Shown here piece after piece: positions 1-60,387 of a DNA stretch of 60,387 nt (position 1 is its first letter; the number at the start of each line of letters is the position of its first letter). Location: contig JAFRXO010000046.1 in the NCBI GenBank assembly GCA_017443465.1, positions 1 to 60,387 on the forward strand, read 5' to 3'. Under the pieces are notes generated by a model. The model was not told the DNA's origin. It was given only the letters and a program-made list of their open reading frames with translations, and did no database searches. Source of the stretch: Bacteroidales bacterium. Lineage in GTDB: Bacteria > Bacteroidota > Bacteroidia > Bacteroidales > UBA932. The translations under genes and the position numbers were made by a program.

Positions 1-7
1 CTTTTTT

Positions 8-70
8 GTGGACGAACTACCGAAAATATGAAACTCGTCCACAAATCCAGCCTTTTCCGTGGACGAGATT
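8..70. repeat. Inverted/direct copies of a GTGGACGAG motif
   Basis: Three copies of a short motif lie here: GTGGACGA at 8-15, its reverse complement TCGTCCAC at 35-42, and GTGGACGAG at 59-67. The first two can form an 8-bp stem with a 19-nt loop. Neither strand has a T-run after the stem, so it does not look like a terminator. Function unknown. It could be a regulator site or the edge of a repeat family that continues outside the window. Confidence 0.4.
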
Positions 71-96
71 GATCAAATGGCCTTGGGCCTGAAAAT

Positions 97-140
97 AGAA
101 AAAGAGAGTGACCAATAATCACTTATTAGTCACCCTCTTT
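97..140 (-). terminator. Rho-independent terminator of tRNA-Ser(UGA)
   Basis: On the minus strand, just downstream of the tRNA, a 17-bp stem (arms 102-118 and 123-139, two G-U pairs) closes a 4-nt loop and runs into a T-rich tract. This is a clear intrinsic terminator for the tRNA transcript. Confidence 0.85.
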
Positions 141-142
141 TG

Positions 143-227
143 CGGAGAGTGAGGGATTCGAACCCCCGGTACCTCGCGGTACAACGGTTTTCAAGACCGC
201 CTCCATAAACCACTCGGACAACTCTCC
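143..227 (-). tRNA. tRNA-Ser (anticodon UGA)
   Basis: Reading the minus strand, the 7-bp acceptor stem GGAGAGT/ACTCTCC, the T-arm GGTTCGAATCC and a long variable arm typical of class II serine tRNAs are all visible. The anticodon loop CTTGAAA gives TGA, which decodes UCA. CCA is not encoded. The gene stands alone, with its own terminator downstream. A second serine tRNA (GGA anticodon) lies about 10 kb away on the other strand. Confidence 0.95.
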
Positions 228-329
228 TTTGGCCCTTGACTTCCGGAAAAAGATCGTAACTCCGGAAAAGGACTGCAAATATAATTATTCTGCAGTATTT
301 ATCAAAATCACTCCTTCACATAAAATTCA

Positions 330-337
330 TATCTTTG
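330..337 (+). promoter_or_regulatory. Bacteroidota -7 element upstream of the GH2 gene
   Basis: TATCTTTG matches the TAnnTTTG -7 consensus of the Bacteroidota primary sigma factor exactly. It would start transcription near 344, about 18 nt before the ATG. No clear -33 TTTG box is seen. Confidence 0.6.
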
Positions 338-361
338 TGTCAGGACCATTTTTAGAATCAT

Positions 362-3082
362 ATGAGATACTCAGTTCTGGCGGCCGCAGTGTGCGCGGCT
401 TTCGCTGTTTGTTCGTGCGGATCCCGCGATGTGCGGACCGAAACCCTTTTGGATACGGGCTGGAGATTCCATAGGGGAGAGGAGCCCGGCTGGTTCACTG
501 ACGCCGTCGCTCAGGGGCCCGCTGCGTTAAAATTCGACGATTCGGCGTGGCAGGAGGTTGAGGTGCCCCATGACTGGGCGATCTACGGCCCCTTCGACGA
601 AGAGAACGATCTCCAGACAACTATGATAATCCAGGACGGCGAGAGGGTACCGCAGAAGCACACCGGCCGGACCGGGGGACTCCCATATGTCGGTGTTGGC
701 TGGTACCGGACAACTTTCAACGTGCCTGCGGGCCGCAGGGCGGTACTGGTCTTCGACGGGGCCATGAGCCAGGCGAGGGTCTGGGTCAACGGGAAGCAGG
801 TGGCATGGTGGCCGTGTGGCTACAACTCCTTCTGGTGCGACGTGACGGATGCCCTGGAAGGCCGGAAGAACACTCTGGCGGTGCGGCTGGAGAACCTGCC
901 ACAATCATCCAGATGGTATCCCGGCGCAGGCCTGTTCCGAAACGTCCATCTCATTGTGACCGGCGAGGCCAGGATTCCGGTCTGGGGAATACAGGTGACT
1001 ACTCCTCAGGTCAGTGCATCTTCGGCCACTGCATATGTAAGGACTACGGTCGAGGGTGCCGGGACCGATGAGGGCGGCAAGAAAGGAACCACCGTACGCA
1101 CAACCATTTACAGCCCCGCCGGGGAGGTTGTGGCGACCGGGGAGGCAGAGACGGGGCAATCAGAGACCGGCAGCTCCAGCAGCAGCACCACCGGCAGCTC
1201 CACCACCTCCATCGCCGAGACCAGCCTTACCATAAGCAACCCGCAGCTCTGGAGCCCATCCAGCCCGAACCTGTACATATGCACATCCGAAGTCCTCGTG
1301 GGCGGCAGGGTAGTGGACCGCAGCTCAGTCAGCTTCGGCTTCCGTAAAGTCGAATTCTCCCCCGAAAGGGGAATGCTCTTAAACGGCGAGCCACTGAAAT
1401 TCCAGGGCGTCTGCATGCATCATGACCTCGGCCCACTCGGCTCCGCAGTCAACGAAAGCGCCATCAGGCACCAGGTCGAGATGCTCAAGGATATGGGCTG
1501 CAACGCCATACGCACTTCGCACAACATGCCCGCCCCTGAACTTGTCCGCATATGCGACCAGACCGGAATGATGCTGATGGTCGAGCCGTTCGACGAATGG
1601 GACAAGGCCAAGTGCAAGAACGGTTATCACCTCTTCTTCGACGAATGGGCCGAAAAAGACATGGTCAACATGATCCGCCAGTTCCGCAACAGCCCCAGCG
1701 TGGTGATGTGGAGCATAGGCAATGAGGTGCCCACCCAGAGCTCCCCGGACGGAGTGAAAGTAGTCGAATTCCTACAGGACATATGCCATCGTGAGGATCC
1801 TACCCGCCCGGTTACCTGCGGGATGGACAGGGTTGACGACATCCTCAAGAACGGGTTCGGCGCCGCGCTGGACATCCCCGGGATCAACTACCGCACATTC
1901 AAATATCTAGAAGCATATACGACTCTTCCCCAGGGACTTATCCTCGGCTCGGAAACCGGTTCCACTATTTCCTCCCGCGGGGTTTACAAGCTCCCGGCCG
2001 AGAAACGCTTCGGCGCCATGGACCCCGACCACCAGTGCTCTGCATATGACCAGGACGCCGCCTGGTGGTCCAACACTCCGGATGTGGATTTTGCCCTTGC
2101 GGATGACTATCCCTGGACCCTCGGCCAGTTCGTCTGGACCGGATGGGACTACCTCGGAGAACCCACTCCATATGGGATCAATTCCTGGCCGAACCATTCT
2201 TCCATGTTCGGCATAGTGGACCTGGCATCGATTCCGAAAGACCGCTACTGGCTCTTCCGCTCTGTCTGGAACACCGGATCCCCGACCCTGCACGTGCTTC
2301 CTCATTGGAACTGGGAAGAAGAGGCTGCCGGCAAGGGCGGCAAGCTGGACGTCCCGGTGTACGTTTACACTTCCTGGCCTGAGGCCGAGCTCTTCGTCAA
2401 CGGGGTCTCGATGGGAAGGGTACGCAAGACATCCCGCGTTGACTATGCCAAAGGCGGCCGCCTCTACAACACCGGCCGCGTCGCGGAGCGCTTCAAGAAA
2501 GAGGCAAAGCCCTCTGGGACATATGGTTCCTGGGCCACTGCGACGGACGGACGCACCCAGGGCGGACAATGCGAACCGCTCGACGGACGATACAGGCTCA
2601 TATGGCCGGCCGTCCCGTATCAGAGCGGAGAACTGAAAGTGATCGCATATGACCAGAACGGCGCGGCGGTTGACACGGCATATGTCCGCACTGCCGGAGC
2701 TCCGGACCACATAGTCTTGACGGCAACTTGCGGGAACTATTCGGAGCTCTTCGACGGGAAGCCGGAGCAGAGCGTCTCGGGCGGGCTCGATGCCGGAAGC
2801 AAAGATCTGCTCTATGTCACGGCTTCGGTAGTGGACAAGGACGGAAACCTCTGTCCGGAAGCATCTGACCTGCTGTCATTCAAGGTCTCCGGACCGGCTT
2901 CGTTCAGGGCCGCGGCGAACGGAGACCCGACCTGCCTCTATCCCTTCCATGAGCCGCAGATGCCAGTCTTCTCCGGAAGGGCGACTGTAATCGTATCAGC
3001 CTCCAAATCAAGCGGAAACGCCGTTCTGGAGGCCTCGGCGCCCGGACTGAAGTCCGCCAGCCTCCCGATAGAGGTGAGGTGA
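362..3082 (+). CDS. Exported GH2 beta-glycosidase (beta-galactosidase-like lipoprotein)
   Basis: This 906-aa exo-glycosidase of family GH2 begins with a lipoprotein signal whose lipobox ends at Cys19, so it is probably anchored in an outer or periplasmic membrane leaflet. It has an N-terminal jelly-roll (about 25-200), an immunoglobulin-like domain, a TIM barrel (about 330-620) and C-terminal beta-sandwich domains. The acid/base Glu sits in SIGNEVP (about E455) and the likely nucleophile in LGSETGS (about E531). The substrate could be a beta-galactoside or beta-glucuronide; the motifs do not decide. A Ser/Thr-rich stretch (about 260-290) interrupts the immunoglobulin-like domain. The ATG lies inside a CATATG and follows the -7 element at the right distance. 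The gene stands upstream of the ATP synthase operon but has its own promoter and is functionally unrelated to it. Confidence 0.9.
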   Translation: MRYSVLAAAVCAAFAVCSCGSRDVRTETLLDTGWRFHRGEEPGWFTDAVAQGPAALKFDDSAWQEVEVPHDWAIYGPFDEENDLQTTMIIQDGERVPQKHTGRTGGLPYVGVGWYRTTFNVPAGRRAVLVFDGAMSQARVWVNGKQVAWWPCGYNSFWCDVTDALEGRKNTLAVRLENLPQSSRWYPGAGLFRNVHLIVTGEARIPVWGIQVTTPQVSASSATAYVRTTVEGAGTDEGGKKGTTVRTTIYSPAGEVVATGEAETGQSETGSSSSSTTGSSTTSIAETSLTISNPQLWSPSSPNLYICTSEVLVGGRVVDRSSVSFGFRKVEFSPERGMLLNGEPLKFQGVCMHHDLGPLGSAVNESAIRHQVEMLKDMGCNAIRTSHNMPAPELVRICDQTGMMLMVEPFDEWDKAKCKNGYHLFFDEWAEKDMVNMIRQFRNSPSVVMWSIGNEVPTQSSPDGVKVVEFLQDICHREDPTRPVTCGMDRVDDILKNGFGAALDIPGINYRTFKYLEAYTTLPQGLILGSETGSTISSRGVYKLPAEKRFGAMDPDHQCSAYDQDAAWWSNTPDVDFALADDYPWTLGQFVWTGWDYLGEPTPYGINSWPNHSSMFGIVDLASIPKDRYWLFRSVWNTGSPTLHVLPHWNWEEEAAGKGGKLDVPVYVYTSWPEAELFVNGVSMGRVRKTSRVDYAKGGRLYNTGRVAERFKKEAKPSGTYGSWATATDGRTQGGQCEPLDGRYRLIWPAVPYQSGELKVIAYDQNGAAVDTAYVRTAGAPDHIVLTATCGNYSELFDGKPEQSVSGGLDAGSKDLLYVTASVVDKDGNLCPEASDLLSFKVSGPASFRAAANGDPTCLYPFHEPQMPVFSGRATVIVSASKSSGNAVLEASAPGLKSASLPIEVR

Positions 3083-3090
3083 CACATATG

Positions 3091-4687
<1,597 letters not shown>

Positions 4688-4699
4688 CAGCGCGGTCAT

Positions 4700-4951
4700 A
4701 TGCCTGATTATCCCATAAGACTCGAGATCATCACTCCGGAAGAGACCATTGTCAGCACCGATGTCAGCAAGGTCTTCCTTCCAGGGACCCTCGGCCCGTT
4801 CGAGGTCCTCAGGGACCACGCGCCGATCATATCCTCTCTCGAGGCCGGGACGATCACATATGAAAGTGCGGACGGTGAGAACAGCCTCGCGATCCGATCC
4901 GGATTCGCGGAGGTGAGGAATAACAAGGTCGAAGTGTGCGCCGAGATATGA
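4700..4951 (+). CDS. atpC: F1 ATP synthase subunit epsilon, short form
   Basis: This 83-aa protein matches only the N-terminal beta-sandwich of epsilon (LEIITPEETIVSTDVSKVFLPG). The C-terminal helical hairpin that inhibits ATP hydrolysis in many bacteria is absent, so regulation by epsilon extension is not expected. A short epsilon is common in Bacteroidota, so this is not a truncation mutant. The stop codon overlaps the atpB start in an ATGA (4948-4951), which suggests translational coupling. The ATG is part of a CATATG. Confidence 0.95.
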   Translation: MPDYPIRLEIITPEETIVSTDVSKVFLPGTLGPFEVLRDHAPIISSLEAGTITYESADGENSLAIRSGFAEVRNNKVEVCAEI

Positions 4952-6009
4952 AAAGATTCTTCTGCATATGCCTTCTGTTGCTGACGCTCGTTCCCTGTGC
5001 GCCGGCGATCGCGGCGTCTGCAGCGGGGAAAGAGGCCTCCGACACTTCCGAAATCAACGTTTCAGATGTCATTTTCAGCCATATCGGAGATTCATATGAA
5101 TGGCATATGTGGACGTGGAAGGGCCATCCGGTGGCTATCTACCTTCCTGTTATCCTCTACTCCAAGACCAGCGGGTGGCATGTCTTCTCATCGAAGCATA
5201 TAGCTGAAGGTGAGACATATGAAGGCTTCCGGATCCAGTCCGACGAGCTGAAATACTCCAACAAGCTGGTTGAGGTCGCCCCTGACGGCAGCGTCACGCG
5301 TCCGCTGGACCTTTCCATTACGAAGAACGTGCTGTCCCTTATGATCAGTTCCCTGCTGATCCTGGTAATAGTGCTCCTTACTGCTCGCTGGTACAGGACC
5401 CACGACAGCGAGAAGAAGGCTCCGGAGGGGCTGGCGGCGTTCATGGAACCGGTCATAATGATGATCCATGAGATGGCCCGGGAGAACATTGGGGAGGAGG
5501 ACTACAAAAAGTATTCTCCTTACCTGATCACTGTCTTCCTGTTCATAATCACCAACAATTTCCTGGGGATTATCCCGATCTTCCCGGGCGGGGCCAATCT
5601 CACTGGAAACATAGCCTGTACCCTGGTCCTCGCACTGTTTACTTTCTTCATAGTCAATCTTTTCGGGAACAAGGAGTACTACAGGGAAATCTTCCTCCCG
5701 GATGTGCCCGGGTTCCTGAAACCCATTATGCCGGTTATCGAGGTGTTCAGCGCCCTCATGAAGCCGGTGTCCCTTACCGTGAGGCTTTTTGCGAATATGC
5801 TCGCTGGCCACATCCAGATACTGAGCGTAATGTGCCTTATCTTTATCATGGCCAAGTACGGAGGCCTGCTGCTGGGCGGAATGACCATAGTGTCAGTGGC
5901 TTTCGGCTTGTTCCTCGATGTACTCGAGCTGCTTATTTCCTTTATCCAGGCCTTTGTGTTCACCATGCTGTCGTCGATCTACATCGGCCTGGCTCACCAG
6001 AAAGAATGA
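4948..6009 (+). CDS. atpB: F0 ATP synthase subunit a
   Basis: This 353-aa membrane subunit forms the proton half-channels next to the c ring. It starts with a cleavable signal sequence and an extra N-terminal periplasmic domain (about 30-110), a known feature of Bacteroidota a subunits. About five or six membrane helices follow. The essential arginine is in SLTVRLFANMLAGH (about R279). The ATG at 4948 overlapping the atpC stop is preferred; a GTG 12 nt upstream (4936) is also open but gives a worse signal peptide. The extra small gene often found between atpC and atpB in this phylum is missing. Confidence 0.95.
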   Translation: MKRFFCICLLLLTLVPCAPAIAASAAGKEASDTSEINVSDVIFSHIGDSYEWHMWTWKGHPVAIYLPVILYSKTSGWHVFSSKHIAEGETYEGFRIQSDELKYSNKLVEVAPDGSVTRPLDLSITKNVLSLMISSLLILVIVLLTARWYRTHDSEKKAPEGLAAFMEPVIMMIHEMARENIGEEDYKKYSPYLITVFLFIITNNFLGIIPIFPGGANLTGNIACTLVLALFTFFIVNLFGNKEYYREIFLPDVPGFLKPIMPVIEVFSALMKPVSLTVRLFANMLAGHIQILSVMCLIFIMAKYGGLLLGGMTIVSVAFGLFLDVLELLISFIQAFVFTMLSSIYIGLAHQKE

Positions 6010-6039
6010 AACATATAAACTATCTTAAACTATAACATC

Positions 6040-6297
6040 ATGTTACTTTTCACAATCCTTCAGGCAGTTGCCGGAGCATCTCTCGGCAAGTTCGGTTGCG
6101 TCATCGGAGCTGCTATAGCTGCTTTCGCCGCTGCATATGGAATCGGAAAGATCGGTCAGGCCGTCATGGAAGCCATGGCCCGTCAGCCCGAGTCCGCAGG
6201 TAACCTTCGTTCCAGCATGATCATCGTTGCCGGTATGATCGAGGGTGCCGCTTTGTTTGCAATCATCGCTTGTGTTCTCGGCCTGTTCGTTGGGTAG
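6040..6297 (+). CDS. atpE: F0 ATP synthase subunit c
   Basis: This 85-aa double-helix proteolipid makes the rotor ring. The polar loop ARQPES and the ion-binding glutamate in GMIEGAALF (about E68) are clear. Compared with sodium-driven rings, helix 1 lacks the glutamine 12 residues before ARQPE, and the carboxylate is followed by Gly-Ala rather than Ser-Thr. That argues for proton coupling, by comparison with the known Ilyobacter-type motif. Confidence 0.96.
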   Translation: MLLFTILQAVAGASLGKFGCVIGAAIAAFAAAYGIGKIGQAVMEAMARQPESAGNLRSSMIIVAGMIEGAALFAIIACVLGLFVG

Positions 6298-6303
6298 CCT
6301 GCC

Positions 6304-6816
6304 ATGTCCCTTGTGACTCCTGACATAGGACTCATCTTCTGGATGGTCCTGGTCTTCGGCCTGTTGTTCTTCATCCTTGCAAAGGTCGGACTCCCCACCG
6401 TGACCAATATGGTCGAGAAACGGACGGATGGGATCCGGAAAGCCTTGAAGGATGCTCAGGTGGCCGAGGAGAGAATGCATGGACTGGCCAGGGAGCAGAA
6501 GGAGCTCATTGACAAGACCAGGGCGGAGCAGCTGAAGATGCTTCAGGAGGCTTCCGCCGAGAAGGAGCGCATAATCGCCGAGGCGAAGGTCCAGGCCGGG
6601 GAGGAGGCTTCGAAGATCCTCTCTGCCGCCCGCGCGGAGATCGCCCTTGAGAGGGACAATGCCGTGAGGGACATCCGCCGCCAGGTCGCAGACCTGTCGG
6701 TGGCAATCGCCGAAAAGGTGCTTCGCCGTGAACTCGATGCGCAGGGAGGACAGCAGGAATATGCTGAGAAACTTGCGGGGGAACTTACCGACAGTGATCT
6801 GAACAAGGAGGTCTGA
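6304..6816 (+). CDS. atpF: F0 ATP synthase subunit b
   Basis: This 170-aa peripheral-stalk protein has one N-terminal membrane helix (about 8-28) followed by a long charged, alanine-rich coiled coil. The LDAQGGQQEYAEKLAGEL-type C-terminus is predicted to meet the delta subunit. It starts 6 nt after atpE and ends 4 nt before atpH. Confidence 0.95.
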   Translation: MSLVTPDIGLIFWMVLVFGLLFFILAKVGLPTVTNMVEKRTDGIRKALKDAQVAEERMHGLAREQKELIDKTRAEQLKMLQEASAEKERIIAEAKVQAGEEASKILSAARAEIALERDNAVRDIRRQVADLSVAIAEKVLRRELDAQGGQQEYAEKLAGELTDSDLNKEV

Positions 6817-6820
6817 GCAT

Positions 6821-7375
6821 ATGGATACGGGTCTGATTTCTTCAAGATATGCCAGGGCACTCCTGCTTCTCGTCGATGAGACGGGTGGCGGGGAGGAGGT
6901 GCTGGCCCAGACCCTTACTCTGTCCCAGGCCCTGTCGTCGGTTCCGCAGCTGCGTCGCGTGCTGGAAGGGCGGGGGGATCTGCCCGTTTCCGGCAAACTG
7001 CAGCTTTTCGAGTCGGTCCTCGGGGGCAAAAAGCTCGCTCCGGAACTCAGGCAGTTCATCACTCTGGTGATACGCTCCGGGCGTGTTTCATTGCTCCGTT
7101 ACATCTTTTCTTCCTTCCAGAGGCTCTGGTACCGGTCCAGGAAGATCAAACTGTGCCATCTGACTGTGACGTCTCCGTCGCGCTCCCTGGAGGAGCAGCT
7201 GGAGGAGTTCGTCAGGAAGAACACCGGCTGTTCGGTGCAGATGACCACCGAGGTCAAACCCGACATAGTCGGGGGCTTTGTTTTCGAGGTGGATGACTGG
7301 CTGATAGATGCTTCCGTCAAGACACAGCTCGAAACTATCCGGCGCGGATTCATGGAGATGAATGCCGCCCATTAA
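6821..7375 (+). CDS. atpH: F1 ATP synthase subunit delta
   Basis: This 184-aa delta (OSCP-like) subunit joins F1 to the b stalk. It opens with the family pattern ISSRYARALL and ends with the conserved PDIVGGFVFEVDD...DASVKTQLETIRR region. The length is normal. The ATG is inside a CATATG, and the gene lies tightly between atpF and atpA. Confidence 0.94.
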   Translation: MDTGLISSRYARALLLLVDETGGGEEVLAQTLTLSQALSSVPQLRRVLEGRGDLPVSGKLQLFESVLGGKKLAPELRQFITLVIRSGRVSLLRYIFSSFQRLWYRSRKIKLCHLTVTSPSRSLEEQLEEFVRKNTGCSVQMTTEVKPDIVGGFVFEVDDWLIDASVKTQLETIRRGFMEMNAAH

Positions 7376-7401
7376 TTGAGATCATTTGAATATTTAAGCA
7401 T

Positions 7402-8985
7402 ATGGCAGATAGCATAAGGCCCAGCGAAATCTCCCAGATCCTCCTTCAGCAGCTGAAGGGGATTGGCAGCGATGCACGCTTCGACGAGATGGGCAAGGTC
7501 CTTCAGGTCAGCGACGGAGTCGCGCGTATGTGGGGACTGGTTAACGCCGAGGCAGGCGAGCTTCTCGAATTCGAAAGCGGGGTCATGGGAGTCGTCATGA
7601 ACCTTGAGGAGGACAATGTTGGTGCGGTCCTTCTCGGCCCGACTGATGAGGTCACTGAAGGGATGACCGTCCGCAGGACAGGGAGGATCGCCTCTATCCG
7701 TGTGGGTGAGAACATGCTCGGAAGGGTAGTGGATCCCCTGGGCAATCCGCTTGACGGCAAGGGCCCGGTCACCGGGGATTTCGTGGAGATGCCTCTTGAG
7801 AGAAGGGCTCCCGGAGTCGTTTTCCGCCAGCCCGTTAACGAACCTCTCCAGACCGGTATCAAGTCGATAGACGCCATGATTCCAATCGGAAGGGGACAGA
7901 GGGAGCTGATTATCGGCGACCGCCAGACAGGAAAGACTTCCATAGCGATCGACACCATCATCAACCAGCGTCCCGGCTTCGAGGCAGGTAATCCGGTCTA
8001 TTGCATATATGTCGCTGTAGGCCAGAAGGCTTCGACAGTGGCCGCTATTGTGGAGAGCCTGCGTGAGCGTGGAGCAATGGACTATACGATAGTCGTTTCC
8101 GCTACTGCGGCCGATCCTGCCGCGCTTCAATACTATGCTCCTTTCGCGGGTGCTGCCATAGGGGAGTATTTCCGCGACACCGGACGTGACGCCCTGGTGG
8201 TATATGATGACCTGTCCAAGCAGGCCGTGGCCTATCGCGAGGTGTCCCTGATCCTGCGCCGTCCTTCGGGACGCGAGGCTTATCCGGGTGACGTGTTCTA
8301 CCTTCATTCCCGTCTTCTCGAGAGGGCGGCTAAGATCATCGACCAGCAGGAGGTTGCCGAGCAGATGAACGACCTCCCGGAGTCCCTGAAGGGGAAGGTG
8401 AAGGCAGGAGGTTCTCTGACTGCCCTTCCGATCATCGAGACCCAGGCTGGAGACGTCTCAGCCTATATTCCGACCAATGTGATTTCCATCACCGACGGCC
8501 AGATCTACCTGGAGTCCTCCCTGTTCAACCAGGGGTTCAGGCCTGCCATCAATGTCGGAATCTCGGTGTCCAGGGTTGGAGGAAGCGCACAGGTGAAGAG
8601 CATGAAGAAGGTCGCCGGTACCCTGAAGATCGACCAGGCCCAGTACGAGGAGCTGGAAACTTTCTCAAAGTTCTCCTCCGATGTGGACAAGGTGACTGCC
8701 ATGACTCTGGACAAGGGGCGCAAGAACAACCAGCTCCTTATCCAGCCGAAGTATTCGCCTATGCCTGTCGGTGAGCAGATTGCGATTCTCTATTGCGGCA
8801 CCCATGCCCTGATGGAGGATATCCCCATTGACAAGGTGCGTGCGTTCCAGGATTCTTTCCTGGAGAGGATGCGTTCTTCGCATACTGATGTCCTTGAGGC
8901 CCTCTCTGAAGGAAAGTTCGATGAATCACTGACTTCGGTTATCGAGTCCGAGGCCTCGATGGTAGTTTTGCAGTTCAAGCAGTAG
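7402..8985 (+). CDS. atpA: F1 ATP synthase subunit alpha
   Basis: This 527-aa non-catalytic nucleotide-binding subunit has the P-loop GDRQTGKT near residue 172 and the conserved stretch [20 protein letters not shown]. The beta-barrel, nucleotide-binding and helical C-terminal domains are all intact. The ATG lies in a CATATG. The stop codon is one base before atpG. Confidence 0.98.
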
Positions 8986-8986
8986 G

Positions 8987-9862
8987 ATGCCGTCGCTCAA
9001 GGAAATAAAGGGACGCATCAATTCGGTGCGAAGTACGCTGAAGATCACTTCTGCGATGAAGATGGTGGCTTCGGCGAAACTGCACCGTGCTCAGGGGGCT
9101 ATCGCGAATATGCTTCCATATGAGCGCAAACTCCACAATGTGCTGGTCCATCTTATGGCCGAAGGTGTTTCCGTGCCGGGCGGGGCTTCTGGTTCGGCCG
9201 CGCTGATGGAGCAGCGTGAGGTGCGCCGGGTTGCGATAATCGCTTTCGCGTCCAATTCGTCACTGTGCGGGGCTTTCAATTCGAATGCTGTCCGTGCTGT
9301 GAAGGCGGTCATATCGGAGTACCGCAATGCGGGTCTTAAGCCCTCGGACATCACTGTCTATTCGGTCGGAAGGAAGATGGCCGATGCAATGAAGCGCCTG
9401 GGATATGCCTCGCCGGAGGATTTTTCCAAGCTTTCGGACAAGCCATCATATGCCCCGGCGGCCGAGTTGGCGCAGAAGATAATGGACCTCTATCTGGACG
9501 GGACATATGACCGTGTGGAACTAGTTTATAATCATTTCGCTTCTACTTCTTCGCAGCCTTCGGTGCGGGAGACTTACCTGCCGCTTTCTCTGCCTGGCGG
9601 AGAGGGGGGATGCGATTACATCGTGGAGCCTTCCCGGGAGGTTTTGCTGGAGCGTCTGATGCCTCTTTCTACGCGTCTGAAGGTTTACACTGTGCTGCTG
9701 GATTCTTCGGCTGCTGAGCATGCGGCCAGGACCGTGGCTATGCAGATTGCAACAGACAATGGTAACGAGCTTCTCTCGGACCTGACCCTGGAGTACAACA
9801 AGGGCCGACAGCAGAAGATCACTTCAGAGATCCTTGATATAGTGGGCGGAAGCTTGCAGTAG
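8987..9862 (+). CDS. atpG: F1 ATP synthase subunit gamma
   Basis: This 291-aa central shaft has N- and C-terminal helices that form the coiled coil inside F1. The N-terminus IKGRINSVRSTLKITSAMKMVASAKL and the C-terminal stretch LTLEYNKGRQQKITSEILDIVGG are family hallmarks. It is the last gene of the operon and is followed by an intrinsic terminator. Confidence 0.97.
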   Translation: MPSLKEIKGRINSVRSTLKITSAMKMVASAKLHRAQGAIANMLPYERKLHNVLVHLMAEGVSVPGGASGSAALMEQREVRRVAIIAFASNSSLCGAFNSNAVRAVKAVISEYRNAGLKPSDITVYSVGRKMADAMKRLGYASPEDFSKLSDKPSYAPAAELAQKIMDLYLDGTYDRVELVYNHFASTSSQPSVRETYLPLSLPGGEGGCDYIVEPSREVLLERLMPLSTRLKVYTVLLDSSAAEHAARTVAMQIATDNGNELLSDLTLEYNKGRQQKITSEILDIVGGSLQ

Positions 9863-9885
9863 GTGCTTCCTCCTATCCGGGCAAT

Positions 9886-9922
9886 AAAAAAAAAAGCATG
9901 TCGTCACGACAGGCCTTTTTCG
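9886..9922 (+). terminator. Terminator of the ATP synthase operon
   Basis: An A-rich tract, an imperfect stem centred on TGTCG-TCA-CGACA (about 9899-9911) with flanking GC pairs, and a T-run at 9916-9922 form a terminator that may work in both directions. The rest of 9923-10101 is AT-rich and shows no gene. Confidence 0.7.
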
Positions 9923-10101
9923 TTCTTCACTTATTCAACTGTTATATCTCTAGCTTATTTTTTTATTTATGTCTCTGACTGCTCTATAGGCGATTTTCGT
10001 GCCAAAACGAATCTTTTCCGGAATTTTTTCAAAATATTTTTAAAATTTTGGGAATAGAAAGGATTTTCTTATTTTTGCAGTCCCAAATACGAATAAGTCC
10101 T

Positions 10102-10189
10102 GGAGAGATGCTCGAGTGGCTTAAGAGGCACGCCTGGAAAGCGTGTAAACCCCTAAAGGGTTTCCCGAGTTCGAATCTCGGTCTCTCCG
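10102..10189 (+). tRNA. tRNA-Ser (anticodon GGA)
   Basis: The acceptor stem GGAGAGA/TCTCTCC, the anticodon loop CTGGAAA (GGA, reading UCC/UCU), a long variable arm and the T-arm GAGTTCGAATCTC are all visible. It is a class II serine tRNA. CCA is not encoded. Instead of a normal terminator it is followed directly by a large folded inverted-repeat element at 10191-10319. Confidence 0.95.
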
Positions 10190-10190
10190 C

Positions 10191-10319
10191 AGAAAGGTTT
10201 GCAGCCCAGCGCATTAGCGCTGGGCTGTTTCCGTGTCAGGCGGACGGGGAGCTTGCTCACCAGTCCGCCTGATAACGGAACAGCCTATTCGACCGCAGGT
10301 CGAGGCTGCAAACCTTTCT
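10191..10319. repeat. Cloverleaf-like nested inverted repeat after tRNA-Ser
   Basis: The outer arms at 10191-10206 and 10304-10319 are perfect 16-bp complements. Inside lie three hairpins: a 9-bp stem at 10204-10225 with an ATTA loop, a long stem at 10225-10283 that includes a perfect 10-bp stretch (10236-10245 with 10263-10272), and a 6-bp stem at 10289-10303 with a GCA loop. The outermost GCC can pair in either the closing stem or hairpin 1. No open reading frame is convincing. It could be a structured RNA, a terminator or processing element for the tRNA, or a non-autonomous mobile element. Confidence 0.65.
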
Positions 10320-10339
10320 GAAGCCCCCCAGGAGACAAA

Positions 10340-10447
10340 GAGATAGCGCGAGCGCAGCGAAGCGGAATCTCGGCAAGGCGGGGCGAGATGTCGGAGGGCG
10401 CTAGCCCGACGAAATCTCGGAGAGGATTATGACGGAATCTCGGAGAG
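10340..10447. repeat. Copies of a GAATCTCGG motif resembling the tRNA 3' end
   Basis: CGGAATCTCGG at 10363-10373, CGAAATCTCGGAGAG at 10410-10424 and CGGAATCTCGGAGAG at 10433-10447 repeat the GAATCTCGG found in the T-arm of the preceding tRNA-Ser (10173-10181). The stretch 10384-10419 can also fold, pairing CGAGAT with ATCTCG. It fills the gap before the convergent isomerase gene and holds no credible ORF. Confidence 0.5.
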
Positions 10448-10454
10448 AAGTATC

Positions 10455-11948
10455 CTACCTCGTCTTAACAATCACGCATTCCTGGCCCAGGTACTCGGCT
10501 ACTTTGGCAATCTCCTCGGCATGATGCCCGATTCCGAGAGCAAAATGGTGCGTGGGACCCTCTGAGGCCCAATCTTTCAAAAACGCACATATGTCATTGC
10601 CGAAGAAACCTCTGGTGTTGGTGTTGCCGGTGGGCGGAATAGGACCGGCAACGGATTCTCCTTCGGCGACAACGAATTTGAACTTCCCGTCAGCGGTGGA
10701 ATTGATTGACAGGATGGTTATCGGGCCTTCTTTGATCTTGAATTCAACCCCGGCGCCGCTTCCAGGCTTTCCGTGATATTTCTTCAATGAACGCAGGACC
10801 GGTTTCCCTTCTGCGATCGAGATGTTGTGGGGCCCGTCGTGTCCGACGAGGATGAATCCGCCGTTGAAATCGATGGGGTGGAATTCGGCGAAGCTGCCGC
10901 CGATTCCAAGCCTGTCCATTATCATCAGGGCGCACAGCGTCTTGACGTCAGATTCTCCGCACATTGGAATGTGGCGGGCGGTAAGCAAGGAGTTTCCTAC
11001 TGCAAGATTTGACATGACTACCTGCTGGTCGGAATCTTTCTCGCCTTCATAGTAATATGCAAGTCCGTCGAGGGCATTTTCTTCCACGAAGCGGTCGAGG
11101 GCGACGCTGATGGCCGCCGCATTGGTGAGATCGGCGTCTGTGATCTTGGTGGTGATAGGATCAGACACAGGGTCGGGCGTGTCAAAGAAGTCGAGGATCT
11201 CCTTTTTCCTTTCTCTGATCTCTTTGTCGGTGTTTCGCTTATAGCAATCGACCAGTTGCCAGGGCTCGAATGAATGTATATGTGATCCGAATCCATATGT
11301 AATCATGGTGGGATCGAAGTTCATGTCGAGCATGGAGTTGAGGGAGTGGCCGATGTGGCCGAAGCGTGCATATTTGAGGTCATGGACAGCTGTCGCGATC
11401 CGGCAGTATCTTGCTATCTCTTCTTTTGCTTCAGGATTGTCGTACAGCGTCCCGATGATAATGTCAGGACTTTTGCCTCCTAGTCTTTTCGCCGCGGCGA
11501 TGAATTCGGGTAGAGAGCATATGTCGTCGTTGTACAGTTGGGCATATGTGTTTGCCCTCGTGTAATCAAGCGCTTTGTCGGGCTGGAGGACGACGAGTAC
11601 TATCGGGCATTTGACGTTCCTGACGATGGCTCCGAAGGTCCCTGATGTGGCATATGTGAGCATGTCGCAGAAGAGCAGGTCGAGATTGGCTTCCTGCATC
11701 TTAACGGCGGCTTCATATGCTTTCTGCGGGTTGTCGATGAGCCCGAATTCATATACTTCAACGTCCTGGGGGAGCATTTCGCGGAAGACGGACATTTTTT
11801 TCAATATGTCCGCTTCGAGGCCGTCGAACTGCTTCCAATATACGTCATATCCTACGCCGAAGACGCCGAGTCTGGTGGGGGTCTTCATGGCGCCTGCGGA
11901 TAGCATGGAAAGCAGGATGAAGCTCAATAGTATGCTGATTTTCCTCAT
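10455..11948 (-). CDS. Exported L-fucose/L-arabinose isomerase-family protein
   Basis: This 497-aa protein resembles the sugar isomerases that interconvert aldoses and ketoses. Candidate metal and catalytic residues are the Glu in GESDVK, the Glu/His in AEFHPIDF, the His in GHDGPHN and the C-terminal HHFALGIGHH block. Unlike classical AraA or FucI, which are cytoplasmic, it begins with a clear Sec signal (KISILLSFILLSMLSAGA), placing it in the periplasm. An internal ATG at residue 21 would give a cytoplasmic form, but the hydrophobic leader reads as a true signal. It is third in a minus-strand run after GH36 and the ZIP transporter (41-nt gap) and may share their transcript. Sugar substrate and activity are unknown. 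Confidence 0.75.
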   Translation of the reverse strand: MRKISILLSFILLSMLSAGAMKTPTRLGVFGVGYDVYWKQFDGLEADILKKMSVFREMLPQDVEVYEFGLIDNPQKAYEAAVKMQEANLDLLFCDMLTYATSGTFGAIVRNVKCPIVLVVLQPDKALDYTRANTYAQLYNDDICSLPEFIAAAKRLGGKSPDIIIGTLYDNPEAKEEIARYCRIATAVHDLKYARFGHIGHSLNSMLDMNFDPTMITYGFGSHIHSFEPWQLVDCYKRNTDKEIRERKKEILDFFDTPDPVSDPITTKITDADLTNAAAISVALDRFVEENALDGLAYYYEGEKDSDQQVVMSNLAVGNSLLTARHIPMCGESDVKTLCALMIMDRLGIGGSFAEFHPIDFNGGFILVGHDGPHNISIAEGKPVLRSLKKYHGKPGSGAGVEFKIKEGPITILSINSTADGKFKFVVAEGESVAGPIPPTGNTNTRGFFGNDICAFLKDWASEGPTHHFALGIGHHAEEIAKVAEYLGQECVIVKTR

Positions 11949-11989
11949 ATTTTAGCAGTTTTTATTCGGTGATTACGTTCCATGGAATT

Positions 11990-12754
11990 CTATCCCAGCA
12001 CTACATCGAGGACCATCATCAAGGCGAACCCGAGGGCGAAGCCGATGGTGCCGATGTTGGAGTGCTCTCCTTGGGAATACTCTGGAACCAATTCTTCTAC
12101 AACGACATAGAGCATGGCTCCAGCAGCGAATGCCAGCATGTAGGGCATAATGCCAAGGATGGAGGTCGCCAGCAGGAGGACCAATGCTCCGCCGATAGGT
12201 TCGACGATTCCGCTGAGCGTTCCGATGCCGAAGGCTTTCGGGCGGGAGTTGCCTTCGGCTCTGATAGGCATTGAGATGATTGCTCCCTCAGGGATATTCT
12301 GGATGGCGATACCAAGGGACAGGGCCAGCGCTCCTGCCATGTTGAAATCAGCCGTCAAGGCTCCGGCAATGGCTACGCCCACCGCCATTCCCTCCGGGAA
12401 ATTGTGGATGGTTACTGCCAGGGCCAGTTTGGCTGTGCGGGACAGCCGGCTCTGAGGGCCTTCCGCCTCTCCACTTGCGTGGATATGAGGCGTTACGTAG
12501 TCAACCAGCAGCAGGAAAGCGAATCCGGCCAGCAGGCCGATGGTGGGAGGAACGACGGCTGAGGTTCCGGACCCCATCTCGATGGCGGGGATTATCAGCG
12601 ACCACATGGAAGCGGCAACCATTACTCCGGACGCAAAGCCCAGCAGGATTTTCTGCACCAGCGGAGGCATCTCTTTCTTCATGAAGAACACGAAGGCCGA
12701 TCCCAGGGCAGTCCCCAGGAATGGAATCATCAATGCTGTGAATACCGGATTCAT
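11990..12754 (-). CDS. ZIP-family metal transporter (GufA/ZupT-like)
   Basis: This 254-aa inner-membrane protein has about eight helices. It carries the ZIP metal-site motifs HNFPEG in helix 4 and IQNIPEG in helix 5. The Gln in place of His in the second motif is usual in the GufA branch. It probably imports zinc, iron or manganese. The start lies in a CATATG. It is 24 nt downstream of the GH36 gene and 41 nt upstream of the isomerase homologue. A metal supply role for the isomerase is possible but only inferred. Confidence 0.85.
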   Translation of the reverse strand: MNPVFTALMIPFLGTALGSAFVFFMKKEMPPLVQKILLGFASGVMVAASMWSLIIPAIEMGSGTSAVVPPTIGLLAGFAFLLLVDYVTPHIHASGEAEGPQSRLSRTAKLALAVTIHNFPEGMAVGVAIAGALTADFNMAGALALSLGIAIQNIPEGAIISMPIRAEGNSRPKAFGIGTLSGIVEPIGGALVLLLATSILGIMPYMLAFAAGAMLYVVVEELVPEYSQGEHSNIGTIGFALGFALMMVLDVVLG

Positions 12755-12778
12755 ATGTCGTCGTTCTGCCTCTTCTGT

Positions 12779-14887
12779 TTATTTTTTCACCACCTCGAAC
12801 AGTTCTCCGGAGAATTCTTCCGCGAGGGTGACGCGGAAACCTTTTGTTTCAAGTTCGCGGCCGGTCATAGAGGCGACCTCCGTGCCGTCGGGGCCGCGTC
12901 TTATACTGTAAACCGCATCAGGAGTGAGGTCGCGTACCGTGATGGTGCGTGATGTCTCGGCTGCGCCTTCGCGGAATACTCCTATGAGGCCCCCGCTGCG
13001 GGTGTCTGTGTTGATCCGGCAGAAGCCGTCCCAGCCGCCTGCTATAGGCATCCCGAATCCCGGAAGGTCCTGGCGGAATGACATTATGCCGTGCCTGTTT
13101 TCGAGGCTTTTCACCCAGGAAGACCATGCCTTGAATTCCGCACGCTCCTCCTTGCTGAGTTTGCGCGGATCTCCGAGCATTATGGGAAGGGAGCCAGTGA
13201 GGGATTTGTATGCAAGCATATGCATGGGCTGGTCCATACACTGGTTGCCCATTACGAGGGATGTAGCAGGAAGGGCCGGGCTGCGAACCCATCCGAGTTC
13301 CCTGATACGCATTCCTCCTGCCGGGGAGTCTTCTCCTACATTGCACAGCCAGTTCCCGTCTGCATGTTTGGCGATGCCATAGTCCATGAGCTGCAGCTTG
13401 CCTGCGGTCTCGAAAGTGCAGTCTATGAAGAGTTTCGGCGCGGCGGAGTGAAGGTCGTCGAACATCTTCATGCATTTCTCGTAGATCACGTCATATGACT
13501 CCTCGTGGTCGCGGTGGTATTTATGGTCCGTGGCGTAGCAGCCCGTATGCTTGGGATCATAGACATATGCACTGGTCACTATGGACAGGTCGAGCTTTAC
13601 ATATTCTATCCCATATGCGCGGACATTGTGGAGGATGATGTCTTTGATGTAGTCGCACCATTCCGTTCCCATGCAGGCTGTGTAATTGGATTTGCTGCCG
13701 CTGTGGAGGTCCGTCATGTTGCCGGAGGCGTCACGGACGATCCACTCAGGGTGCCTGAGCACTATCTCTCCGTCGGAATCCAGCCTGCCGACGCTGAGCC
13801 ATATGCCTGGTTTCATGCCTAGTTCCTTCATGTGGTCGAAAACAGGTTTCAGGCCCCGCGGGAACTTATCGGTGTTAATGGCCCAGTCGTCGCCTTTTGA
13901 CTTGTTCTTCAGGCTGCCTCCCGACCCGCCGTTGTTCTGCCATCCGTCATCGATTATGAATTCCTCGACGCCGCATTCTGCCGCAGCATCAGCCAGTTCC
14001 ATTATCAGGGACTCGTCGATTTGGGTTCTGAAGGGTATCCATGTGTTATAGACGAAGAGCGGCTTGCGTTCGATCTGCTCTATCCGCACGCCTATATGTT
14101 TGCGCGTGTAATCCTGCACGGTGGTGTTTACGACCCGTCTGTAGTCCCTGCCCTCATATGGGGCGATGAAAACAGGAGCGCTCTTCCAGCTCTGTCCCGG
14201 GGAAAGCCAGCGGCGGAAAGGATAATCCTGCTGCGGCATGGTCGTTCCTACGCATATGCTCCTTCCGTCTTCGAAGATGGATGTGCGTTTTATGATCCCG
14301 ATCGCTTCATTCCCTATGGCCAGGCCGCCTTCTTCACGCGGACTGTGTACCACCAGGAGAGGGTCGTCCCAGTCCCCGCGGTAGGGCCCCAGAGTCTGGA
14401 ACCGGCCATATGTCTTATATATCTGGCTGTGAGTGCAGTCATATGCGTACCCGATGTCCTCCACGTTCACTCCCTCGATGCGGACATCCTTGATGCCAGT
14501 GTTCGTGATGCATATCTCCTTGCGGACAAGTGCCAGGCCGGGGTAGGATGTGTAGATCAGCTCCACCTTCAGGCCGCCGTCCTCGCTTTTCATCGAGATG
14601 ACGGTTTCCCCGCCGGTCGAGGACTTGATGTCCCGCCAGTTGCTCTTGCCGGAATAGAGCTTGCCGTTTGAGAGGAAGGAGAACTCGTTGTGTCCTTTCC
14701 GGATGAACTCCTTGCCTGTCTGTGCGATCGTGAAAGATCCTGACAGGACATGCCCATCGGAGCAGTCAACCGTGCGCACTATGCTGCCGTTGTCGGCGAC
14801 CTTTATGACCGGGCCGTTGCCATCGGCTGAGCAGGGTAAGACAGTAGAGATGAGTAACGCTGATACGATGGCGGTAAGCAATTTCAT
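12779..14887 (-). CDS. Exported GH36-type alpha-galactosidase-like enzyme
   Basis: This 702-aa protein has a Sec signal and the GH36/clan D layout: an N-terminal beta-supersandwich (about 25-270), a TIM barrel starting at FVYNTWIPF, and a C-terminal beta domain. IIDDGWQNN and the likely nucleophile in YVKLDLSIV are visible. The Asp in KHADGNW is a candidate acid/base. The region around the usual ESCSSGG motif differs (IDCTFETAG), so the substrate may not be a plain alpha-galactoside. It is the first gene of the minus-strand set GH36-ZIP-isomerase and diverges from the GH106 gene. Confidence 0.8.
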   Translation of the reverse strand: MKLLTAIVSALLISTVLPCSADGNGPVIKVADNGSIVRTVDCSDGHVLSGSFTIAQTGKEFIRKGHNEFSFLSNGKLYSGKSNWRDIKSSTGGETVISMKSEDGGLKVELIYTSYPGLALVRKEICITNTGIKDVRIEGVNVEDIGYAYDCTHSQIYKTYGRFQTLGPYRGDWDDPLLVVHSPREEGGLAIGNEAIGIIKRTSIFEDGRSICVGTTMPQQDYPFRRWLSPGQSWKSAPVFIAPYEGRDYRRVVNTTVQDYTRKHIGVRIEQIERKPLFVYNTWIPFRTQIDESLIMELADAAAECGVEEFIIDDGWQNNGGSGGSLKNKSKGDDWAINTDKFPRGLKPVFDHMKELGMKPGIWLSVGRLDSDGEIVLRHPEWIVRDASGNMTDLHSGSKSNYTACMGTEWCDYIKDIILHNVRAYGIEYVKLDLSIVTSAYVYDPKHTGCYATDHKYHRDHEESYDVIYEKCMKMFDDLHSAAPKLFIDCTFETAGKLQLMDYGIAKHADGNWLCNVGEDSPAGGMRIRELGWVRSPALPATSLVMGNQCMDQPMHMLAYKSLTGSLPIMLGDPRKLSKEERAEFKAWSSWVKSLENRHGIMSFRQDLPGFGMPIAGGWDGFCRINTDTRSGGLIGVFREGAAETSRTITVRDLTPDAVYSIRRGPDGTEVASMTGRELETKGFRVTLAEEFSGELFEVVKK

Positions 14888-14937
14888 GGCAGAATGCTTT
14901 TATTATCATGTCTGGACAAGATACTTATTTTCTCGAT

Positions 14938-14945
14938 TAAATTTG
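14938..14945 (+). promoter_or_regulatory. -7 element upstream of the GH106 gene
   Basis: TAAATTTG matches TAnnTTTG and lies 30 nt before the GH106 start, in the 87-nt divergent gap shared with GH36. No clear counterpart for GH36 is seen on the minus strand. Confidence 0.45.
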
Positions 14946-14974
14946 CTTTATTTGACTGAAAGAAAAATGATATT

Positions 14975-17900
14975 ATGAAAAAATGTTTCCCGGCATTGGC
15001 CGCAGTCTTCGTTTTCGTGGCATGCAGCCTTTTTACAAGTTGCGGACGCGGTTCCGAAATGGATTCGCTGAAAAGTAAGTTCCAGACCGCCAGGAGTGAG
15101 CAGCGGGTGGCTGTCTATTGGTATTGGATCTCGGACAACATCTCTGTGGAAGGAGTTGAGCACGATCTGGAAGCTATGAAGAAGGCAGGCATAGGCCGGG
15201 CTTTCATCGGCAACATATGGGAGGCGGGCGTGAAGCCAGGCAATGTCAAGATGCTGAGTCCGGAATGGTGGGAGGTGCTACATGCAGCCTTGAAGAAGGC
15301 TACTGAGCTGGACATTGAGATCGGCATATTCAACTGTCCCGGCTGGAGCCAGAGCGGAGGTCCGTGGATTGAGCCGCAGCAGAGTATGCGTTACCTGGCC
15401 CAGCAGCATGTCACGGCCGTGGGAAACGGCAGGGTCCAGCATCTCGTATTGCCTTCCGTGGGAAAGGACGCCATGGACGTTCGCGTGGTGGCGATGCCCG
15501 CACTGCCACATAAGTCGGTTAGCTTCGAGGTAGAGAAGGCTGTGGGTGTGGACCTGGTCAAGGACATCCATCTTGATAAGCCCATGACACTTCGCAGCAT
15601 TCTTTTCGAGACCTCTGCCTATTTGCTGGTGGATGTGGTGGTAGAAGCCAAGTCGGACGACGGATTCCACACAGTCCGTGTGGATCACCTGGACCGCACG
15701 AAAGAGAGCCTCAATGTGGGTTTCCACCCCTTGGCTCCAATCAGCCTGAGCATCCCGGATGTTTCGGCCCGGGACTTCCGTCTGACATTCAAAGGCGGAC
15801 CCCGTCCCATCCGTCTCAGTGTGACTATGAGCGACCAGCCTTTGATGGAACGCTATGAGGAGAAGACCCTGGGCAAGATGTTCCAGAGCCCGTTGCCCAT
15901 GTGGGACGAATATATGTGGGATACTGCGGCAGAGCCCCGTGAGGGAGGGTGTATCGTGGATCCGGAACAGGTAGTAGACCTGACAGGGAAGATGGAGGCA
16001 GATGGTACGCTGGACTGGGAAGTGCCTGAGGGTGAATGGACTATTTGGCGTACTGCGATGGTCACTACAGGTATTACCAATTCGCCGGCATCTCCGGAGG
16101 CTACCGGACTTGAGGTCGACAAGATGAGCCGGGAGCATGTGGCCTATCATTTCGATTCCTTCCTTGGAGAGATATTGCGCCGCATCCCGGAGAGTGACCG
16201 CAAGTCATTTGTCGTAATGGTGGAGGACAGTTACGAGATGGGCGGACAGAACTGGACGGACGACATGATTCCATCCTTCGAGAAAACATATGGCTATGAT
16301 CCTGTGCCATGGATCCCTGTAATGTTCGGGCAGGTAGTGGGCTCTCAGGACCAGAGCGAACGTTTCCTGTGGGACCTGCGCCGGCTCATTGCCGACCGCG
16401 TGGCATATGACTATGTTGGAGGACTGCGAAAGGTTTGCAATGAGAACGGACTGACCACGTGGCTGGAATGCTACGGTCACTGGGGCTTCCCCAGCGAGTT
16501 CCTGATGTACGGTGGACAGAGTGACGAGGTGTCCGGCGAGTTCTGGAGTGAAGGCACGCTGGGTGACATCGAGAACCGCGCAGCAAGCAGTTGTGCACAT
16601 ATTTATGGCAAACAGAAGGTGTGGGCAGAAAGCTGTACGGCGGGCGGACCCGTATTCAACCGTTATCCATATATGATGAAGCAGCGTACTGACCGTTTCT
16701 TCTGCGAGGGCATAAATGCTACGCTTCTACACGTATATATACAGCAGCCTGATGAAACAACTTTCCCGGGCATCAGCGCCTGGTTTGGCAATGAGTTCAA
16801 CCGCAAGAACACCTGGTTCTCCCAGATGGACCTTTTCACTGACTACCTTCGTCGCTGCGATATGATGCTGCAGCAGGGACGGTATGTAGCTGATGTGGCC
16901 TATTTCATCGGCGAGGATGCCCCGAAAATGACCGGCGAGACGGATCCCGCGCTGCCTCGCGGCTATAGTTTCGATTATATAAACGCCGAAGTGCTCAAGC
17001 AGGCCACCGTGAAGGATGGACAGCTTTGCCTGCCCAGCGGCATGAAGTACCGCGTGCTCGTACTGCCACGACAGAGGACCATGCGGCCGGAGGTGCTGGA
17101 AACAATTGAATCCCTTGTACGTCAAGGGCTTAACATATTGGGCCCTCAGCCTGAGGTTTCGCCCAGTATGCAGAATTATCCTGAGTGCGACGAAAAGGTC
17201 CGCACGATCGCGGGGCGTATGTGGCAGTCAGGCACATATGGCGAAGGACGGGTATGGCCCGACGGCATCGGATTGCAGGACATACTTGACGGATTGGGAG
17301 TGAGCCCCGACTGTTATGCGGACGGAGACACTCCATATGCTTTCATCCATCGCCAGCTTAAAGGCAGTGACATCTACTTCGTGAGTAACCAGAGCGAGAC
17401 ACCGCAGACTTTCGAGGCTGCTTTCCGGATCGAAGGCAAGGCTCCGGATGCCTGGGATCCGGTTACCGGTGAGACTTATCCCCTTTACGGATACCGTCAA
17501 GAAGGTGGGATCACCTATATACCTCTCCACCTGGAGCCCAACCAGAGCCTTTTCATCGTGTTCGATACTCCTGCTTCAAGAAGGCCTGCCACCGGAGTCA
17601 GTAACTATCCTGAACCTGTCGTGCTGGCTGAACTTGGCGGTCCTTGGACCGTCCGGTTCCAGAGCGGGATGCGTGGACCGTCATCTCCACAGATCTTCGA
17701 GACCCTTGCTGACTGGAGCCAGAGCGAGGATGAGAGCATAAGATACTACTCCGGCACTGCAACCTACACCGCCTCCATCAGCCTTTCCGAGGTGCCTCGG
17801 GAGCCCGTTTGGCTCGACCTGGGCAAAGTGATGGTGATGGCGAGGGTGTTCGTCAATGGAGAGAATGCGGGTGGTGTATGGACCAGCCCTTACCGCGTCC

Positions 17901-18094
17901 CTGTCGGCAAACTGCTCCGGACAGGAGAAAATGAGATACGCGTCGAGGTGGTCAATAACTGGCGCAACCGTCTCATTGGGGATGCACGTCTGCCTGAAGC
18001 AGAGCGCAAGACATATGCTACGGTCAACCCTTATAATGCCGATTCCGGGCTTCAGGCTTCCGGACTGCTCGGTCCAGTGCGCCTTGAAAGATAA
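14975..18094 (+). CDS. GH106 alpha-L-rhamnosidase, lipoprotein
   Basis: This 1039-aa enzyme releases terminal alpha-L-rhamnose. A lipoprotein signal ends at the Cys of LFTSCGRG. The N-terminal half has the family pattern (VYWYWISDNISVEGVEHDLE, AGIG, LSPEWW, FNCPGWSQSGGPWI). Candidate carboxylates are in VEDSYEMGGQ, DEVSGEFW and VWAESCTAGG. A galactose-binding-like beta-sandwich ends the protein (VFVNGENAGGVWTSPYRV). It ends 21 nt from the convergent GH92 gene and has its own upstream -7 element. Confidence 0.9.
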   Translation: MKKCFPALAAVFVFVACSLFTSCGRGSEMDSLKSKFQTARSEQRVAVYWYWISDNISVEGVEHDLEAMKKAGIGRAFIGNIWEAGVKPGNVKMLSPEWWEVLHAALKKATELDIEIGIFNCPGWSQSGGPWIEPQQSMRYLAQQHVTAVGNGRVQHLVLPSVGKDAMDVRVVAMPALPHKSVSFEVEKAVGVDLVKDIHLDKPMTLRSILFETSAYLLVDVVVEAKSDDGFHTVRVDHLDRTKESLNVGFHPLAPISLSIPDVSARDFRLTFKGGPRPIRLSVTMSDQPLMERYEEKTLGKMFQSPLPMWDEYMWDTAAEPREGGCIVDPEQVVDLTGKMEADGTLDWEVPEGEWTIWRTAMVTTGITNSPASPEATGLEVDKMSREHVAYHFDSFLGEILRRIPESDRKSFVVMVEDSYEMGGQNWTDDMIPSFEKTYGYDPVPWIPVMFGQVVGSQDQSERFLWDLRRLIADRVAYDYVGGLRKVCNENGLTTWLECYGHWGFPSEFLMYGGQSDEVSGEFWSEGTLGDIENRAASSCAHIYGKQKVWAESCTAGGPVFNRYPYMMKQRTDRFFCEGINATLLHVYIQQPDETTFPGISAWFGNEFNRKNTWFSQMDLFTDYLRRCDMMLQQGRYVADVAYFIGEDAPKMTGETDPALPRGYSFDYINAEVLKQATVKDGQLCLPSGMKYRVLVLPRQRTMRPEVLETIESLVRQGLNILGPQPEVSPSMQNYPECDEKVRTIAGRMWQSGTYGEGRVWPDGIGLQDILDGLGVSPDCYADGDTPYAFIHRQLKGSDIYFVSNQSETPQTFEAAFRIEGKAPDAWDPVTGETYPLYGYRQEGGITYIPLHLEPNQSLFIVFDTPASRRPATGVSNYPEPVVLAELGGPWTVRFQSGMRGPSSPQIFETLADWSQSEDESIRYYSGTATYTASISLSEVPREPVWLDLGKVMVMARVFVNGENAGGVWTSPYRVPVGKLLRTGENEIRVEVVNNWRNRLIGDARLPEAERKTYATVNPYNADSGLQASGLLGPVRLER

Positions 18095-18115
18095 AATCAA
18101 ACTTCTTCAGCTCAA

Positions 18116-20401
18116 CTATCGGTTCTGAGGGGAGGACAGGGAATAAGGACTGTCTTCCGGTGAGGTGCCGCGCTGAAATGCCGGGGCGCTTCCCATGCTG
18201 AAACGGAGGTGCGCTCCGCCGGCGAGTTCATCGTGTTTCAGATAGTTACGGGTCAGAGTGCGGCCACCCAGGGTGAGCTTCTGCACGTAAAAGTTTTCAG
18301 CTGAATTCTCCGGAGCATCGATTACCAGGTCCCCTCCGGGAAGGTGGACGATAGCCTTCCGGAAGAGCGGGGTACCGAGGGCATATTCTCCGCTCCCCGG
18401 GCACACGGGATAGAATCCCAGGGCCGAGAAAACGTACCACGCAGAGGTCTGTCCGTTGTCTTCATCCCCGCAATAAGCATCAGCCCAGGGGGAGTAGAAC
18501 TTCTCCATCACCTCACGGACGCGGGCCTGGGTCTTCCACGGCTGGCCGCTCCAGTCGTAGAGATAGAGCATATGCTGGATCGGCTGGTTCCCATGGGCGT
18601 AGTTCCCCATCCCCATCACAGTCATTTCGACTATTTCATGGATCGGGAATCCGTAGTAGCTGTCATCATAATGCGGAGGCATGGCGAAAACAGTGTCCAT
18701 CTGGGCATTGAAGGCATCCGCTCCACCCATCAGGTCAATCAGTCCCTGTACGTCATGGAATACGCTCCATGTGTAGTGGAGAGCGTTCCCTTCAGTGAAG
18801 TCGCCTCCCCATTTCAGGGGGCTGAACGGGCGGCGGAAGTTCCCCCGGGAGTCTTTTCCGTTCATCAGGTTGTACTCGGGATCGAAAAGGTTGCGGTAGT
18901 TGAGGGAGGACTTCAGATATGGTTCCACTTCTTCGTCACTCTTTCCGAGGGCTTTGCCGAAGCGGTAGATGCACCAGTCGTCATATGCATATTCAAGGGT
19001 GCGGGCTGCGCTTTCGTTTATGCCGGCATCAGTGGGGACATATCCCAGTGAATCATAGTACTCATGTCCCAGCCTTCCGGTGGAACGGATTTCCGGGTGG
19101 ACTGAATGCGCCCCATGTATTACAGCCTCCCAGAGGGTCTGTGCATCATATCCCCTGATTCCTTTGAGATAGGCGTCAGCCACAACGGATGCGCTGTTGT
19201 TGCCTACCATGCAGTTGCGATGTCCCGGGGATTCCCATTCAGGGAGGAAACCGCTTTCCAGGTAATCGTTTACCAAACCCTCCTGGACCTTTGCCGAAGT
19301 TTCGGGGTAAATCAGGTTCATGAGTGGGAACAGGCTCCTGAATGTGTCCCAGAATCCGGTGTCTGTGAAGAACCAGCCTTTCTCGACTTTCCCGTTGTGG
19401 GGACTGTAATGGACCCTTTCACCTGAGGGGGTGACTTCCGAGAGGTCCCTGGGGAAGAGCAGGGCCCTGTAGAGGCAGGAGTAGAATGTTCTCAGGTGGT
19501 CTATGTTGCCGTCTTCCACCTCGATCCGGCCGAGGACCTTATTCCATGCGTCCCTGGCTGCTGTCTTGGTCTCGGCGAAGGTGGGGGAGAGCTCCGTGAG
19601 GTTCTGCGAAGCCTGCTCCCCGGATATGAATGAAGATGCCACCCTGAGAGTTACCTGCTGTCCGGTCTTTGTGGGGAATCCGACTATCGCCTGGGAGTGG
19701 CGGGAATTTACCTGATTCCCTTCAATGGTTTCTCCGTCAGAAACGACTCGTACATATGTAAACGGGGTGTCGGATTCAATGACGAACCAGTTGCGGAAGC
19801 CTTCCGCCACTCCGCCGTGAGCATTGGTGTCGTATCCGGTTATCCGCCTGTCTCCAACCTCGATCCCGGAGTCCCCGGGGAAGGCGTCCACTACAAGGAA
19901 GGAAGTGTCTTTCTGGGGATATGTGATCCTGAAATGCGCTGCGTGGGAAGTCGGGGTGACCTCCACCGTGGCGTCATGGTCGGCGAGATAGACGCTGTAG
20001 TAGTACGGGGTGGCCGTTTCGGCCTTGTGAGAGAACCAGCTCGCACGTTCGTTTTCGTCCCATATGGGGCCGGAAGTAACTGGCATCAAGGAGAATGCGC
20101 CGTAGTCGTTAATCCACGGGGATGGCTGGTGGGTCTGTTTTATGCCCCTGATCTTCGTAGCATCATACCTGTAGATCCATCCGTTCCCGTCGGCTCCGGT
20201 CTGGGGGGTCCAGAAGTTCATTCCCCAGGGGACAGCTATGGCTGGATAGGTGTTCCCGGTGGAGAGATTGAATGTGGACATGGTCCCGCCGAGGGGGTTG
20301 ACGTAATCTACCGGATCACATGTAGTCGAAACGGGGCTTTGCGAGCATGACATTGCTATGGCCATGCAGGCAGCGATTGCGGAGGTTTGAAGGATTTTCA
20401 T
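18116..20401 (-). CDS. GH92 alpha-mannosidase-like lipoprotein
   Basis: This 761-aa exo-acting enzyme belongs to the calcium-dependent GH92 family, mostly alpha-1,2/1,3/1,4-mannosidases. Conserved blocks are VDYVNPLGGT, GNTYPAIAVPWGMN, HQPSPWINDYG, and near the end SAWYVFSALGFYPVCPG followed by YALGTPLF. The lipobox Cys lies in AMSCSQS. A longer ORF starts at 20422, but that ATG would be upstream of the transcription start predicted from the TATATTTG at 20420-20427, so 20401 is preferred. It is divergent from creD. Confidence 0.9.
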   Translation of the reverse strand: MKILQTSAIAACMAIAMSCSQSPVSTTCDPVDYVNPLGGTMSTFNLSTGNTYPAIAVPWGMNFWTPQTGADGNGWIYRYDATKIRGIKQTHQPSPWINDYGAFSLMPVTSGPIWDENERASWFSHKAETATPYYYSVYLADHDATVEVTPTSHAAHFRITYPQKDTSFLVVDAFPGDSGIEVGDRRITGYDTNAHGGVAEGFRNWFVIESDTPFTYVRVVSDGETIEGNQVNSRHSQAIVGFPTKTGQQVTLRVASSFISGEQASQNLTELSPTFAETKTAARDAWNKVLGRIEVEDGNIDHLRTFYSCLYRALLFPRDLSEVTPSGERVHYSPHNGKVEKGWFFTDTGFWDTFRSLFPLMNLIYPETSAKVQEGLVNDYLESGFLPEWESPGHRNCMVGNNSASVVADAYLKGIRGYDAQTLWEAVIHGAHSVHPEIRSTGRLGHEYYDSLGYVPTDAGINESAARTLEYAYDDWCIYRFGKALGKSDEEVEPYLKSSLNYRNLFDPEYNLMNGKDSRGNFRRPFSPLKWGGDFTEGNALHYTWSVFHDVQGLIDLMGGADAFNAQMDTVFAMPPHYDDSYYGFPIHEIVEMTVMGMGNYAHGNQPIQHMLYLYDWSGQPWKTQARVREVMEKFYSPWADAYCGDEDNGQTSAWYVFSALGFYPVCPGSGEYALGTPLFRKAIVHLPGGDLVIDAPENSAENFYVQKLTLGGRTLTRNYLKHDELAGGAHLRFSMGSAPAFQRGTSPEDSPYSLSSPQNR

Positions 20402-20419
20402 ATATTTGTACAAAACATA

Positions 20420-20427
20420 CAAATATA
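20420..20427 (-). promoter_or_regulatory. -7 element of the GH92 gene
   Basis: TATATTTG on the minus strand is an exact TAnnTTTG match. Transcription should start near 20413, 12 nt upstream of the chosen ATG. Confidence 0.6.
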
Positions 20428-20451
20428 AGCTAAAACTGCGTTTATTTGTCT

Positions 20452-21696
20452 ATGAAAAAGTCCACTTCCATGTTTATCAAGGGGGCTGTCCTGGCCTTTA
20501 TCGCCCTGTTGATGCTGATCCCCTTGTTTATGGTTGAGAATCAGATCCGCGACCGGCGCAGGAATGCAGAAAGTTGCCGCGCAGAAGTTTCACAGAGCTG
20601 GAGTAACGCACAGACTCTCGCCGGACCGGCCATAATCATTCAATACGACAGGGAAGAGAAGGATGTTGACGGGAAATCCACCATTAAGCATATGACCGAG
20701 ACGGTCTTTCCTAAGACCCTTGAGCTCGGGATAGATGCGGCCGTGCGCAAGCTTCACCGTTCGATCTACGATGTGATGGTGTACAACTCCGACGTCGATG
20801 CGGGCGGGACATTCGTCCTTCCTGCGAAACTGGCGGACTTGGATGTGAAGGGCGCGACCTTCAAGATGGGGATCAGCGACCTGCGAGGGATAGAAGGGAA
20901 CGTGGGATTCAAGCTTGGAGACATGGAAGGCACCTTCAGTGAAGGTACTTCCGGAGACGGAGGCTCTTTCATCCGCGAAGCCATATCCCTGGACAGGGAA
21001 TTGATGGACGGCAAGACAGTCCTGCCTTTCAGCCTCTCGTTCAGGACCAAAGGCTCCGAGAACCTAATGGTAAAGCCATATGGAGAATTGACCGAAGTGA
21101 AGATGCATTCCGACTGCCCGGATCCCTCTTTCACAGGCGATTTCCTGCCCACCGAGAGGACCGTCACCACTGAAGGATTCGATGCCAGATGGGTTGTGTC
21201 CCAGATTAACAGGGGAGCCCCTGACGACACCTCCTTCGGGGTGAGGATGATGCAGCCTGTTACCCAGTACCAGCAGTCCGAGAGGGCGGTGAAATACGCA
21301 ATCCTGATCATCCTGCTGGTCTTCGTGGCCGGGATGGCGGTGGAATTGATCAGCAAGAAGGAAATCAACCTGGTTCAGTATGTGGTAATAGGCCTATCAT
21401 TGGTCCTGTTCTATGCGCTGGTCCTTTCATTCTCGGAATTCATATCCTTCCCGCTGGCATATGCAATCGCCGCCTTGATGACTACGGGCGCGTTGCTGGG
21501 CTATTTCCGGGGCATTCTCAAGAGCCGTGAGGCGTGGCTGCTGGCAGGCCTTGTCGCGGTCGCATATGCCGTAAGTTATGTCCTGCTGCAGATGCAGACC
21601 ATAGCTTTCATGGCTGGCACACTCATTTTGTTTGCAGTTCTCGCCGCCATAATGTATCTTACCCGGGACTTGAATTTTGAGCGTACCGAAGGATAG
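20452..21696 (+). CDS. creD: CreD-like inner-membrane protein
   Basis: This 414-aa protein has an N-terminal membrane helix (about 8-28), a large extracytoplasmic domain and a bundle of about five or six C-terminal helices, the CreD layout. Family-type pieces include IPLFMVENQIRDRR, FPKTLELG and QYVVIGLSLVLFYALVLSFSE. CreD supports envelope integrity and resistance to some antimicrobial proteins in Enterobacteria. Its role in Bacteroidota is unclear. An in-frame TTG at 20446 is possible, but the ATG at 20452 is chosen. The gltS-like gene begins 3 nt after its stop. Confidence 0.85.
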   Translation: MKKSTSMFIKGAVLAFIALLMLIPLFMVENQIRDRRRNAESCRAEVSQSWSNAQTLAGPAIIIQYDREEKDVDGKSTIKHMTETVFPKTLELGIDAAVRKLHRSIYDVMVYNSDVDAGGTFVLPAKLADLDVKGATFKMGISDLRGIEGNVGFKLGDMEGTFSEGTSGDGGSFIREAISLDRELMDGKTVLPFSLSFRTKGSENLMVKPYGELTEVKMHSDCPDPSFTGDFLPTERTVTTEGFDARWVVSQINRGAPDDTSFGVRMMQPVTQYQQSERAVKYAILIILLVFVAGMAVELISKKEINLVQYVVIGLSLVLFYALVLSFSEFISFPLAYAIAALMTTGALLGYFRGILKSREAWLLAGLVAVAYAVSYVLLQMQTIAFMAGTLILFAVLAAIMYLTRDLNFERTEG

Positions 21697-21699
21697 CAT

Positions 21700-22935
21700 A
21701 TGCCTCATCTTCTCTCTATCGATCTCTATCAGACTGCCGGTATAGGAGTCCTGGCCCTTATGCTGGGATTCCTGTTCACCAGGACGGTCCCGTTCCTGAA
21801 ACGCTACTGCATCCCTGCTCCTGTCTCCGGGGGACTGGTGGTCTCGCTCCTGATGCTGCTGGTCCATTCCATATGCGGGGTGGAGTTCCAGTTCGACGGC
21901 ACTATCAAGGACGTCTGCATGATGCTCTTCTTCACTTCGGTGGGATACCAGTCCAACCTCCTGTCCCTCAAGCGTGGAGGACGGCCACTTGTGGTTATGC
22001 TGGCCCTTGTGACGGTCCTGATAGCGGTCCAGAATCTCCTGTCTACGGGAATCGCCCGGGGAATGGGCCTGGATCCCCTTGTCGGAATGGCGGCAGGATC
22101 CATCCCTATGTGCGGCGGGCACGGGACTTCGGGAGGATTCTCTCCCGTATTGGAGAGCATGGGCCTTCAAAGCGCCGCTTCGATTACTATGGCTTGCGCC
22201 ACTTTCGGCCTGGTGGCTGGCTCCCTGATAGGCGGGCCACTGGCTGAGAACCTGATCCGGAAGCGCCATCTTGCGGAAGAATCTGGCTCTACCGACATTG
22301 TCTCCGGGATGGAAAGCAGTACTGCCGATCCGGCCTACAAGGAACTTCGTCCTGAGTCGGAAGAAAAATCTTTCCGCGGATATGCCAAGGCAGTCTTCAT
22401 CCTGGTCCTGACAATGGCTCTGGGATCATGCCTGAGCCATCTTCTTGCCGGTACCGGAATCACTTTCCCGACCTATTTCGGTTCTCTGATCATGGCGTGC
22501 CTGATCCGTAATGTCTGCGAGGTGAGCTCAAGGGGAAGGGATGTGCTTGGAATGGACAGGATCATATCATTCGGAAACATATGCCTGTCCCTGTTCCTGG
22601 GTATCGCCATGGCAACGCTGAAGCTCTGGGAGCTGGTAAGCCTGGTGCTCCCCCTGTGCGTCATCCTTCTGGCCCAGGTCCTTTTCATAGCCCTGTTCGC
22701 GAGGTTCGTCGCCTTCCCGGTCCTGGGGAGGGATTATGATGCTGCGGTTTTTATCAGCGGACTGTGCGGCTTCGGCCTTGGAGCGACTCCCAACGCCATG
22801 GCCAATATGTCGGCGGTCTGCCTGAAATACCGTTACGCTACCGTTCCTTTCATCATCATCCCGATAGTAGGTGCGATGTTCGTGGACCTGATCAATACAG
22901 GAGTCATTACATTGTTCCTCAATCTGCTTCCCTGA
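21700..22935 (+). CDS. gltS: Sodium/glutamate symporter
   Basis: This 411-aa secondary transporter has about ten to twelve helices. The GltS family pattern is clear: PVSGGLVVSLLML, FFTSVGYQSN, GSIPMCGGHGTSGGFSPVLE and the matching second repeat GLCGFGLGATPNAMANM. It most likely takes up glutamate with sodium. It is coupled to creD (3-nt gap, start in CATATG). Its 3' end overlaps the convergent heparinase gene by 17 nt. Confidence 0.93.
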   Translation: MPHLLSIDLYQTAGIGVLALMLGFLFTRTVPFLKRYCIPAPVSGGLVVSLLMLLVHSICGVEFQFDGTIKDVCMMLFFTSVGYQSNLLSLKRGGRPLVVMLALVTVLIAVQNLLSTGIARGMGLDPLVGMAAGSIPMCGGHGTSGGFSPVLESMGLQSAASITMACATFGLVAGSLIGGPLAENLIRKRHLAEESGSTDIVSGMESSTADPAYKELRPESEEKSFRGYAKAVFILVLTMALGSCLSHLLAGTGITFPTYFGSLIMACLIRNVCEVSSRGRDVLGMDRIISFGNICLSLFLGIAMATLKLWELVSLVLPLCVILLAQVLFIALFARFVAFPVLGRDYDAAVFISGLCGFGLGATPNAMANMSAVCLKYRYATVPFIIIPIVGAMFVDLINTGVITLFLNLLP

Positions 22936-24946
22936 CGGTGAAGGTGTAGGAATCCCTCAGCGGAGTTCCCTTGGCTGTCAGGATTACGCGGTAGAGTGCA
23001 TTGTTCCAGATATTGGACAATGCAGGGTCGCTTAGTTCTATTTTCTCCAGGGTAGGAGTGAACTTCCTCTTGTCGTATTCCATGAGGGCCTCTTTCCCGT
23101 TTACCTTTATGCGGACCAGTCCGGGGGTGGTGATGTCCACATCCCCCCAGGTCATGAAGTTGATCCGGTTGGGAGAGACCGCTTTCAGGAGCGAGAAATT
23201 GTCTTTGATGACCAGACGGTCCTTTCCAAGCGTACAGGAACGGACCCATGACTTGACACCGGCCTCCTGGGGATAGGCCGCAGATATGTCGGCGCTGTAG
23301 GTCATCCGGGCGGGATCGAAGGATGCCCCGGTGGCCTTGAATGCGGCACCGTCTTTCTGGGAAACGCCGTTGATGGCCGGGGTGTTATGGTAGCTGCTCT
23401 GGGTAAACCATATGCTGTAGCGCTCACCGGAGAAGGTCTGACGGGTATATGTCGCCCTGCCGGCATCGATCAGGATCGGAACCCTGTCAATGTAGAATGA
23501 CACAGTGCCGACATCATTATGGTTGTGGCTTTCGGCGTTGTGACCGCCTTTTGTCGCGAGGTACATGCCTGCATCATTGGTCATGTAGCAGAACTGGGTC
23601 TCAGGATACCAGGTGCAGGCCGGATGGGTGAATACGGGTTTCTCGGCAGAGAGCTCCTTACGGATATCAAGGGCCCTTAGGGTGCAGAAGAACTCCGAAC
23701 AGAACTGCATGATGGCCGGGGGATACATATTCATCGAGTTGTGGGCACCAGTGGAACTGCTCTGGAAAACGGGGGCTCCATAACCGTCAAGGGCTCCATT
23801 TTTTGCAGCCAGTTTCTCCTGATAAAAAGATGCCGCGAATCCTTTCACAATCGGGTTATCGATAGCCTTCCCGTAGCGGTAGACCATGAATGGATCGTTG
23901 CTGTCACCGCCCTTGGCCGGGGCATCTGCGAAGTTGACGAACCAGCCGTCTCCGACATATGAACGGGCGATGAATTCTCCGCAGTCCTTGATAAGCTTGT
24001 TGTCGAAAATGTCGATCTTGCCGCCGGTTGCGAGGGAGAGGATGTCCAGGTAGTCGAAGACCTTCCCGGAGGCACGAGCCCAATAGGATGCACCTTCCTC
24101 ACAGGCGCCGTCCTCCTTGATGTAGTTCAGGAAATAATCGATTGACTGCATGGACAGCCACACTCCATCGACGAGCCTCTGCGGGTCATCCTCGACGAGC
24201 ATGAAGGCGAGAAGGGCGTTGCTGTTGCACCAGGGGTTCCAGTTGTTAGTGGTGGTCCGGCCCGTGCCGCGGTTCATCCACCAGAATGAATTGTTGTAAA
24301 GGAAAGGATCCAGGATCCTGACTTTCAGTTCGTGGCGGAGCCTCCGGGAGATTTCCGGATCGACCTTGTCGAACTCCTCATGCATGAAATGATAGACGCA
24401 TGAGAAGAGGTTTGCAGCCATGCCGGCCGCCAGGTCGAATACCGGGTCGTCCCATGCCTGGATTGCCCGTTTAGACTTCTGGTTATGGGTGTGGGCAGCC
24501 CATGACCATGTGGTGGTCTCGGCGAAAGCATAGACTCCGTTGATCAGCTGGTCTGTGAACCGTCCTTTCCCCTCGGCAAGTTCGGCCATGAGCATCATGG
24601 CTATGGCCTGAGCGTTCTGCCTCCAGGGGCTTTCTATGCGCGCTCCCGATCGTTCATATTCCAGGAAATCGGTAGCCTTAAATAGCTTCCACTCGTAGTC
24701 CAGGTACTGTTCTCCCAGTTGGATGTAGGTCTCCTTCAGGTCGCCCAGGAAGGCGTCCCAGCCGGCGCGGTCAGAGTAAGCCGGATAGGGGACCCATTTC
24801 TGGTCTTGGATAAGCATATGCCTGACATCCTCTTTGGAGTACTTTCCGGTCAGGTAGTTACGAGGCACGTAGGCATATGCAGTGACAGCCTGGAGGCATG
24901 CAAGCAACGCTCCGGCAGCGCATATGATCGTTCGGATCCTTCTCAT
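22919..24946 (-). CDS. Exported heparinase II/III-family polysaccharide lyase
   Basis: This 675-aa protein has a Sec signal, an alpha/alpha-toroid N-terminal half (about 80-360; TTNNWNPWCNSNALLAF carries the Asn/Trp cluster typical of these lyases) and a beta-sandwich half with the signature HNAESHNHNDVGTVSFYID that includes catalytic and metal-site His/Asp. Such enzymes cleave uronic acid-containing chains by beta-elimination. The exact substrate is not readable. It is the last gene of a four-gene minus-strand operon (27 nt from the esterase). Confidence 0.85.
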   Translation of the reverse strand: MRRIRTIICAAGALLACLQAVTAYAYVPRNYLTGKYSKEDVRHMLIQDQKWVPYPAYSDRAGWDAFLGDLKETYIQLGEQYLDYEWKLFKATDFLEYERSGARIESPWRQNAQAIAMMLMAELAEGKGRFTDQLINGVYAFAETTTWSWAAHTHNQKSKRAIQAWDDPVFDLAAGMAANLFSCVYHFMHEEFDKVDPEISRRLRHELKVRILDPFLYNNSFWWMNRGTGRTTTNNWNPWCNSNALLAFMLVEDDPQRLVDGVWLSMQSIDYFLNYIKEDGACEEGASYWARASGKVFDYLDILSLATGGKIDIFDNKLIKDCGEFIARSYVGDGWFVNFADAPAKGGDSNDPFMVYRYGKAIDNPIVKGFAASFYQEKLAAKNGALDGYGAPVFQSSSTGAHNSMNMYPPAIMQFCSEFFCTLRALDIRKELSAEKPVFTHPACTWYPETQFCYMTNDAGMYLATKGGHNAESHNHNDVGTVSFYIDRVPILIDAGRATYTRQTFSGERYSIWFTQSSYHNTPAINGVSQKDGAAFKATGASFDPARMTYSADISAAYPQEAGVKSWVRSCTLGKDRLVIKDNFSLLKAVSPNRINFMTWGDVDITTPGLVRIKVNGKEALMEYDKRKFTPTLEKIELSDPALSNIWNNALYRVILTAKGTPLRDSYTFTVREAD

Positions 24947-24973
24947 AGATATGTCTTTTATAGGCTGTGAAGC

Positions 24974-25834
24974 CTAAAGTGTGAAATTCCGGCAGGCGTA
25001 GGGGAGAGCCGTGCGGATGGAATAGTGCCAGTACTCCCAGTTGTGGACGCCGTTGCGGACCCTCAGCTGGGCTGGTACCTTCTTGTCGCGCATGAGCTGG
25101 TAGAACTTCAGGTTCAGGTCCAGCAGGAAGTCGTCGTCACCGCAGTCGATGAACCATGCGAGGGAACGCAGTTTCTCAAGTGTCGCCTCGTCAGCTTCCT
25201 CCATGAAGCGTATCGCCGAATGCTCATGGACGGATTTCCGGACAGGGATGAGCCTGTCCCCGGCCTTTGATGGTTTATCTCCCGAAATGTCCTGATCCAG
25301 CCAGGCGCTCATGGCGAAGCATGAAGAGAACATATCCGGGTGCCTCTGGCAATAGACGGTGCTTCCGCCTCCTCCCATCGACAGGCCCATAATAGCACGG
25401 CGGCCTTTTGATCCTCCGGCCTTGTACTTCCCTTCAGCCCACGGGATCAGTTCCTTGAAGAAAAAGTCCTCATAGTTCCGTCCCGGGACGTTGAAATAAC
25501 CGTTCCAGGTGTCCACGGGGTTCGGGCCACCCGCGTTCGGCATCACTATCACAACCGGGAGGCATTCCCCGCTGGTGATGAGTTCATCAACTACCGGTTT
25601 CATGTTTCCCTTTTCCACCCAGGCCGTGTAGGTGTCCGTCAGGCCGTGGAGAAGGTAGATCACAGGATAGGTCTCTCCCGTTTTGCCGAAGCCATCCGGA
25701 AGATATACGTTGCATTTAACGGAAATGCCCAGGATGGAACTGCGAAGTGAGTCGGTGACGACTTTGCCCGCAAACGAAGGCAGGCTCATGAATGTCAATG
25801 ATGCCGCCAGAAGGATTTTAGCATATGTTTTCAT
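24974..25834 (-). CDS. Exported alpha/beta-hydrolase esterase (CE1-like)
   Basis: This 286-aa protein has a Sec signal and an esterase-D/CE1 fold. The nucleophile Ser is in GLSMGGGG, the Asp probably in IDCGDDDF and the His in NGVHNWEYW. The segment PVIYLLHGLTDTYTAW carries the oxyanion-hole region. It probably removes acetyl or aromatic esters from the same glycan that the neighbouring lyases cut. It lies 12 nt after the small membrane-protein gene. Confidence 0.88.
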   Translation of the reverse strand: MKTYAKILLAASLTFMSLPSFAGKVVTDSLRSSILGISVKCNVYLPDGFGKTGETYPVIYLLHGLTDTYTAWVEKGNMKPVVDELITSGECLPVVIVMPNAGGPNPVDTWNGYFNVPGRNYEDFFFKELIPWAEGKYKAGGSKGRRAIMGLSMGGGGSTVYCQRHPDMFSSCFAMSAWLDQDISGDKPSKAGDRLIPVRKSVHEHSAIRFMEEADEATLEKLRSLAWFIDCGDDDFLLDLNLKFYQLMRDKKVPAQLRVRNGVHNWEYWHYSIRTALPYACRNFTL

Positions 25835-25846
25835 AAGTGGATGGTT

Positions 25847-26497
25847 TTAGAAATTGACTCCCACTCCAATGCCGAAGAAAGCACCTGACTGTCCGGGGAC
25901 CAGAGGCCGTGAGGCGGGGATGAGAGAGATGGTAAGCTGCTGCTCCTGTCCGGGAGCCGGAAGGAGGTTGTGCTGCGGGTCGGCATTGTAGTCGTCCACA
26001 ATCTTGCTCATCTTCCGCCCGTTAACTATCAGCAGAGGCAGGCCGGCGGTACCGATCGCAGCCGCTCCGAGGGTTACGCCCCCAAGGATGCCCGCAGTGT
26101 TGAAAGCATCCTTGGTAGCATTGTTCGTAGCCTCTTCGTCGCCTCCGGTAAGTACTGCGGCGAAGGCTCCGCCGAGGACTCCGGCAAGCATATATACGAA
26201 CGCGGCCGTACCGCTCAGGGCTGCGATAGAGTATCCTCCGATCATGAGGCCTGCGCCTACATTGCGGTTGTTGAGGTATTTATCCCATTCAGCGTTGCGG
26301 TCCATCCCGTTAATGTTCGAAAGGACCCAGACTTTCTCGGGATCGGAGAGTTTCTGTTTGTTCATCCTGAGGTGGCCAAGGCGCCTCTGCAGGAGGGCGC
26401 TCGTGGTATCCGCCGCGTCAGTCTCCTCGGAGGCGGTCTGCGCATATGCGGCAAAAGACATTAAAACAAATGTCAGAATCAAGAATAAATGTTTCAT
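25847..26497 (-). CDS. Exported small membrane protein of unknown function
   Basis: This 216-aa protein is not recognised. It has a Sec signal ending in AAYAQ, a charged stretch (about 25-75, RRLGHLRMNKQKLSDPEK), then two hydrophobic segments (about 85-115 and 135-160, glycine/alanine-rich), and a C-terminal tail ending in SGAFFGIGVGVNF, which could be an outer-membrane-type final strand. It sits between the BNR_4/GH105 gene (6-nt gap) and the esterase (12-nt gap), so it is surely co-transcribed with the lyase genes. Its role there is unknown. Confidence 0.75.
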   Translation of the reverse strand: MKHLFLILTFVLMSFAAYAQTASEETDAADTTSALLQRRLGHLRMNKQKLSDPEKVWVLSNINGMDRNAEWDKYLNNRNVGAGLMIGGYSIAALSGTAAFVYMLAGVLGGAFAAVLTGGDEEATNNATKDAFNTAGILGGVTLGAAAIGTAGLPLLIVNGRKMSKIVDDYNADPQHNLLPAPGQEQQLTISLIPASRPLVPGQSGAFFGIGVGVNF

Positions 26498-26503
26498 ATA
26501 CTG

Positions 26504-28936
26504 CTATTTAGCATCAGACAGAAGTGCGAGAGCACACCATATGACAGGAGCCTGTCCGTGATAGTCTCCGGCAACGCGCGGGCGGTTGTAATAGTACTGC
26601 CTGCTGTTCTTTTTGCCGGTGCCTACGCAGACCTCGTCCACGTCACCGTTCGGAAGCACGTAATTGCATATGGACAGCCATGCGCGGCGCACGATCGGAG
26701 CATATGTAGCCTCGTCGAGCCATCCGTTCTTGACTCCGCGGATCATGGCATATGTGAACATCGCCGAGCCGGAACTCTCTGACCAGAAATCCTTTTCATC
26801 GATCACCTGGTTCCAGATCCCGTCTTTGTTGATGTTTTTGCGCAGGCCCTCCATCATCTTGAGGTAGCCCTTCATGATGGCGGCGCGGTTCTCGTCTCCT
26901 TCCGGGAGGAGTCCCAGCAGGTCAGCCATACCGACGGCCATCCATCCGTCGCCCCTGGACCAGCAGTAGGGAACGTCCGGAGCATGGTAGAACAATCCGT
27001 TTTCCCTCTGGAGCTCGTCCAGGTACATTACCATCTCCCTGGCGGCGCGGTCCAGGTACTTCTTGTCGCCGGTCCTCAGGTAAGCCTCCTTCTGGACAAT
27101 GGTGATCATGAACATGTCATCGATCCAGAGCCTGGTCTGCCAGGAGTAGTCCTTGTCCTGGAAGGCCTTCTCCTCAGCGGTAGCGTTCTCTGGAAGGGTC
27201 CACTGGGTGTCGGCGTACATGAGCCCCATGTCCAGGTAGCTCTTCTGTCCGGTAATGGCATAGAGTCTCAGCGGGAGGCATCCGAACATGTTCTGGTCAA
27301 CATGGACCGGAGGAGGAAGCAGGTCCTTCTCATTTTCTGCGAGATAATCGAAGCGGGCGCGAAGCTTGTTCAGGAGCTCGTCGTTGCCGGTGGCCTTTGC
27401 GAAACGCAGGGCACCGTACCAGGTGCAGACTTCGGCATAGTGGATGCCCTTGCTGCCGTAGAGCTGGTGCTTGGTCTCCAGGAGGCGGTTGCCTACCCTG
27501 TTGCCGATCTCTACCGGATCGGCCCCTGCCGGGAAGTTCTCTAGCATGGCTGCATAGGGCTTGGTGTCCACAAGGTAGAGGGTCGTAGGCTCGGGGTTGA
27601 AGTTCTCCTTGACTTTGTCGCGGATGCCGGGCCATGCCTGCCACTCCAGGTGGTAGCGGCCGGGAATATGCCCTATCATCTCATCGTCTGCATCCAGGTT
27701 GACGCTGGCGTCTCCCTTGTCGTTGGCCCTGAGGTCCTTGAGGAAGGTCTTGTCCAGTTTCATGCTGAGGTCCTGGCTTTCGATCTTCAGGGTGGAATCA
27801 CCAGTGCGGACGTTCTTTATGGTCTTCAGGGTAGTGGCATCGACTACGTAATAGCCCTTGCCCTCGATTCTGTGGTCGTAGGAGATGGTAAAGGTGCCGT
27901 CGTCCTGCATTACGGGCCTTCCGATATTGATTTCGTTGTTGATCGAGCCGCCACCTTCGAACCACCAGCGGTAACTCCAGTCGCTGATCTGGAAGCTCTC
28001 CCATTTCTTCTTGGCAGGCCTTGCAACGTAGATCTGTGTGTTCCCGTCCTTGTCGAACTTGTGGTAGGATACCATCACTCTTCCATCTGGTCCGACGGCT
28101 ACTCCGTGGCAGCCGTTGATGATTCCTCCGCGGGCGGGGACCGGATCAACTATGAGGCTCTTGTTGCTGAGGGTGATGGGAAGGTTGACCTTCTTTCCGA
28201 AGACGTTCTCCCAGTTCTTCAGGTCGCGGGAGCGGGCATAGCTGAGGTCGTGGTTTGTGGAGCAGTCCGGAGTGTCGCGCCACACCCAGTTGAGGTGATA
28301 CCAGCCGTCGATCAGGGTCGGGCCGTTCATGTAAGCGTTCATGAGGCCTTTGCCATCAGTCAGGGGCTTGTCCAGGAGCCTAGACCAGGAGTGGGTCTTT
28401 TCTGAATATATATCATATATCTCATTGCCGTTGCCGCTGCCGCCAATGCGGTAGTGGAAGATGAGGTCCCCGTCCTGGTTGTACATGAATTGCGGATAGG
28501 TGACCCTGTCTTCCTGGTCGCCTACCAAGTGCTCGATCTTCTCGAAGCTGTGGATATCCAGGGGCTTTGCGGTCTGGAAGTAGATCAGAGGCACAGCATG
28601 CATATTGCCGCTGACATGGATCCTCTTCTCCCTGTCGATGGCTATCGAGATGTAGTTGTGACTGTCGTTTTTGATCTTCGTGGGAAGTTTGACGAACTCC
28701 CATTTGGTGGAGTTGGTCTTGCGGTGCCCTACCGACATGCTGTGGTCGGGGGCATAGAACGCGACGAACTGGTCTTGACCGTGGGTAAGGAGGTTGAATC
28801 CTACCGGGACTTCGTTGAATGCTTCCGCGATGGGCATGCGGATCGGTTCGGCCTCCTGAGGCTGGGCCGAAGCGGATGCAAGTGACAGACCTGCAAGCAT
28901 GCAGGTCATCCAAATGGTCTTTTTGAGTGTGAGCAT
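26504..28936 (-). CDS. BNR_4 beta-propeller lyase-like domain fused to GH105 hydrolase
   Basis: This 810-aa exported protein joins two glycan enzymes. Residues about 30-400 form a BNR_4-type propeller like that of ulvan/rhamnose-glucuronate lyases (HNYISIAIDREKRIHVSGN, HGVAVGPDGRVMVSYHK). Residues about 460-805 form a GH105 alpha/alpha-barrel with WIDDMFMITIVQKEAYLR and WSRGDGWMAVG, the motifs of unsaturated rhamnogalacturonyl/glucuronyl hydrolases. The first half would make a chain end carrying a 4,5-unsaturated uronate and the second would remove it. The signal peptide is clear and the ATG lies in a CATATG. It leads the operon with the unknown membrane protein, esterase and heparinase. Confidence 0.82.
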   Translation of the reverse strand: MLTLKKTIWMTCMLAGLSLASASAQPQEAEPIRMPIAEAFNEVPVGFNLLTHGQDQFVAFYAPDHSMSVGHRKTNSTKWEFVKLPTKIKNDSHNYISIAIDREKRIHVSGNMHAVPLIYFQTAKPLDIHSFEKIEHLVGDQEDRVTYPQFMYNQDGDLIFHYRIGGSGNGNEIYDIYSEKTHSWSRLLDKPLTDGKGLMNAYMNGPTLIDGWYHLNWVWRDTPDCSTNHDLSYARSRDLKNWENVFGKKVNLPITLSNKSLIVDPVPARGGIINGCHGVAVGPDGRVMVSYHKFDKDGNTQIYVARPAKKKWESFQISDWSYRWWFEGGGSINNEINIGRPVMQDDGTFTISYDHRIEGKGYYVVDATTLKTIKNVRTGDSTLKIESQDLSMKLDKTFLKDLRANDKGDASVNLDADDEMIGHIPGRYHLEWQAWPGIRDKVKENFNPEPTTLYLVDTKPYAAMLENFPAGADPVEIGNRVGNRLLETKHQLYGSKGIHYAEVCTWYGALRFAKATGNDELLNKLRARFDYLAENEKDLLPPPVHVDQNMFGCLPLRLYAITGQKSYLDMGLMYADTQWTLPENATAEEKAFQDKDYSWQTRLWIDDMFMITIVQKEAYLRTGDKKYLDRAAREMVMYLDELQRENGLFYHAPDVPYCWSRGDGWMAVGMADLLGLLPEGDENRAAIMKGYLKMMEGLRKNINKDGIWNQVIDEKDFWSESSGSAMFTYAMIRGVKNGWLDEATYAPIVRRAWLSICNYVLPNGDVDEVCVGTGKKNSRQYYYNRPRVAGDYHGQAPVIWCALALLSDAK

Positions 28937-28972
28937 ATGTTTAAAGCGTTATTTGCGGTTATACCTGTCTTA

Positions 28973-28980
28973 CAAAAATA
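28973..28980 (-). promoter_or_regulatory. -7 element of the lyase operon
   Basis: TATTTTTG on the minus strand matches TAnnTTTG, 36 nt before the BNR_4/GH105 start. Confidence 0.5.
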
Positions 28981-29001
28981 ACAATTCTGTGCATATTTTA
29001 G

Positions 29002-29009
29002 TATCTTTG
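29002..29009 (+). promoter_or_regulatory. -7 element of the AraM/G1PDH-type gene
   Basis: TATCTTTG is an exact TAnnTTTG match, 23 nt upstream of the ATG at 29033. Confidence 0.6.
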
Positions 29010-29032
29010 CGTAATATATCTAATTTATCGTC

Positions 29033-30352
29033 ATGGCTAAGATAGATACTTCAGTTTTCGAACTCGGGAGAGGTAATCTGGTTAAAGTCCCCGAGGTGTT
29101 CAAGAGCGTTTTCCCTGGCTGCAGGGCCCTCATAGTGGCGGATGCCAACACATGGAAAGCGGCCGGAGAAGAGGTCAGCATGCATATGCATGATTCAGGG
29201 ATAGACACTGACGTTTTCCTGATCCCTGACAAGGAATTCCACGCTGAGTGGAAGTACATCGAGATGATGGACGCCGAGCTTGACAAGCGCCCCGGTGCAA
29301 TCCTCGTCTCGGCCGGTTCCGGAACCATAAACGACATATGCAAGCTTTGCTCGCATCATCATTCCCAGAGCTATCTTACAGTGCCCACAGCGGCATCCGT
29401 CGATGGTTACACCTCTTTCGGGGCTTCCATCACCAAGGATAATTCCAAGCAGACCTTTGATTGCCCAGCTCCGGTGGCCGTGGTGGCTGACGTGGATGTG
29501 ATCGCCGCCGCTCCGAAGGAAATGACCGCTGCCGGATATGCCGACCTTGCGGCCAAGATTCCCGCAGGAGGCGAGTGGATGATTTCCGACCTCTTCGGGA
29601 CCGAGCCCATCGTCCAGGATGCATGGCACATCCTCCAGGATGATTTGGAGAAGTTCCTGTCCAGGCCGGAGGCAGTGGCCGCAGGTGACCCCGATGCCAT
29701 AGGTGATCTGTTCAAGGGCTTGGTCCTCAGTGGTTTCGCGATGCAGCTGGCCCAGTCCAGCCGTCCGGCATCCTGCTGTGACCACCTTTTCAGCCACCTT
29801 CTGGACATGACCCATCACACATTCAACGGGAAGTCCCAGAGCCATGGATTCCAGGTGGCCATAGGGACTCTGACGATGTGTGCGGTTTTCGATGAGTTCC
29901 TGAAATACGACCTCACGAAGATAGACGTGGACGAGTGCGTGGCCGCATGGCCTTCACTTGAGTCGGAGCAGCAGAGGGCCCTGGAAATCTTCGAGGGCTT
30001 CCCCGCACCGAAACTCGGATGGGAGAACCTGACAAAGAAATATGAACCGGCCGAAAAGGTCCGCAAGGAGCTTGAAGACATCAAGGCCTGCTGGCCCGTA
30101 CTCAAGGAGAAACTCCGCGCCCAGGTCTGGACCTTCGACAGGATGCAGGCCATGTTCAAAGCCGCCGGGGCTCCGTACGATCCTTCAATGATCGGGGTTA
30201 CACGGCAGCAGATCAAGGATATGTTCCCCAGGGTCCAGATTATGCGCTGGCGCATAAACCTCCTCGACCTCGCAAAGCGGGCCCGTATATATGACTCCCT
30301 GGTGGACAGCGTTTTCGCTCCCGGTGGAGCATGGGACCTGAGTACAAGGTAG
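29033..30352 (+). CDS. Iron-type dehydrogenase of the glycerol-1-phosphate (AraM/EgsA) family
   Basis: This 439-aa cytoplasmic oxidoreductase has the NAD-binding pattern SAGSGTINDICK, the TVPTAASVDGYTS block typical of AraM/G1PDH proteins, and metal-ligand candidates in GYADLAAK, CDHLFSHLLDM and SHGFQVAIGT. The usual SGxEH is SCCDH here. Relatives make sn-glycerol-1-phosphate from dihydroxyacetone phosphate, the first step toward archaeal-type ether lipids, and are found in some FCB-group bacteria. The C-terminal 70 residues extend the usual length. A sugar-alcohol role remains possible. It has its own promoter and is next to pgk. Confidence 0.8.
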   Translation: MAKIDTSVFELGRGNLVKVPEVFKSVFPGCRALIVADANTWKAAGEEVSMHMHDSGIDTDVFLIPDKEFHAEWKYIEMMDAELDKRPGAILVSAGSGTINDICKLCSHHHSQSYLTVPTAASVDGYTSFGASITKDNSKQTFDCPAPVAVVADVDVIAAAPKEMTAAGYADLAAKIPAGGEWMISDLFGTEPIVQDAWHILQDDLEKFLSRPEAVAAGDPDAIGDLFKGLVLSGFAMQLAQSSRPASCCDHLFSHLLDMTHHTFNGKSQSHGFQVAIGTLTMCAVFDEFLKYDLTKIDVDECVAAWPSLESEQQRALEIFEGFPAPKLGWENLTKKYEPAEKVRKELEDIKACWPVLKEKLRAQVWTFDRMQAMFKAAGAPYDPSMIGVTRQQIKDMFPRVQIMRWRINLLDLAKRARIYDSLVDSVFAPGGAWDLSTR

Positions 30353-30368
30353 TTTATAGGAAATTGAC

Positions 30369-30376
30369 TATATTTG
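30369..30376 (+). promoter_or_regulatory. -7 element of pgk
   Basis: TATATTTG matches TAnnTTTG, 34 nt before the pgk start. No -33 box is clear. Confidence 0.55.
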
Positions 30377-30410
30377 CGCCGAAAATTTTCAGATATTAAT
30401 TCTAACTTAT

Positions 30411-31664
30411 ATGCAACAGTTCATAGACAGCTACGATTTCACTGGCAAGAAGGCCATTGTAAGGGTTGATTTCAACGTCCCGCTCGATGAGAATTTCAAC
30501 ATAACGGACGACACCCGTATCCGCAGGGCGATGCCCACTCTGAAGAAAGTCCTCTCCTCCGGCGGAGCGGTTATCATCATGTCCCATCTCGGACGCCCCA
30601 AGAAGGTTGATCCCAAATTCTCTCTCAAGCATATCGTCGGAAGGGTTTCCGAGTGCCTCGGAGTTCCGGTCAAGTTCGCTGACGACTGCATGAAGGCTGA
30701 CGAGCTCGCTGCCGGCCTGAAGCCCGGTGAAGCCCTGCTTCTTGAGAACCTCCGTTTCTACGCCGAAGAAGAAGGCAAACCTCGCGGACTCGCCGAGGAT
30801 GCTTCCGAGGAGGAGAAGGCCGCTGCCAAGAAGGCTGTTAAGGAAAGCCAGAAAGAGTTCACTGCGAAACTCGCTTCATATGCTGACTGCTACATCAACG
30901 ACGCTTTCGGTACCGCACACCGCGCACATGCCTCTACAGCCCTCATCGCCAAATATTTCCCGAACGACAAGATGTTCGGTTACCTGATGAAGGCTGAGAC
31001 CGATGCGGTTGACTACGTCCTTAAGCACGCCGAGAGGCCCCTTACCGCCATCATCGGTGGTTCCAAGGTTTCCTCCAAGCTGGCTGTCCTCAAGAACCTC
31101 CTCGGTGTGGTCGACAACCTCATCATCGGTGGCGGAATGGGCTACACCTTCATCAAGTCCCAGGGCGGCCACATCGGTGACTCCCTCCATGAGGATGAGC
31201 TGATCCCCGACGCAAGGGAGATCCTCCGTGAGGCAGAGAAGAGGGGCGTAAGGATCGTCCTTTCCGTCGCAACCAAGGCCGGTGATTCCTTCACCAACGA
31301 TGCCAACACCCAGATAGTGGACATCCACAACATTCCCGACGGCTGGGAGGGCATGGACGCTTCTCCGGCATCCCTGGCCAACTGGAAGAAAGTCATCATG
31401 GCTTCCAAGACCATCCTTTGGAATGGTCCCGTAGGTGTGTTCGAGTTCCCGAACTTCGCCCATGGTACCCTCGAGATCGCCAAGGACCTCGCTGAGGCTA
31501 CTGCGGCAGGTGCATATACCCTCGTAGGCGGTGGCGACTCCGTAGCCGCTGTCACCCAGATGGGTTATGCCGACAAGGTCAGCTACGTTTCCACCGGTGG
31601 CGGTGCCCTCCTCGAGGCCATCGAAGGCAAGACCCTTCCCGGTGTCGCCGCTATTCTTGAGTAG
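30411..31664 (+). CDS. pgk: Phosphoglycerate kinase
   Basis: This 417-aa glycolytic enzyme moves phosphate from 1,3-bisphosphoglycerate to ADP in the cytoplasm. It has the signature [22 protein letters not shown], the [10 protein letters not shown] substrate loop and the nucleotide loop [13 protein letters not shown]. Length is normal. Codon use is strongly biased to GGT/CTC/TCC-type codons, as expected for a highly expressed gene. lgt starts 16 nt downstream. Confidence 0.98.
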
Positions 31665-31680
31665 GTTCCACTAGGTTGCC

Positions 31681-32571
31681 ATGCTGGATTTTCTCTTCGT
31701 CAACTGGAACGTCGATCCGGAGATTTTCCGGATCGGTGGCTTTGCGCTCAGATGGTATTCCGTCCTCTTCGTGTCGGGATTCATCCTGGGCTGGTTCATC
31801 TTCAGGGGGTTCTTCCGTCGTGAAGGCGTTCCGGAGACGATGCTGGATTCCCTCCTTTACACCCTGCTGATCGCTACCATAGTAGGAGCGCGTCTGGGAC
31901 ACTGCCTTTTCTACCAGCCGGATTATTATTTCGGCAGCTGGAAGGGATTCCTGGAGATATTCATGCCATGGAAAGGCGGGCTGGCCAGCCACGGGGGAGG
32001 CATAGCGCTGATCCTCTCGATGTTCTGGTACGCCAAGCATTACGGACGCAAGTACGGGATGGACGGCCTCTGGCTCCTGGACCATCTGGTGATTGCCGCT
32101 GCTTTCGCCGCGACCTTCATCAGGCTCGGGAACCTCTTCAACTCGGAAATTTACGGTGACGTGACATCTCTTCCGTGGGGATTCGTCTTCCAGAGGAGGG
32201 GAGAGGTCGAGCCGAAGCACCCGACGCAGATTTACGAGGCCCTTACCTATCTGATCATAGGAATCGTTCTCATGTGGGCGTATCGGAAGAAACTTGAAAA
32301 GATGTACCGTGGATCCTTCTTCGGCATATTCCTGATCCTGTGTTTCGGGATGCGTTTCATCATCGAGTTCATAAAGGAACCGCAGGTCGATTTCGAGAGC
32401 AGCATGGCCCTTGACATGGGGCAGTGGCTCAGCATTCCGTTCGTTCTCTTCGGTGCCCTGTGCGTGATTTACGCATATGTAAAAAAGATTCCTGCGAAGC
32501 TGGTTCCACCGGTGCCTCCTACTAAATCGAAAAAGGAACCGACACATTATGCAAAAAGTCTTTCTGAATGA
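31681..32571 (+). CDS. lgt: Prolipoprotein diacylglyceryl transferase
   Basis: This 296-aa inner-membrane enzyme adds diacylglyceryl to the lipobox cysteine of prelipoproteins. The Lgt signature appears as IRLGNLFNSEIYG, and KGGLASHGGGIAL carries the conserved His region. About seven helices are seen, ending with a positively charged proline-rich cytoplasmic tail. It serves the many lipoproteins coded here. It follows pgk and ends before a strong terminator. Confidence 0.96.
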   Translation: MLDFLFVNWNVDPEIFRIGGFALRWYSVLFVSGFILGWFIFRGFFRREGVPETMLDSLLYTLLIATIVGARLGHCLFYQPDYYFGSWKGFLEIFMPWKGGLASHGGGIALILSMFWYAKHYGRKYGMDGLWLLDHLVIAAAFAATFIRLGNLFNSEIYGDVTSLPWGFVFQRRGEVEPKHPTQIYEALTYLIIGIVLMWAYRKKLEKMYRGSFFGIFLILCFGMRFIIEFIKEPQVDFESSMALDMGQWLSIPFVLFGALCVIYAYVKKIPAKLVPPVPPTKSKKEPTHYAKSLSE

Positions 32572-32599
32572 CTTGAAGGCATAATAATTGTTGATTTAA

Positions 32600-32636
32600 C
32601 ATCTTTCCGGGCTAGTATTTCCGGAAAGATGTTTTT
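32600..32636 (+). terminator. Rho-independent terminator after lgt
   Basis: CATCTTTCCGG (32600-32610) pairs perfectly with CCGGAAAGATG (32621-32631), followed by TTTTT. It separates pgk-lgt from the efflux operon and makes an upstream ATG at 32629 for the TolC-like gene unlikely. Confidence 0.88.
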
Positions 32637-32658
32637 CGTTATATTTAGGATGAATTAT

Positions 32659-34203
32659 ATGAGAATCGTGAAAAGCCTGGCGGTGATTGCGGCATTGTCT
32701 GCCACACTTCCTGCCATGGCCCAGTTCAGGACGGAGCAGAGGCCTGACAGCATCAGAATATACATCCCTGACACCCTTACACTCGACCTCGGTGAGAACC
32801 CTGTGTCCCTTTCCCTGGAGGACGCCATGAAGATTGCCCTTTCAGAGAACATCGCAGTCAAGGTGGCGGACATGGAGATACAGCGCTCCGAATACGCTAA
32901 GAAGGGAGCATATGCCGCCCTTTTCCCCCAGGTTGACGGAAGCGCAAGCTACCAGAGGACTATCCGCAAGCAGGTCATGTATATGGACTTCGACATGAGT
33001 GAGATGATGGGTGCGTTCCCTGGCGCGGGGACAGGTGATGGGACTGGAGAAGGAGACGGGACCGATGTCGATCCGTCAGCGTCCGGAATGGGCGGGATGG
33101 ACACCAGCGGAGGTATCGAGGTCGGTCGTTGGAACACCTACAATGCGGGTGTGTCTGCAGTGATGCCCCTGGTGAATGTCCAGTTGTGGAAATCCCTTAA
33201 AATCAGCGGACAGGATGTTGAACTGGCCGTCGAGAAAGCCCGTTCTTCGAGGCTGGACATGGTCACCCAGGTGAAACAGGCCTACTATGGAGTCCTTTTC
33301 GCCAAGGAAGCGTTCAACGTTTACAAGGATGTCTATCAGAACGCTCTGGCCAATATGGAGCAGGTCCAGATGAGGTACAACGCCAAGAAGGCGTCCGACC
33401 TGGATTTCGTCCGTGCAAAGACCGCGGTGGCTAATGCGATCCCCAACGTTTACAATGCCCAGAATTCGGTGATCCTGGCCCTTTGGCAGCTCAAGGCGGT
33501 GATGGGAATCGACCTTGACAAGGAGATTGACGTAGCAGGCAGCCTGAATGATTATTCAGAGCATATGTTCTACGACATCCATCAGCATGACAGCCTCGAC
33601 CTCTCCGGGAACTCTTCCCTGAGGCAGCTCGCTATCCAGGCTGAGCAGATTGCCCAGACTATCAAGGTGCAGAAGGCAGCATATCTTCCCAGCCTGGCCG
33701 GCTCTTTCGCCTACAACATGATGGCTATGACCAACGACTTCGTGTTCCGCGATTATAAGTGGTCTCCGTATTCATATGCAGGACTCAGCCTGAACATCCC
33801 CATCTTCTCCGGCGGCAAGCGGCTCAATGACGTACGCCAGGCCAAGGTCCAGGCTGCCGAGCTCGACCTCCAGAGGATCAACGCTGAGCGCCAGCTTAAG
33901 ATAGCGATACGCCAGAGTCTCAACACCATGGAGACCAACATGAAGAGCTATCTGTCAGCGAACGAGGCCGTTGAAGCCGCGCACAAGGCATATGACATCG
34001 CCTTCAAGTCCTACAATCTGGGGCGCAGCACCCTCACCGACCTCAATGATGCTCAGCTTGCACTGACACAGGCTCGGTTGAGCGTGTCCCAGGCTGTTTA
34101 CAATTTCGTGGTAGCCAAGGCCACCCTGGAGCAGACCATCGGTGCCGATTTCCTGGATGAGAGCGGCAATACGGTGCTGGATGAGCAGTATATGACAAAA
34201 TGA
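32659..34203 (+). CDS. TolC-family outer-membrane efflux channel
   Basis: This 514-aa exported protein forms the outer-membrane duct of a tripartite pump. Two outer-membrane-efflux repeats are visible, with long heptad-rich helices (QAKVQAAELDLQRINAERQL in the second). A Gly/Asp-rich insert (about 110-150, rich in GTGDGTGEGDGTD) lies between strands and could be a surface loop. Possible starts are 32629, 32650 and 32659. The first lies in the terminator, so the ATG before RIVKSLAVIAALSA is preferred. It overlaps the next gene by ATGA. Confidence 0.9.
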   Translation: MRIVKSLAVIAALSATLPAMAQFRTEQRPDSIRIYIPDTLTLDLGENPVSLSLEDAMKIALSENIAVKVADMEIQRSEYAKKGAYAALFPQVDGSASYQRTIRKQVMYMDFDMSEMMGAFPGAGTGDGTGEGDGTDVDPSASGMGGMDTSGGIEVGRWNTYNAGVSAVMPLVNVQLWKSLKISGQDVELAVEKARSSRLDMVTQVKQAYYGVLFAKEAFNVYKDVYQNALANMEQVQMRYNAKKASDLDFVRAKTAVANAIPNVYNAQNSVILALWQLKAVMGIDLDKEIDVAGSLNDYSEHMFYDIHQHDSLDLSGNSSLRQLAIQAEQIAQTIKVQKAAYLPSLAGSFAYNMMAMTNDFVFRDYKWSPYSYAGLSLNIPIFSGGKRLNDVRQAKVQAAELDLQRINAERQLKIAIRQSLNTMETNMKSYLSANEAVEAAHKAYDIAFKSYNLGRSTLTDLNDAQLALTQARLSVSQAVYNFVVAKATLEQTIGADFLDESGNTVLDEQYMTK

Positions 34204-35252
34204 TAATTATGAAAAACTATATGAAATATTTGACTAAGACGCTGCTGGTCGCAGGTGCGCTCGCCCTCGTTGCGGGATGTGGAAATGTCCAGAAGAAAGA
34301 CCAGGGTGAGAATGCAGCCGCTCCAGTGCAGGCTACCAAGGTGTCAGTGGTTTCGGCCGTGATGCAGGACGTGCCCCAGACTGAGACATATGCTTCAAGT
34401 GTCGAGGCATATGCTGTAAACAACATAGTGCCGCAGGGTGGGTCGAGGATCCAGAAGATGTATGTCGATGTGGGCGATTTCGTGTCCCGCGGCCAGGTCC
34501 TGGCTGTGATGGACAGGCTCAATCTCGAGCAGTCCAGGATGAAACTCGTCAATGACTCTACGGAATATGCCCGTATCAAGGGGCTCTTCGAGGCCGGGGG
34601 AGTTTCGCAGTCCGACTTCGAGGCCGTGGAACTCGGCTACAAGGTCAGCAGGACCACATATGAGAATCTCCTGGAGAACACTGTCCTGCGTGCTCCGATC
34701 AGCGGAGTCATCACTGCCCGCAATTATGACCGTGGTGACATGTACGCCATGGCACAGCCCATATATGTGCTTCAGCAGGTTACTCCGGTGAAGATCCTGG
34801 TAGGCGTTTCCGAGAGCGATTACACCTCCGTCAGGAAAGGACAGGAAGTCTCCATTACCGCTGACGCCTTCCCGGGAAGGACTTTCTCCGGTACGGTCAA
34901 CCGCCTGTATCCCACGATGGATCCGGCTTCGCACACGTTCAAGGTCGAGGTCCTCGTCCGCAATGCCGACAGGGCGCTCAGGCCGGGCATGTTCGTTAAG
35001 GCCGCCATTTCCTTCGGCATGAGGAGGAGCATCGTACTTCCGGACGTCGCAGTGGTCAAGCAACTCGGTTCCGGTCAGAGGGCTGTCTATATCCTCAACG
35101 GGGACGGCACCGTTCGCTCCAGCATTGTGGAACTCGGACGTCATTTCGACACATCATATGAAATCCTTTCGGGAGTGGCTGAGGGAGACCGCGTCGCTGT
35201 CCGCGGAAGCTCGAATCTCCGGGATGGGAGCAAGGTCGAGGTCGTAGAGTAA
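34200..35252 (+). CDS. RND efflux periplasmic adaptor (membrane-fusion lipoprotein)
   Basis: This 350-aa adaptor bridges the inner-membrane pump and the TolC channel. It has a lipobox (LVAGCGN), a biotinyl-lipoyl-like domain (VPQGGSRIQKMYVDVGDFV), a short helical hairpin, a beta-barrel and a membrane-proximal domain (SGVAEGDRVAVRG). The start overlaps the previous stop (34200-34203). An ATG at 34209 would give a more normal leader. Confidence 0.93.
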   Translation: MIIMKNYMKYLTKTLLVAGALALVAGCGNVQKKDQGENAAAPVQATKVSVVSAVMQDVPQTETYASSVEAYAVNNIVPQGGSRIQKMYVDVGDFVSRGQVLAVMDRLNLEQSRMKLVNDSTEYARIKGLFEAGGVSQSDFEAVELGYKVSRTTYENLLENTVLRAPISGVITARNYDRGDMYAMAQPIYVLQQVTPVKILVGVSESDYTSVRKGQEVSITADAFPGRTFSGTVNRLYPTMDPASHTFKVEVLVRNADRALRPGMFVKAAISFGMRRSIVLPDVAVVKQLGSGQRAVYILNGDGTVRSSIVELGRHFDTSYEILSGVAEGDRVAVRGSSNLRDGSKVEVVE

Positions 35253-35276
35253 AAACACCGCAAAAGACCGATTCAT

Positions 35277-38200
35277 ATGAGCATATACAGAAGTGCAGTA
35301 AACAAACCGGTGATGACGACTCTGGTCTTCCTGGCCTTCGTCGTTTTCGGTATCTTCTCGCTCACAAGGACTTCGATAGCGTTGATGCCCGACTTTGACG
35401 CGAACATAGTCATGGTCATGTCAACCTATCCCGGGGCGAGTGCATCGGATGTGGAGTCCAACCTGACGAAGGTCCTGGAAAACTCCCTGAACGGAGTTGA
35501 ACACCTGAAGGACATGACCTCCCGCTCCCAGGAGAACATCAGTATAGTCATCCTCGAATTCGAGTACGGTACGGACATAGACGCGGCATCCAACGATGTC
35601 AGGGACAACCTGGACATGGTTGCTCAGACGCTCCCTGACGGAGCGTCGACCCCGTTCCTGATGAAGTTCAGTGCGGATGACATGCCTATCATGATCCTTT
35701 CCGCCTCTGCCGAAGAGAGTTTCGCAGGCCTGGACAGGATTCTTGATGACCGCTTTACGACTCCTTTGGCGAGGATCGACGGAGTCGGTTCCATAAATGT
35801 GGTGGGTGCTCCAGAGCGGGAAATCCAGATCTATTGCGATCCTAACAAGCTTGCGGCATACGGCCTTTCCGTTGCCGGGATTTCCCAGATAATATCAGCC
35901 GAGAACCGGAACGTCCCTTCCGGTAACATCGAAATCGGTTCCGAGACCTATTCCCTGCGTGTGGAGAAAGAATTCAATGATCCTTCCGAGATCCTGGATG
36001 TAGTTGTCGGACAGAGCGCCGGGAGCGTGGTCCGGCTCAGGGATGTAGCCACCATGGTGGACGGCCCTGCTGAAAGGTATCAGGAATCATACACTGACGG
36101 CCGTCAGGCGGCGGTCATCGCTATTACCAAGCAGAAAGGAGCCAACACCGTCAATGTGATCAAGGAGGTGAAGGAGAAGCTGGTAACTATCCAGGACAAC
36201 CTTCCTCCGGACATCAAGATACACACTGTCATCGACTCTTCCGACAACATCATCAACTCCATCAACTCCCTTCTCAAGACGATCATCATCACCCTTTTGG
36301 TCGTCATGCTGGTGGTGTATGTCTTCCTGGGCAGGTGGAGGGCCACCCTCATCATAGTCCTGGCGATCCCGATCTCCCTGATGGGCTCGCTGGTCTATCT
36401 TTTCGCGACCCACAACACTCTGAACATCATTTCGATGTCCGCCTTGTCAATCGCGATCGGAATGGTAGTGGACAACTCCATAGTTATCCTCGAGAACATC
36501 TCCAAGCACCTGGAAAGGAGGGAGAGGCCTAAGGAAGCCGCAGTCAACGGTACTGCTGAAGTCGCGGGATCCATTATCGGCTCCACAACCACGACCCTCT
36601 GCGTCTTCCTGCCGCTTACCATGGTCTCTGGAATGGTCGGTATCATGTTCAAGCAGCTCGGATGGATCGTGAGCATAATCATGATAATCTCCACTACTGC
36701 GGCTCTTACCCTTGTTCCGATGATGGCCTCCAGGCTTTTGTCGAGCAAGCCCAAGACCGGTAAGGTCCACAGGATGATCTTCGATCCGATAGAGAAGGCC
36801 CTCGAAGGCTTGTCCAACTGGTACTCCCGTATAGTCAACTTCTGCGTAACCCACCGAAAGACCATTTCACTCGGGGCCCTTGTGGTCTTCGCCGTGGTAA
36901 TGGGATTCATCGCTCCGAACATCAAGACGGGATTTTTCCCGACCATGGACCAGGGGCGTCTGTCAGTGAGCATTTACCTTCCGGTAGGTACCAGCCAGGA
37001 GGTCACCGGGCAGTTCGCGCACAGCCTGTACGCCAGATTCAAGGAGGAAATCCCTGAGATCCAGGTGTTCGAGTACCGTTACGGCCAGGCTGACTCCGAC
37101 AACTCATTCGCCAACCTCCAGTCCAACGGTTCATATGTCATCACAATGAACATCAACCTTGGCTCGATGGTGACCAGGAAGCGTTCGACCACACAGATAG
37201 CCGAGCTTATCCGTGCCGACCTGGCGGAGTACCCCGAGGTCAAGAAAGCCTTGGTGACTGAGGGAATGGGAGGAGTAGGAGGCGCCGCAACCCTCGCCCT
37301 CGAAATCTACGGTTACGACTTCGATGAAACGGACCGTGTCGCGTCGGAAGCTGCGAGCAAGCTTCTGGCGACCGGGAAATTCTCCCAGGTTACCCTCAGC
37401 CGTGACGAGTACACTCCTGAGTACCAGGTCGATTTCGACAGGGAGAAACTGGCGCTCAACGGACTGACTTCCACTACCGCGGCATCCGCATTCAGTGCGG
37501 CCATGAGCGGAAGCGTCGGGTCCTATTTCCGTGAAGAAGGCGATGAGTACAACATCAGGGTCCGCTATGCCAAACAGTACCGTTCCAGTACCGCTGACAT
37601 AGAGAACACCATAATCTACAATGCATTCGGGAGTCCTGTCAGGATCAAGGAACTCGGTACTGTGGTAGAAGCCAAGGTCCCGCCCACCATCGAGAGGAAG
37701 AACAGGGAAAGGTACATTACGGTCAACGGAGTTACTGCCCTGGGAACGTCCATGAGTGACGGAGTGAAGGCGATAGACGGTGTCATCAAGTCCCTGGATA
37801 TCCCGACAACCATCACCACCGAGATTGGAGGAGACCTGGAGAACCAGAGGGATATGTTCGGCAACCTCTTTACCCTCATGCTGCTCATAGTGATCCTGGT
37901 TTACATGGTCATGGCATCCCAGTTCGAGTCCTTCCTCATCCCGTTCGTCATCATGTTCTCCCTTCCTTTCGGACTGGTCGGCGTGATGCTCGGACTCTGG
38001 ATCACCGGGACAGACCTTAACGTGATGGCCATGGTCGGATTGCTGATCCTTATAGGAATCGTGGTTAACAACGGTATCGTCCTCATCGATTACATCATCC
38101 TGCTCCAGGAACGCGGGATGAAGGTGATAGAGGCAGCCACGACGGCTGCCCGCAGCCGTCTCAGGCCTATCCTCATGACCACTCTCACCACAGTACTGGG

Positions 38201-38384
38201 CATGCTCCCGCTTGCTTTCGGTACAGGAGAGGGCTCGGAAATGTGGCGGGCCCTTGGTATGACAGTCGCTTTCGGACTTTCTGTCTCGACACTTGTCACA
38301 CTGGTCCTGATTCCTACGATATATTGTATTTTTGCTACACGTACGGAGAAACGCCGTGCCCGCAAACAAAACGTGACTATATGA
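35277..38384 (+). CDS. RND-family inner-membrane efflux pump
   Basis: This 1035-aa AcrB/hydrophobe-amphiphile-type pump uses the proton gradient to drive drug or metabolite export. Twelve membrane helices and two large periplasmic loops are seen. Helix 4 has GMVVDNSIVILENISKHLE, where the Asp is the proton relay. The ending differs from heavy-metal pumps, so multidrug or bile-type substrates are more likely. It is third in the operon. The ATG is in a CATATG and the stop overlaps the PII-like gene start. Confidence 0.95.
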   Translation: MSIYRSAVNKPVMTTLVFLAFVVFGIFSLTRTSIALMPDFDANIVMVMSTYPGASASDVESNLTKVLENSLNGVEHLKDMTSRSQENISIVILEFEYGTDIDAASNDVRDNLDMVAQTLPDGASTPFLMKFSADDMPIMILSASAEESFAGLDRILDDRFTTPLARIDGVGSINVVGAPEREIQIYCDPNKLAAYGLSVAGISQIISAENRNVPSGNIEIGSETYSLRVEKEFNDPSEILDVVVGQSAGSVVRLRDVATMVDGPAERYQESYTDGRQAAVIAITKQKGANTVNVIKEVKEKLVTIQDNLPPDIKIHTVIDSSDNIINSINSLLKTIIITLLVVMLVVYVFLGRWRATLIIVLAIPISLMGSLVYLFATHNTLNIISMSALSIAIGMVVDNSIVILENISKHLERRERPKEAAVNGTAEVAGSIIGSTTTTLCVFLPLTMVSGMVGIMFKQLGWIVSIIMIISTTAALTLVPMMASRLLSSKPKTGKVHRMIFDPIEKALEGLSNWYSRIVNFCVTHRKTISLGALVVFAVVMGFIAPNIKTGFFPTMDQGRLSVSIYLPVGTSQEVTGQFAHSLYARFKEEIPEIQVFEYRYGQADSDNSFANLQSNGSYVITMNINLGSMVTRKRSTTQIAELIRADLAEYPEVKKALVTEGMGGVGGAATLALEIYGYDFDETDRVASEAASKLLATGKFSQVTLSRDEYTPEYQVDFDREKLALNGLTSTTAASAFSAAMSGSVGSYFREEGDEYNIRVRYAKQYRSSTADIENTIIYNAFGSPVRIKELGTVVEAKVPPTIERKNRERYITVNGVTALGTSMSDGVKAIDGVIKSLDIPTTITTEIGGDLENQRDMFGNLFTLMLLIVILVYMVMASQFESFLIPFVIMFSLPFGLVGVMLGLWITGTDLNVMAMVGLLILIGIVVNNGIVLIDYIILLQERGMKVIEAATTAARSRLRPILMTTLTTVLGMLPLAFGTGEGSEMWRALGMTVAFGLSVSTLVTLVLIPTIYCIFATRTEKRRARKQNVTI

Positions 38385-38674
38385 AAGCGATATTCATAGC
38401 CTACAGTCAGGCATATAATGAGGAAATCACAGACATCCTCGGGCTTTACGGCCAGAGGGGTTACACTCGCTGGACTGACATCGGAGGCCAGGGAAGTGAA
38501 GACGGGACGCCACATCTCGGCACCCATGCATGGCCCGAAATGAACCATGCCGTCCTCACTTTCGTCAAGGATGACTCAAAGGCAGCAGAAATCATTTCGG
38601 CGCTCCGTAAATATGATTGTGAGTTCCCCGACCTGGGGCTCAGGGCTTTTTCATGGTCGGTGGACGAAGTGTAG
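38381..38674 (+). CDS. Small PII/CutA-like protein coupled to the RND pump
   Basis: This 97-aa cytoplasmic protein has the ferredoxin-like pattern of PII-type proteins: KAIFIAYSQAYNEEITDIL opens strand 1/helix 1, then GYTRWTDIGGQGSEDGTPH resembles a T-loop, and FVKDDSKAAEIISALRKYD forms the second half. Its ATG overlaps the RND stop (ATGA), so it should be made together with the pump. PII-like proteins sense nucleotides or bind transporters. A role in regulating this pump is inferred. The longer ORF from 38243 would lie inside the RND gene and is rejected. Confidence 0.72.
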   Translation: MKAIFIAYSQAYNEEITDILGLYGQRGYTRWTDIGGQGSEDGTPHLGTHAWPEMNHAVLTFVKDDSKAAEIISALRKYDCEFPDLGLRAFSWSVDEV

Positions 38675-38693
38675 TAAAGTCCCCTTTTTTTTC

Positions 38694-38701
38694 TATTTTT
38701 G
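38694..38701 (+). promoter_or_regulatory. -7 element of trxA
   Basis: TATTTTTG matches TAnnTTTG and is 22 nt before the trxA ATG. Confidence 0.6.
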
Positions 38702-38723
38702 TAGAATTAATAACAATCCAATC

Positions 38724-39038
38724 ATGAAACAGATAGCAACTAATGAAAATTTTGCCGGAATCATCGCTTCAGGCGAGCCTGTGCTGGTCGATTTCTGGGC
38801 ATCATGGTGCGGTCCCTGCCGCATGATATCACCTTATATCGATGAGATAGCGGAAGCATATGACGGTAAAGCCACCGTCGTCAAATGCAATGTTGACGAC
38901 TGCGAGGACATCGCGGTCGAGTTCGGCATCCGCAACATCCCGACCCTCCTGTTCTTCAAGGGCGGTCAGGTAGTTGACAGGCTTGTGGGAGCCGTTCCCA
39001 AGAAGCAGATTACTGACAAACTTGACGCAATTCTCTAA
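38724..39038 (+). CDS. trxA: Thioredoxin
   Basis: This 104-aa cytoplasmic thiol-disulfide reductant has the active site WCGPC after VLVDFWAS, and the cis-proline motif IPTLLFFKGG. No signal peptide is present with the ATG at 38724. The longer ORF from 38547 lies in the PII-like gene and upstream of the promoter, so it is not used. It is followed after 2 nt by an outer-membrane protein gene. Confidence 0.96.
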   Translation: MKQIATNENFAGIIASGEPVLVDFWASWCGPCRMISPYIDEIAEAYDGKATVVKCNVDDCEDIAVEFGIRNIPTLLFFKGGQVVDRLVGAVPKKQITDKLDAIL

Positions 39039-39040
39039 TT

Positions 39041-39691
39041 ATGAAAAGGTTGGTTTCAATTGTCGCGATAGCTTTGATTAGCATCGCCTCTTTCGCGCAG
39101 AGTCCGGAAGGTACTACATTCGGTATATTCGCAGGTTACACCTCATCCAGTACCAAGGTCTCCGACTGGTCTACCAAGAATGCATCGGCTTATCAGGCCG
39201 GAATAGCCCTCAGGGTTCCTATGGGAGCAGGATTCGTCTTCCAGCCCGGACTGGCATATCAGGTCAAGAGCGCCGACATCAAGAAGGATGACGCATCGAC
39301 AGTAGTCAATTCCATAAAGACTTCTGTCGGTTACATCGAGGCTGACACCCAGTTCCAGTGGGGTCCTGACCTGATGGTCTTCAGGCCGTTCCTCCTGGTG
39401 GATCCTTTCCTCGGCTATGCAGTCAACACCAAGGCGAAGGCTTCCGGTGCCACTGATGCCGATTCATCGGAATCAGTTATCAAGGATGCAATCCGGAAGA
39501 TCGAGTATGGACTCGGAGTCGGCGGCGGAATTGAATTCGGTAGGCTCCAGTTGTCCGTGAAGTATTTCTGGAACTTCGGCAACCTCTACGAAGGCGACAA
39601 GATAAGCGAAGCAGCCTCCAAGATCGGAGACACAGTCAAAGGACAGAACAGCTTCAGCGGAGTATCCATTACCGCGGGGCTATTCTTCTAG
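39041..39691 (+). CDS. Outer-membrane beta-barrel protein (OmpX/OmpW-like)
   Basis: This 216-aa protein has a Sec signal (SIVAIALISIASFAQ) and alternating aromatic/hydrophobic strands typical of the small beta-barrel proteins common in Bacteroidota, ending in Phe (SITAGLFF). Function is unknown. It may be cotranscribed with trxA and the LOG-family gene, which starts 4 nt later. Confidence 0.8.
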   Translation: MKRLVSIVAIALISIASFAQSPEGTTFGIFAGYTSSSTKVSDWSTKNASAYQAGIALRVPMGAGFVFQPGLAYQVKSADIKKDDASTVVNSIKTSVGYIEADTQFQWGPDLMVFRPFLLVDPFLGYAVNTKAKASGATDADSSESVIKDAIRKIEYGLGVGGGIEFGRLQLSVKYFWNFGNLYEGDKISEAASKIGDTVKGQNSFSGVSITAGLFF

Positions 39692-39695
39692 GATC

Positions 39696-40235
39696 ATGGC
39701 ACAGGGGAAGATCGTTGTCTTCTGCGCTTCCAGTTCCCAAATCGATCCGCAGTACTTTGATGCTGCACGTGAATTCGTGAGGCGCGTTGCGTCGTCAGGC
39801 TGGGCGATAGTTTCCGGCGGCGGTGCCGTTGGGATAATGGGCGCCATCGCCGATGAGGCCCACAAATGCGGCTGCACCCATATCGGCGTGCTTCCCCGTT
39901 TCATGAAGGGCCTGGAATCCCCGCTTCTCACAGAGATCAAGTGGACGGACTCCATGTCCGAACGCAAGGAAGTGATGCGAGAGGGGACATTCGCGGCCAT
40001 TGCCCTGCCGGGGGGAATAGGGACCCTTGACGAACTTGCCGAAACCATCACGTTGAAGAAACTCCACCAGTACGGAGGCAAAGTCTTCGCCCTGGACACC
40101 CTTGGCTTCTTCCAGCCTTTCAAGGGATTGCTCGGCCATTTCACTGACGCCGGCATGATGATTCCCCAGGATGCAGACCTCTTCCATGTCTGCGGTACTG
40201 TCGACCAGTTGATCGAGGAACTGTACAGCAGTTAA
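39696..40235 (+). CDS. LOG-family nucleotide 5'-monophosphate phosphoribohydrolase
   Basis: This 179-aa protein has a Rossmann-like fold and the LOG motifs: VSGGGAVGIMGAIADEA and the PGGIGTLDELAE loop, with SERKEVM in place of the usual MHxRK. Such enzymes release the base from nucleoside monophosphates, including cytokinin precursors. Bacterial roles are probably nucleotide clean-up. It has no signal peptide. Confidence 0.88.
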   Translation: MAQGKIVVFCASSSQIDPQYFDAAREFVRRVASSGWAIVSGGGAVGIMGAIADEAHKCGCTHIGVLPRFMKGLESPLLTEIKWTDSMSERKEVMREGTFAAIALPGGIGTLDELAETITLKKLHQYGGKVFALDTLGFFQPFKGLLGHFTDAGMMIPQDADLFHVCGTVDQLIEELYSS

Positions 40236-40244
40236 TCCAAGCAT

Positions 40245-41222
40245 ATGACTATCTGTGAGATAAAGGAGTTTGTAAAGGACGACCTGGCACGTGTCAGGGA
40301 GCTTATAGATTTTTCTCTCAGAAGCGGGATCGAGCTCCTCGACGACACGAACAGGGCACTCCTGTCGCGTCCTTCGAAAGGACTCAGGCCCCTCCTTTCC
40401 ATTCTCACTGCATATGCCTGCGCCGGAGAGCTGTCAGAGGACAGCTATCGTTTCGCCGCTGCTGTCGAGCTCCTTCACAATGCGACCCTCCTTCATGACG
40501 ATGTGGCCGATGAGTCTCCAACCCGAAGGGGAAAGCCGACGGTAAATACCATCCTGGGCAGTTCCGCGTCTGTGCTTCTCGGGGACTTCTGGCTGGTCAG
40601 GGCGATGGACAGGATCCTCGATTCCCCTCAGGGAACATTGATGATCCGTTTCTTCGCCAAGACCCTGTCCGACCTCGCCGAGGGAGAGATGCTCCAGCTT
40701 CAGAAAGCCGCGTGCGGAGACACCAGCGAAGAGGATTACATGAAGATAATATACTACAAGACCGCATCCCTCTTCGAACTTTCGGCAGTCAGCGGAGCGA
40801 AATCTGTAAATGCCTCTGAAGAAATGGTTTCCGTGGCCAGGACATATGCCCGTAACCTGGGGCTGGCTTTCCAGATAAAGGATGACATATTCGATTATTC
40901 CGCAGGTGCCGAGATCGGGAAACCTGTCGGGTCGGACCTGTTGGAGCAGAAGATAACCCTGCCGCTGATCGCGGCAATGGCAGCTTCCACCCCATCTCAG
41001 GAGGCGGAGATCCGAAGCATGGTGGCTGAAATTCCCAACAATCCCTCCCGGGTGGATGAGATCAGGGAATTCGTCTTCAGCCATAATGGGATAGAGTACT
41101 CTGTAAAGCGGATGGAAGTGTTGCTTGAAGAGGCAAAGGCCGCCCTGGCTGCATTCCCTGAGGGCGAGGGCCGGATGAGGCTCGAGGCCGTAGCTGATTA
41201 CGTCTCGGAAAGGAAAATTTGA
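40245..41222 (+). CDS. Polyprenyl diphosphate synthase
   Basis: This 325-aa all-alpha isoprenoid chain-lengthening enzyme has the first Asp-rich motif LLHDDVADES and the second KDDIFDYS. The product length cannot be read with confidence. A long-chain quinone side chain or a sesqui/octaprenyl product is likely. The ATG is part of a CATATG, and the gene lies between the LOG gene and holB. Confidence 0.92.
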   Translation: MTICEIKEFVKDDLARVRELIDFSLRSGIELLDDTNRALLSRPSKGLRPLLSILTAYACAGELSEDSYRFAAAVELLHNATLLHDDVADESPTRRGKPTVNTILGSSASVLLGDFWLVRAMDRILDSPQGTLMIRFFAKTLSDLAEGEMLQLQKAACGDTSEEDYMKIIYYKTASLFELSAVSGAKSVNASEEMVSVARTYARNLGLAFQIKDDIFDYSAGAEIGKPVGSDLLEQKITLPLIAAMAASTPSQEAEIRSMVAEIPNNPSRVDEIREFVFSHNGIEYSVKRMEVLLEEAKAALAAFPEGEGRMRLEAVADYVSERKI

Positions 41223-41237
41223 CGGAAAAGACTGCAT

Positions 41238-42248
41238 ATGCGTTTTTCGGACATACAGGGCAATGACGAGGTCAAGCGCACGCTGATGACTATGGTCGAC
41301 AGCGGCAGGATACCTCATGCCCTCATGTTCCACGAAGACGAGGGCAGCGGAGCTTTCGCCATGGCCCAGGCATTCCTCGGCTATCTTTTCAGCCATGCAT
41401 ATGCAAACGATGCGGAGCTGGGCAGGGTGTCCAAGATGATCCATCCGGATGTCCACTATGTGTTCCCGCTGAATTCCGGGACCAAGGTGACCGGCAAGAT
41501 CGAAGAGCTCAATCCTGACAAATTCATGGAGTGGTTCCGCGAACTTGCCATCTCAAAGCCCGATTTCCTGGAGAGCGACCTGTACGAAGCCATTGGCATT
41601 GCCGGGAAGTCCGGAACCATAGCGTCAGGAAGCGCCAGGTACATCCTCGACAAGCTGATGCTGTCATCTGTCGAAGGCGGATGGAAGGCAGTAGTCATAT
41701 GGCTCCCGGAGAAAATGAACGCATCTGCGGCCAACCGTCTCCTGAAGATTATCGAAGAGCCGCCTTCGATGACTGTCTTCATCCTCATTACCCAGAATCC
41801 TGACAACGTGATCCAGACCATTACCTCGCGTTGCCTGAGGTTGAGGATAATGCCTCGACGCGGCATCCTGGACAAGGCTGACTACCAGATGAACCTCGAC
41901 CTGTTCAGGCAGCTGTGTTCCGCCCTGCTTTCCCATGACCTGGACGCATGCCTTGACGCCGGGGAAGCTATGGCCTCATTGGAATCCAGGGACAGACAGA
42001 AGGCATTCTGCCGTTTCTCATGCGATTGTCTCAGGAGGATTTTCCTGATCCAGCATGGAATGGATTCCCTGGCAGGACAGTACGAGTCGGACGAGGATTA
42101 TTTCACCATGCTCGCCGGCTCATTCAAAAAGAGTTTTCCACATGCTGCCATGCCCCTTTTCGACAGGAGCAGCAGGCTGGTTGACCGGAATGTCAACCAG
42201 AAAATCCTGTTCTGCGACCTGGTGGGCAGGCTGTACAACATACAATAG
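41238..42248 (+). CDS. holB: DNA polymerase III delta' subunit
   Basis: This 336-aa clamp-loader AAA+ subunit has a degenerate P-loop (EDEGSGAFAMAQA), as expected for delta', plus the RIPHALMFHE opening and the IEEPPSMTVFILITQNPDNVIQTITSRC sensor region. It is 3 nt from ricT, and holB-ricT adjacency is also known in Bacillus. The start is in a CATATG. Confidence 0.92.
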   Translation: MRFSDIQGNDEVKRTLMTMVDSGRIPHALMFHEDEGSGAFAMAQAFLGYLFSHAYANDAELGRVSKMIHPDVHYVFPLNSGTKVTGKIEELNPDKFMEWFRELAISKPDFLESDLYEAIGIAGKSGTIASGSARYILDKLMLSSVEGGWKAVVIWLPEKMNASAANRLLKIIEEPPSMTVFILITQNPDNVIQTITSRCLRLRIMPRRGILDKADYQMNLDLFRQLCSALLSHDLDACLDAGEAMASLESRDRQKAFCRFSCDCLRRIFLIQHGMDSLAGQYESDEDYFTMLAGSFKKSFPHAAMPLFDRSSRLVDRNVNQKILFCDLVGRLYNIQ

Positions 42249-42251
42249 AAA

Positions 42252-43436
42252 ATGGACGTAAACGAGAACGAAAACATACAATTCGACTGTGAACGCGGTT
42301 GTACCGTAGCCAGGGATGTGAATTCCGGAGATCTCAAATGCAACTACAGGATGGGTTGCTGCAAGCTCAAGGAGTACAACTGGCTCGGGAACATCACCCA
42401 GGACGAGTACAAGGAACTGTTCGAGGTCCGCTTCAAGGACACTCGGAAAGGATTCTATATCAACGCTTCTTCGCAGACCATCCACACCGGGGACCTCGTA
42501 GTTGTCGAGGCAGTTTCCGGACACGATCTTGGAATCGTCACCCTTGAAGGACCGATGGTAGGCAGGCAGATGCGCAACAAAGGGTTCTCAGGTGACATTT
42601 CCCAGCTCAGACGGATCTATCGCAAGGCCCGTTCTTTCGACATCGAGAAATGGCAGGAGGCCATCGCCCGTGAGCATGAGACCATGATCGAGGCTCGCAG
42701 GATAGCCGCTGACATGGGGCTTGACATGAAGATAGGGAACGTGGAATTCCAGGGTGACGGTACGAAGGCCATCTTCTATTACATTGCGGACGGACGTGTG
42801 GATTTCCGCCAGCTGATAAAGGTCTTTGCAGAAGAGTTCCGCATCAAGATCGAGATGAAGCAGATCGGGGCCAGGCAGGAGGCCGGTCTCATAGGCGGAA
42901 TCGGAGTCTGCGGCCGCGAGCTCTGCTGTGCCAATTTCATAACCAATTTCCAGTCTATCACCACTTCGGCTGCCCGCTGCCAGGACCTTTCCCTCAATCC
43001 TCAGAAGCTTGCCGGCCAGTGCGGGAAGCTGAAATGCTGCCTCAATTACGAGGTCGCGGCTTATCTCGATGCCCAGTCCAGGATCCCCAAGGTGGTAGAG
43101 CCTCTTGAATTCGAAGACGGACCCGCATGGCTCGTGAAGACTGACATCCTGGCCGAGAAGATGTACTTCTCATATGAAAAGAATTCCCTGACGGAGATTT
43201 ATCCTCTTCCTGCAGATGAGGTTAAGGACATCCTGGCGATGAACCGCGCCGGTAGGAAAGCCGCTTCGCTCAAGGGAGGAATCGAGGTCGCCGCTCCGGA
43301 GTTCGTGACTGCCGTAGGAGATGACAGCATCACCCGTTTCGATGCTCCCAAGAAGCGTAAGTCCAAGAACAGGGGACGTGCATGGCGCGACAAGAAGAAC
43401 CAGCAGAAAGTTCAAACCGGAGGGGATGCGTCATAA
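42252..43436 (+). CDS. ricT: PSP1/RicT-family iron-sulfur protein
   Basis: This 394-aa cytoplasmic protein has the PSP1 domain and Cys-rich motifs including GVCGRELCCA and CGKLKCCLNYE, which in RicT bind iron-sulfur clusters. In Bacillus the Ric complex affects RNA processing; the role here is unknown. The C-terminus is lysine- and arginine-rich (KKRKSKNRGRAWRDKKNQQ), so it may bind nucleic acid. It overlaps gldH by 11 nt. Confidence 0.92.
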   Translation: MDVNENENIQFDCERGCTVARDVNSGDLKCNYRMGCCKLKEYNWLGNITQDEYKELFEVRFKDTRKGFYINASSQTIHTGDLVVVEAVSGHDLGIVTLEGPMVGRQMRNKGFSGDISQLRRIYRKARSFDIEKWQEAIAREHETMIEARRIAADMGLDMKIGNVEFQGDGTKAIFYYIADGRVDFRQLIKVFAEEFRIKIEMKQIGARQEAGLIGGIGVCGRELCCANFITNFQSITTSAARCQDLSLNPQKLAGQCGKLKCCLNYEVAAYLDAQSRIPKVVEPLEFEDGPAWLVKTDILAEKMYFSYEKNSLTEIYPLPADEVKDILAMNRAGRKAASLKGGIEVAAPEFVTAVGDDSITRFDAPKKRKSKNRGRAWRDKKNQQKVQTGGDAS

Positions 43437-43869
43437 CATCATATCCATATGCCTGATTTTGATGGCCGTGGTTTTTTCCGTGGCCTCATGCAAGGAACCG
43501 CCTTCGCGGGAGAAGTTCATCCTGGCGGAGGATTCGGTTTTCGGGCGATATGATTTCGATGTGGACATGACGGACACTACCCGTACATATGACCTGACTC
43601 TGTACACCCGTCTGGACGGAGCTGACCTGCCGGATTCCCTTCCGGTGTCTATCTCTTTCGTCTCTCCAGGAGGTGCTGTCACTGAGTCTGAACTGGTCTT
43701 CTTCAGTTCCGGTGCCCAGCTGGTGGATTCGTCTTATTTTTCCAGGGGCCTCAAAGTCCCTTACATCCAGGACTTCCTTCCGCAGGAGGGAGGCATATGG
43801 AAACTTTCCGTTTATGCCCGTCCCGCCGCTTACCTCCGTGGCTTCGGCCTCGTCGCCGCACATCACTGA
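43426..43869 (+). CDS. gldH: GldH-like lipoprotein
   Basis: This 147-aa protein has a lipobox ending at VASCKEP and matches the GldH-type gliding/outer-membrane lipoprotein family (DTTRTYDLTLYTRLDG; SKNGAVTESELVFF-like strand; GGIWKLSVYARP). The ATG at 43426 overlaps ricT, and ricT-gldH adjacency fits Bacteroidota. A longer frame from 43321 overlaps ricT further and is rejected. Gliding is not proved; these genes also occur in non-gliding relatives. Confidence 0.78.
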   Translation: MRHNIISICLILMAVVFSVASCKEPPSREKFILAEDSVFGRYDFDVDMTDTTRTYDLTLYTRLDGADLPDSLPVSISFVSPGGAVTESELVFFSSGAQLVDSSYFSRGLKVPYIQDFLPQEGGIWKLSVYARPAAYLRGFGLVAAHH

Positions 43870-43873
43870 GCCG

Positions 43874-46135
43874 TTACTTGCTTATGAAGATGTGGGTTCC
43901 GGGGCCGACGGTGATGTTCCGGAACTTGCCGTCGCGGACAGGTTCTACTCCCGTTTCATCAAGTGAATATGACTCAGCGCCGTCGGGGAGGCTGAGGATG
44001 GCTGAAGTGCCCTGGGGGACAGTTACTTCCAGTTCAGTTTCTCCGCCGTCTCCGGTTTTACGTACATGAACCAGGATATCACCCTTCACGGACGGAACGG
44101 CCGCCTTGGCATATGTCAGGCTTCCCAGGTGCGGCCGGACGAGGAATTTAGAGAATCCGGGTTCCAGAGGCTGGACACCCGCTACGAATTCGGACATTAT
44201 GATCAGCGGGCCACCGCTCCATGCGTGGTTGTAGCTGGCGTTCCCGGGGGCTTTACTGTAGAATTGTTCCCAGAGGGTGGTCAGATGCGACTTCACCATG
44301 GGTGCATAGCGTTCGTTCATCCTGGTAACGGCCACATCTATATATCCCATATTGCAAAGCGCCTCAAGCACGTATCTTTCCATGTAAGGGCTGGCAAACC
44401 TTGTCTTAGCCAGGAAATCCGCGAGGACGGGATATTCATCCTCGGTCGCCACTCCGGCAAGGACAGCCATGGCCTGGACGCGGTCATCCGTCTTTCCGGT
44501 GTACTCGGGCCAGCGATAGGTGTCGCCGGCCTTGAGGACTTTTCGCAAGGCGGTTTTCATTCTGGAGTTCAGCTCTATGGCCCAGGCGGCTTCGGCGTTT
44601 TCCCCGAGCACTTCCGCCTGACGCGCATAGTATTCCAGGGAGATGCAGTACCATAGCTGGCAAAGTGCCTGCATATCCTGTTCAGGACCCCAGTCGCCCC
44701 AGTCCCATCCGCCGCGGCGGTAGGTAACCAGGTCGTCCGGGCGCATTTCCCACATATGGATGTATTTCTTCCATGCGGGGAAAACGTCCTTTATTGTCTG
44801 GATGTCTCCCGAGCCGAGGTAGTAGTTCCATCCTCCGAGATATGCCGCGGCCAGGCTCTGCATCGGGAGCTCGGGCTTGTAGTTCCCGGGGACCGGACCG
44901 TGAAGGACTCCGTCAGGGTCCTGCCATGCCGCAAATTCCAGGAAACATTTGGCTGACAGCTGGTTGGCTTCCGGCGATAGAGCGTAAAAGATCTCTACGA
45001 GCTCATTTGAGAAGTCTCCGATCCAGCATGCCCTCTCCCTGTCCGGGCAATCCATGTAGTTATCCCTCATGGTGATGTAGAGAGTCCTCTGCGATTTCAC
45101 CCAGAGGCTGTTCATGGCCTCGTCGTTACATGTGAAACTGCCCGAGAAGTCGCAGTCGTATCCGGTTTCCCTATAGCTCAGTTTCACCACTTCCACTCCC
45201 TCCGGGACGGTGTAGATGACATCATGTCCGTTCATCCAGCCGAGGCTCTCATATGTCTGGAGCCCTTCTTTCGTGATATATTCGGCGCGCACGCTGGGGG
45301 TAGTCTTGCCTACCATGTAATCATCTGTCTGGATGCCGATTACCTTCCCGGCGGGCGCTTTGACCGTCAGCAGGGGAGTCACCTGCGCATTATAAGGCAT
45401 CGAGCAAATGATCTTGTCCCCTTCGCGCTTTTCGCTTTCATATGATTTCACTCCGTAGTCGCGCCACATCGGAATGTTCCTGTCATGGAAAGAGCCCCAT
45501 CCGGTTTCTGCTGGCTCCACTACCGTTGCATTTTCCCATGCCGTGTCGTTGAACCTGCTCCCGAAGAACTGTCCTGGGTCTTTTCGGGCATCGTACCCTA
45601 TGTTATTCTCGCTCAGGCGGTAGTTAGGTTCAGTTCCCTCCGGGATGTAGAACGATGGGTGTACCATGGTCTTCCAGGTTTCATCGCTTACGTAGTGCTT
45701 GTTCCTGATTTTCAGGTCGAAATAAAGTCCAGGGCACTTGGTCGTTTCGTGGCTGAATCCGGATTTTCCGAAGTACCAGACAAGGACAGCGATGTTGTTC
45801 TCTCCGCGTTTGAGGTTCTTCAGGGACAGGACGTCGATGTAGGTGTCCTGGCGGTTCGGACCTCTTTTAAGCTGTCCTTCAAATACTTCAAGCTTGCCGT
45901 TTACCCAGAGCCAGTACTTGGAGTCGGTCGCTATCCGCAGTTCGTTCCTGGAGGGCTTGCTCCTAAGTCGGATGGTCTTCCGGAAACAGATCCATTGTCC
46001 GCGCTCTGCCGGAGCGGAGTTCCTGATGACGTTCGGAACTGGCGGCACGTCCTTATCCTTAGCTCCGTAAGATGGAGTGGTAAAAGAAGTTACGGCGAAA
46101 GTCGCCAAAATAATCATCAGATGTTGAAGTTTCAT
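43874..46135 (-). CDS. Exported GH78-like alpha-L-rhamnosidase
   Basis: This 753-aa protein has a Sec signal, beta-sandwich domains (about 30-330), an alpha/alpha-barrel and a C-terminal beta domain. DCPDRERACWIGD corresponds to the GH78 general-acid region, and TTLWEQF plus SYNHAWSGGP to the base region. It would release terminal alpha-L-rhamnose. It lies 15 nt downstream of fecR on the same strand, so it is probably part of the sigma-fecR operon. It is convergent with gldH (4-nt gap). Confidence 0.87.
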   Translation of the reverse strand: MKLQHLMIILATFAVTSFTTPSYGAKDKDVPPVPNVIRNSAPAERGQWICFRKTIRLRSKPSRNELRIATDSKYWLWVNGKLEVFEGQLKRGPNRQDTYIDVLSLKNLKRGENNIAVLVWYFGKSGFSHETTKCPGLYFDLKIRNKHYVSDETWKTMVHPSFYIPEGTEPNYRLSENNIGYDARKDPGQFFGSRFNDTAWENATVVEPAETGWGSFHDRNIPMWRDYGVKSYESEKREGDKIICSMPYNAQVTPLLTVKAPAGKVIGIQTDDYMVGKTTPSVRAEYITKEGLQTYESLGWMNGHDVIYTVPEGVEVVKLSYRETGYDCDFSGSFTCNDEAMNSLWVKSQRTLYITMRDNYMDCPDRERACWIGDFSNELVEIFYALSPEANQLSAKCFLEFAAWQDPDGVLHGPVPGNYKPELPMQSLAAAYLGGWNYYLGSGDIQTIKDVFPAWKKYIHMWEMRPDDLVTYRRGGWDWGDWGPEQDMQALCQLWYCISLEYYARQAEVLGENAEAAWAIELNSRMKTALRKVLKAGDTYRWPEYTGKTDDRVQAMAVLAGVATEDEYPVLADFLAKTRFASPYMERYVLEALCNMGYIDVAVTRMNERYAPMVKSHLTTLWEQFYSKAPGNASYNHAWSGGPLIIMSEFVAGVQPLEPGFSKFLVRPHLGSLTYAKAAVPSVKGDILVHVRKTGDGGETELEVTVPQGTSAILSLPDGAESYSLDETGVEPVRDGKFRNITVGPGTHIFISK

Positions 46136-46150
46136 TGCGTAGAATGGATA

Positions 46151-47122
46151 TTATTTCGAAATCCTAACAGTTCTGCCGGAAATGCTCGCACGAATGTGGT
46201 AAACTATTTCCAGGATACTGAGGGCCCCTTCCAGGTCGTCGGATGGGAGGGTGCCTGTAAATGTGTCGTCTTCAGCCGGTTCCCAGTTTGCTTCGAAGGT
46301 GACCCCATAGTGTTTTGTTATTCTGTCAAGCACTTCAACGAAGCTGGCCTTCTTCAGGACAATATTATGATCCAACCAGGCAAGGGACTCCTGTTCGGCA
46401 TTTGTGCTTCTGAGAATGGTTAATTGACCATCGTTTCTGGAAAGGATCGCACGGTCCCCTTTGCTGAGTTCAGCGCTTTGTGAGGACAGTATTGAAAAAA
46501 CCATGACTTTGCCGTCTTTCAAGAACAACTCCGCATTCTCAGAGACTCTATCCATGAGATTGAATTGAGTTCCCAATACAGTTACTCTCAGACCGGCAGA
46601 CTTGACAGTAAAGGGTCTCAGGCTGTCTTTGGCAACCTGAAAGAAGGCTTCCCCTTCGAAATCCAACTGCCTGCTTTTTGAATTGAAAATCCCAGGGGAA
46701 TAGCTCAGACTCGACAATTCATTCAATATGACTAGGGTTCCGTCAGGCAGGGATATAGTAGAACGCTCTCCCTTCTGCGTACTGAATACAATGCTTTGGT
46801 CCGCCAACTGTTTACTGTAGGAACGCCAATGCCAGGTTGTATAACAGAGGACAGGAATTGCAATGAGAGCGGCAATTTTGAAAAAAGTGGCAACAATGCC
46901 CTGTATTCTCCTTTTTGGAGAACACTGATCCATTATCCTTTCTTTTAGCTGTGAGAGACGCTCTTTGTCTTTTTGGGAAAGATTGAATGAACCGTCTTGC
47001 CATTCTTTTGCAAGAATCCTCTCCAAGTCATCATCAGGCATAGAAGCCAGCCAGCTCCTGAATTGAGACAATTCCTCTACGCTGAGAGAATCTGACAAGT
47101 ATTTTTGTAATAAATCATTCAT
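46151..47122 (-). CDS. FecR-family anti-sigma factor
   Basis: This 323-aa protein has a cytoplasmic N-terminal part (about 1-80), one membrane helix (about 83-105, FKIAALIAIPVLCYTTW) and a periplasmic FecR domain with KGERSTISLPDGTLVILNE and ending in a STN-like C-terminal fold. It would hold the neighbouring ECF sigma factor until the STN domain of the SusC protein signals. It follows the sigma gene by 40 nt and precedes GH78. Confidence 0.92.
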   Translation of the reverse strand: MNDLLQKYLSDSLSVEELSQFRSWLASMPDDDLERILAKEWQDGSFNLSQKDKERLSQLKERIMDQCSPKRRIQGIVATFFKIAALIAIPVLCYTTWHWRSYSKQLADQSIVFSTQKGERSTISLPDGTLVILNELSSLSYSPGIFNSKSRQLDFEGEAFFQVAKDSLRPFTVKSAGLRVTVLGTQFNLMDRVSENAELFLKDGKVMVFSILSSQSAELSKGDRAILSRNDGQLTILRSTNAEQESLAWLDHNIVLKKASFVEVLDRITKHYGVTFEANWEPAEDDTFTGTLPSDDLEGALSILEIVYHIRASISGRTVRISK

Positions 47123-47162
47123 TCTAAAATATAGACAATGGATTGTAATACATAGTACCGAA

Positions 47163-47750
47163 TCATCTGGGCCAGTTCATAAAAAACATGAAAAACAGGA
47201 TGTAGTTTATGCCCAGGGCTTGGCGTAACTGTTTCAAGCCCAGAGTAACTTGATTCTTTATCGTTTGTTCGCTAAGTCCCATCAACGATGCTGTCTCACG
47301 TATGCTCAAACCCTTGAAGCGGGTGTAAATGATTGCGTTACGCTGAGTTTTATTGAGTTTGTCAATTTCGCTGTTAACGATTTGCAAGAATTCATCGAAC
47401 TCAATTGAGGCTCCCGCATCAGGTGCAGTATCCTTTTCCTTGAAGGCCAGGAATTCTTCATATATTGGTGAATTGACCATTTTTCTCCAGGCGTTGATCA
47501 GCAGTCTCCGGGCGGAAACGAAAAGCAGTCCCTTGATTGACGTGTCTTGTGAAATCTTCTCCCTGTTCCTCCATAAGGCGATGAACACATCCTGCACGAT
47601 CTCTTCTGCTTTCTCCGAATCCTTCACATATCTTTTGCAGAACGCAAGCAGCTGGTGTGCATAGATGTTATAAAGATCTGAAAAAGCCCTTTCAGACCCT
47701 TGCTTGAGTTGGGAAATCAGCATTCTTTCTATGTCAACTTTCCCGTGCAT
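47163..47750 (-). CDS. ECF sigma factor (sigma-70 family)
   Basis: This 195-aa regulator has region 2 (FCKRYVKDSEKAEEIVQDVFIALW) and a region 4 helix-turn-helix (GLSIRETASLMGLSEQTIKN). The ORF is open to 47870, but the longer N-terminus is hydrophobic and unlike any sigma factor. The ATG at 47750 in the CATATG gives a normal start (HGKVDIERMLISQLKQG), and a -7-like element lies just upstream. It probably activates its own operon and/or susC. Confidence 0.93.
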   Translation of the reverse strand: MHGKVDIERMLISQLKQGSERAFSDLYNIYAHQLLAFCKRYVKDSEKAEEIVQDVFIALWRNREKISQDTSIKGLLFVSARRLLINAWRKMVNSPIYEEFLAFKEKDTAPDAGASIEFDEFLQIVNSEIDKLNKTQRNAIIYTRFKGLSIRETASLMGLSEQTIKNQVTLGLKQLRQALGINYILFFMFFMNWPR

Positions 47751-47778
47751 ATGATGAAGGATTCGGCTACAAACGGCG

Positions 47779-47786
47779 TAAAAGTA
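47779..47786 (-). promoter_or_regulatory. -7-like element of the sigma-fecR operon
   Basis: TACTTTTA on the minus strand resembles TAnnTTTG (last base differs) and is 28 nt before the sigma start. Confidence 0.4.
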
Positions 47787-47856
47787 TGTAAAAACTACTA
47801 AAACCCAAAATAATGAAGTACTTTTCCACGAAATGATTGTCTTTATAAATAAAAGG

Positions 47857-47888
47857 TTTGACGTAAACAATCAAATACCATAGATTTA
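47857..47888 (+). promoter_or_regulatory. Promoter of the susC-susD operon
   Basis: A TTTG -33 box at 47857-47860 and a TAGATTTA -7 box at 47881-47888 are 20 nt apart, close to the Bacteroidota consensus. Transcription would start near 47895. An additional ECF-type element cannot be told by eye. Confidence 0.5.
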
Positions 47889-47915
47889 ATCATGTTGTTA
47901 ATTAAACAGTAGCAA

Positions 47916-50900
47916 ATGAGAAAAAAAACTTTTCTGTCGATGCTTGCCTTTGTGGCAATCTTCGTTAGCATGAGTGTTACAGCCGTTGCCCAGCAACGTG
48001 TGACAGTTCAATTGAGAAATGCCAGTCTGAGACAACTCTTTACAGCAATCGAGAAGCAGACTGACTATAGGTTTTCCTATCGTGACGTCAATATCGATTC
48101 CCGCAGGGATATAACAATCGATATGACAAACGTGCCGGTAACGGAAGTCCTTGATGCTGCTTTCAAAAACCGCCCTCTGCGTTACAATGTGGTTTCTGAC
48201 AAGTCGATTACCATTCTGGAAAAACAGACGGGAGTACAAGCTGGTTCAAAGAGGACTGTCGTAGGCCGTGTTACGGACTCAAATGGTGAACCTCTGCCCG
48301 GAGCGGGAGTCGTTGAAAAAGGCACCGGAAATGGTGCGGCTACCGATGTGGATGGCAATTATATCATTGAGGTCAAAGGAGACAATCCTGTCCTTGTTTT
48401 TTCATTTGTGGGATTTGCTGATATAGAGGCTCCAGTCTCCGGACAGATTGTCAACGTAACCATGGATTCTAGCACGAATAACCTGAATGAGCTGGTATTT
48501 ACTGCTCTAGGTATGAAACGGTCCGAAAAGATTCTCAGTTATGCTGCCCAGACGGTAAAAGGAGATGATCTCCAGACGGTAAAGGGAGCAAGCATGGGGA
48601 CCAGTATGACAGGTAGGGTTTCAGGCTTGGCCGTCTATAACTCAACGGAATTCGGCAAGGAACCGACTCTGTCTCTCCGCGGAGGAACCCCGCTTCTGGT
48701 CCTGAACGGAGTCCCGACGTACCTGACCCTGACGGATATCAATGCTGATGATGTCGAAAGCATGACCGTATTGAAGGGAGCAACTGCCACTGCTTTGTAC
48801 GGATCCCGGGGAGGCAATGGAGCCATAATGATCACGACAAAGAAGGGTGGTGCCGAAGGTTTTCATGTGACTGTGAACTCCTCGACGATGATATTTGCCG
48901 GAAATCTTGCTCTTCCCGAGGTGCAGCATTCCTATAGCTCCGGTTATGGGGGCAAATATAACACGGATGACGAGGTCTGGGGAGATAAGCTTGATATTGG
49001 CCGGACTGCAAAGCAATATAATCCAGTTACTTACGAATGGGAAGAACAGGAATTGACCTCAAAAGGGAAGAACAACCTGAAAAACTTCACGCAGTTCTCA
49101 TTCACTACCGATAACACGGTAAGTGTCTCGCAGCAAGGTCGTAATGGAAGTTTCTATTCTTCAATTAATTTCAATCATATTAAAGGCCAGTACCCCAATG
49201 AGAATGGGAATGGTGTGAAATACAGTCTCGGTGGTACGGCCAAGATCGGGGATAAAGTTACGATCGAGGGGTCGATGGGTTTCACGAACAAGGGCTTTTC
49301 CAATATTTCCGGAATAGGTTACGGAACCCAGGGATATATCTACAACATGCTTGTGTGGATGGGAAGCGAATGGGATGTCCGTGATTACCGTGACTATTGG
49401 ATCGTTCCGAATGAAAAGCAGAACTGGATGAGGACATCCTGGTACGACAATCCCTGGATGATGGCATACGAAAAGATAGAGAGAACCAACAACTCCAAAT
49501 TCAATGGCATGGCCTCTCTCAAATGGCAGATTCTTCCATGGATGAGATTAATTGTAAGGGGTGGATATGAGTGGCGCGATTACGCGACGACTAAACGTGC
49601 TCCGCTGGGTATTAATTCCAACCGTGATTTCGGCTCTTCATCCAAAGGTTTCTATTCTGAGAATGCCGACAGGAGATTCTCAACAACTGACGATGCCATC
49701 ATTCAGATTGAGAAATCTTTCGGAGACTTTTCCATTGATGCATTGGCCGGAGGATCGATTTATTACTGGAACCAACGTAAAATAGCCGCAGAGACTGTCG
49801 GAGGTATTTCTGTTCCTGGTTTTTATTCCATTAAGGCTTCTGTCGGAACGCCCAAGATTACTCCGACAAGAGAGAACCAAGAGGTCCAGAGTCTTTATGG
49901 ACAGTTGACTTTCGGCTGGAAGAATGCTGTCTGGCTTGACTTGACAGGCCGTAACGACTGGTCTTCAACCATGCCTGCAAATGCTTCTTCGTATTTTTAT
50001 CCTTCTGTCGGATTGAGCTGGATTGTCTCAGAGTTGATTCCCATGCCATCATGGCTTGATTTCTGGAAACTCCGTGCGTCCTGGGCCGTTTCAAAGAATG
50101 ACCTTGACATCTATGATACGAGTATGGACTATTCCATCGATACTCCTGCCTGGGGCAGTTTGAATTCGGCATATTACCCGACAAGCATGCTTGGGGATGT
50201 CAAGCCTGTGACAGACAGGACATACGAAGTTGGAACGAGGGTGGATTTCCTGAACGGAAGGATTTCACTGGATGCTACTTATTACAATAAGTTGAACTAC
50301 AACAACACCTCGGAAACAACGATTTCGGCCATGTCCGGATTCACCTCCGTCCTGATGAATACGGATCTCCAATATGTGCGAAGGGGATTCGAGTTCACAG
50401 TGAAGGCCACTCCTGTAGTTACCTCAGATTTTGAGTGGAACATACAGACCAACTGGGCGAAATCCAACCGCTACTATGCCAAGATAGATGAAGAATATAC
50501 TTCGAAGCATCCTTGGGTGTATGTAGGTGCCAGGGCAGATTGGAAATCGACCAAGGAATTCACTTATGACCCTGACGGGAACATAATAAACAATTCATCC
50601 GGTTTCCCGATAAAAAGCAACTACGAGACGAAAATCGGCAACACCGATCCCGATTGGGTCTGGGGATTGATGAACACGTTCAGGTACAAGAACCTTTCCC
50701 TTTCGATCGCGCTTGATGGCCGAATAGGCGGTATGTCTGAATCCACCACTAACTACAGGATGTGGCAGACCGGAGTCCATACGGGCACGGATAATAAATG
50801 GCGTTATGAAGAAGTAGTCAATGGGAAACAGACTTTTGTCGCCCCTGGAGTCGTTGTAGTATCGGGAAGTGCTACTTACGACGAGTTCGGCAATATCCTA

Positions 50901-51218
50901 ACTGATGACCGTGTCTTCGCCCCTAATGATAAGGTCGTTTCCTACGAGACCTATATTAAGAAATACTGGGTCAAGAACATGGCGTTATTCAATTATGATG
51001 AGACCTTCTTCAAGATAAGGGAAGTCGCGTTAACATACAAGATACCGTCAGTATTCTGCAAGAAGATCGGTATGAACGCCACAACGGTATCCCTTATCGG
51101 ACAGAATCTTCTGCTTTGGTGCAAAGAATACCGTAACTCTGACCCGGACGTCGCCTCCGACAACCTAAATTCACCGTCGGTCAGATACATCGGCGTTGAC
51201 CTCAAGTTTGACTTTTAA
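47916..51218 (+). CDS. SusC-like TonB-dependent receptor with STN signalling domain
   Basis: This 1100-aa outer-membrane glycan importer begins with a Sec signal and an STN domain (about 28-105, LRQLFTAIEKQTDYRFSY), then a carboxypeptidase-regulatory-like domain (about 110-190, VVGRVTDSNGEPLPGAGVVE), a plug (SLRGGTPLLVLNGVPTYL, MTVLKGATATALYGSRG) and a 22-strand barrel. The STN domain should contact FecR and signal inwards. It is divergent from the sigma gene and followed after 11 nt by susD. This stretch is AT-richer than its neighbours and has no CATATG. Confidence 0.94.
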   Translation: MRKKTFLSMLAFVAIFVSMSVTAVAQQRVTVQLRNASLRQLFTAIEKQTDYRFSYRDVNIDSRRDITIDMTNVPVTEVLDAAFKNRPLRYNVVSDKSITILEKQTGVQAGSKRTVVGRVTDSNGEPLPGAGVVEKGTGNGAATDVDGNYIIEVKGDNPVLVFSFVGFADIEAPVSGQIVNVTMDSSTNNLNELVFTALGMKRSEKILSYAAQTVKGDDLQTVKGASMGTSMTGRVSGLAVYNSTEFGKEPTLSLRGGTPLLVLNGVPTYLTLTDINADDVESMTVLKGATATALYGSRGGNGAIMITTKKGGAEGFHVTVNSSTMIFAGNLALPEVQHSYSSGYGGKYNTDDEVWGDKLDIGRTAKQYNPVTYEWEEQELTSKGKNNLKNFTQFSFTTDNTVSVSQQGRNGSFYSSINFNHIKGQYPNENGNGVKYSLGGTAKIGDKVTIEGSMGFTNKGFSNISGIGYGTQGYIYNMLVWMGSEWDVRDYRDYWIVPNEKQNWMRTSWYDNPWMMAYEKIERTNNSKFNGMASLKWQILPWMRLIVRGGYEWRDYATTKRAPLGINSNRDFGSSSKGFYSENADRRFSTTDDAIIQIEKSFGDFSIDALAGGSIYYWNQRKIAAETVGGISVPGFYSIKASVGTPKITPTRENQEVQSLYGQLTFGWKNAVWLDLTGRNDWSSTMPANASSYFYPSVGLSWIVSELIPMPSWLDFWKLRASWAVSKNDLDIYDTSMDYSIDTPAWGSLNSAYYPTSMLGDVKPVTDRTYEVGTRVDFLNGRISLDATYYNKLNYNNTSETTISAMSGFTSVLMNTDLQYVRRGFEFTVKATPVVTSDFEWNIQTNWAKSNRYYAKIDEEYTSKHPWVYVGARADWKSTKEFTYDPDGNIINNSSGFPIKSNYETKIGNTDPDWVWGLMNTFRYKNLSLSIALDGRIGGMSESTTNYRMWQTGVHTGTDNKWRYEEVVNGKQTFVAPGVVVVSGSATYDEFGNILTDDRVFAPNDKVVSYETYIKKYWVKNMALFNYDETFFKIREVALTYKIPSVFCKKIGMNATTVSLIGQNLLLWCKEYRNSDPDVASDNLNSPSVRYIGVDLKFDF

Positions 51219-51229
51219 TTGACTGAAAG

Positions 51230-52756
51230 ATGAAAAGAATCATATATTTTGCACTTGGAATCCTGACCTGCTGCTGGGGTTGCACAGACAAGTTCGAATC
51301 ATATAATACGAACCCCAACACGACTTCCAATGCTACATCTTCCCTTCTGGCGACGGATCTTATACTGTCAACCATGGATGATGTATATGGACTGGCGATG
51401 CAAAAGCGAAACAGGCTTCATCTCTACGATGACATGCTCAGCAAGTACATAACTTACAAAGAGTCTGTCGGGTATTCTTACAACCTTTTGGGACGCGCCA
51501 GCTATACCGATCTGTACATGGAGAAACTCAATAATGTCGGCAAGATGGTCGGGTATGCGAAAGAAGGTGGTATGAGAAACTCCTATGAAGGCGTCGGCCA
51601 CGTTCTCAGGGCATTGAAATTCTTCGATCTTACCATGCGGGTAGGAGATATCCCCTACAGTGAAGCCATGCAAGGAGAATCCGGAATACAGTTCCCGGCT
51701 TATGATACCCAGAAAGAAGTGATCCTGGGGCTGCTTGACGAGCTCGAAAAAGCCGATGCCCTCTTGGCCGAGGGAGCTGCTTTTGCAGGTGACCCTGTTT
51801 ACGACGGAGATCCCCAAAAGTGGAGAAAAGCCGCCAATTCTTTGGCACTCAAGATATTGATTAATTTGTACAACAAGACATCCGACTCTGACCTTAATGT
51901 CAAAGGACGTATGCAGGCCTTGCTGGGTAAACCTATCTTCACGTCAAACGATGACAACCTCCAGCTGAAACACTCGAGTGACAAGACACAATGGTATCCA
52001 TTCTACGAGGATGGAAACAACTACATTGATTTTGTGTTCCTCTCATCAACGCTTGTTGATTCCCTGAAAGCATATGGAGACAGACGCTTGTTCTATTATG
52101 CCGAACCTGCGGTGAACATGGCATCTAAACCCGCCGAATGGGATTCTTACCAGGGTATTGACCCTGTCATTCCTTTTGCATCTGTCCAGGACCAGATGAT
52201 AAGTGGAGATTACTCAATGCTGAACAAACGCTATTACAAAGACCCCAAGGGAGAGCCGACATATGTATTGAGTTATAGTGAGTTGAACTTCATCCTCGCC
52301 GAGGCAGCAGTGCGCGGCCTGATTTCCGGAAGCGCCAAAAGCTATTACGACAAGGGTGTCCGGGCAGCGATGGAGTTCGTGTCCGATAATACAGCGGCTG
52401 CATATAACCATGGAATGGCTCTTGACAATGCTTATATCACCTCATACCTGTCTGGTGGCAGGGGTGCTTTCCCCTCATCGTCACAGGCCCAGATCAAACA
52501 GATCATCGTCCAGAAATACCTCTCTGAATTCTTGCAGGCACCTTTCAACGCATGGTATGAGTATCGCCGTACCGGTTATCCGGAGCTGGAGATCAATCCT
52601 TCGACAAATGAAAACATTCCGTCAACGAAGATGCCAGTACGGTGGATGTATCCGGATGACGAATACACCTACAACTCCGAGAATGTAAAGGCTGCCGTTG
52701 ACCGCCAGTTCGGAGGGAACGATGATAATAATCAGGTGATGTGGATCCTGCAATGA
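51230..52756 (+). CDS. SusD/RagB-family glycan-binding lipoprotein
   Basis: This 508-aa lipoprotein (lipobox Cys in CCWGCTDKF) is of the SusD-like type with TPR helices and loops. Family pieces include EGVGHVLRALKFFDLTMRVG, IPYSEAMQGE, DPQKWRKAANSLALKI and LSYSELNFILAEAAVRG. It captures glycan at the cell surface and hands it to the SusC transporter. It is 7 nt upstream of the GTG of the next gene. Confidence 0.94.
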   Translation: MKRIIYFALGILTCCWGCTDKFESYNTNPNTTSNATSSLLATDLILSTMDDVYGLAMQKRNRLHLYDDMLSKYITYKESVGYSYNLLGRASYTDLYMEKLNNVGKMVGYAKEGGMRNSYEGVGHVLRALKFFDLTMRVGDIPYSEAMQGESGIQFPAYDTQKEVILGLLDELEKADALLAEGAAFAGDPVYDGDPQKWRKAANSLALKILINLYNKTSDSDLNVKGRMQALLGKPIFTSNDDNLQLKHSSDKTQWYPFYEDGNNYIDFVFLSSTLVDSLKAYGDRRLFYYAEPAVNMASKPAEWDSYQGIDPVIPFASVQDQMISGDYSMLNKRYYKDPKGEPTYVLSYSELNFILAEAAVRGLISGSAKSYYDKGVRAAMEFVSDNTAAAYNHGMALDNAYITSYLSGGRGAFPSSSQAQIKQIIVQKYLSEFLQAPFNAWYEYRRTGYPELEINPSTNENIPSTKMPVRWMYPDDEYTYNSENVKAAVDRQFGGNDDNNQVMWILQ

Positions 52757-52763
52757 CGCTGTT

Positions 52764-55700
52764 GTGAGAGCACATACGTTAGTTCTTGTCTATATGCTTT
52801 TGTCCGTGGCTGTGACTGTATCATCAGCTGCGGACAAAAGTCAGTATAATGAATCAAAGAGGCTGCCGGCATGGACCGAGGGGAATCTTGACATCCATTT
52901 CATCAACACAAACAGAGGGGATTGCGCCTATCTGGTGTTTCCGGACGGGACGACGATGATGGTGGACGCTGGAGATATGGAAAATGGCGAAGCGCTTGTT
53001 CCGGACTCCACAAAAACGGCGGCATACTGGATTGCCGATTATGTCAAGTCATTCGCCCCGAAGGGAAATGACGGGATAGACTACTTCCTTCTCACGCATT
53101 ATCACGATGACCATTATGGCTCCTTTTACGGCACACGTCCGCTTCATAAAGAGGGGAAGTATCGTCTCTCTGGAGTGACTGAGTTGGCGGAGTATTTGAA
53201 AATCAAGACTTTAATTGACAGGGGATACGATTATCCCCAAGATTTGAGGACACTCACTGCAGATGGATCAAGCGTGTCTGACATAAGTGGTGATTTTCGG
53301 GATTGGCTGGGATTCGTAGATTATCAATGTGCGAGGCATGGGATGGTCAACCAGAAAGCGCAAGTCGGAAGCAGGACCCAGATCGTCCCGCTGAAGCACC
53401 CGGTCAAAGATTTCGGCGTCCGTATTTTGTTTGCAAACGCCCAAGTGGCAGACAAGCAGGCAGATACTGTCGCTTCTGAATTTAAGCCCAGAGACGGGTA
53501 TTATAATGAAAACAGTCTGTCGGTAGGAATAAAGATCTGTTACGGCGATTTCGATTTCTATACTGGTGGAGATATCGCCGGAATCGATTGGAAGGGCGAG
53601 ACATACCCGGGGTCCATGGAATCTTTGGCGGCTCCACTTATCGGTGAGGTGGATGTGGCTACATTGAATCACCATGGGAACAGGGACACCCAGAACTATC
53701 CATATGTCCAGACCGTGTCTCCCACGGTATGGATTCAGCAGGGCCACAGCAGGAGACATCCAGGGCAGGACGTGCTCCGGCGCATAAGCGCTGAAAACGC
53801 CAGGGGGGAGCGCGGCGACATATTTGCAATACACATTCACGCCGGTGCAATGGGCTACCTGGGGGATCAGATCCTGAAGTATTACAAATCGATCCACGGT
53901 CATATCGTGATCAGAGTCGCTCCGGGAGGGGATAGATACAAGATATTTATTCTGAATGATTTATCTAAAGAGCGGGAGATCCTGGCGGAATATGATTACG
54001 AGAGCAAACCAGCGGTCATTACCTCAGGTTACCCTGAACCTCCCCGTGGGGTCCATCCTCGCCTCTATCTTTTGGAAAAGGATATCCCCGCCCTCAGGGC
54101 AAGGGTTGCGTCTCCTCAGGGAAGAGACATCCTGCAGAGGATGGAAAAGCTTGTTTCTCCGATGGATACAACCCAGTGGGATGCCATTCAAAAAGACTTT
54201 CTCGGCAAGCGGGATTTCCATTATTACTTCGAAATGCGCGGGCTCACCACCCAGGTCCAGTTACAAAGTCTCGATTATTTGCTTCGAGGGAACGAAGGGG
54301 CGGGACGCAATGCTGTCAGTTCTATTCTTGACAGCCTTAAGAATACGCATTTCCCACGATATGACGGTGACTTGTCACGTGCCAGTGGTGTTATGCTCTG
54401 GGTCGGAGCGCTGGTGTACGACTGGTGCTATCCTCTCTTGACGGAAGACCAAAAGGAAGATTTCGTCAGGGAATTCCTGCGCATAGCCGATGACACCGAA
54501 CTTAGATGGCCTCCCAAGACTCGGGCAGTTACCGGGCATGGGTGCGAGTGGATGTTGCTCAGGGACATGCTCTCAGCTGCCATAGCCATCTATGACGAGT
54601 ATCCCCAGATGTACGAAAAAGTGGCTGAGCTCCTTTTCGGAGAATATGTTCCGGTACGCAATTACGTATATTCCGGCCATAACTACCATCAGGGCTCAGG
54701 TGATTATTTCCCAGTACGTTTCACGAATGACCTGATTTCTGCATGGATTTTCAGGAGCATGGGTTGTGGAGACATCTATTCCCCTGAGATGCAGTGGGTC
54801 TATTACGATTACATTTATCGTCGCCGTCCGGATGGACGGATGCTTCCAGCAGGTGATGTCAATCCTATTTCGCCAGGCATGAAAATGCCATATGAACTTT
54901 CCAAAGCCATACCGGCCATGTTTGCTGCGAGTTATTTCGGCGACCAGTACATCCAGTATGATTTTGAAAGGGATTCTCTGGGCCTGGAGAATCACCTCCT
55001 TCTGTATGAACTCCTTTGGCGCGATTTCTCCCTTAAGGGGAAAAGTCCTGTGGACCTGCCGCTGCACTGGTACAGTCCTGCCCCATATGGCTGGATGATT
55101 TCCCGTACGGGCTGGGGCGATGAGAGCGTGATTTGCGAGATGAAGGTAAACGAGCGCATGTTCGGGAACCATCAGCATTTGGACGGAGGGTCTTTCCAGA
55201 TTTACTGTCGCGGTCCGCTCGCTATTGATTCCGGTTCATATGAAGGTACTTCCGGCGGTTATAACAGTCCGCACAACAGGAACTATTTCAAACGGACGGT
55301 GGCGCATAATTCTCTACTTGTGCATGATCCGGACGAACTGTTCGACCTCAACGGCATCAGGTACGAAGGAGGTCCGATGCTGTCTAACGATGGCGGTCAG
55401 TGGATTTCTGAGACTGGAATGGCAGAGGCAGATTCTTACGAGGACCTGATGGACAGTTGCAGGGTTGTCGGTAAGGTTCTGGCTCATGCTGAGGGATCAG
55501 ATTATTCTTATCTGAAAGGAGATATCACGCAGGCATATAATCCTTCAAAAGTCAAAGATGTGCGTCGCTCGTTCGTTTTTTTGGACCGTAAATCTGCAGA
55601 CATTCCTGCCGTTCTGGTAATCAGGGACAATGTCGTACCTTCAGATCCGGCATTTACCAGAACCTGGCTGCTGCATTCCATAGAGGAACCGCAGTTGGGC

Positions 55701-56234
55701 CCCGACTGGTTTGAAGTATCCAGGACAAAGGATGGCGAAACCGGGATGTTGCATTGCGACATCCTTTCCGGCGGAAGTCCAGTCAAAATCGGCGGTCCGG
55801 GGAAAGAGTTCTGGGTGGATGGCGAGAATTATCCAAATGCCCCGGTCAGGTATCCTGATGCGGCAAACGAACGAGGCTCTTGGAGGGTGGAAGAACATAT
55901 TTCCGGTGAGGATTCGACTTTTTTTAATGTTATCCAGATATCGTCCACTGCCCGCAGGAAATGGTTGAGGGTGAAAAGAATCTCCGCCAATGGAGTAGAT
56001 GGGCTGTCCGTCGGCGGCAGGATCGTTGTGTTTTCCTCTGACGGTGACAGGATTGATGATAATTTCACGGTCAGAGTCCCGGGACGCAAGCGGGCTAATA
56101 TGCTTTTTACAGACCTGGCATCAGGGAAATGGACATTGACCGCAGGGAACTCGGTGACAGAATTCATTGTTGGTGAGAACGGCTGTTTTTCTATTGAAAT
56201 GCCTGCAGGAGAAGCAGCTTTAGCGAAAAAATGA
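52764..56234 (+). CDS. Exported metallo-beta-lactamase-fold/heparinase II/III fusion
   Basis: This 1156-aa protein combines two enzyme folds. Residues about 40-400 form a metallo-beta-lactamase-type domain with the metal motif THYHDDHYG (His112, His114, Asp116, His117) and ATLNHHGNRD, much like ComEC-type hydrolases. Residues about 422-1156 form a heparinase II/III-type lyase with a toroid half and a beta-sandwich half (FGNHQHLDGGSFQIYCRG, VAHNSLLVH). The GTG start gives a good signal peptide; an ATG at 52794 would give a poorer one. It is in the susC-susD operon and probably cuts the imported uronate glycan. The role of the first domain is unknown. Confidence 0.82.
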   Translation: MRAHTLVLVYMLLSVAVTVSSAADKSQYNESKRLPAWTEGNLDIHFINTNRGDCAYLVFPDGTTMMVDAGDMENGEALVPDSTKTAAYWIADYVKSFAPKGNDGIDYFLLTHYHDDHYGSFYGTRPLHKEGKYRLSGVTELAEYLKIKTLIDRGYDYPQDLRTLTADGSSVSDISGDFRDWLGFVDYQCARHGMVNQKAQVGSRTQIVPLKHPVKDFGVRILFANAQVADKQADTVASEFKPRDGYYNENSLSVGIKICYGDFDFYTGGDIAGIDWKGETYPGSMESLAAPLIGEVDVATLNHHGNRDTQNYPYVQTVSPTVWIQQGHSRRHPGQDVLRRISAENARGERGDIFAIHIHAGAMGYLGDQILKYYKSIHGHIVIRVAPGGDRYKIFILNDLSKEREILAEYDYESKPAVITSGYPEPPRGVHPRLYLLEKDIPALRARVASPQGRDILQRMEKLVSPMDTTQWDAIQKDFLGKRDFHYYFEMRGLTTQVQLQSLDYLLRGNEGAGRNAVSSILDSLKNTHFPRYDGDLSRASGVMLWVGALVYDWCYPLLTEDQKEDFVREFLRIADDTELRWPPKTRAVTGHGCEWMLLRDMLSAAIAIYDEYPQMYEKVAELLFGEYVPVRNYVYSGHNYHQGSGDYFPVRFTNDLISAWIFRSMGCGDIYSPEMQWVYYDYIYRRRPDGRMLPAGDVNPISPGMKMPYELSKAIPAMFAASYFGDQYIQYDFERDSLGLENHLLLYELLWRDFSLKGKSPVDLPLHWYSPAPYGWMISRTGWGDESVICEMKVNERMFGNHQHLDGGSFQIYCRGPLAIDSGSYEGTSGGYNSPHNRNYFKRTVAHNSLLVHDPDELFDLNGIRYEGGPMLSNDGGQWISETGMAEADSYEDLMDSCRVVGKVLAHAEGSDYSYLKGDITQAYNPSKVKDVRRSFVFLDRKSADIPAVLVIRDNVVPSDPAFTRTWLLHSIEEPQLGPDWFEVSRTKDGETGMLHCDILSGGSPVKIGGPGKEFWVDGENYPNAPVRYPDAANERGSWRVEEHISGEDSTFFNVIQISSTARRKWLRVKRISANGVDGLSVGGRIVVFSSDGDRIDDNFTVRVPGRKRANMLFTDLASGKWTLTAGNSVTEFIVGENGCFSIEMPAGEAALAKK

Positions 56235-56255
56235 CCCTAAATAGAAGCCGGTTGC

Positions 56256-56304
56256 CGACAGGCTGTCGCTAAACGGTTAGGAATGGACTCCATTCCTAAC
56301 CGTT
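56256..56304. terminator. Hairpins after the susC operon
   Basis: A 5-bp hairpin (CGACA-GGC-TGTCG, 56256-56268) is followed by a perfect 15-bp stem at 56272-56286 and 56290-56304 with a 3-nt loop. No T-tract follows, so it may be a 3'-end stabiliser or a factor-dependent terminator. The rest of 56305-56407 holds a -7 element and no gene. Confidence 0.6.
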
Positions 56305-56374
56305 CCATAGATTGTGTAAACAATCATAGTTATACTTCTCAGGAATTATCAGCGATTATTTATAAAAATATCCT

Positions 56375-56382
56375 TATCTTTC
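56375..56382 (+). promoter_or_regulatory. -7-like element of the aldo/keto reductase operon
   Basis: TATCTTTC resembles TAnnTTTG and lies 25 nt before the ATG at 56408. Confidence 0.45.
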
Positions 56383-56407
56383 ACTTTCGTATAAACCACA
56401 TTCAATT

Positions 56408-57400
56408 ATGGACAGGAGACAATTCTTCAAGGATATGCTGGCGGCTTCCGCAGCAGCCGGTATAACCGCATCCGGCTCCGGCATCGCGAGTGCCGCCGAA
56501 CCAGGTTTGTTCAAGAAAAAGCCGCATTACGATGCTAAGGGGCTTCCTACAGTGACGCTTACTCTCGGCAAGGACAAGGTAGTCATCCCTAAGATGCTCC
56601 TCGGGCTTGGCAGCCGTTTCTGCAACATCGATGATGAGGATGAAGCATTGGAGATGCTGAACTTCGCCCTGGACAACGGCTTCTATTACTGGGACACTGC
56701 CCACACATATGACAACACCCTGGCCCGCCCGGCCGGAAGGCCGAAGCCTACGCGAAGGGTTTACAGCGAGGAGCGTCTCGGCGAGGTGCTGAAATACCGC
56801 CGCAACGAGGTCTTCCTTTCCACTAAGGTCACCGCCCGCGAGCCATCAGAGGCCCTCGCAGAGATCGAGGACAGCCTCAAACGTCTGAAGACCGACCATC
56901 TTGAGACTCTCAAGATCCACAGCGTCAATTCGATGGAGGACGTTGAGGAAATGAGCAAGCCGGGGCACCTGATCGACATAGTGCACCGAATGAGGGACGA
57001 AGGCATATGCAAATACGTCGGTTTCTCCTGCCATGCCGATGCATATGCCGCTAAGGCCATGTGCGACCGTGGGGACTTCGATTCTATGCTCCTGGCCATG
57101 AACCAGTGGGACTCAAATCACCTGTCTCCGCGTCAGCAGGTAGCGATCCCGGCCGCGAAGGCCAACGGGATGGCCGTATTCCTGATGAAACTGGTGCGTC
57201 CGAAGGAGAACCGCAAGGAAATCGACATCCCTACCCTCATCCGCTATGCCCTCTCCCTGGACGGCCCGGATGCAGTCTGCCTGGGAATGGACAGCATAGA
57301 CGTCGTAAAGTCCAACATAAACATACTCAAGACTTTCCGCAAGTTCAGCGCCAAGGAGATGCAGGAGCTTTCCGAGGAGCTCGGACCATTTTACGTATAA
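56408..57400 (+). CDS. Tat-exported aldo/keto reductase
   Basis: This 330-aa protein has a twin-arginine leader (DRRQFF with a following hydrophobic stretch), which suggests a folded, cofactor-carrying periplasmic enzyme. The TIM-barrel catalytic set is visible: Asp and Tyr in WDTAHTYD, Lys in FLSTKV and His in KIHSVNS. The substrate is unknown; sugar or ketone reduction is likely. It is followed 6 nt later by the DUF2264 gene, so a sugar role is inferred. Confidence 0.85.
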   Translation: MDRRQFFKDMLAASAAAGITASGSGIASAAEPGLFKKKPHYDAKGLPTVTLTLGKDKVVIPKMLLGLGSRFCNIDDEDEALEMLNFALDNGFYYWDTAHTYDNTLARPAGRPKPTRRVYSEERLGEVLKYRRNEVFLSTKVTAREPSEALAEIEDSLKRLKTDHLETLKIHSVNSMEDVEEMSKPGHLIDIVHRMRDEGICKYVGFSCHADAYAAKAMCDRGDFDSMLLAMNQWDSNHLSPRQQVAIPAAKANGMAVFLMKLVRPKENRKEIDIPTLIRYALSLDGPDAVCLGMDSIDVVKSNINILKTFRKFSAKEMQELSEELGPFYV

Positions 57401-57406
57401 AGCCAT

Positions 57407-59407
57407 ATGAAAAAAGCAGCACTGGCATTCGCAGCGTTACTGCTGACCGCCGTCCTCGCCGGGGCAGTTGACCTGAAGACCAAGCCCGACTGGAAGACCA
57501 GTCCATATACGGGCTACACCCGCGCTACCTGGGAAGAGATCTCCCAGAAGATAATCAGCGGAGTGATGCAGCGCGTCGATCCCGAGACCGGTATATTCAC
57601 TTTCCCGATTTCGGAGGGGAAGTATGCCGAGACAAGGGACCTCACCTCAGAAGAGCGCATCCGGGAGATGGAGCGTATCATGATAGGAGTGGTCACTTAT
57701 TATGTCGGCACCGGGAAAGACAAGGTGCCGGGCTACAAGGGCTCCATTACACAGCCTTTCATCAATGCCTTCATCCATGGTACCGATCCGAACGATCCGC
57801 TCTATTGGGGAGAGCCTGCGAAGGCTGACCAGACTGGTTCGGGTTATATACTCGGACTGTACATGGCTCCTGAACGCTTCTGGGATCCCCTGACGGATGT
57901 CCAGAAGAAGAACCTGATGACCTATCTGGAAAAGAACAACGTGAATGCTACATGGGACAACAACCATCATCTTTTCCATCTGGTCACTTCCCGTTTCCTG
58001 GAGACTCACGGAGGTGAGGCCAGCAGGGAAAAGCACACCAAGACCCTGGACAGGCTCCTTGGATGGTACAGGGGAGACGGCTGGTACATCGACGGAAACA
58101 ACAGGGGATTCGATTATTACAACCTCTGGGGATTCCAGCTTTACCTGAATTGGATCCTGAAATTCGACCCGGTCTGGGCCGGCCAGTTCGGGGACAAAAT
58201 CCGCTGGAACGCCTCACGTTTCATGGAGACCGCTCCCTGGCTCTACTCCCGCTCCAGCGGTCATATTCCATGGGGCAGGAGCCTCACTTACCGGTTCGCG
58301 GCATCAGGAGCCATAGGCTGGAACATAATCAACGGGGACACCACCCTTTCCCCGGGACTTGCCAGGCGCCTTCTTTCAGGAGACCTGAAGTACTTCATTG
58401 ACAATGGCAGCCTGACTGATGACGGCCTTCTTCCGATAGGCTATCACGGAGAGAATCTCGACCTTGCGGAGAGATACAATTCTCCCGGAGATCCGTATTT
58501 CGCAATGGAAGGCCTTGCAGTCCTTCTGCTTCCGGAGAACCATCCTTTCTGGACTGCTGTAGAGGAACCGTGCCCTGCTGACAACAAGCCCGGCAGGAAG
58601 ATAGTCCATGGCGGCAATTTCGTGCTCAGCGCCCGCTCTGACGGGGATTCGCGTAACTATTTCGCTGGCCAGACATTTGACCGTACCTATTGGCAGGCCG
58701 GTGCGAAATACCAGCAGGATGCCTATTCGGCAGACCTGGGATTTTGTGTCTCTGGCGGCGACAGCGAGCCTACGGGACAGGGACAGAGCGGTTACAAGAT
58801 TGGCGGGCGGGACTGGATGTATCATTGGCGGTCCACAGCCCTGCTTTTGGAAGAAGACCACATAGCCAGCAGCTACCCGATGGTCCCGGACTACAACATG
58901 ACCAGGGGGAAGGATGAGGGGACTCCGGAGTTCGAATGCGAACACGTTTATTCCCATATGCTTATCGGGGACAAGGGCGAAGTGCACGTGCTGTGGCACG
59001 ACTATCCTACTCCGGTGCGCCTGCGCCTCGGCGGTTATGGGATCAACGTGCCCTTCGGCTCAACCCCGGCTGAAAGCCGCGACGGAGGGATGCTGATAGT
59101 TTCCTCAGGGAACTACCGTTCTGTTTCCAAGCAGCTTTATGGTCCTGAGGGCACACTCGAATGCAGATTCCTCCAGCCCGGCGAAGGCTGGAATAACACA
59201 CACCTTTTCGGAGGACTCGGCGCATGGCCCCAGTGGGAGAGCAAGGAGGGCGTTCCTCCATTCACCCCGGTGGTGATCTATGAAGACGGTTCCGCTCACG
59301 GGAGTGTAGTGAACCCGTCAATAAGCGTCAACGCCACTAAGGACGGCCTCAGGATCGTCTTCGAAGGCAAGACATATGACATCAGGATAATTGACAGACC
59401 CATTTGA
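57407..59407 (+). CDS. Exported DUF2264 protein, possible glucuronidase
   Basis: This 666-aa Sec-exported protein matches the DUF2264 type, an alpha/alpha-toroid fold related to GH105-like enzymes with an extra C-terminal beta-domain. WDNNHHLFHLVTSRFLE and GDGWYIDGNNRGFDYYN are the most conserved-looking pieces. Some members are said to be exo-beta-glucuronidases (GH154), but I could not check this and treat it as likely only. It lies in the operon AKR-DUF2264-VOC. The start is in a CATATG. Confidence 0.8.
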   Translation: MKKAALAFAALLLTAVLAGAVDLKTKPDWKTSPYTGYTRATWEEISQKIISGVMQRVDPETGIFTFPISEGKYAETRDLTSEERIREMERIMIGVVTYYVGTGKDKVPGYKGSITQPFINAFIHGTDPNDPLYWGEPAKADQTGSGYILGLYMAPERFWDPLTDVQKKNLMTYLEKNNVNATWDNNHHLFHLVTSRFLETHGGEASREKHTKTLDRLLGWYRGDGWYIDGNNRGFDYYNLWGFQLYLNWILKFDPVWAGQFGDKIRWNASRFMETAPWLYSRSSGHIPWGRSLTYRFAASGAIGWNIINGDTTLSPGLARRLLSGDLKYFIDNGSLTDDGLLPIGYHGENLDLAERYNSPGDPYFAMEGLAVLLLPENHPFWTAVEEPCPADNKPGRKIVHGGNFVLSARSDGDSRNYFAGQTFDRTYWQAGAKYQQDAYSADLGFCVSGGDSEPTGQGQSGYKIGGRDWMYHWRSTALLLEEDHIASSYPMVPDYNMTRGKDEGTPEFECEHVYSHMLIGDKGEVHVLWHDYPTPVRLRLGGYGINVPFGSTPAESRDGGMLIVSSGNYRSVSKQLYGPEGTLECRFLQPGEGWNNTHLFGGLGAWPQWESKEGVPPFTPVVIYEDGSAHGSVVNPSISVNATKDGLRIVFEGKTYDIRIIDRPI

Positions 59408-59408
59408 T

Positions 59409-60245
59409 ATGAGAAAATTGTTTTTCGCCATAGCGGCCCTGTTGTTCTCAGCGTCCGCTTTCGCGGCGGTCCCGGACATGTACGGCATCGCTAAAATGAC
59501 CTACAGGGTTTCATCCATCGAGATGGTCAGGGATTATTACGGCCGTTTCCTGGGTTACAAAGAAGCGTTCAGCTACCCCTCTGACAAGGGGACGGTTTAT
59601 GCTTTCAAGGTGAATGACAGGCAGTTCATCGAGTTCTACGTGGACAGCGAGGCACCTTCCAGGAAGGACAAACTTGCGAGCGTTTCCATACAGGTTGCAT
59701 CTGCGGACAAGATGCACGGGTTCCTCGTCGAGAAGCAGTGGCCTGTGTCTGAAGTCAGCACTGACGGAGCGGGAGAAAAGGTCGTTACCACGAAGGATGC
59801 CGACGGAAACGTGATTGAATTCGTGGAATTCACCCCGAAGGGAAAACATATGAAATGTGCAGGGAAATATCTGTCAGACAGCAGGATATCTACGCGCATC
59901 CACCATGCCGGCCTACCTGCGGGCAAGATTGACGGAAATGATCCTTTCTGGATCGGCCTGCTCGGAGGGAAGGAAATCGTACGATACGAGGGCGAAAGGG
60001 GGATCCATTACATCACCATCGGACTCGGAACGGAATGCGTCGAGCACTACTTTCCTTCCGACGTGTCTTTCGGGCACGTATGCTTCCAGACTATGGACAT
60101 GCAGGAGACGCTCATGACTCTCTATTCCCGCGGAGGTTACAAGATGTCGAAGCCCTCGATAGGGATGACCAAGCGCTGGAACCTTAACATCTTCACCCCA
60201 GAAGGGGCAAAGGTCGAATTCGCCGAGCCGTACTCGTTGCGATAA
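59409..60245 (+). CDS. Exported VOC (glyoxalase-like) protein
   Basis: This 278-aa protein has a Sec signal (KLFFAIAALLFSASAFA) and two vicinal-oxygen-chelate halves (about 25-150 and 160-275). Candidate metal ligands are the His in TRIHHAGLP, the Glu in QFIEFYV and VEFAEPYS, and the His in FGHVCFQT. The ORF could extend to a TTG at 59391, but the ATG at 59409 fits. It is 1 nt after the DUF2264 stop. Export of a VOC protein is unusual; the reaction is unknown. Confidence 0.78.
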   Translation: MRKLFFAIAALLFSASAFAAVPDMYGIAKMTYRVSSIEMVRDYYGRFLGYKEAFSYPSDKGTVYAFKVNDRQFIEFYVDSEAPSRKDKLASVSIQVASADKMHGFLVEKQWPVSEVSTDGAGEKVVTTKDADGNVIEFVEFTPKGKHMKCAGKYLSDSRISTRIHHAGLPAGKIDGNDPFWIGLLGGKEIVRYEGERGIHYITIGLGTECVEHYFPSDVSFGHVCFQTMDMQETLMTLYSRGGYKMSKPSIGMTKRWNLNIFTPEGAKVEFAEPYSLR

Positions 60246-60293
60246 TAATAAGGGATGTTCTATAAATTAACTTGTTAACAATTAGAGATTTAC

Positions 60294-60324
60294 TTTGATA
60301 TTTCAGTAAAAAGTCGTTCCTTTG
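60294..60324 (+). promoter_or_regulatory. Promoter of the gene running off the right end
   Basis: A TTTG -33 box at 60294-60297 and TTCCTTTG at 60317-60324, 19 nt apart, are close to the Bacteroidota consensus. The promoter lies 21 nt before the ATG at 60346. Confidence 0.5.
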
Positions 60325-60345
60325 TAGTAGAAATCATACAGAATC

Positions 60346-60387
60346 ATGCAGAAAACTACAATATACCGCAAGCCGATGGGCGAGAAC
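60346..60387 (+). CDS. Partial CDS, start of the next gene
   Basis: Only 14 codons are inside the window (QKTTIYRKPMGEN after Met). The product cannot be told. The upstream promoter supports it as a real gene start. Confidence 0.4.
   Translation, partial: MQKTTIYRKPMGEN

Follow-up and report, generated by a model that had tools for sequence, protein, structure and literature searches.

The stretch of DNA analysed here (the window; 60,387 nt), from the genome of a rumen Bacteroidales bacterium (G000), raises the question of why a single palindromic hexamer, CATATG, recurs throughout it.

Abundance in the window and the genome

The window contains exactly 114 copies of CATATG, a mean of ∼1.9 per kb, with the first at 359 and the last at 59847–59852. 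The sequence-only reading had put the number at about 114 and far above chance, and this is borne out by an expectation of 12.5 from base composition and a mean of 13.3 (s.d. 3.56, maximum 25) in 100 dinucleotide shuffles of the window. An order-2 Markov model predicts 29.5 copies, and the excess over it is the largest among the 64 palindromes. A maximal-order model predicts 91.7, a high value because the 5-mers of CATATG are themselves inflated, and CATATG is still the first-ranked hexamer (z 4.9). A test for restriction-site avoidance accordingly finds the word enriched in the window, not depleted.

The sites occur in genes of many functions and in intergenic DNA. When genes are taken as the longest non-overlapping ORFs, a definition made without a gene finder that leaves some assignments doubtful, 101 copies lie within genes, 7 across start codons, and 6 in non-coding DNA; three further ORFs with CATATG starts are displaced from this set by antisense ORFs. 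The start-codon sites and the widest site-free gap are as follows.

359..364, + strand: CATATG over the start codon of ORF 362–3082 (GH2 glycosidase, Pfam)
6818..6823, + strand: CATATG over the start codon of ORF 6821–7375 (absent from the longest-ORF set)
7399..7404, + strand: CATATG over the start codon of ORF 7402–8985
12752..12757, − strand: CATATG over the start codon of ORF 11990–12754
21697..21702, + strand: CATATG over the start codon of ORF 21700–22935
28934..28939, − strand: CATATG over the start codon of ORF 26504–28936
35274..35279, + strand: CATATG over the start codon of ORF 35277–38384 (AcrB family, Pfam)
40242..40247, + strand: CATATG over the start codon of ORF 40245–41222 (absent from the longest-ORF set)
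41235..41240, + strand: CATATG over the start codon of ORF 41238–42248 (absent from the longest-ORF set)
57404..57409, + strand: CATATG over the start codon of ORF 57407–59407 (DUF2264, Pfam)
47754..52070, no strand: widest CATATG-free gap in the window, 4323 bases between site starts

Codon, codon-pair or amino-acid usage might be suspected, since the frame NCA-TAT-G holds 62 of the 101 coding copies, the main frame as had been claimed from the sequence alone. However, the genes retain a 4.6-fold excess after synonymous shuffling (101 copies, whereas 1000 shuffles average 22.2 and never exceed 34), and the excess extends over three frames with different codon pairs (CAT-ATG, NCA-TAT-G, and NNC-ATA-TGN: 14, 62, and 25 observed, 8.3, 8.5, and 5.4 expected), as well as to start codons and the DNA between genes. 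Moreover, with all G000 contigs kept, the codons concerned are raised in CATATG contexts: the share of ATA among Ile codons is 85% at C_TG compared with 24% elsewhere, and that of TAT among Tyr codons is 96% at CA_G compared with 46% elsewhere. An explanation from codon or amino-acid usage can thus be practically discarded.

A normal count elsewhere in the genome, which would have made the window exceptional, is not what is found: G000 contains 4230 copies in 2.65 Mb, and 79 of the mirror word. Of the 64 palindromes, CATATG ranks first both in the window and in every one of nine 20-kb stretches of G000, the short contigs L008, L015, and L017 being exceptions, and it is the hexamer with the highest ratio of G000 to relatives (15.7; the relatives are 50 of 80 named loci, GC 0.49–0.58). 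Codon shuffling over 240 kb, limited to ten long stretches, gives 81.7 expected copies and 377 observed, and each of the three frames exceeds the maximum of 200 shuffles. CAT directly precedes 46 of 254 ATG starts in G000 compared with 12 of 513 in relatives, and the intergenic density is 1.04 per kb compared with 0.095. Enrichment in all three frames, at gene starts, and in intergenic DNA indicates an action at the level of DNA, not of codon pairs.

The variants CATATC, CATATA, and CATATT are indeed much rarer, as had been noted (0.35–0.37 per kb compared with 1.71 for CATATG), but their ratios to relatives (1.15, 1.73, and 1.07) indicate no depletion, nor is there an overall depletion of the one-mismatch words (0.65–1.73). 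The excess of TATATG in G000 (ratio 1.73) may hint at C-to-T loss at a modified cytosine, but little weight is placed on it, as it is not clear in G423, the sister species (0.458 versus 0.408 per kb). A longer motif was rejected because the flanks vary: among the forms extended by one base at either end, the most frequent, GCATATGC, accounts for 102 of 852 both-strand counts. Spacing in G000 shows no regularity, with exponential-like gaps (CV 1.10) and five gaps above 3.2 kb where 2.4 are expected; a spacing-based signal, whether a mismatch-repair set point or self-marking, was rejected on this ground.

Six low-CATATG contigs (L008, L015, L017, L189, L200, and L203) are left out of the G000 sets used for silent-site fill, His-Met frequency, hexamer ratios and spacing, fill near neighbouring sites, log odds, and the shuffles of other genomes. 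The hexamer-ratio, spacing, and neighbour-fill sets also omit stretches with at least 100 N, and the G000 entry in the comparison of word densities with G423 and G115 omits the six contigs plus L194 and L202.

Silent positions and protein sequence

At synonymous sites one change away from CATATG, the base that completes the word is present in G000 in 92, 90, 95, 89, and 97% of cases at positions 1–5, compared with 36, 14, 36, 16, and 34% at the same positions in the 50 loci of the relatives. The log odds for the CATATG base relative to the relatives, equivalent to a scaled fixation bias only where these form an unbiased reversible baseline, lie between 3.0 and 4.0 over all five testable positions with a mean of 3.6. 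The scan scored 59 of the 64 palindromes, and the mean log odds of the 58 others have a spread of 0.34, reaching 0.65 at most. Since the log odds are nearly equal at the five positions, the intact hexamer is favoured, not one type of mutation. A bias of one mutation type, whether deamination of methylated CGTACG or any other, was rejected, as was Vsr-type repair, because both transitions and transversions are favoured at all positions. In intergenic DNA the log odds are weaker than the synonymous value, ∼2.0 in G000 and 2.9 in G423 (with only six copies in relatives), and this counts against a wholly uniform drive at the DNA level unless intergenic DNA is constrained. The effect reaches proteins as well: the His-Met dipeptide occurs 0.75 times per 1000 residues in G000 and 0.24 in relatives, an approximately threefold difference, whereas the frequencies of His and Met themselves are about the same.

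The comparable bias across every type of base change, the random spacing, and the acceptance of amino-acid changes are consistent with biased repair or gene conversion, in which heteroduplex mismatches or new replication errors would be resolved toward the CATATG strand with no benefit to the cell. Vsr-like context repair, however, works on one mismatch type, and because transitions and transversions are both favoured here, repair would require an enzyme that recognises the entire hexamer, and we know of none. We regard this explanation as rather unlikely.

Spread of CATATG as a DNA uptake sequence via transformation is highly improbable. Such molecular drive would work in every context, and the density of CATATG is of the same order as that of the uptake sequences of Neisseriaceae and Pasteurellaceae, which are short, maintained genome-wide, and present about once per kb. 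The known uptake sequences are nevertheless longer than CATATG and non-palindromic, and under an uptake model a site near another should gain little, whereas silent-site fill is 0.89 both at less than 100 bases and at 400–800 bases from another CATATG, and thus unaffected by neighbouring copies.

The gap at 47754..52070 spans the gene of a TonB-dependent receptor (47916–51218, Pfam) and the first part of the gene that follows. The receptor gene has three synonymous near-sites, none of them filled; it and the following gene account for 5 of the 12 such sites left unfilled in the window. The DNA in this gap is probably a recent import.

Relatives and the origin of the enrichment

In a sample of 399 further genomes of the genus, more than 2000 CATATG are present only in G423 (3353 copies) and G211 (2028); one genus-wide scoring pass left 28 of 400 genomes, including G423, without a score. 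Conservation in close relatives, which the sequence-only reading had named as a check, is strong: G423 keeps CATATG at 51 of 61 or 51 of 56 aligned sites (84–91%), whereas hexamers generally are kept at 44% at 86% identity. In this comparison contig L218 is removed by an overlap filter (with L218 retained, the figures were 25 of 27 and 25 of 28), and two of the six aligned blocks (3.2 kb) are 96–98% identical. In outgroups, the positions of G000 sites mostly carry at least two mismatches and the word is intact in 1 of 36 comparisons; these cover the window genes at 20–50 kb and five outgroup loci, and are therefore not independent. These mixed other forms in the sister clade imply, if its state is taken as ancestral, that CATATG was made by all kinds of base change on the stem of G000 and G423, where the tree and parsimony also place the gain.

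The enrichment apparently arose a second time in G115. That genome avoids CATG (4 CACATG/CATGTG in 140 kb), and this avoidance alone increases CATATG in its His-Met frame. G211 is perhaps a further case; it is AT-rich (44.6% GC), and its fill is higher at positions 2, 3, and 5, whereas position 1 shows no such rise. G254 and G296, which have high CATATG/GTATAC ratios, were rejected: in the stretches sampled CATATG is not in excess of codon shuffling (z −0.3 and 0.7), and GTATAC is rare in both genomes; for G228 the corresponding z is 1.9, also in sampled stretches. The shuffles of other genomes use the first 150 G000 genes and skip samples with less than 9 kb of coding DNA, so that 101 samples remain.

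Candidate drivers and known systems

A six-frame profile search of the whole G000 genome yields no match to PF01555, PF02384, PF02086, or PF00145, and only two matches to PF07669, both below cut-off; controls for the five families are positive in 11, 13, 4, 10, and 11 of 14 known genomes. A search for PF05063 likewise gives no match, but its control is silent too. PF01555, PF02086, and PF00145 are absent from G423, which has one sub-cutoff PF07669 match, and from G115, which has one PF07669 match above cut-off; G211 lacks PF01555 and has one match each to PF02086 and PF00145 and several to PF07669. These families are often missing in the genus: PF02086 and PF00145 are each present in 6 of 20 genomes, and PF01555 in 2 of 15. 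As the bins are incomplete (MAGs 96% and 79% complete) and 10 of the 39 retrieved G000 stretches read N, absence is not proven, but no driver protein was found in G000 among the methyltransferase families searched, and the earlier idea of a methyltransferase site is not supported. A DNA-binding or repair protein, named alongside it in the sequence-only reading, may still be the driver.

CATATG is also the recognition word of the NdeI and FauNDI restriction-modification systems, and enzymes for it therefore exist, which speaks for a methyltransferase. Restriction, however, leads to avoidance, whereas in G000 the word is enriched and the five families are without an above-cutoff match. An orphan methyltransferase modifying CATATG, with methylation-directed mismatch repair ratcheting up and protecting the sites, would suit the enrichment in separate clades, as expected of a mobile gene, and the PF07669 matches in G115 and G211. 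According to Elhai (2015; PMC4390886), cyanobacterial HIP1 and alternate HIPs are generally paired with a matching methyltransferase, although some HIP1-rich genomes have no recognisable CGATCG enzyme. The negative searches in G000, together with the lack of PF01555 in G423, G115, and G211 and of PF02086 and PF00145 in G423 and G115, argue against such a ratchet. So do the predictions of the model: sites should settle near one per kb (G000 has 1.7 per kb, and fill is no lower near other sites), and the G-meC form requires a GC dinucleotide, which is missing from CATATG (G directly precedes 321 of the 852 both-strand copies, 37.7%). In the Bacteroides fragilis group, moreover, PMC10333322 gives 6 of 14 lineage-specific methylated motifs as depleted and none as enriched. 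We consider the ratchet unlikely.

The likeness to HIP1 proposed from the sequence alone thus holds for a maintained, frame-independent palindrome that is the foremost one genome-wide and enriched in all frames and non-coding DNA; it fails for the encoded methyltransferase (five Pfam families, incomplete MAG) and for GC in the word. HIP1 (GCGATCGC) and the alternate HIPs are likewise described, in PMC4390886, as the one palindrome far most over-represented genome-wide, and the alternate HIPs as sporadic in some lineages and absent from close kin, as CATATG is. CATATG differs in its Bacteroidales host, in being an AT-rich hexamer, in a gain limited among the genomes sampled to one species pair, G115, and perhaps G211, and in the near-complete synonymous saturation and protein-level shift measured for it.

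CATATG is a lineage-specific HIP-like word, and we tentatively attribute its maintenance to weak genome-wide selection for sites that are bound or modified by a protein. A sequence-specific dimeric DNA protein, possibly one that organises the chromosome or a modifying enzyme from a family other than those tested, would have been gained on the stem of G000 and G423 and, apparently, independently by G115. Each CATATG would then have its own small fixation advantage, independent of its neighbours, and the per-site bias toward the intact hexamer would act probably through selection for binding or modification. On the present data, selection is not distinguishable from a bias in repair or mutation.

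Why certain genomes fill with a single palindrome is an open question as old as the discovery of HIP1. The species studied here offer a clean non-cyanobacterial case, with two sister species showing the excess, a sister clade without it, and a probable second origin, and with an enrichment so far without a link to ordinary DNA methyltransferases. It is possible, though doubtful, that gut Bacteroidales carry a methyltransferase-independent, horizontally moved system whose fixation advantage saturates the silent positions of an entire chromosome and alters proteins, a drive of one word for which, to our knowledge, no enzyme has been described. CATATG-free sequence in G000, being probably foreign or mis-binned, may serve as a practical marker, and in the G000/G423 system the gain and loss of the word can be polarised base by base.

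Abundance of CATATG in the window and the genome

The window contains exactly 114 copies of CATATG, the number at which the sequence-only reading had arrived approximately, versus 13.3 expected from dinucleotide shuffles (s.d. 3.56; maximum 25 in 100 shuffles). An order-2 Markov model expects 29.5 copies, and CATATG is the strongest among the 64 hexamer palindromes. The maximal-order Markov model expects 91.7, a value so high because CATATG itself inflates its inner 5-mers; even so, CATATG ranks first among all hexamers (z 4.9). Genes of the window carry 101 copies, whereas 1000 synonymous-codon shuffles average 22.2 and never exceed 34. The genome-wide enrichment proposed by that reading is borne out in the assembly of the source genome, G000 (2,645,555 bases in 81 contigs, the window being contig 12), which holds 4230 CATATG versus 79 GTATAC, the mirror word. 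GTATAC is strongly avoided there and in the sister species' genome G423 (39 copies), as well as in three other genomes of the genus sample (G254, G296 and G228), which is perhaps restriction avoidance.

Neither a CATATG highly iterated palindrome (HIP) nor any HIP in Bacteroidales appears in the titles and abstract openings of the matches listed from the open-licence literature. As to other palindromes, AATATT occurs 25–27 times versus 10–11 expected under an order-2 Markov model (about 2.4–2.5-fold) in three closely related rumen MAG loci (L022, L057 and L089), where its z falls to 2.3–3.0 with codon shuffling, and many of the group's genomes have mildly more TCCGGA than codon shuffling predicts.

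Coding frames, synonymous sites and intergenic DNA

Codon usage is not the cause of the excess. Over 240 kb (the window and nine further stretches of G000), genes contain 377 CATATG versus 81.7 after synonymous shuffling, and the observed and expected counts in the three frames are 53 and 30.5, 232 and 31.5, and 92 and 19.7, each observed count exceeding the maximum of 200 shuffles. Throughout the fetched G000 stretches, isoleucine is ATA in 199 of 235 C_TG contexts versus 24% elsewhere, tyrosine is TAT in 448 of 468 CA_G contexts versus 46% elsewhere, and CAT encodes 114 of 122 histidines that precede ATG versus 48% of those elsewhere. Places one synonymous change away from the motif (near-sites) are nearly always filled with the motif base in G000, at all five positions for which fill was calculated.

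Synonymous fill of CATATG near-sites in G000 and in 50 loci of relatives (GC 0.49–0.58)
Position: 1, 2, 3, 4, 5
Fill in G000 (%): 92, 90, 95, 89, 97
Fill in relatives (%): 36, 14, 36, 16, 34
Log odds, G000 versus relatives: 3.0, 4.0, 3.4, 3.7, 4.0

The log odds agree closely within the dyad-mirror pairs 2/5 and 3/4, which is the pattern expected if a symmetric dimer were to recognise the word. For the 58 other palindromes with enough data the same statistic has a standard deviation of 0.34 and does not exceed 0.65; its lowest value, −1.44, belongs to GTATAC. In G423 the values for CATATG are 2.2 to 3.9.

Between genes, CATATG density is 1.04 per kb in G000 (24 copies) versus 0.095 per kb in the relatives (6 copies), and CAT directly precedes 46 of 254 ATG start codons versus 12 of 513 (12 of 102 in G423). 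In G000, divergent intergenic regions match the other intergenic regions in CATATG density (1.03 per kb), and in G423 they carry 1.49 per kb versus 1.4–2.8 in the other classes; the effect therefore acts on DNA and not merely on transcripts. Amino acid sequence is also shifted. The frequency of His-Met pairs per 1000 residues is 0.75 (G000) and 0.83 (G423) versus 0.24 in relatives, with overall His and Met content approximately unchanged. Ile-[Cys/Trp] is twice as frequent as in relatives and [Ser/Thr/Pro/Ala]-Tyr-[Ala/Gly/Val/Asp/Glu] stands at 4.19 versus 2.77, differences that in part accompany a greater overall Cys/Trp and Tyr content of G000.

The 814 spacings between copies (mean 549, CV 1.10) do not depart significantly from an exponential distribution (KS p 0.09). 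With G000 and G423 pooled, fill is 0.89, 0.85 and 0.82 at distances of <100, 100–200 and 200–400 bases from another site, 0.89 at 400–800, 0.76 at 800–1600 and 0.61 (11 of 18) beyond. That fill is not reduced near other sites counts against signals for which a single copy in each kilobase would suffice. The low fill at the largest distances is suggestive of imported DNA. Six contigs of the G000 bin lack CATATG or are poor in it (L200, which is contig 33, L008, L017, L189, L015 and L203) and are probably mis-binned or recently imported; L200 has two copies in 15 kb, two filled and 14 unfilled near-sites, and ORFs whose translations appear CarA/CarB-like and CTP-synthase-like. Within the window one segment, with two filled and five unfilled near-sites versus seven unfilled in the rest, was likely imported recently:
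47916–52756, a TonB-dependent receptor gene and the next gene, presumably a SusC/SusD-like pair by their arrangement.

Distribution, gain and retention

The closest named records to G000 are rumen Bacteroidales MAGs (best 80 of 590), and Candidatus Cryptobacteroides records nest within its clade of the AcrB tree, so that its genus is probably Candidatus Cryptobacteroides. Among 400 genomes of the genus (G000 and 399 others, taken from a larger group), only three exceed 2000 CATATG: G000, G423 (3353, from a 79%-complete bin) and G211 (2028); the remaining 397 have 12 to 1602 each. Codon-shuffle z values for CATATG, calculated with all 64 palindromes in 101 samples, are 30.6 in G000, 27.4 in G423, 11.6 in G115 and at most 3.7 in the others, and the highest for any other palindrome is 7.7 (TCCGGA in G211). 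G000 and G423 are sisters in the 86-row AcrB tree (SH-aLRT 100) and adjoin a clade formed by five named MAGs, in whose loci CATATG is not in excess (0.11 per kb). G115 lies in a different clade beside two loci without excess (0.08 per kb), and the excess therefore likely arose at least twice.

In G115 (57.7% GC) bias toward CATATG is positive at all five positions, with log odds of 1.7 to 4.0 against baseline relatives that are AT-richer, and fill is 0.58 versus 0.09 in two kin loci. This genome avoids CATG (CACATG/CATGTG, 4 in 140 kb). Such avoidance can account for the perfect His-Met frame of G115 (position 3), but the bias at positions 1, 2, 4 and 5 is not explained by it. CCATGG occurs there 6 times versus 45 expected (L184, L185 and L263–L267), and the rarity of CATG-containing words is a restriction-avoidance pattern. 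G211 is AT-rich (44.6% GC), and its raised fill excludes position 1.

In 36 site-by-genome comparisons of G000 sites with five sister-clade loci, one is intact, six have one mismatch, 16 have two and 13 have more, and all nine kinds of base change toward CATATG (both strands folded) occur among the differences. Sites are conserved in G423, where 51 of 61 G000 sites are kept, as are 51 of 56 G423 sites in G000, against a baseline of 44% for hexamers overall (32.6 kb, 86.2% identity). Changes of every kind together with high retention indicate many-sided gain followed by maintenance.

Candidate mechanisms

One of the sequence-only suggestions, a methyltransferase site, found no counterpart in a six-frame whole-genome search of G000, which gave no match to PF01555, PF02384 (searched in G000 only), PF02086 or PF00145, in a 96%-complete bin where 10 of 39 fetched stretches read N and hide any genes (contigs 6, 10, 11, 13, 15, 19, 20, 28, 31 and 37, of 1.5–2.7 kb, each below 3 kb and 22 kb in total). 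PF07669 gave two matches there at 20.9 bits each, below the cut-off of 25.3. Whole-genome search of G423 (bin 79% complete) gave none for PF01555, PF02086 and PF00145 and one sub-cutoff match to PF07669; G115 lacks the same three and has one PF07669 match above cut-off, and G211 matches PF02086, PF00145 and PF07669. A PF05063 search was negative, with a silent control. These families are commonly missing in the genus (matches to PF02086 in 6 of 20 genomes, PF00145 in 6 of 20 and PF01555 in 2 of 15), and absence is therefore no marker of motif-rich genomes. In the accessible part of a study of the Bacteroides fragilis group, six of 14 lineage-specific methylated motifs are depleted and none is enriched (PMC10333322). 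Methyltransferase-directed repair, as proposed for HIP1 (PMC4390886), is placed third, because no enzyme was found in the families searched and a set point is not in evidence.

Intact CATATG is favoured regardless of which base must change, in every context tested, and is maintained. The bias is weaker between genes (log odds from intergenic counts of about 2.0 in G000 and 2.9 in G423), a difference that speaks against full uniformity of the process. A fixation bias acting on each site without influence of its neighbours would shape these genomes. Our second choice is a hexamer-reading factor that biases repair or conversion, and our first choice is weak selection for sites of a candidate dimeric protein that may bind or modify DNA.
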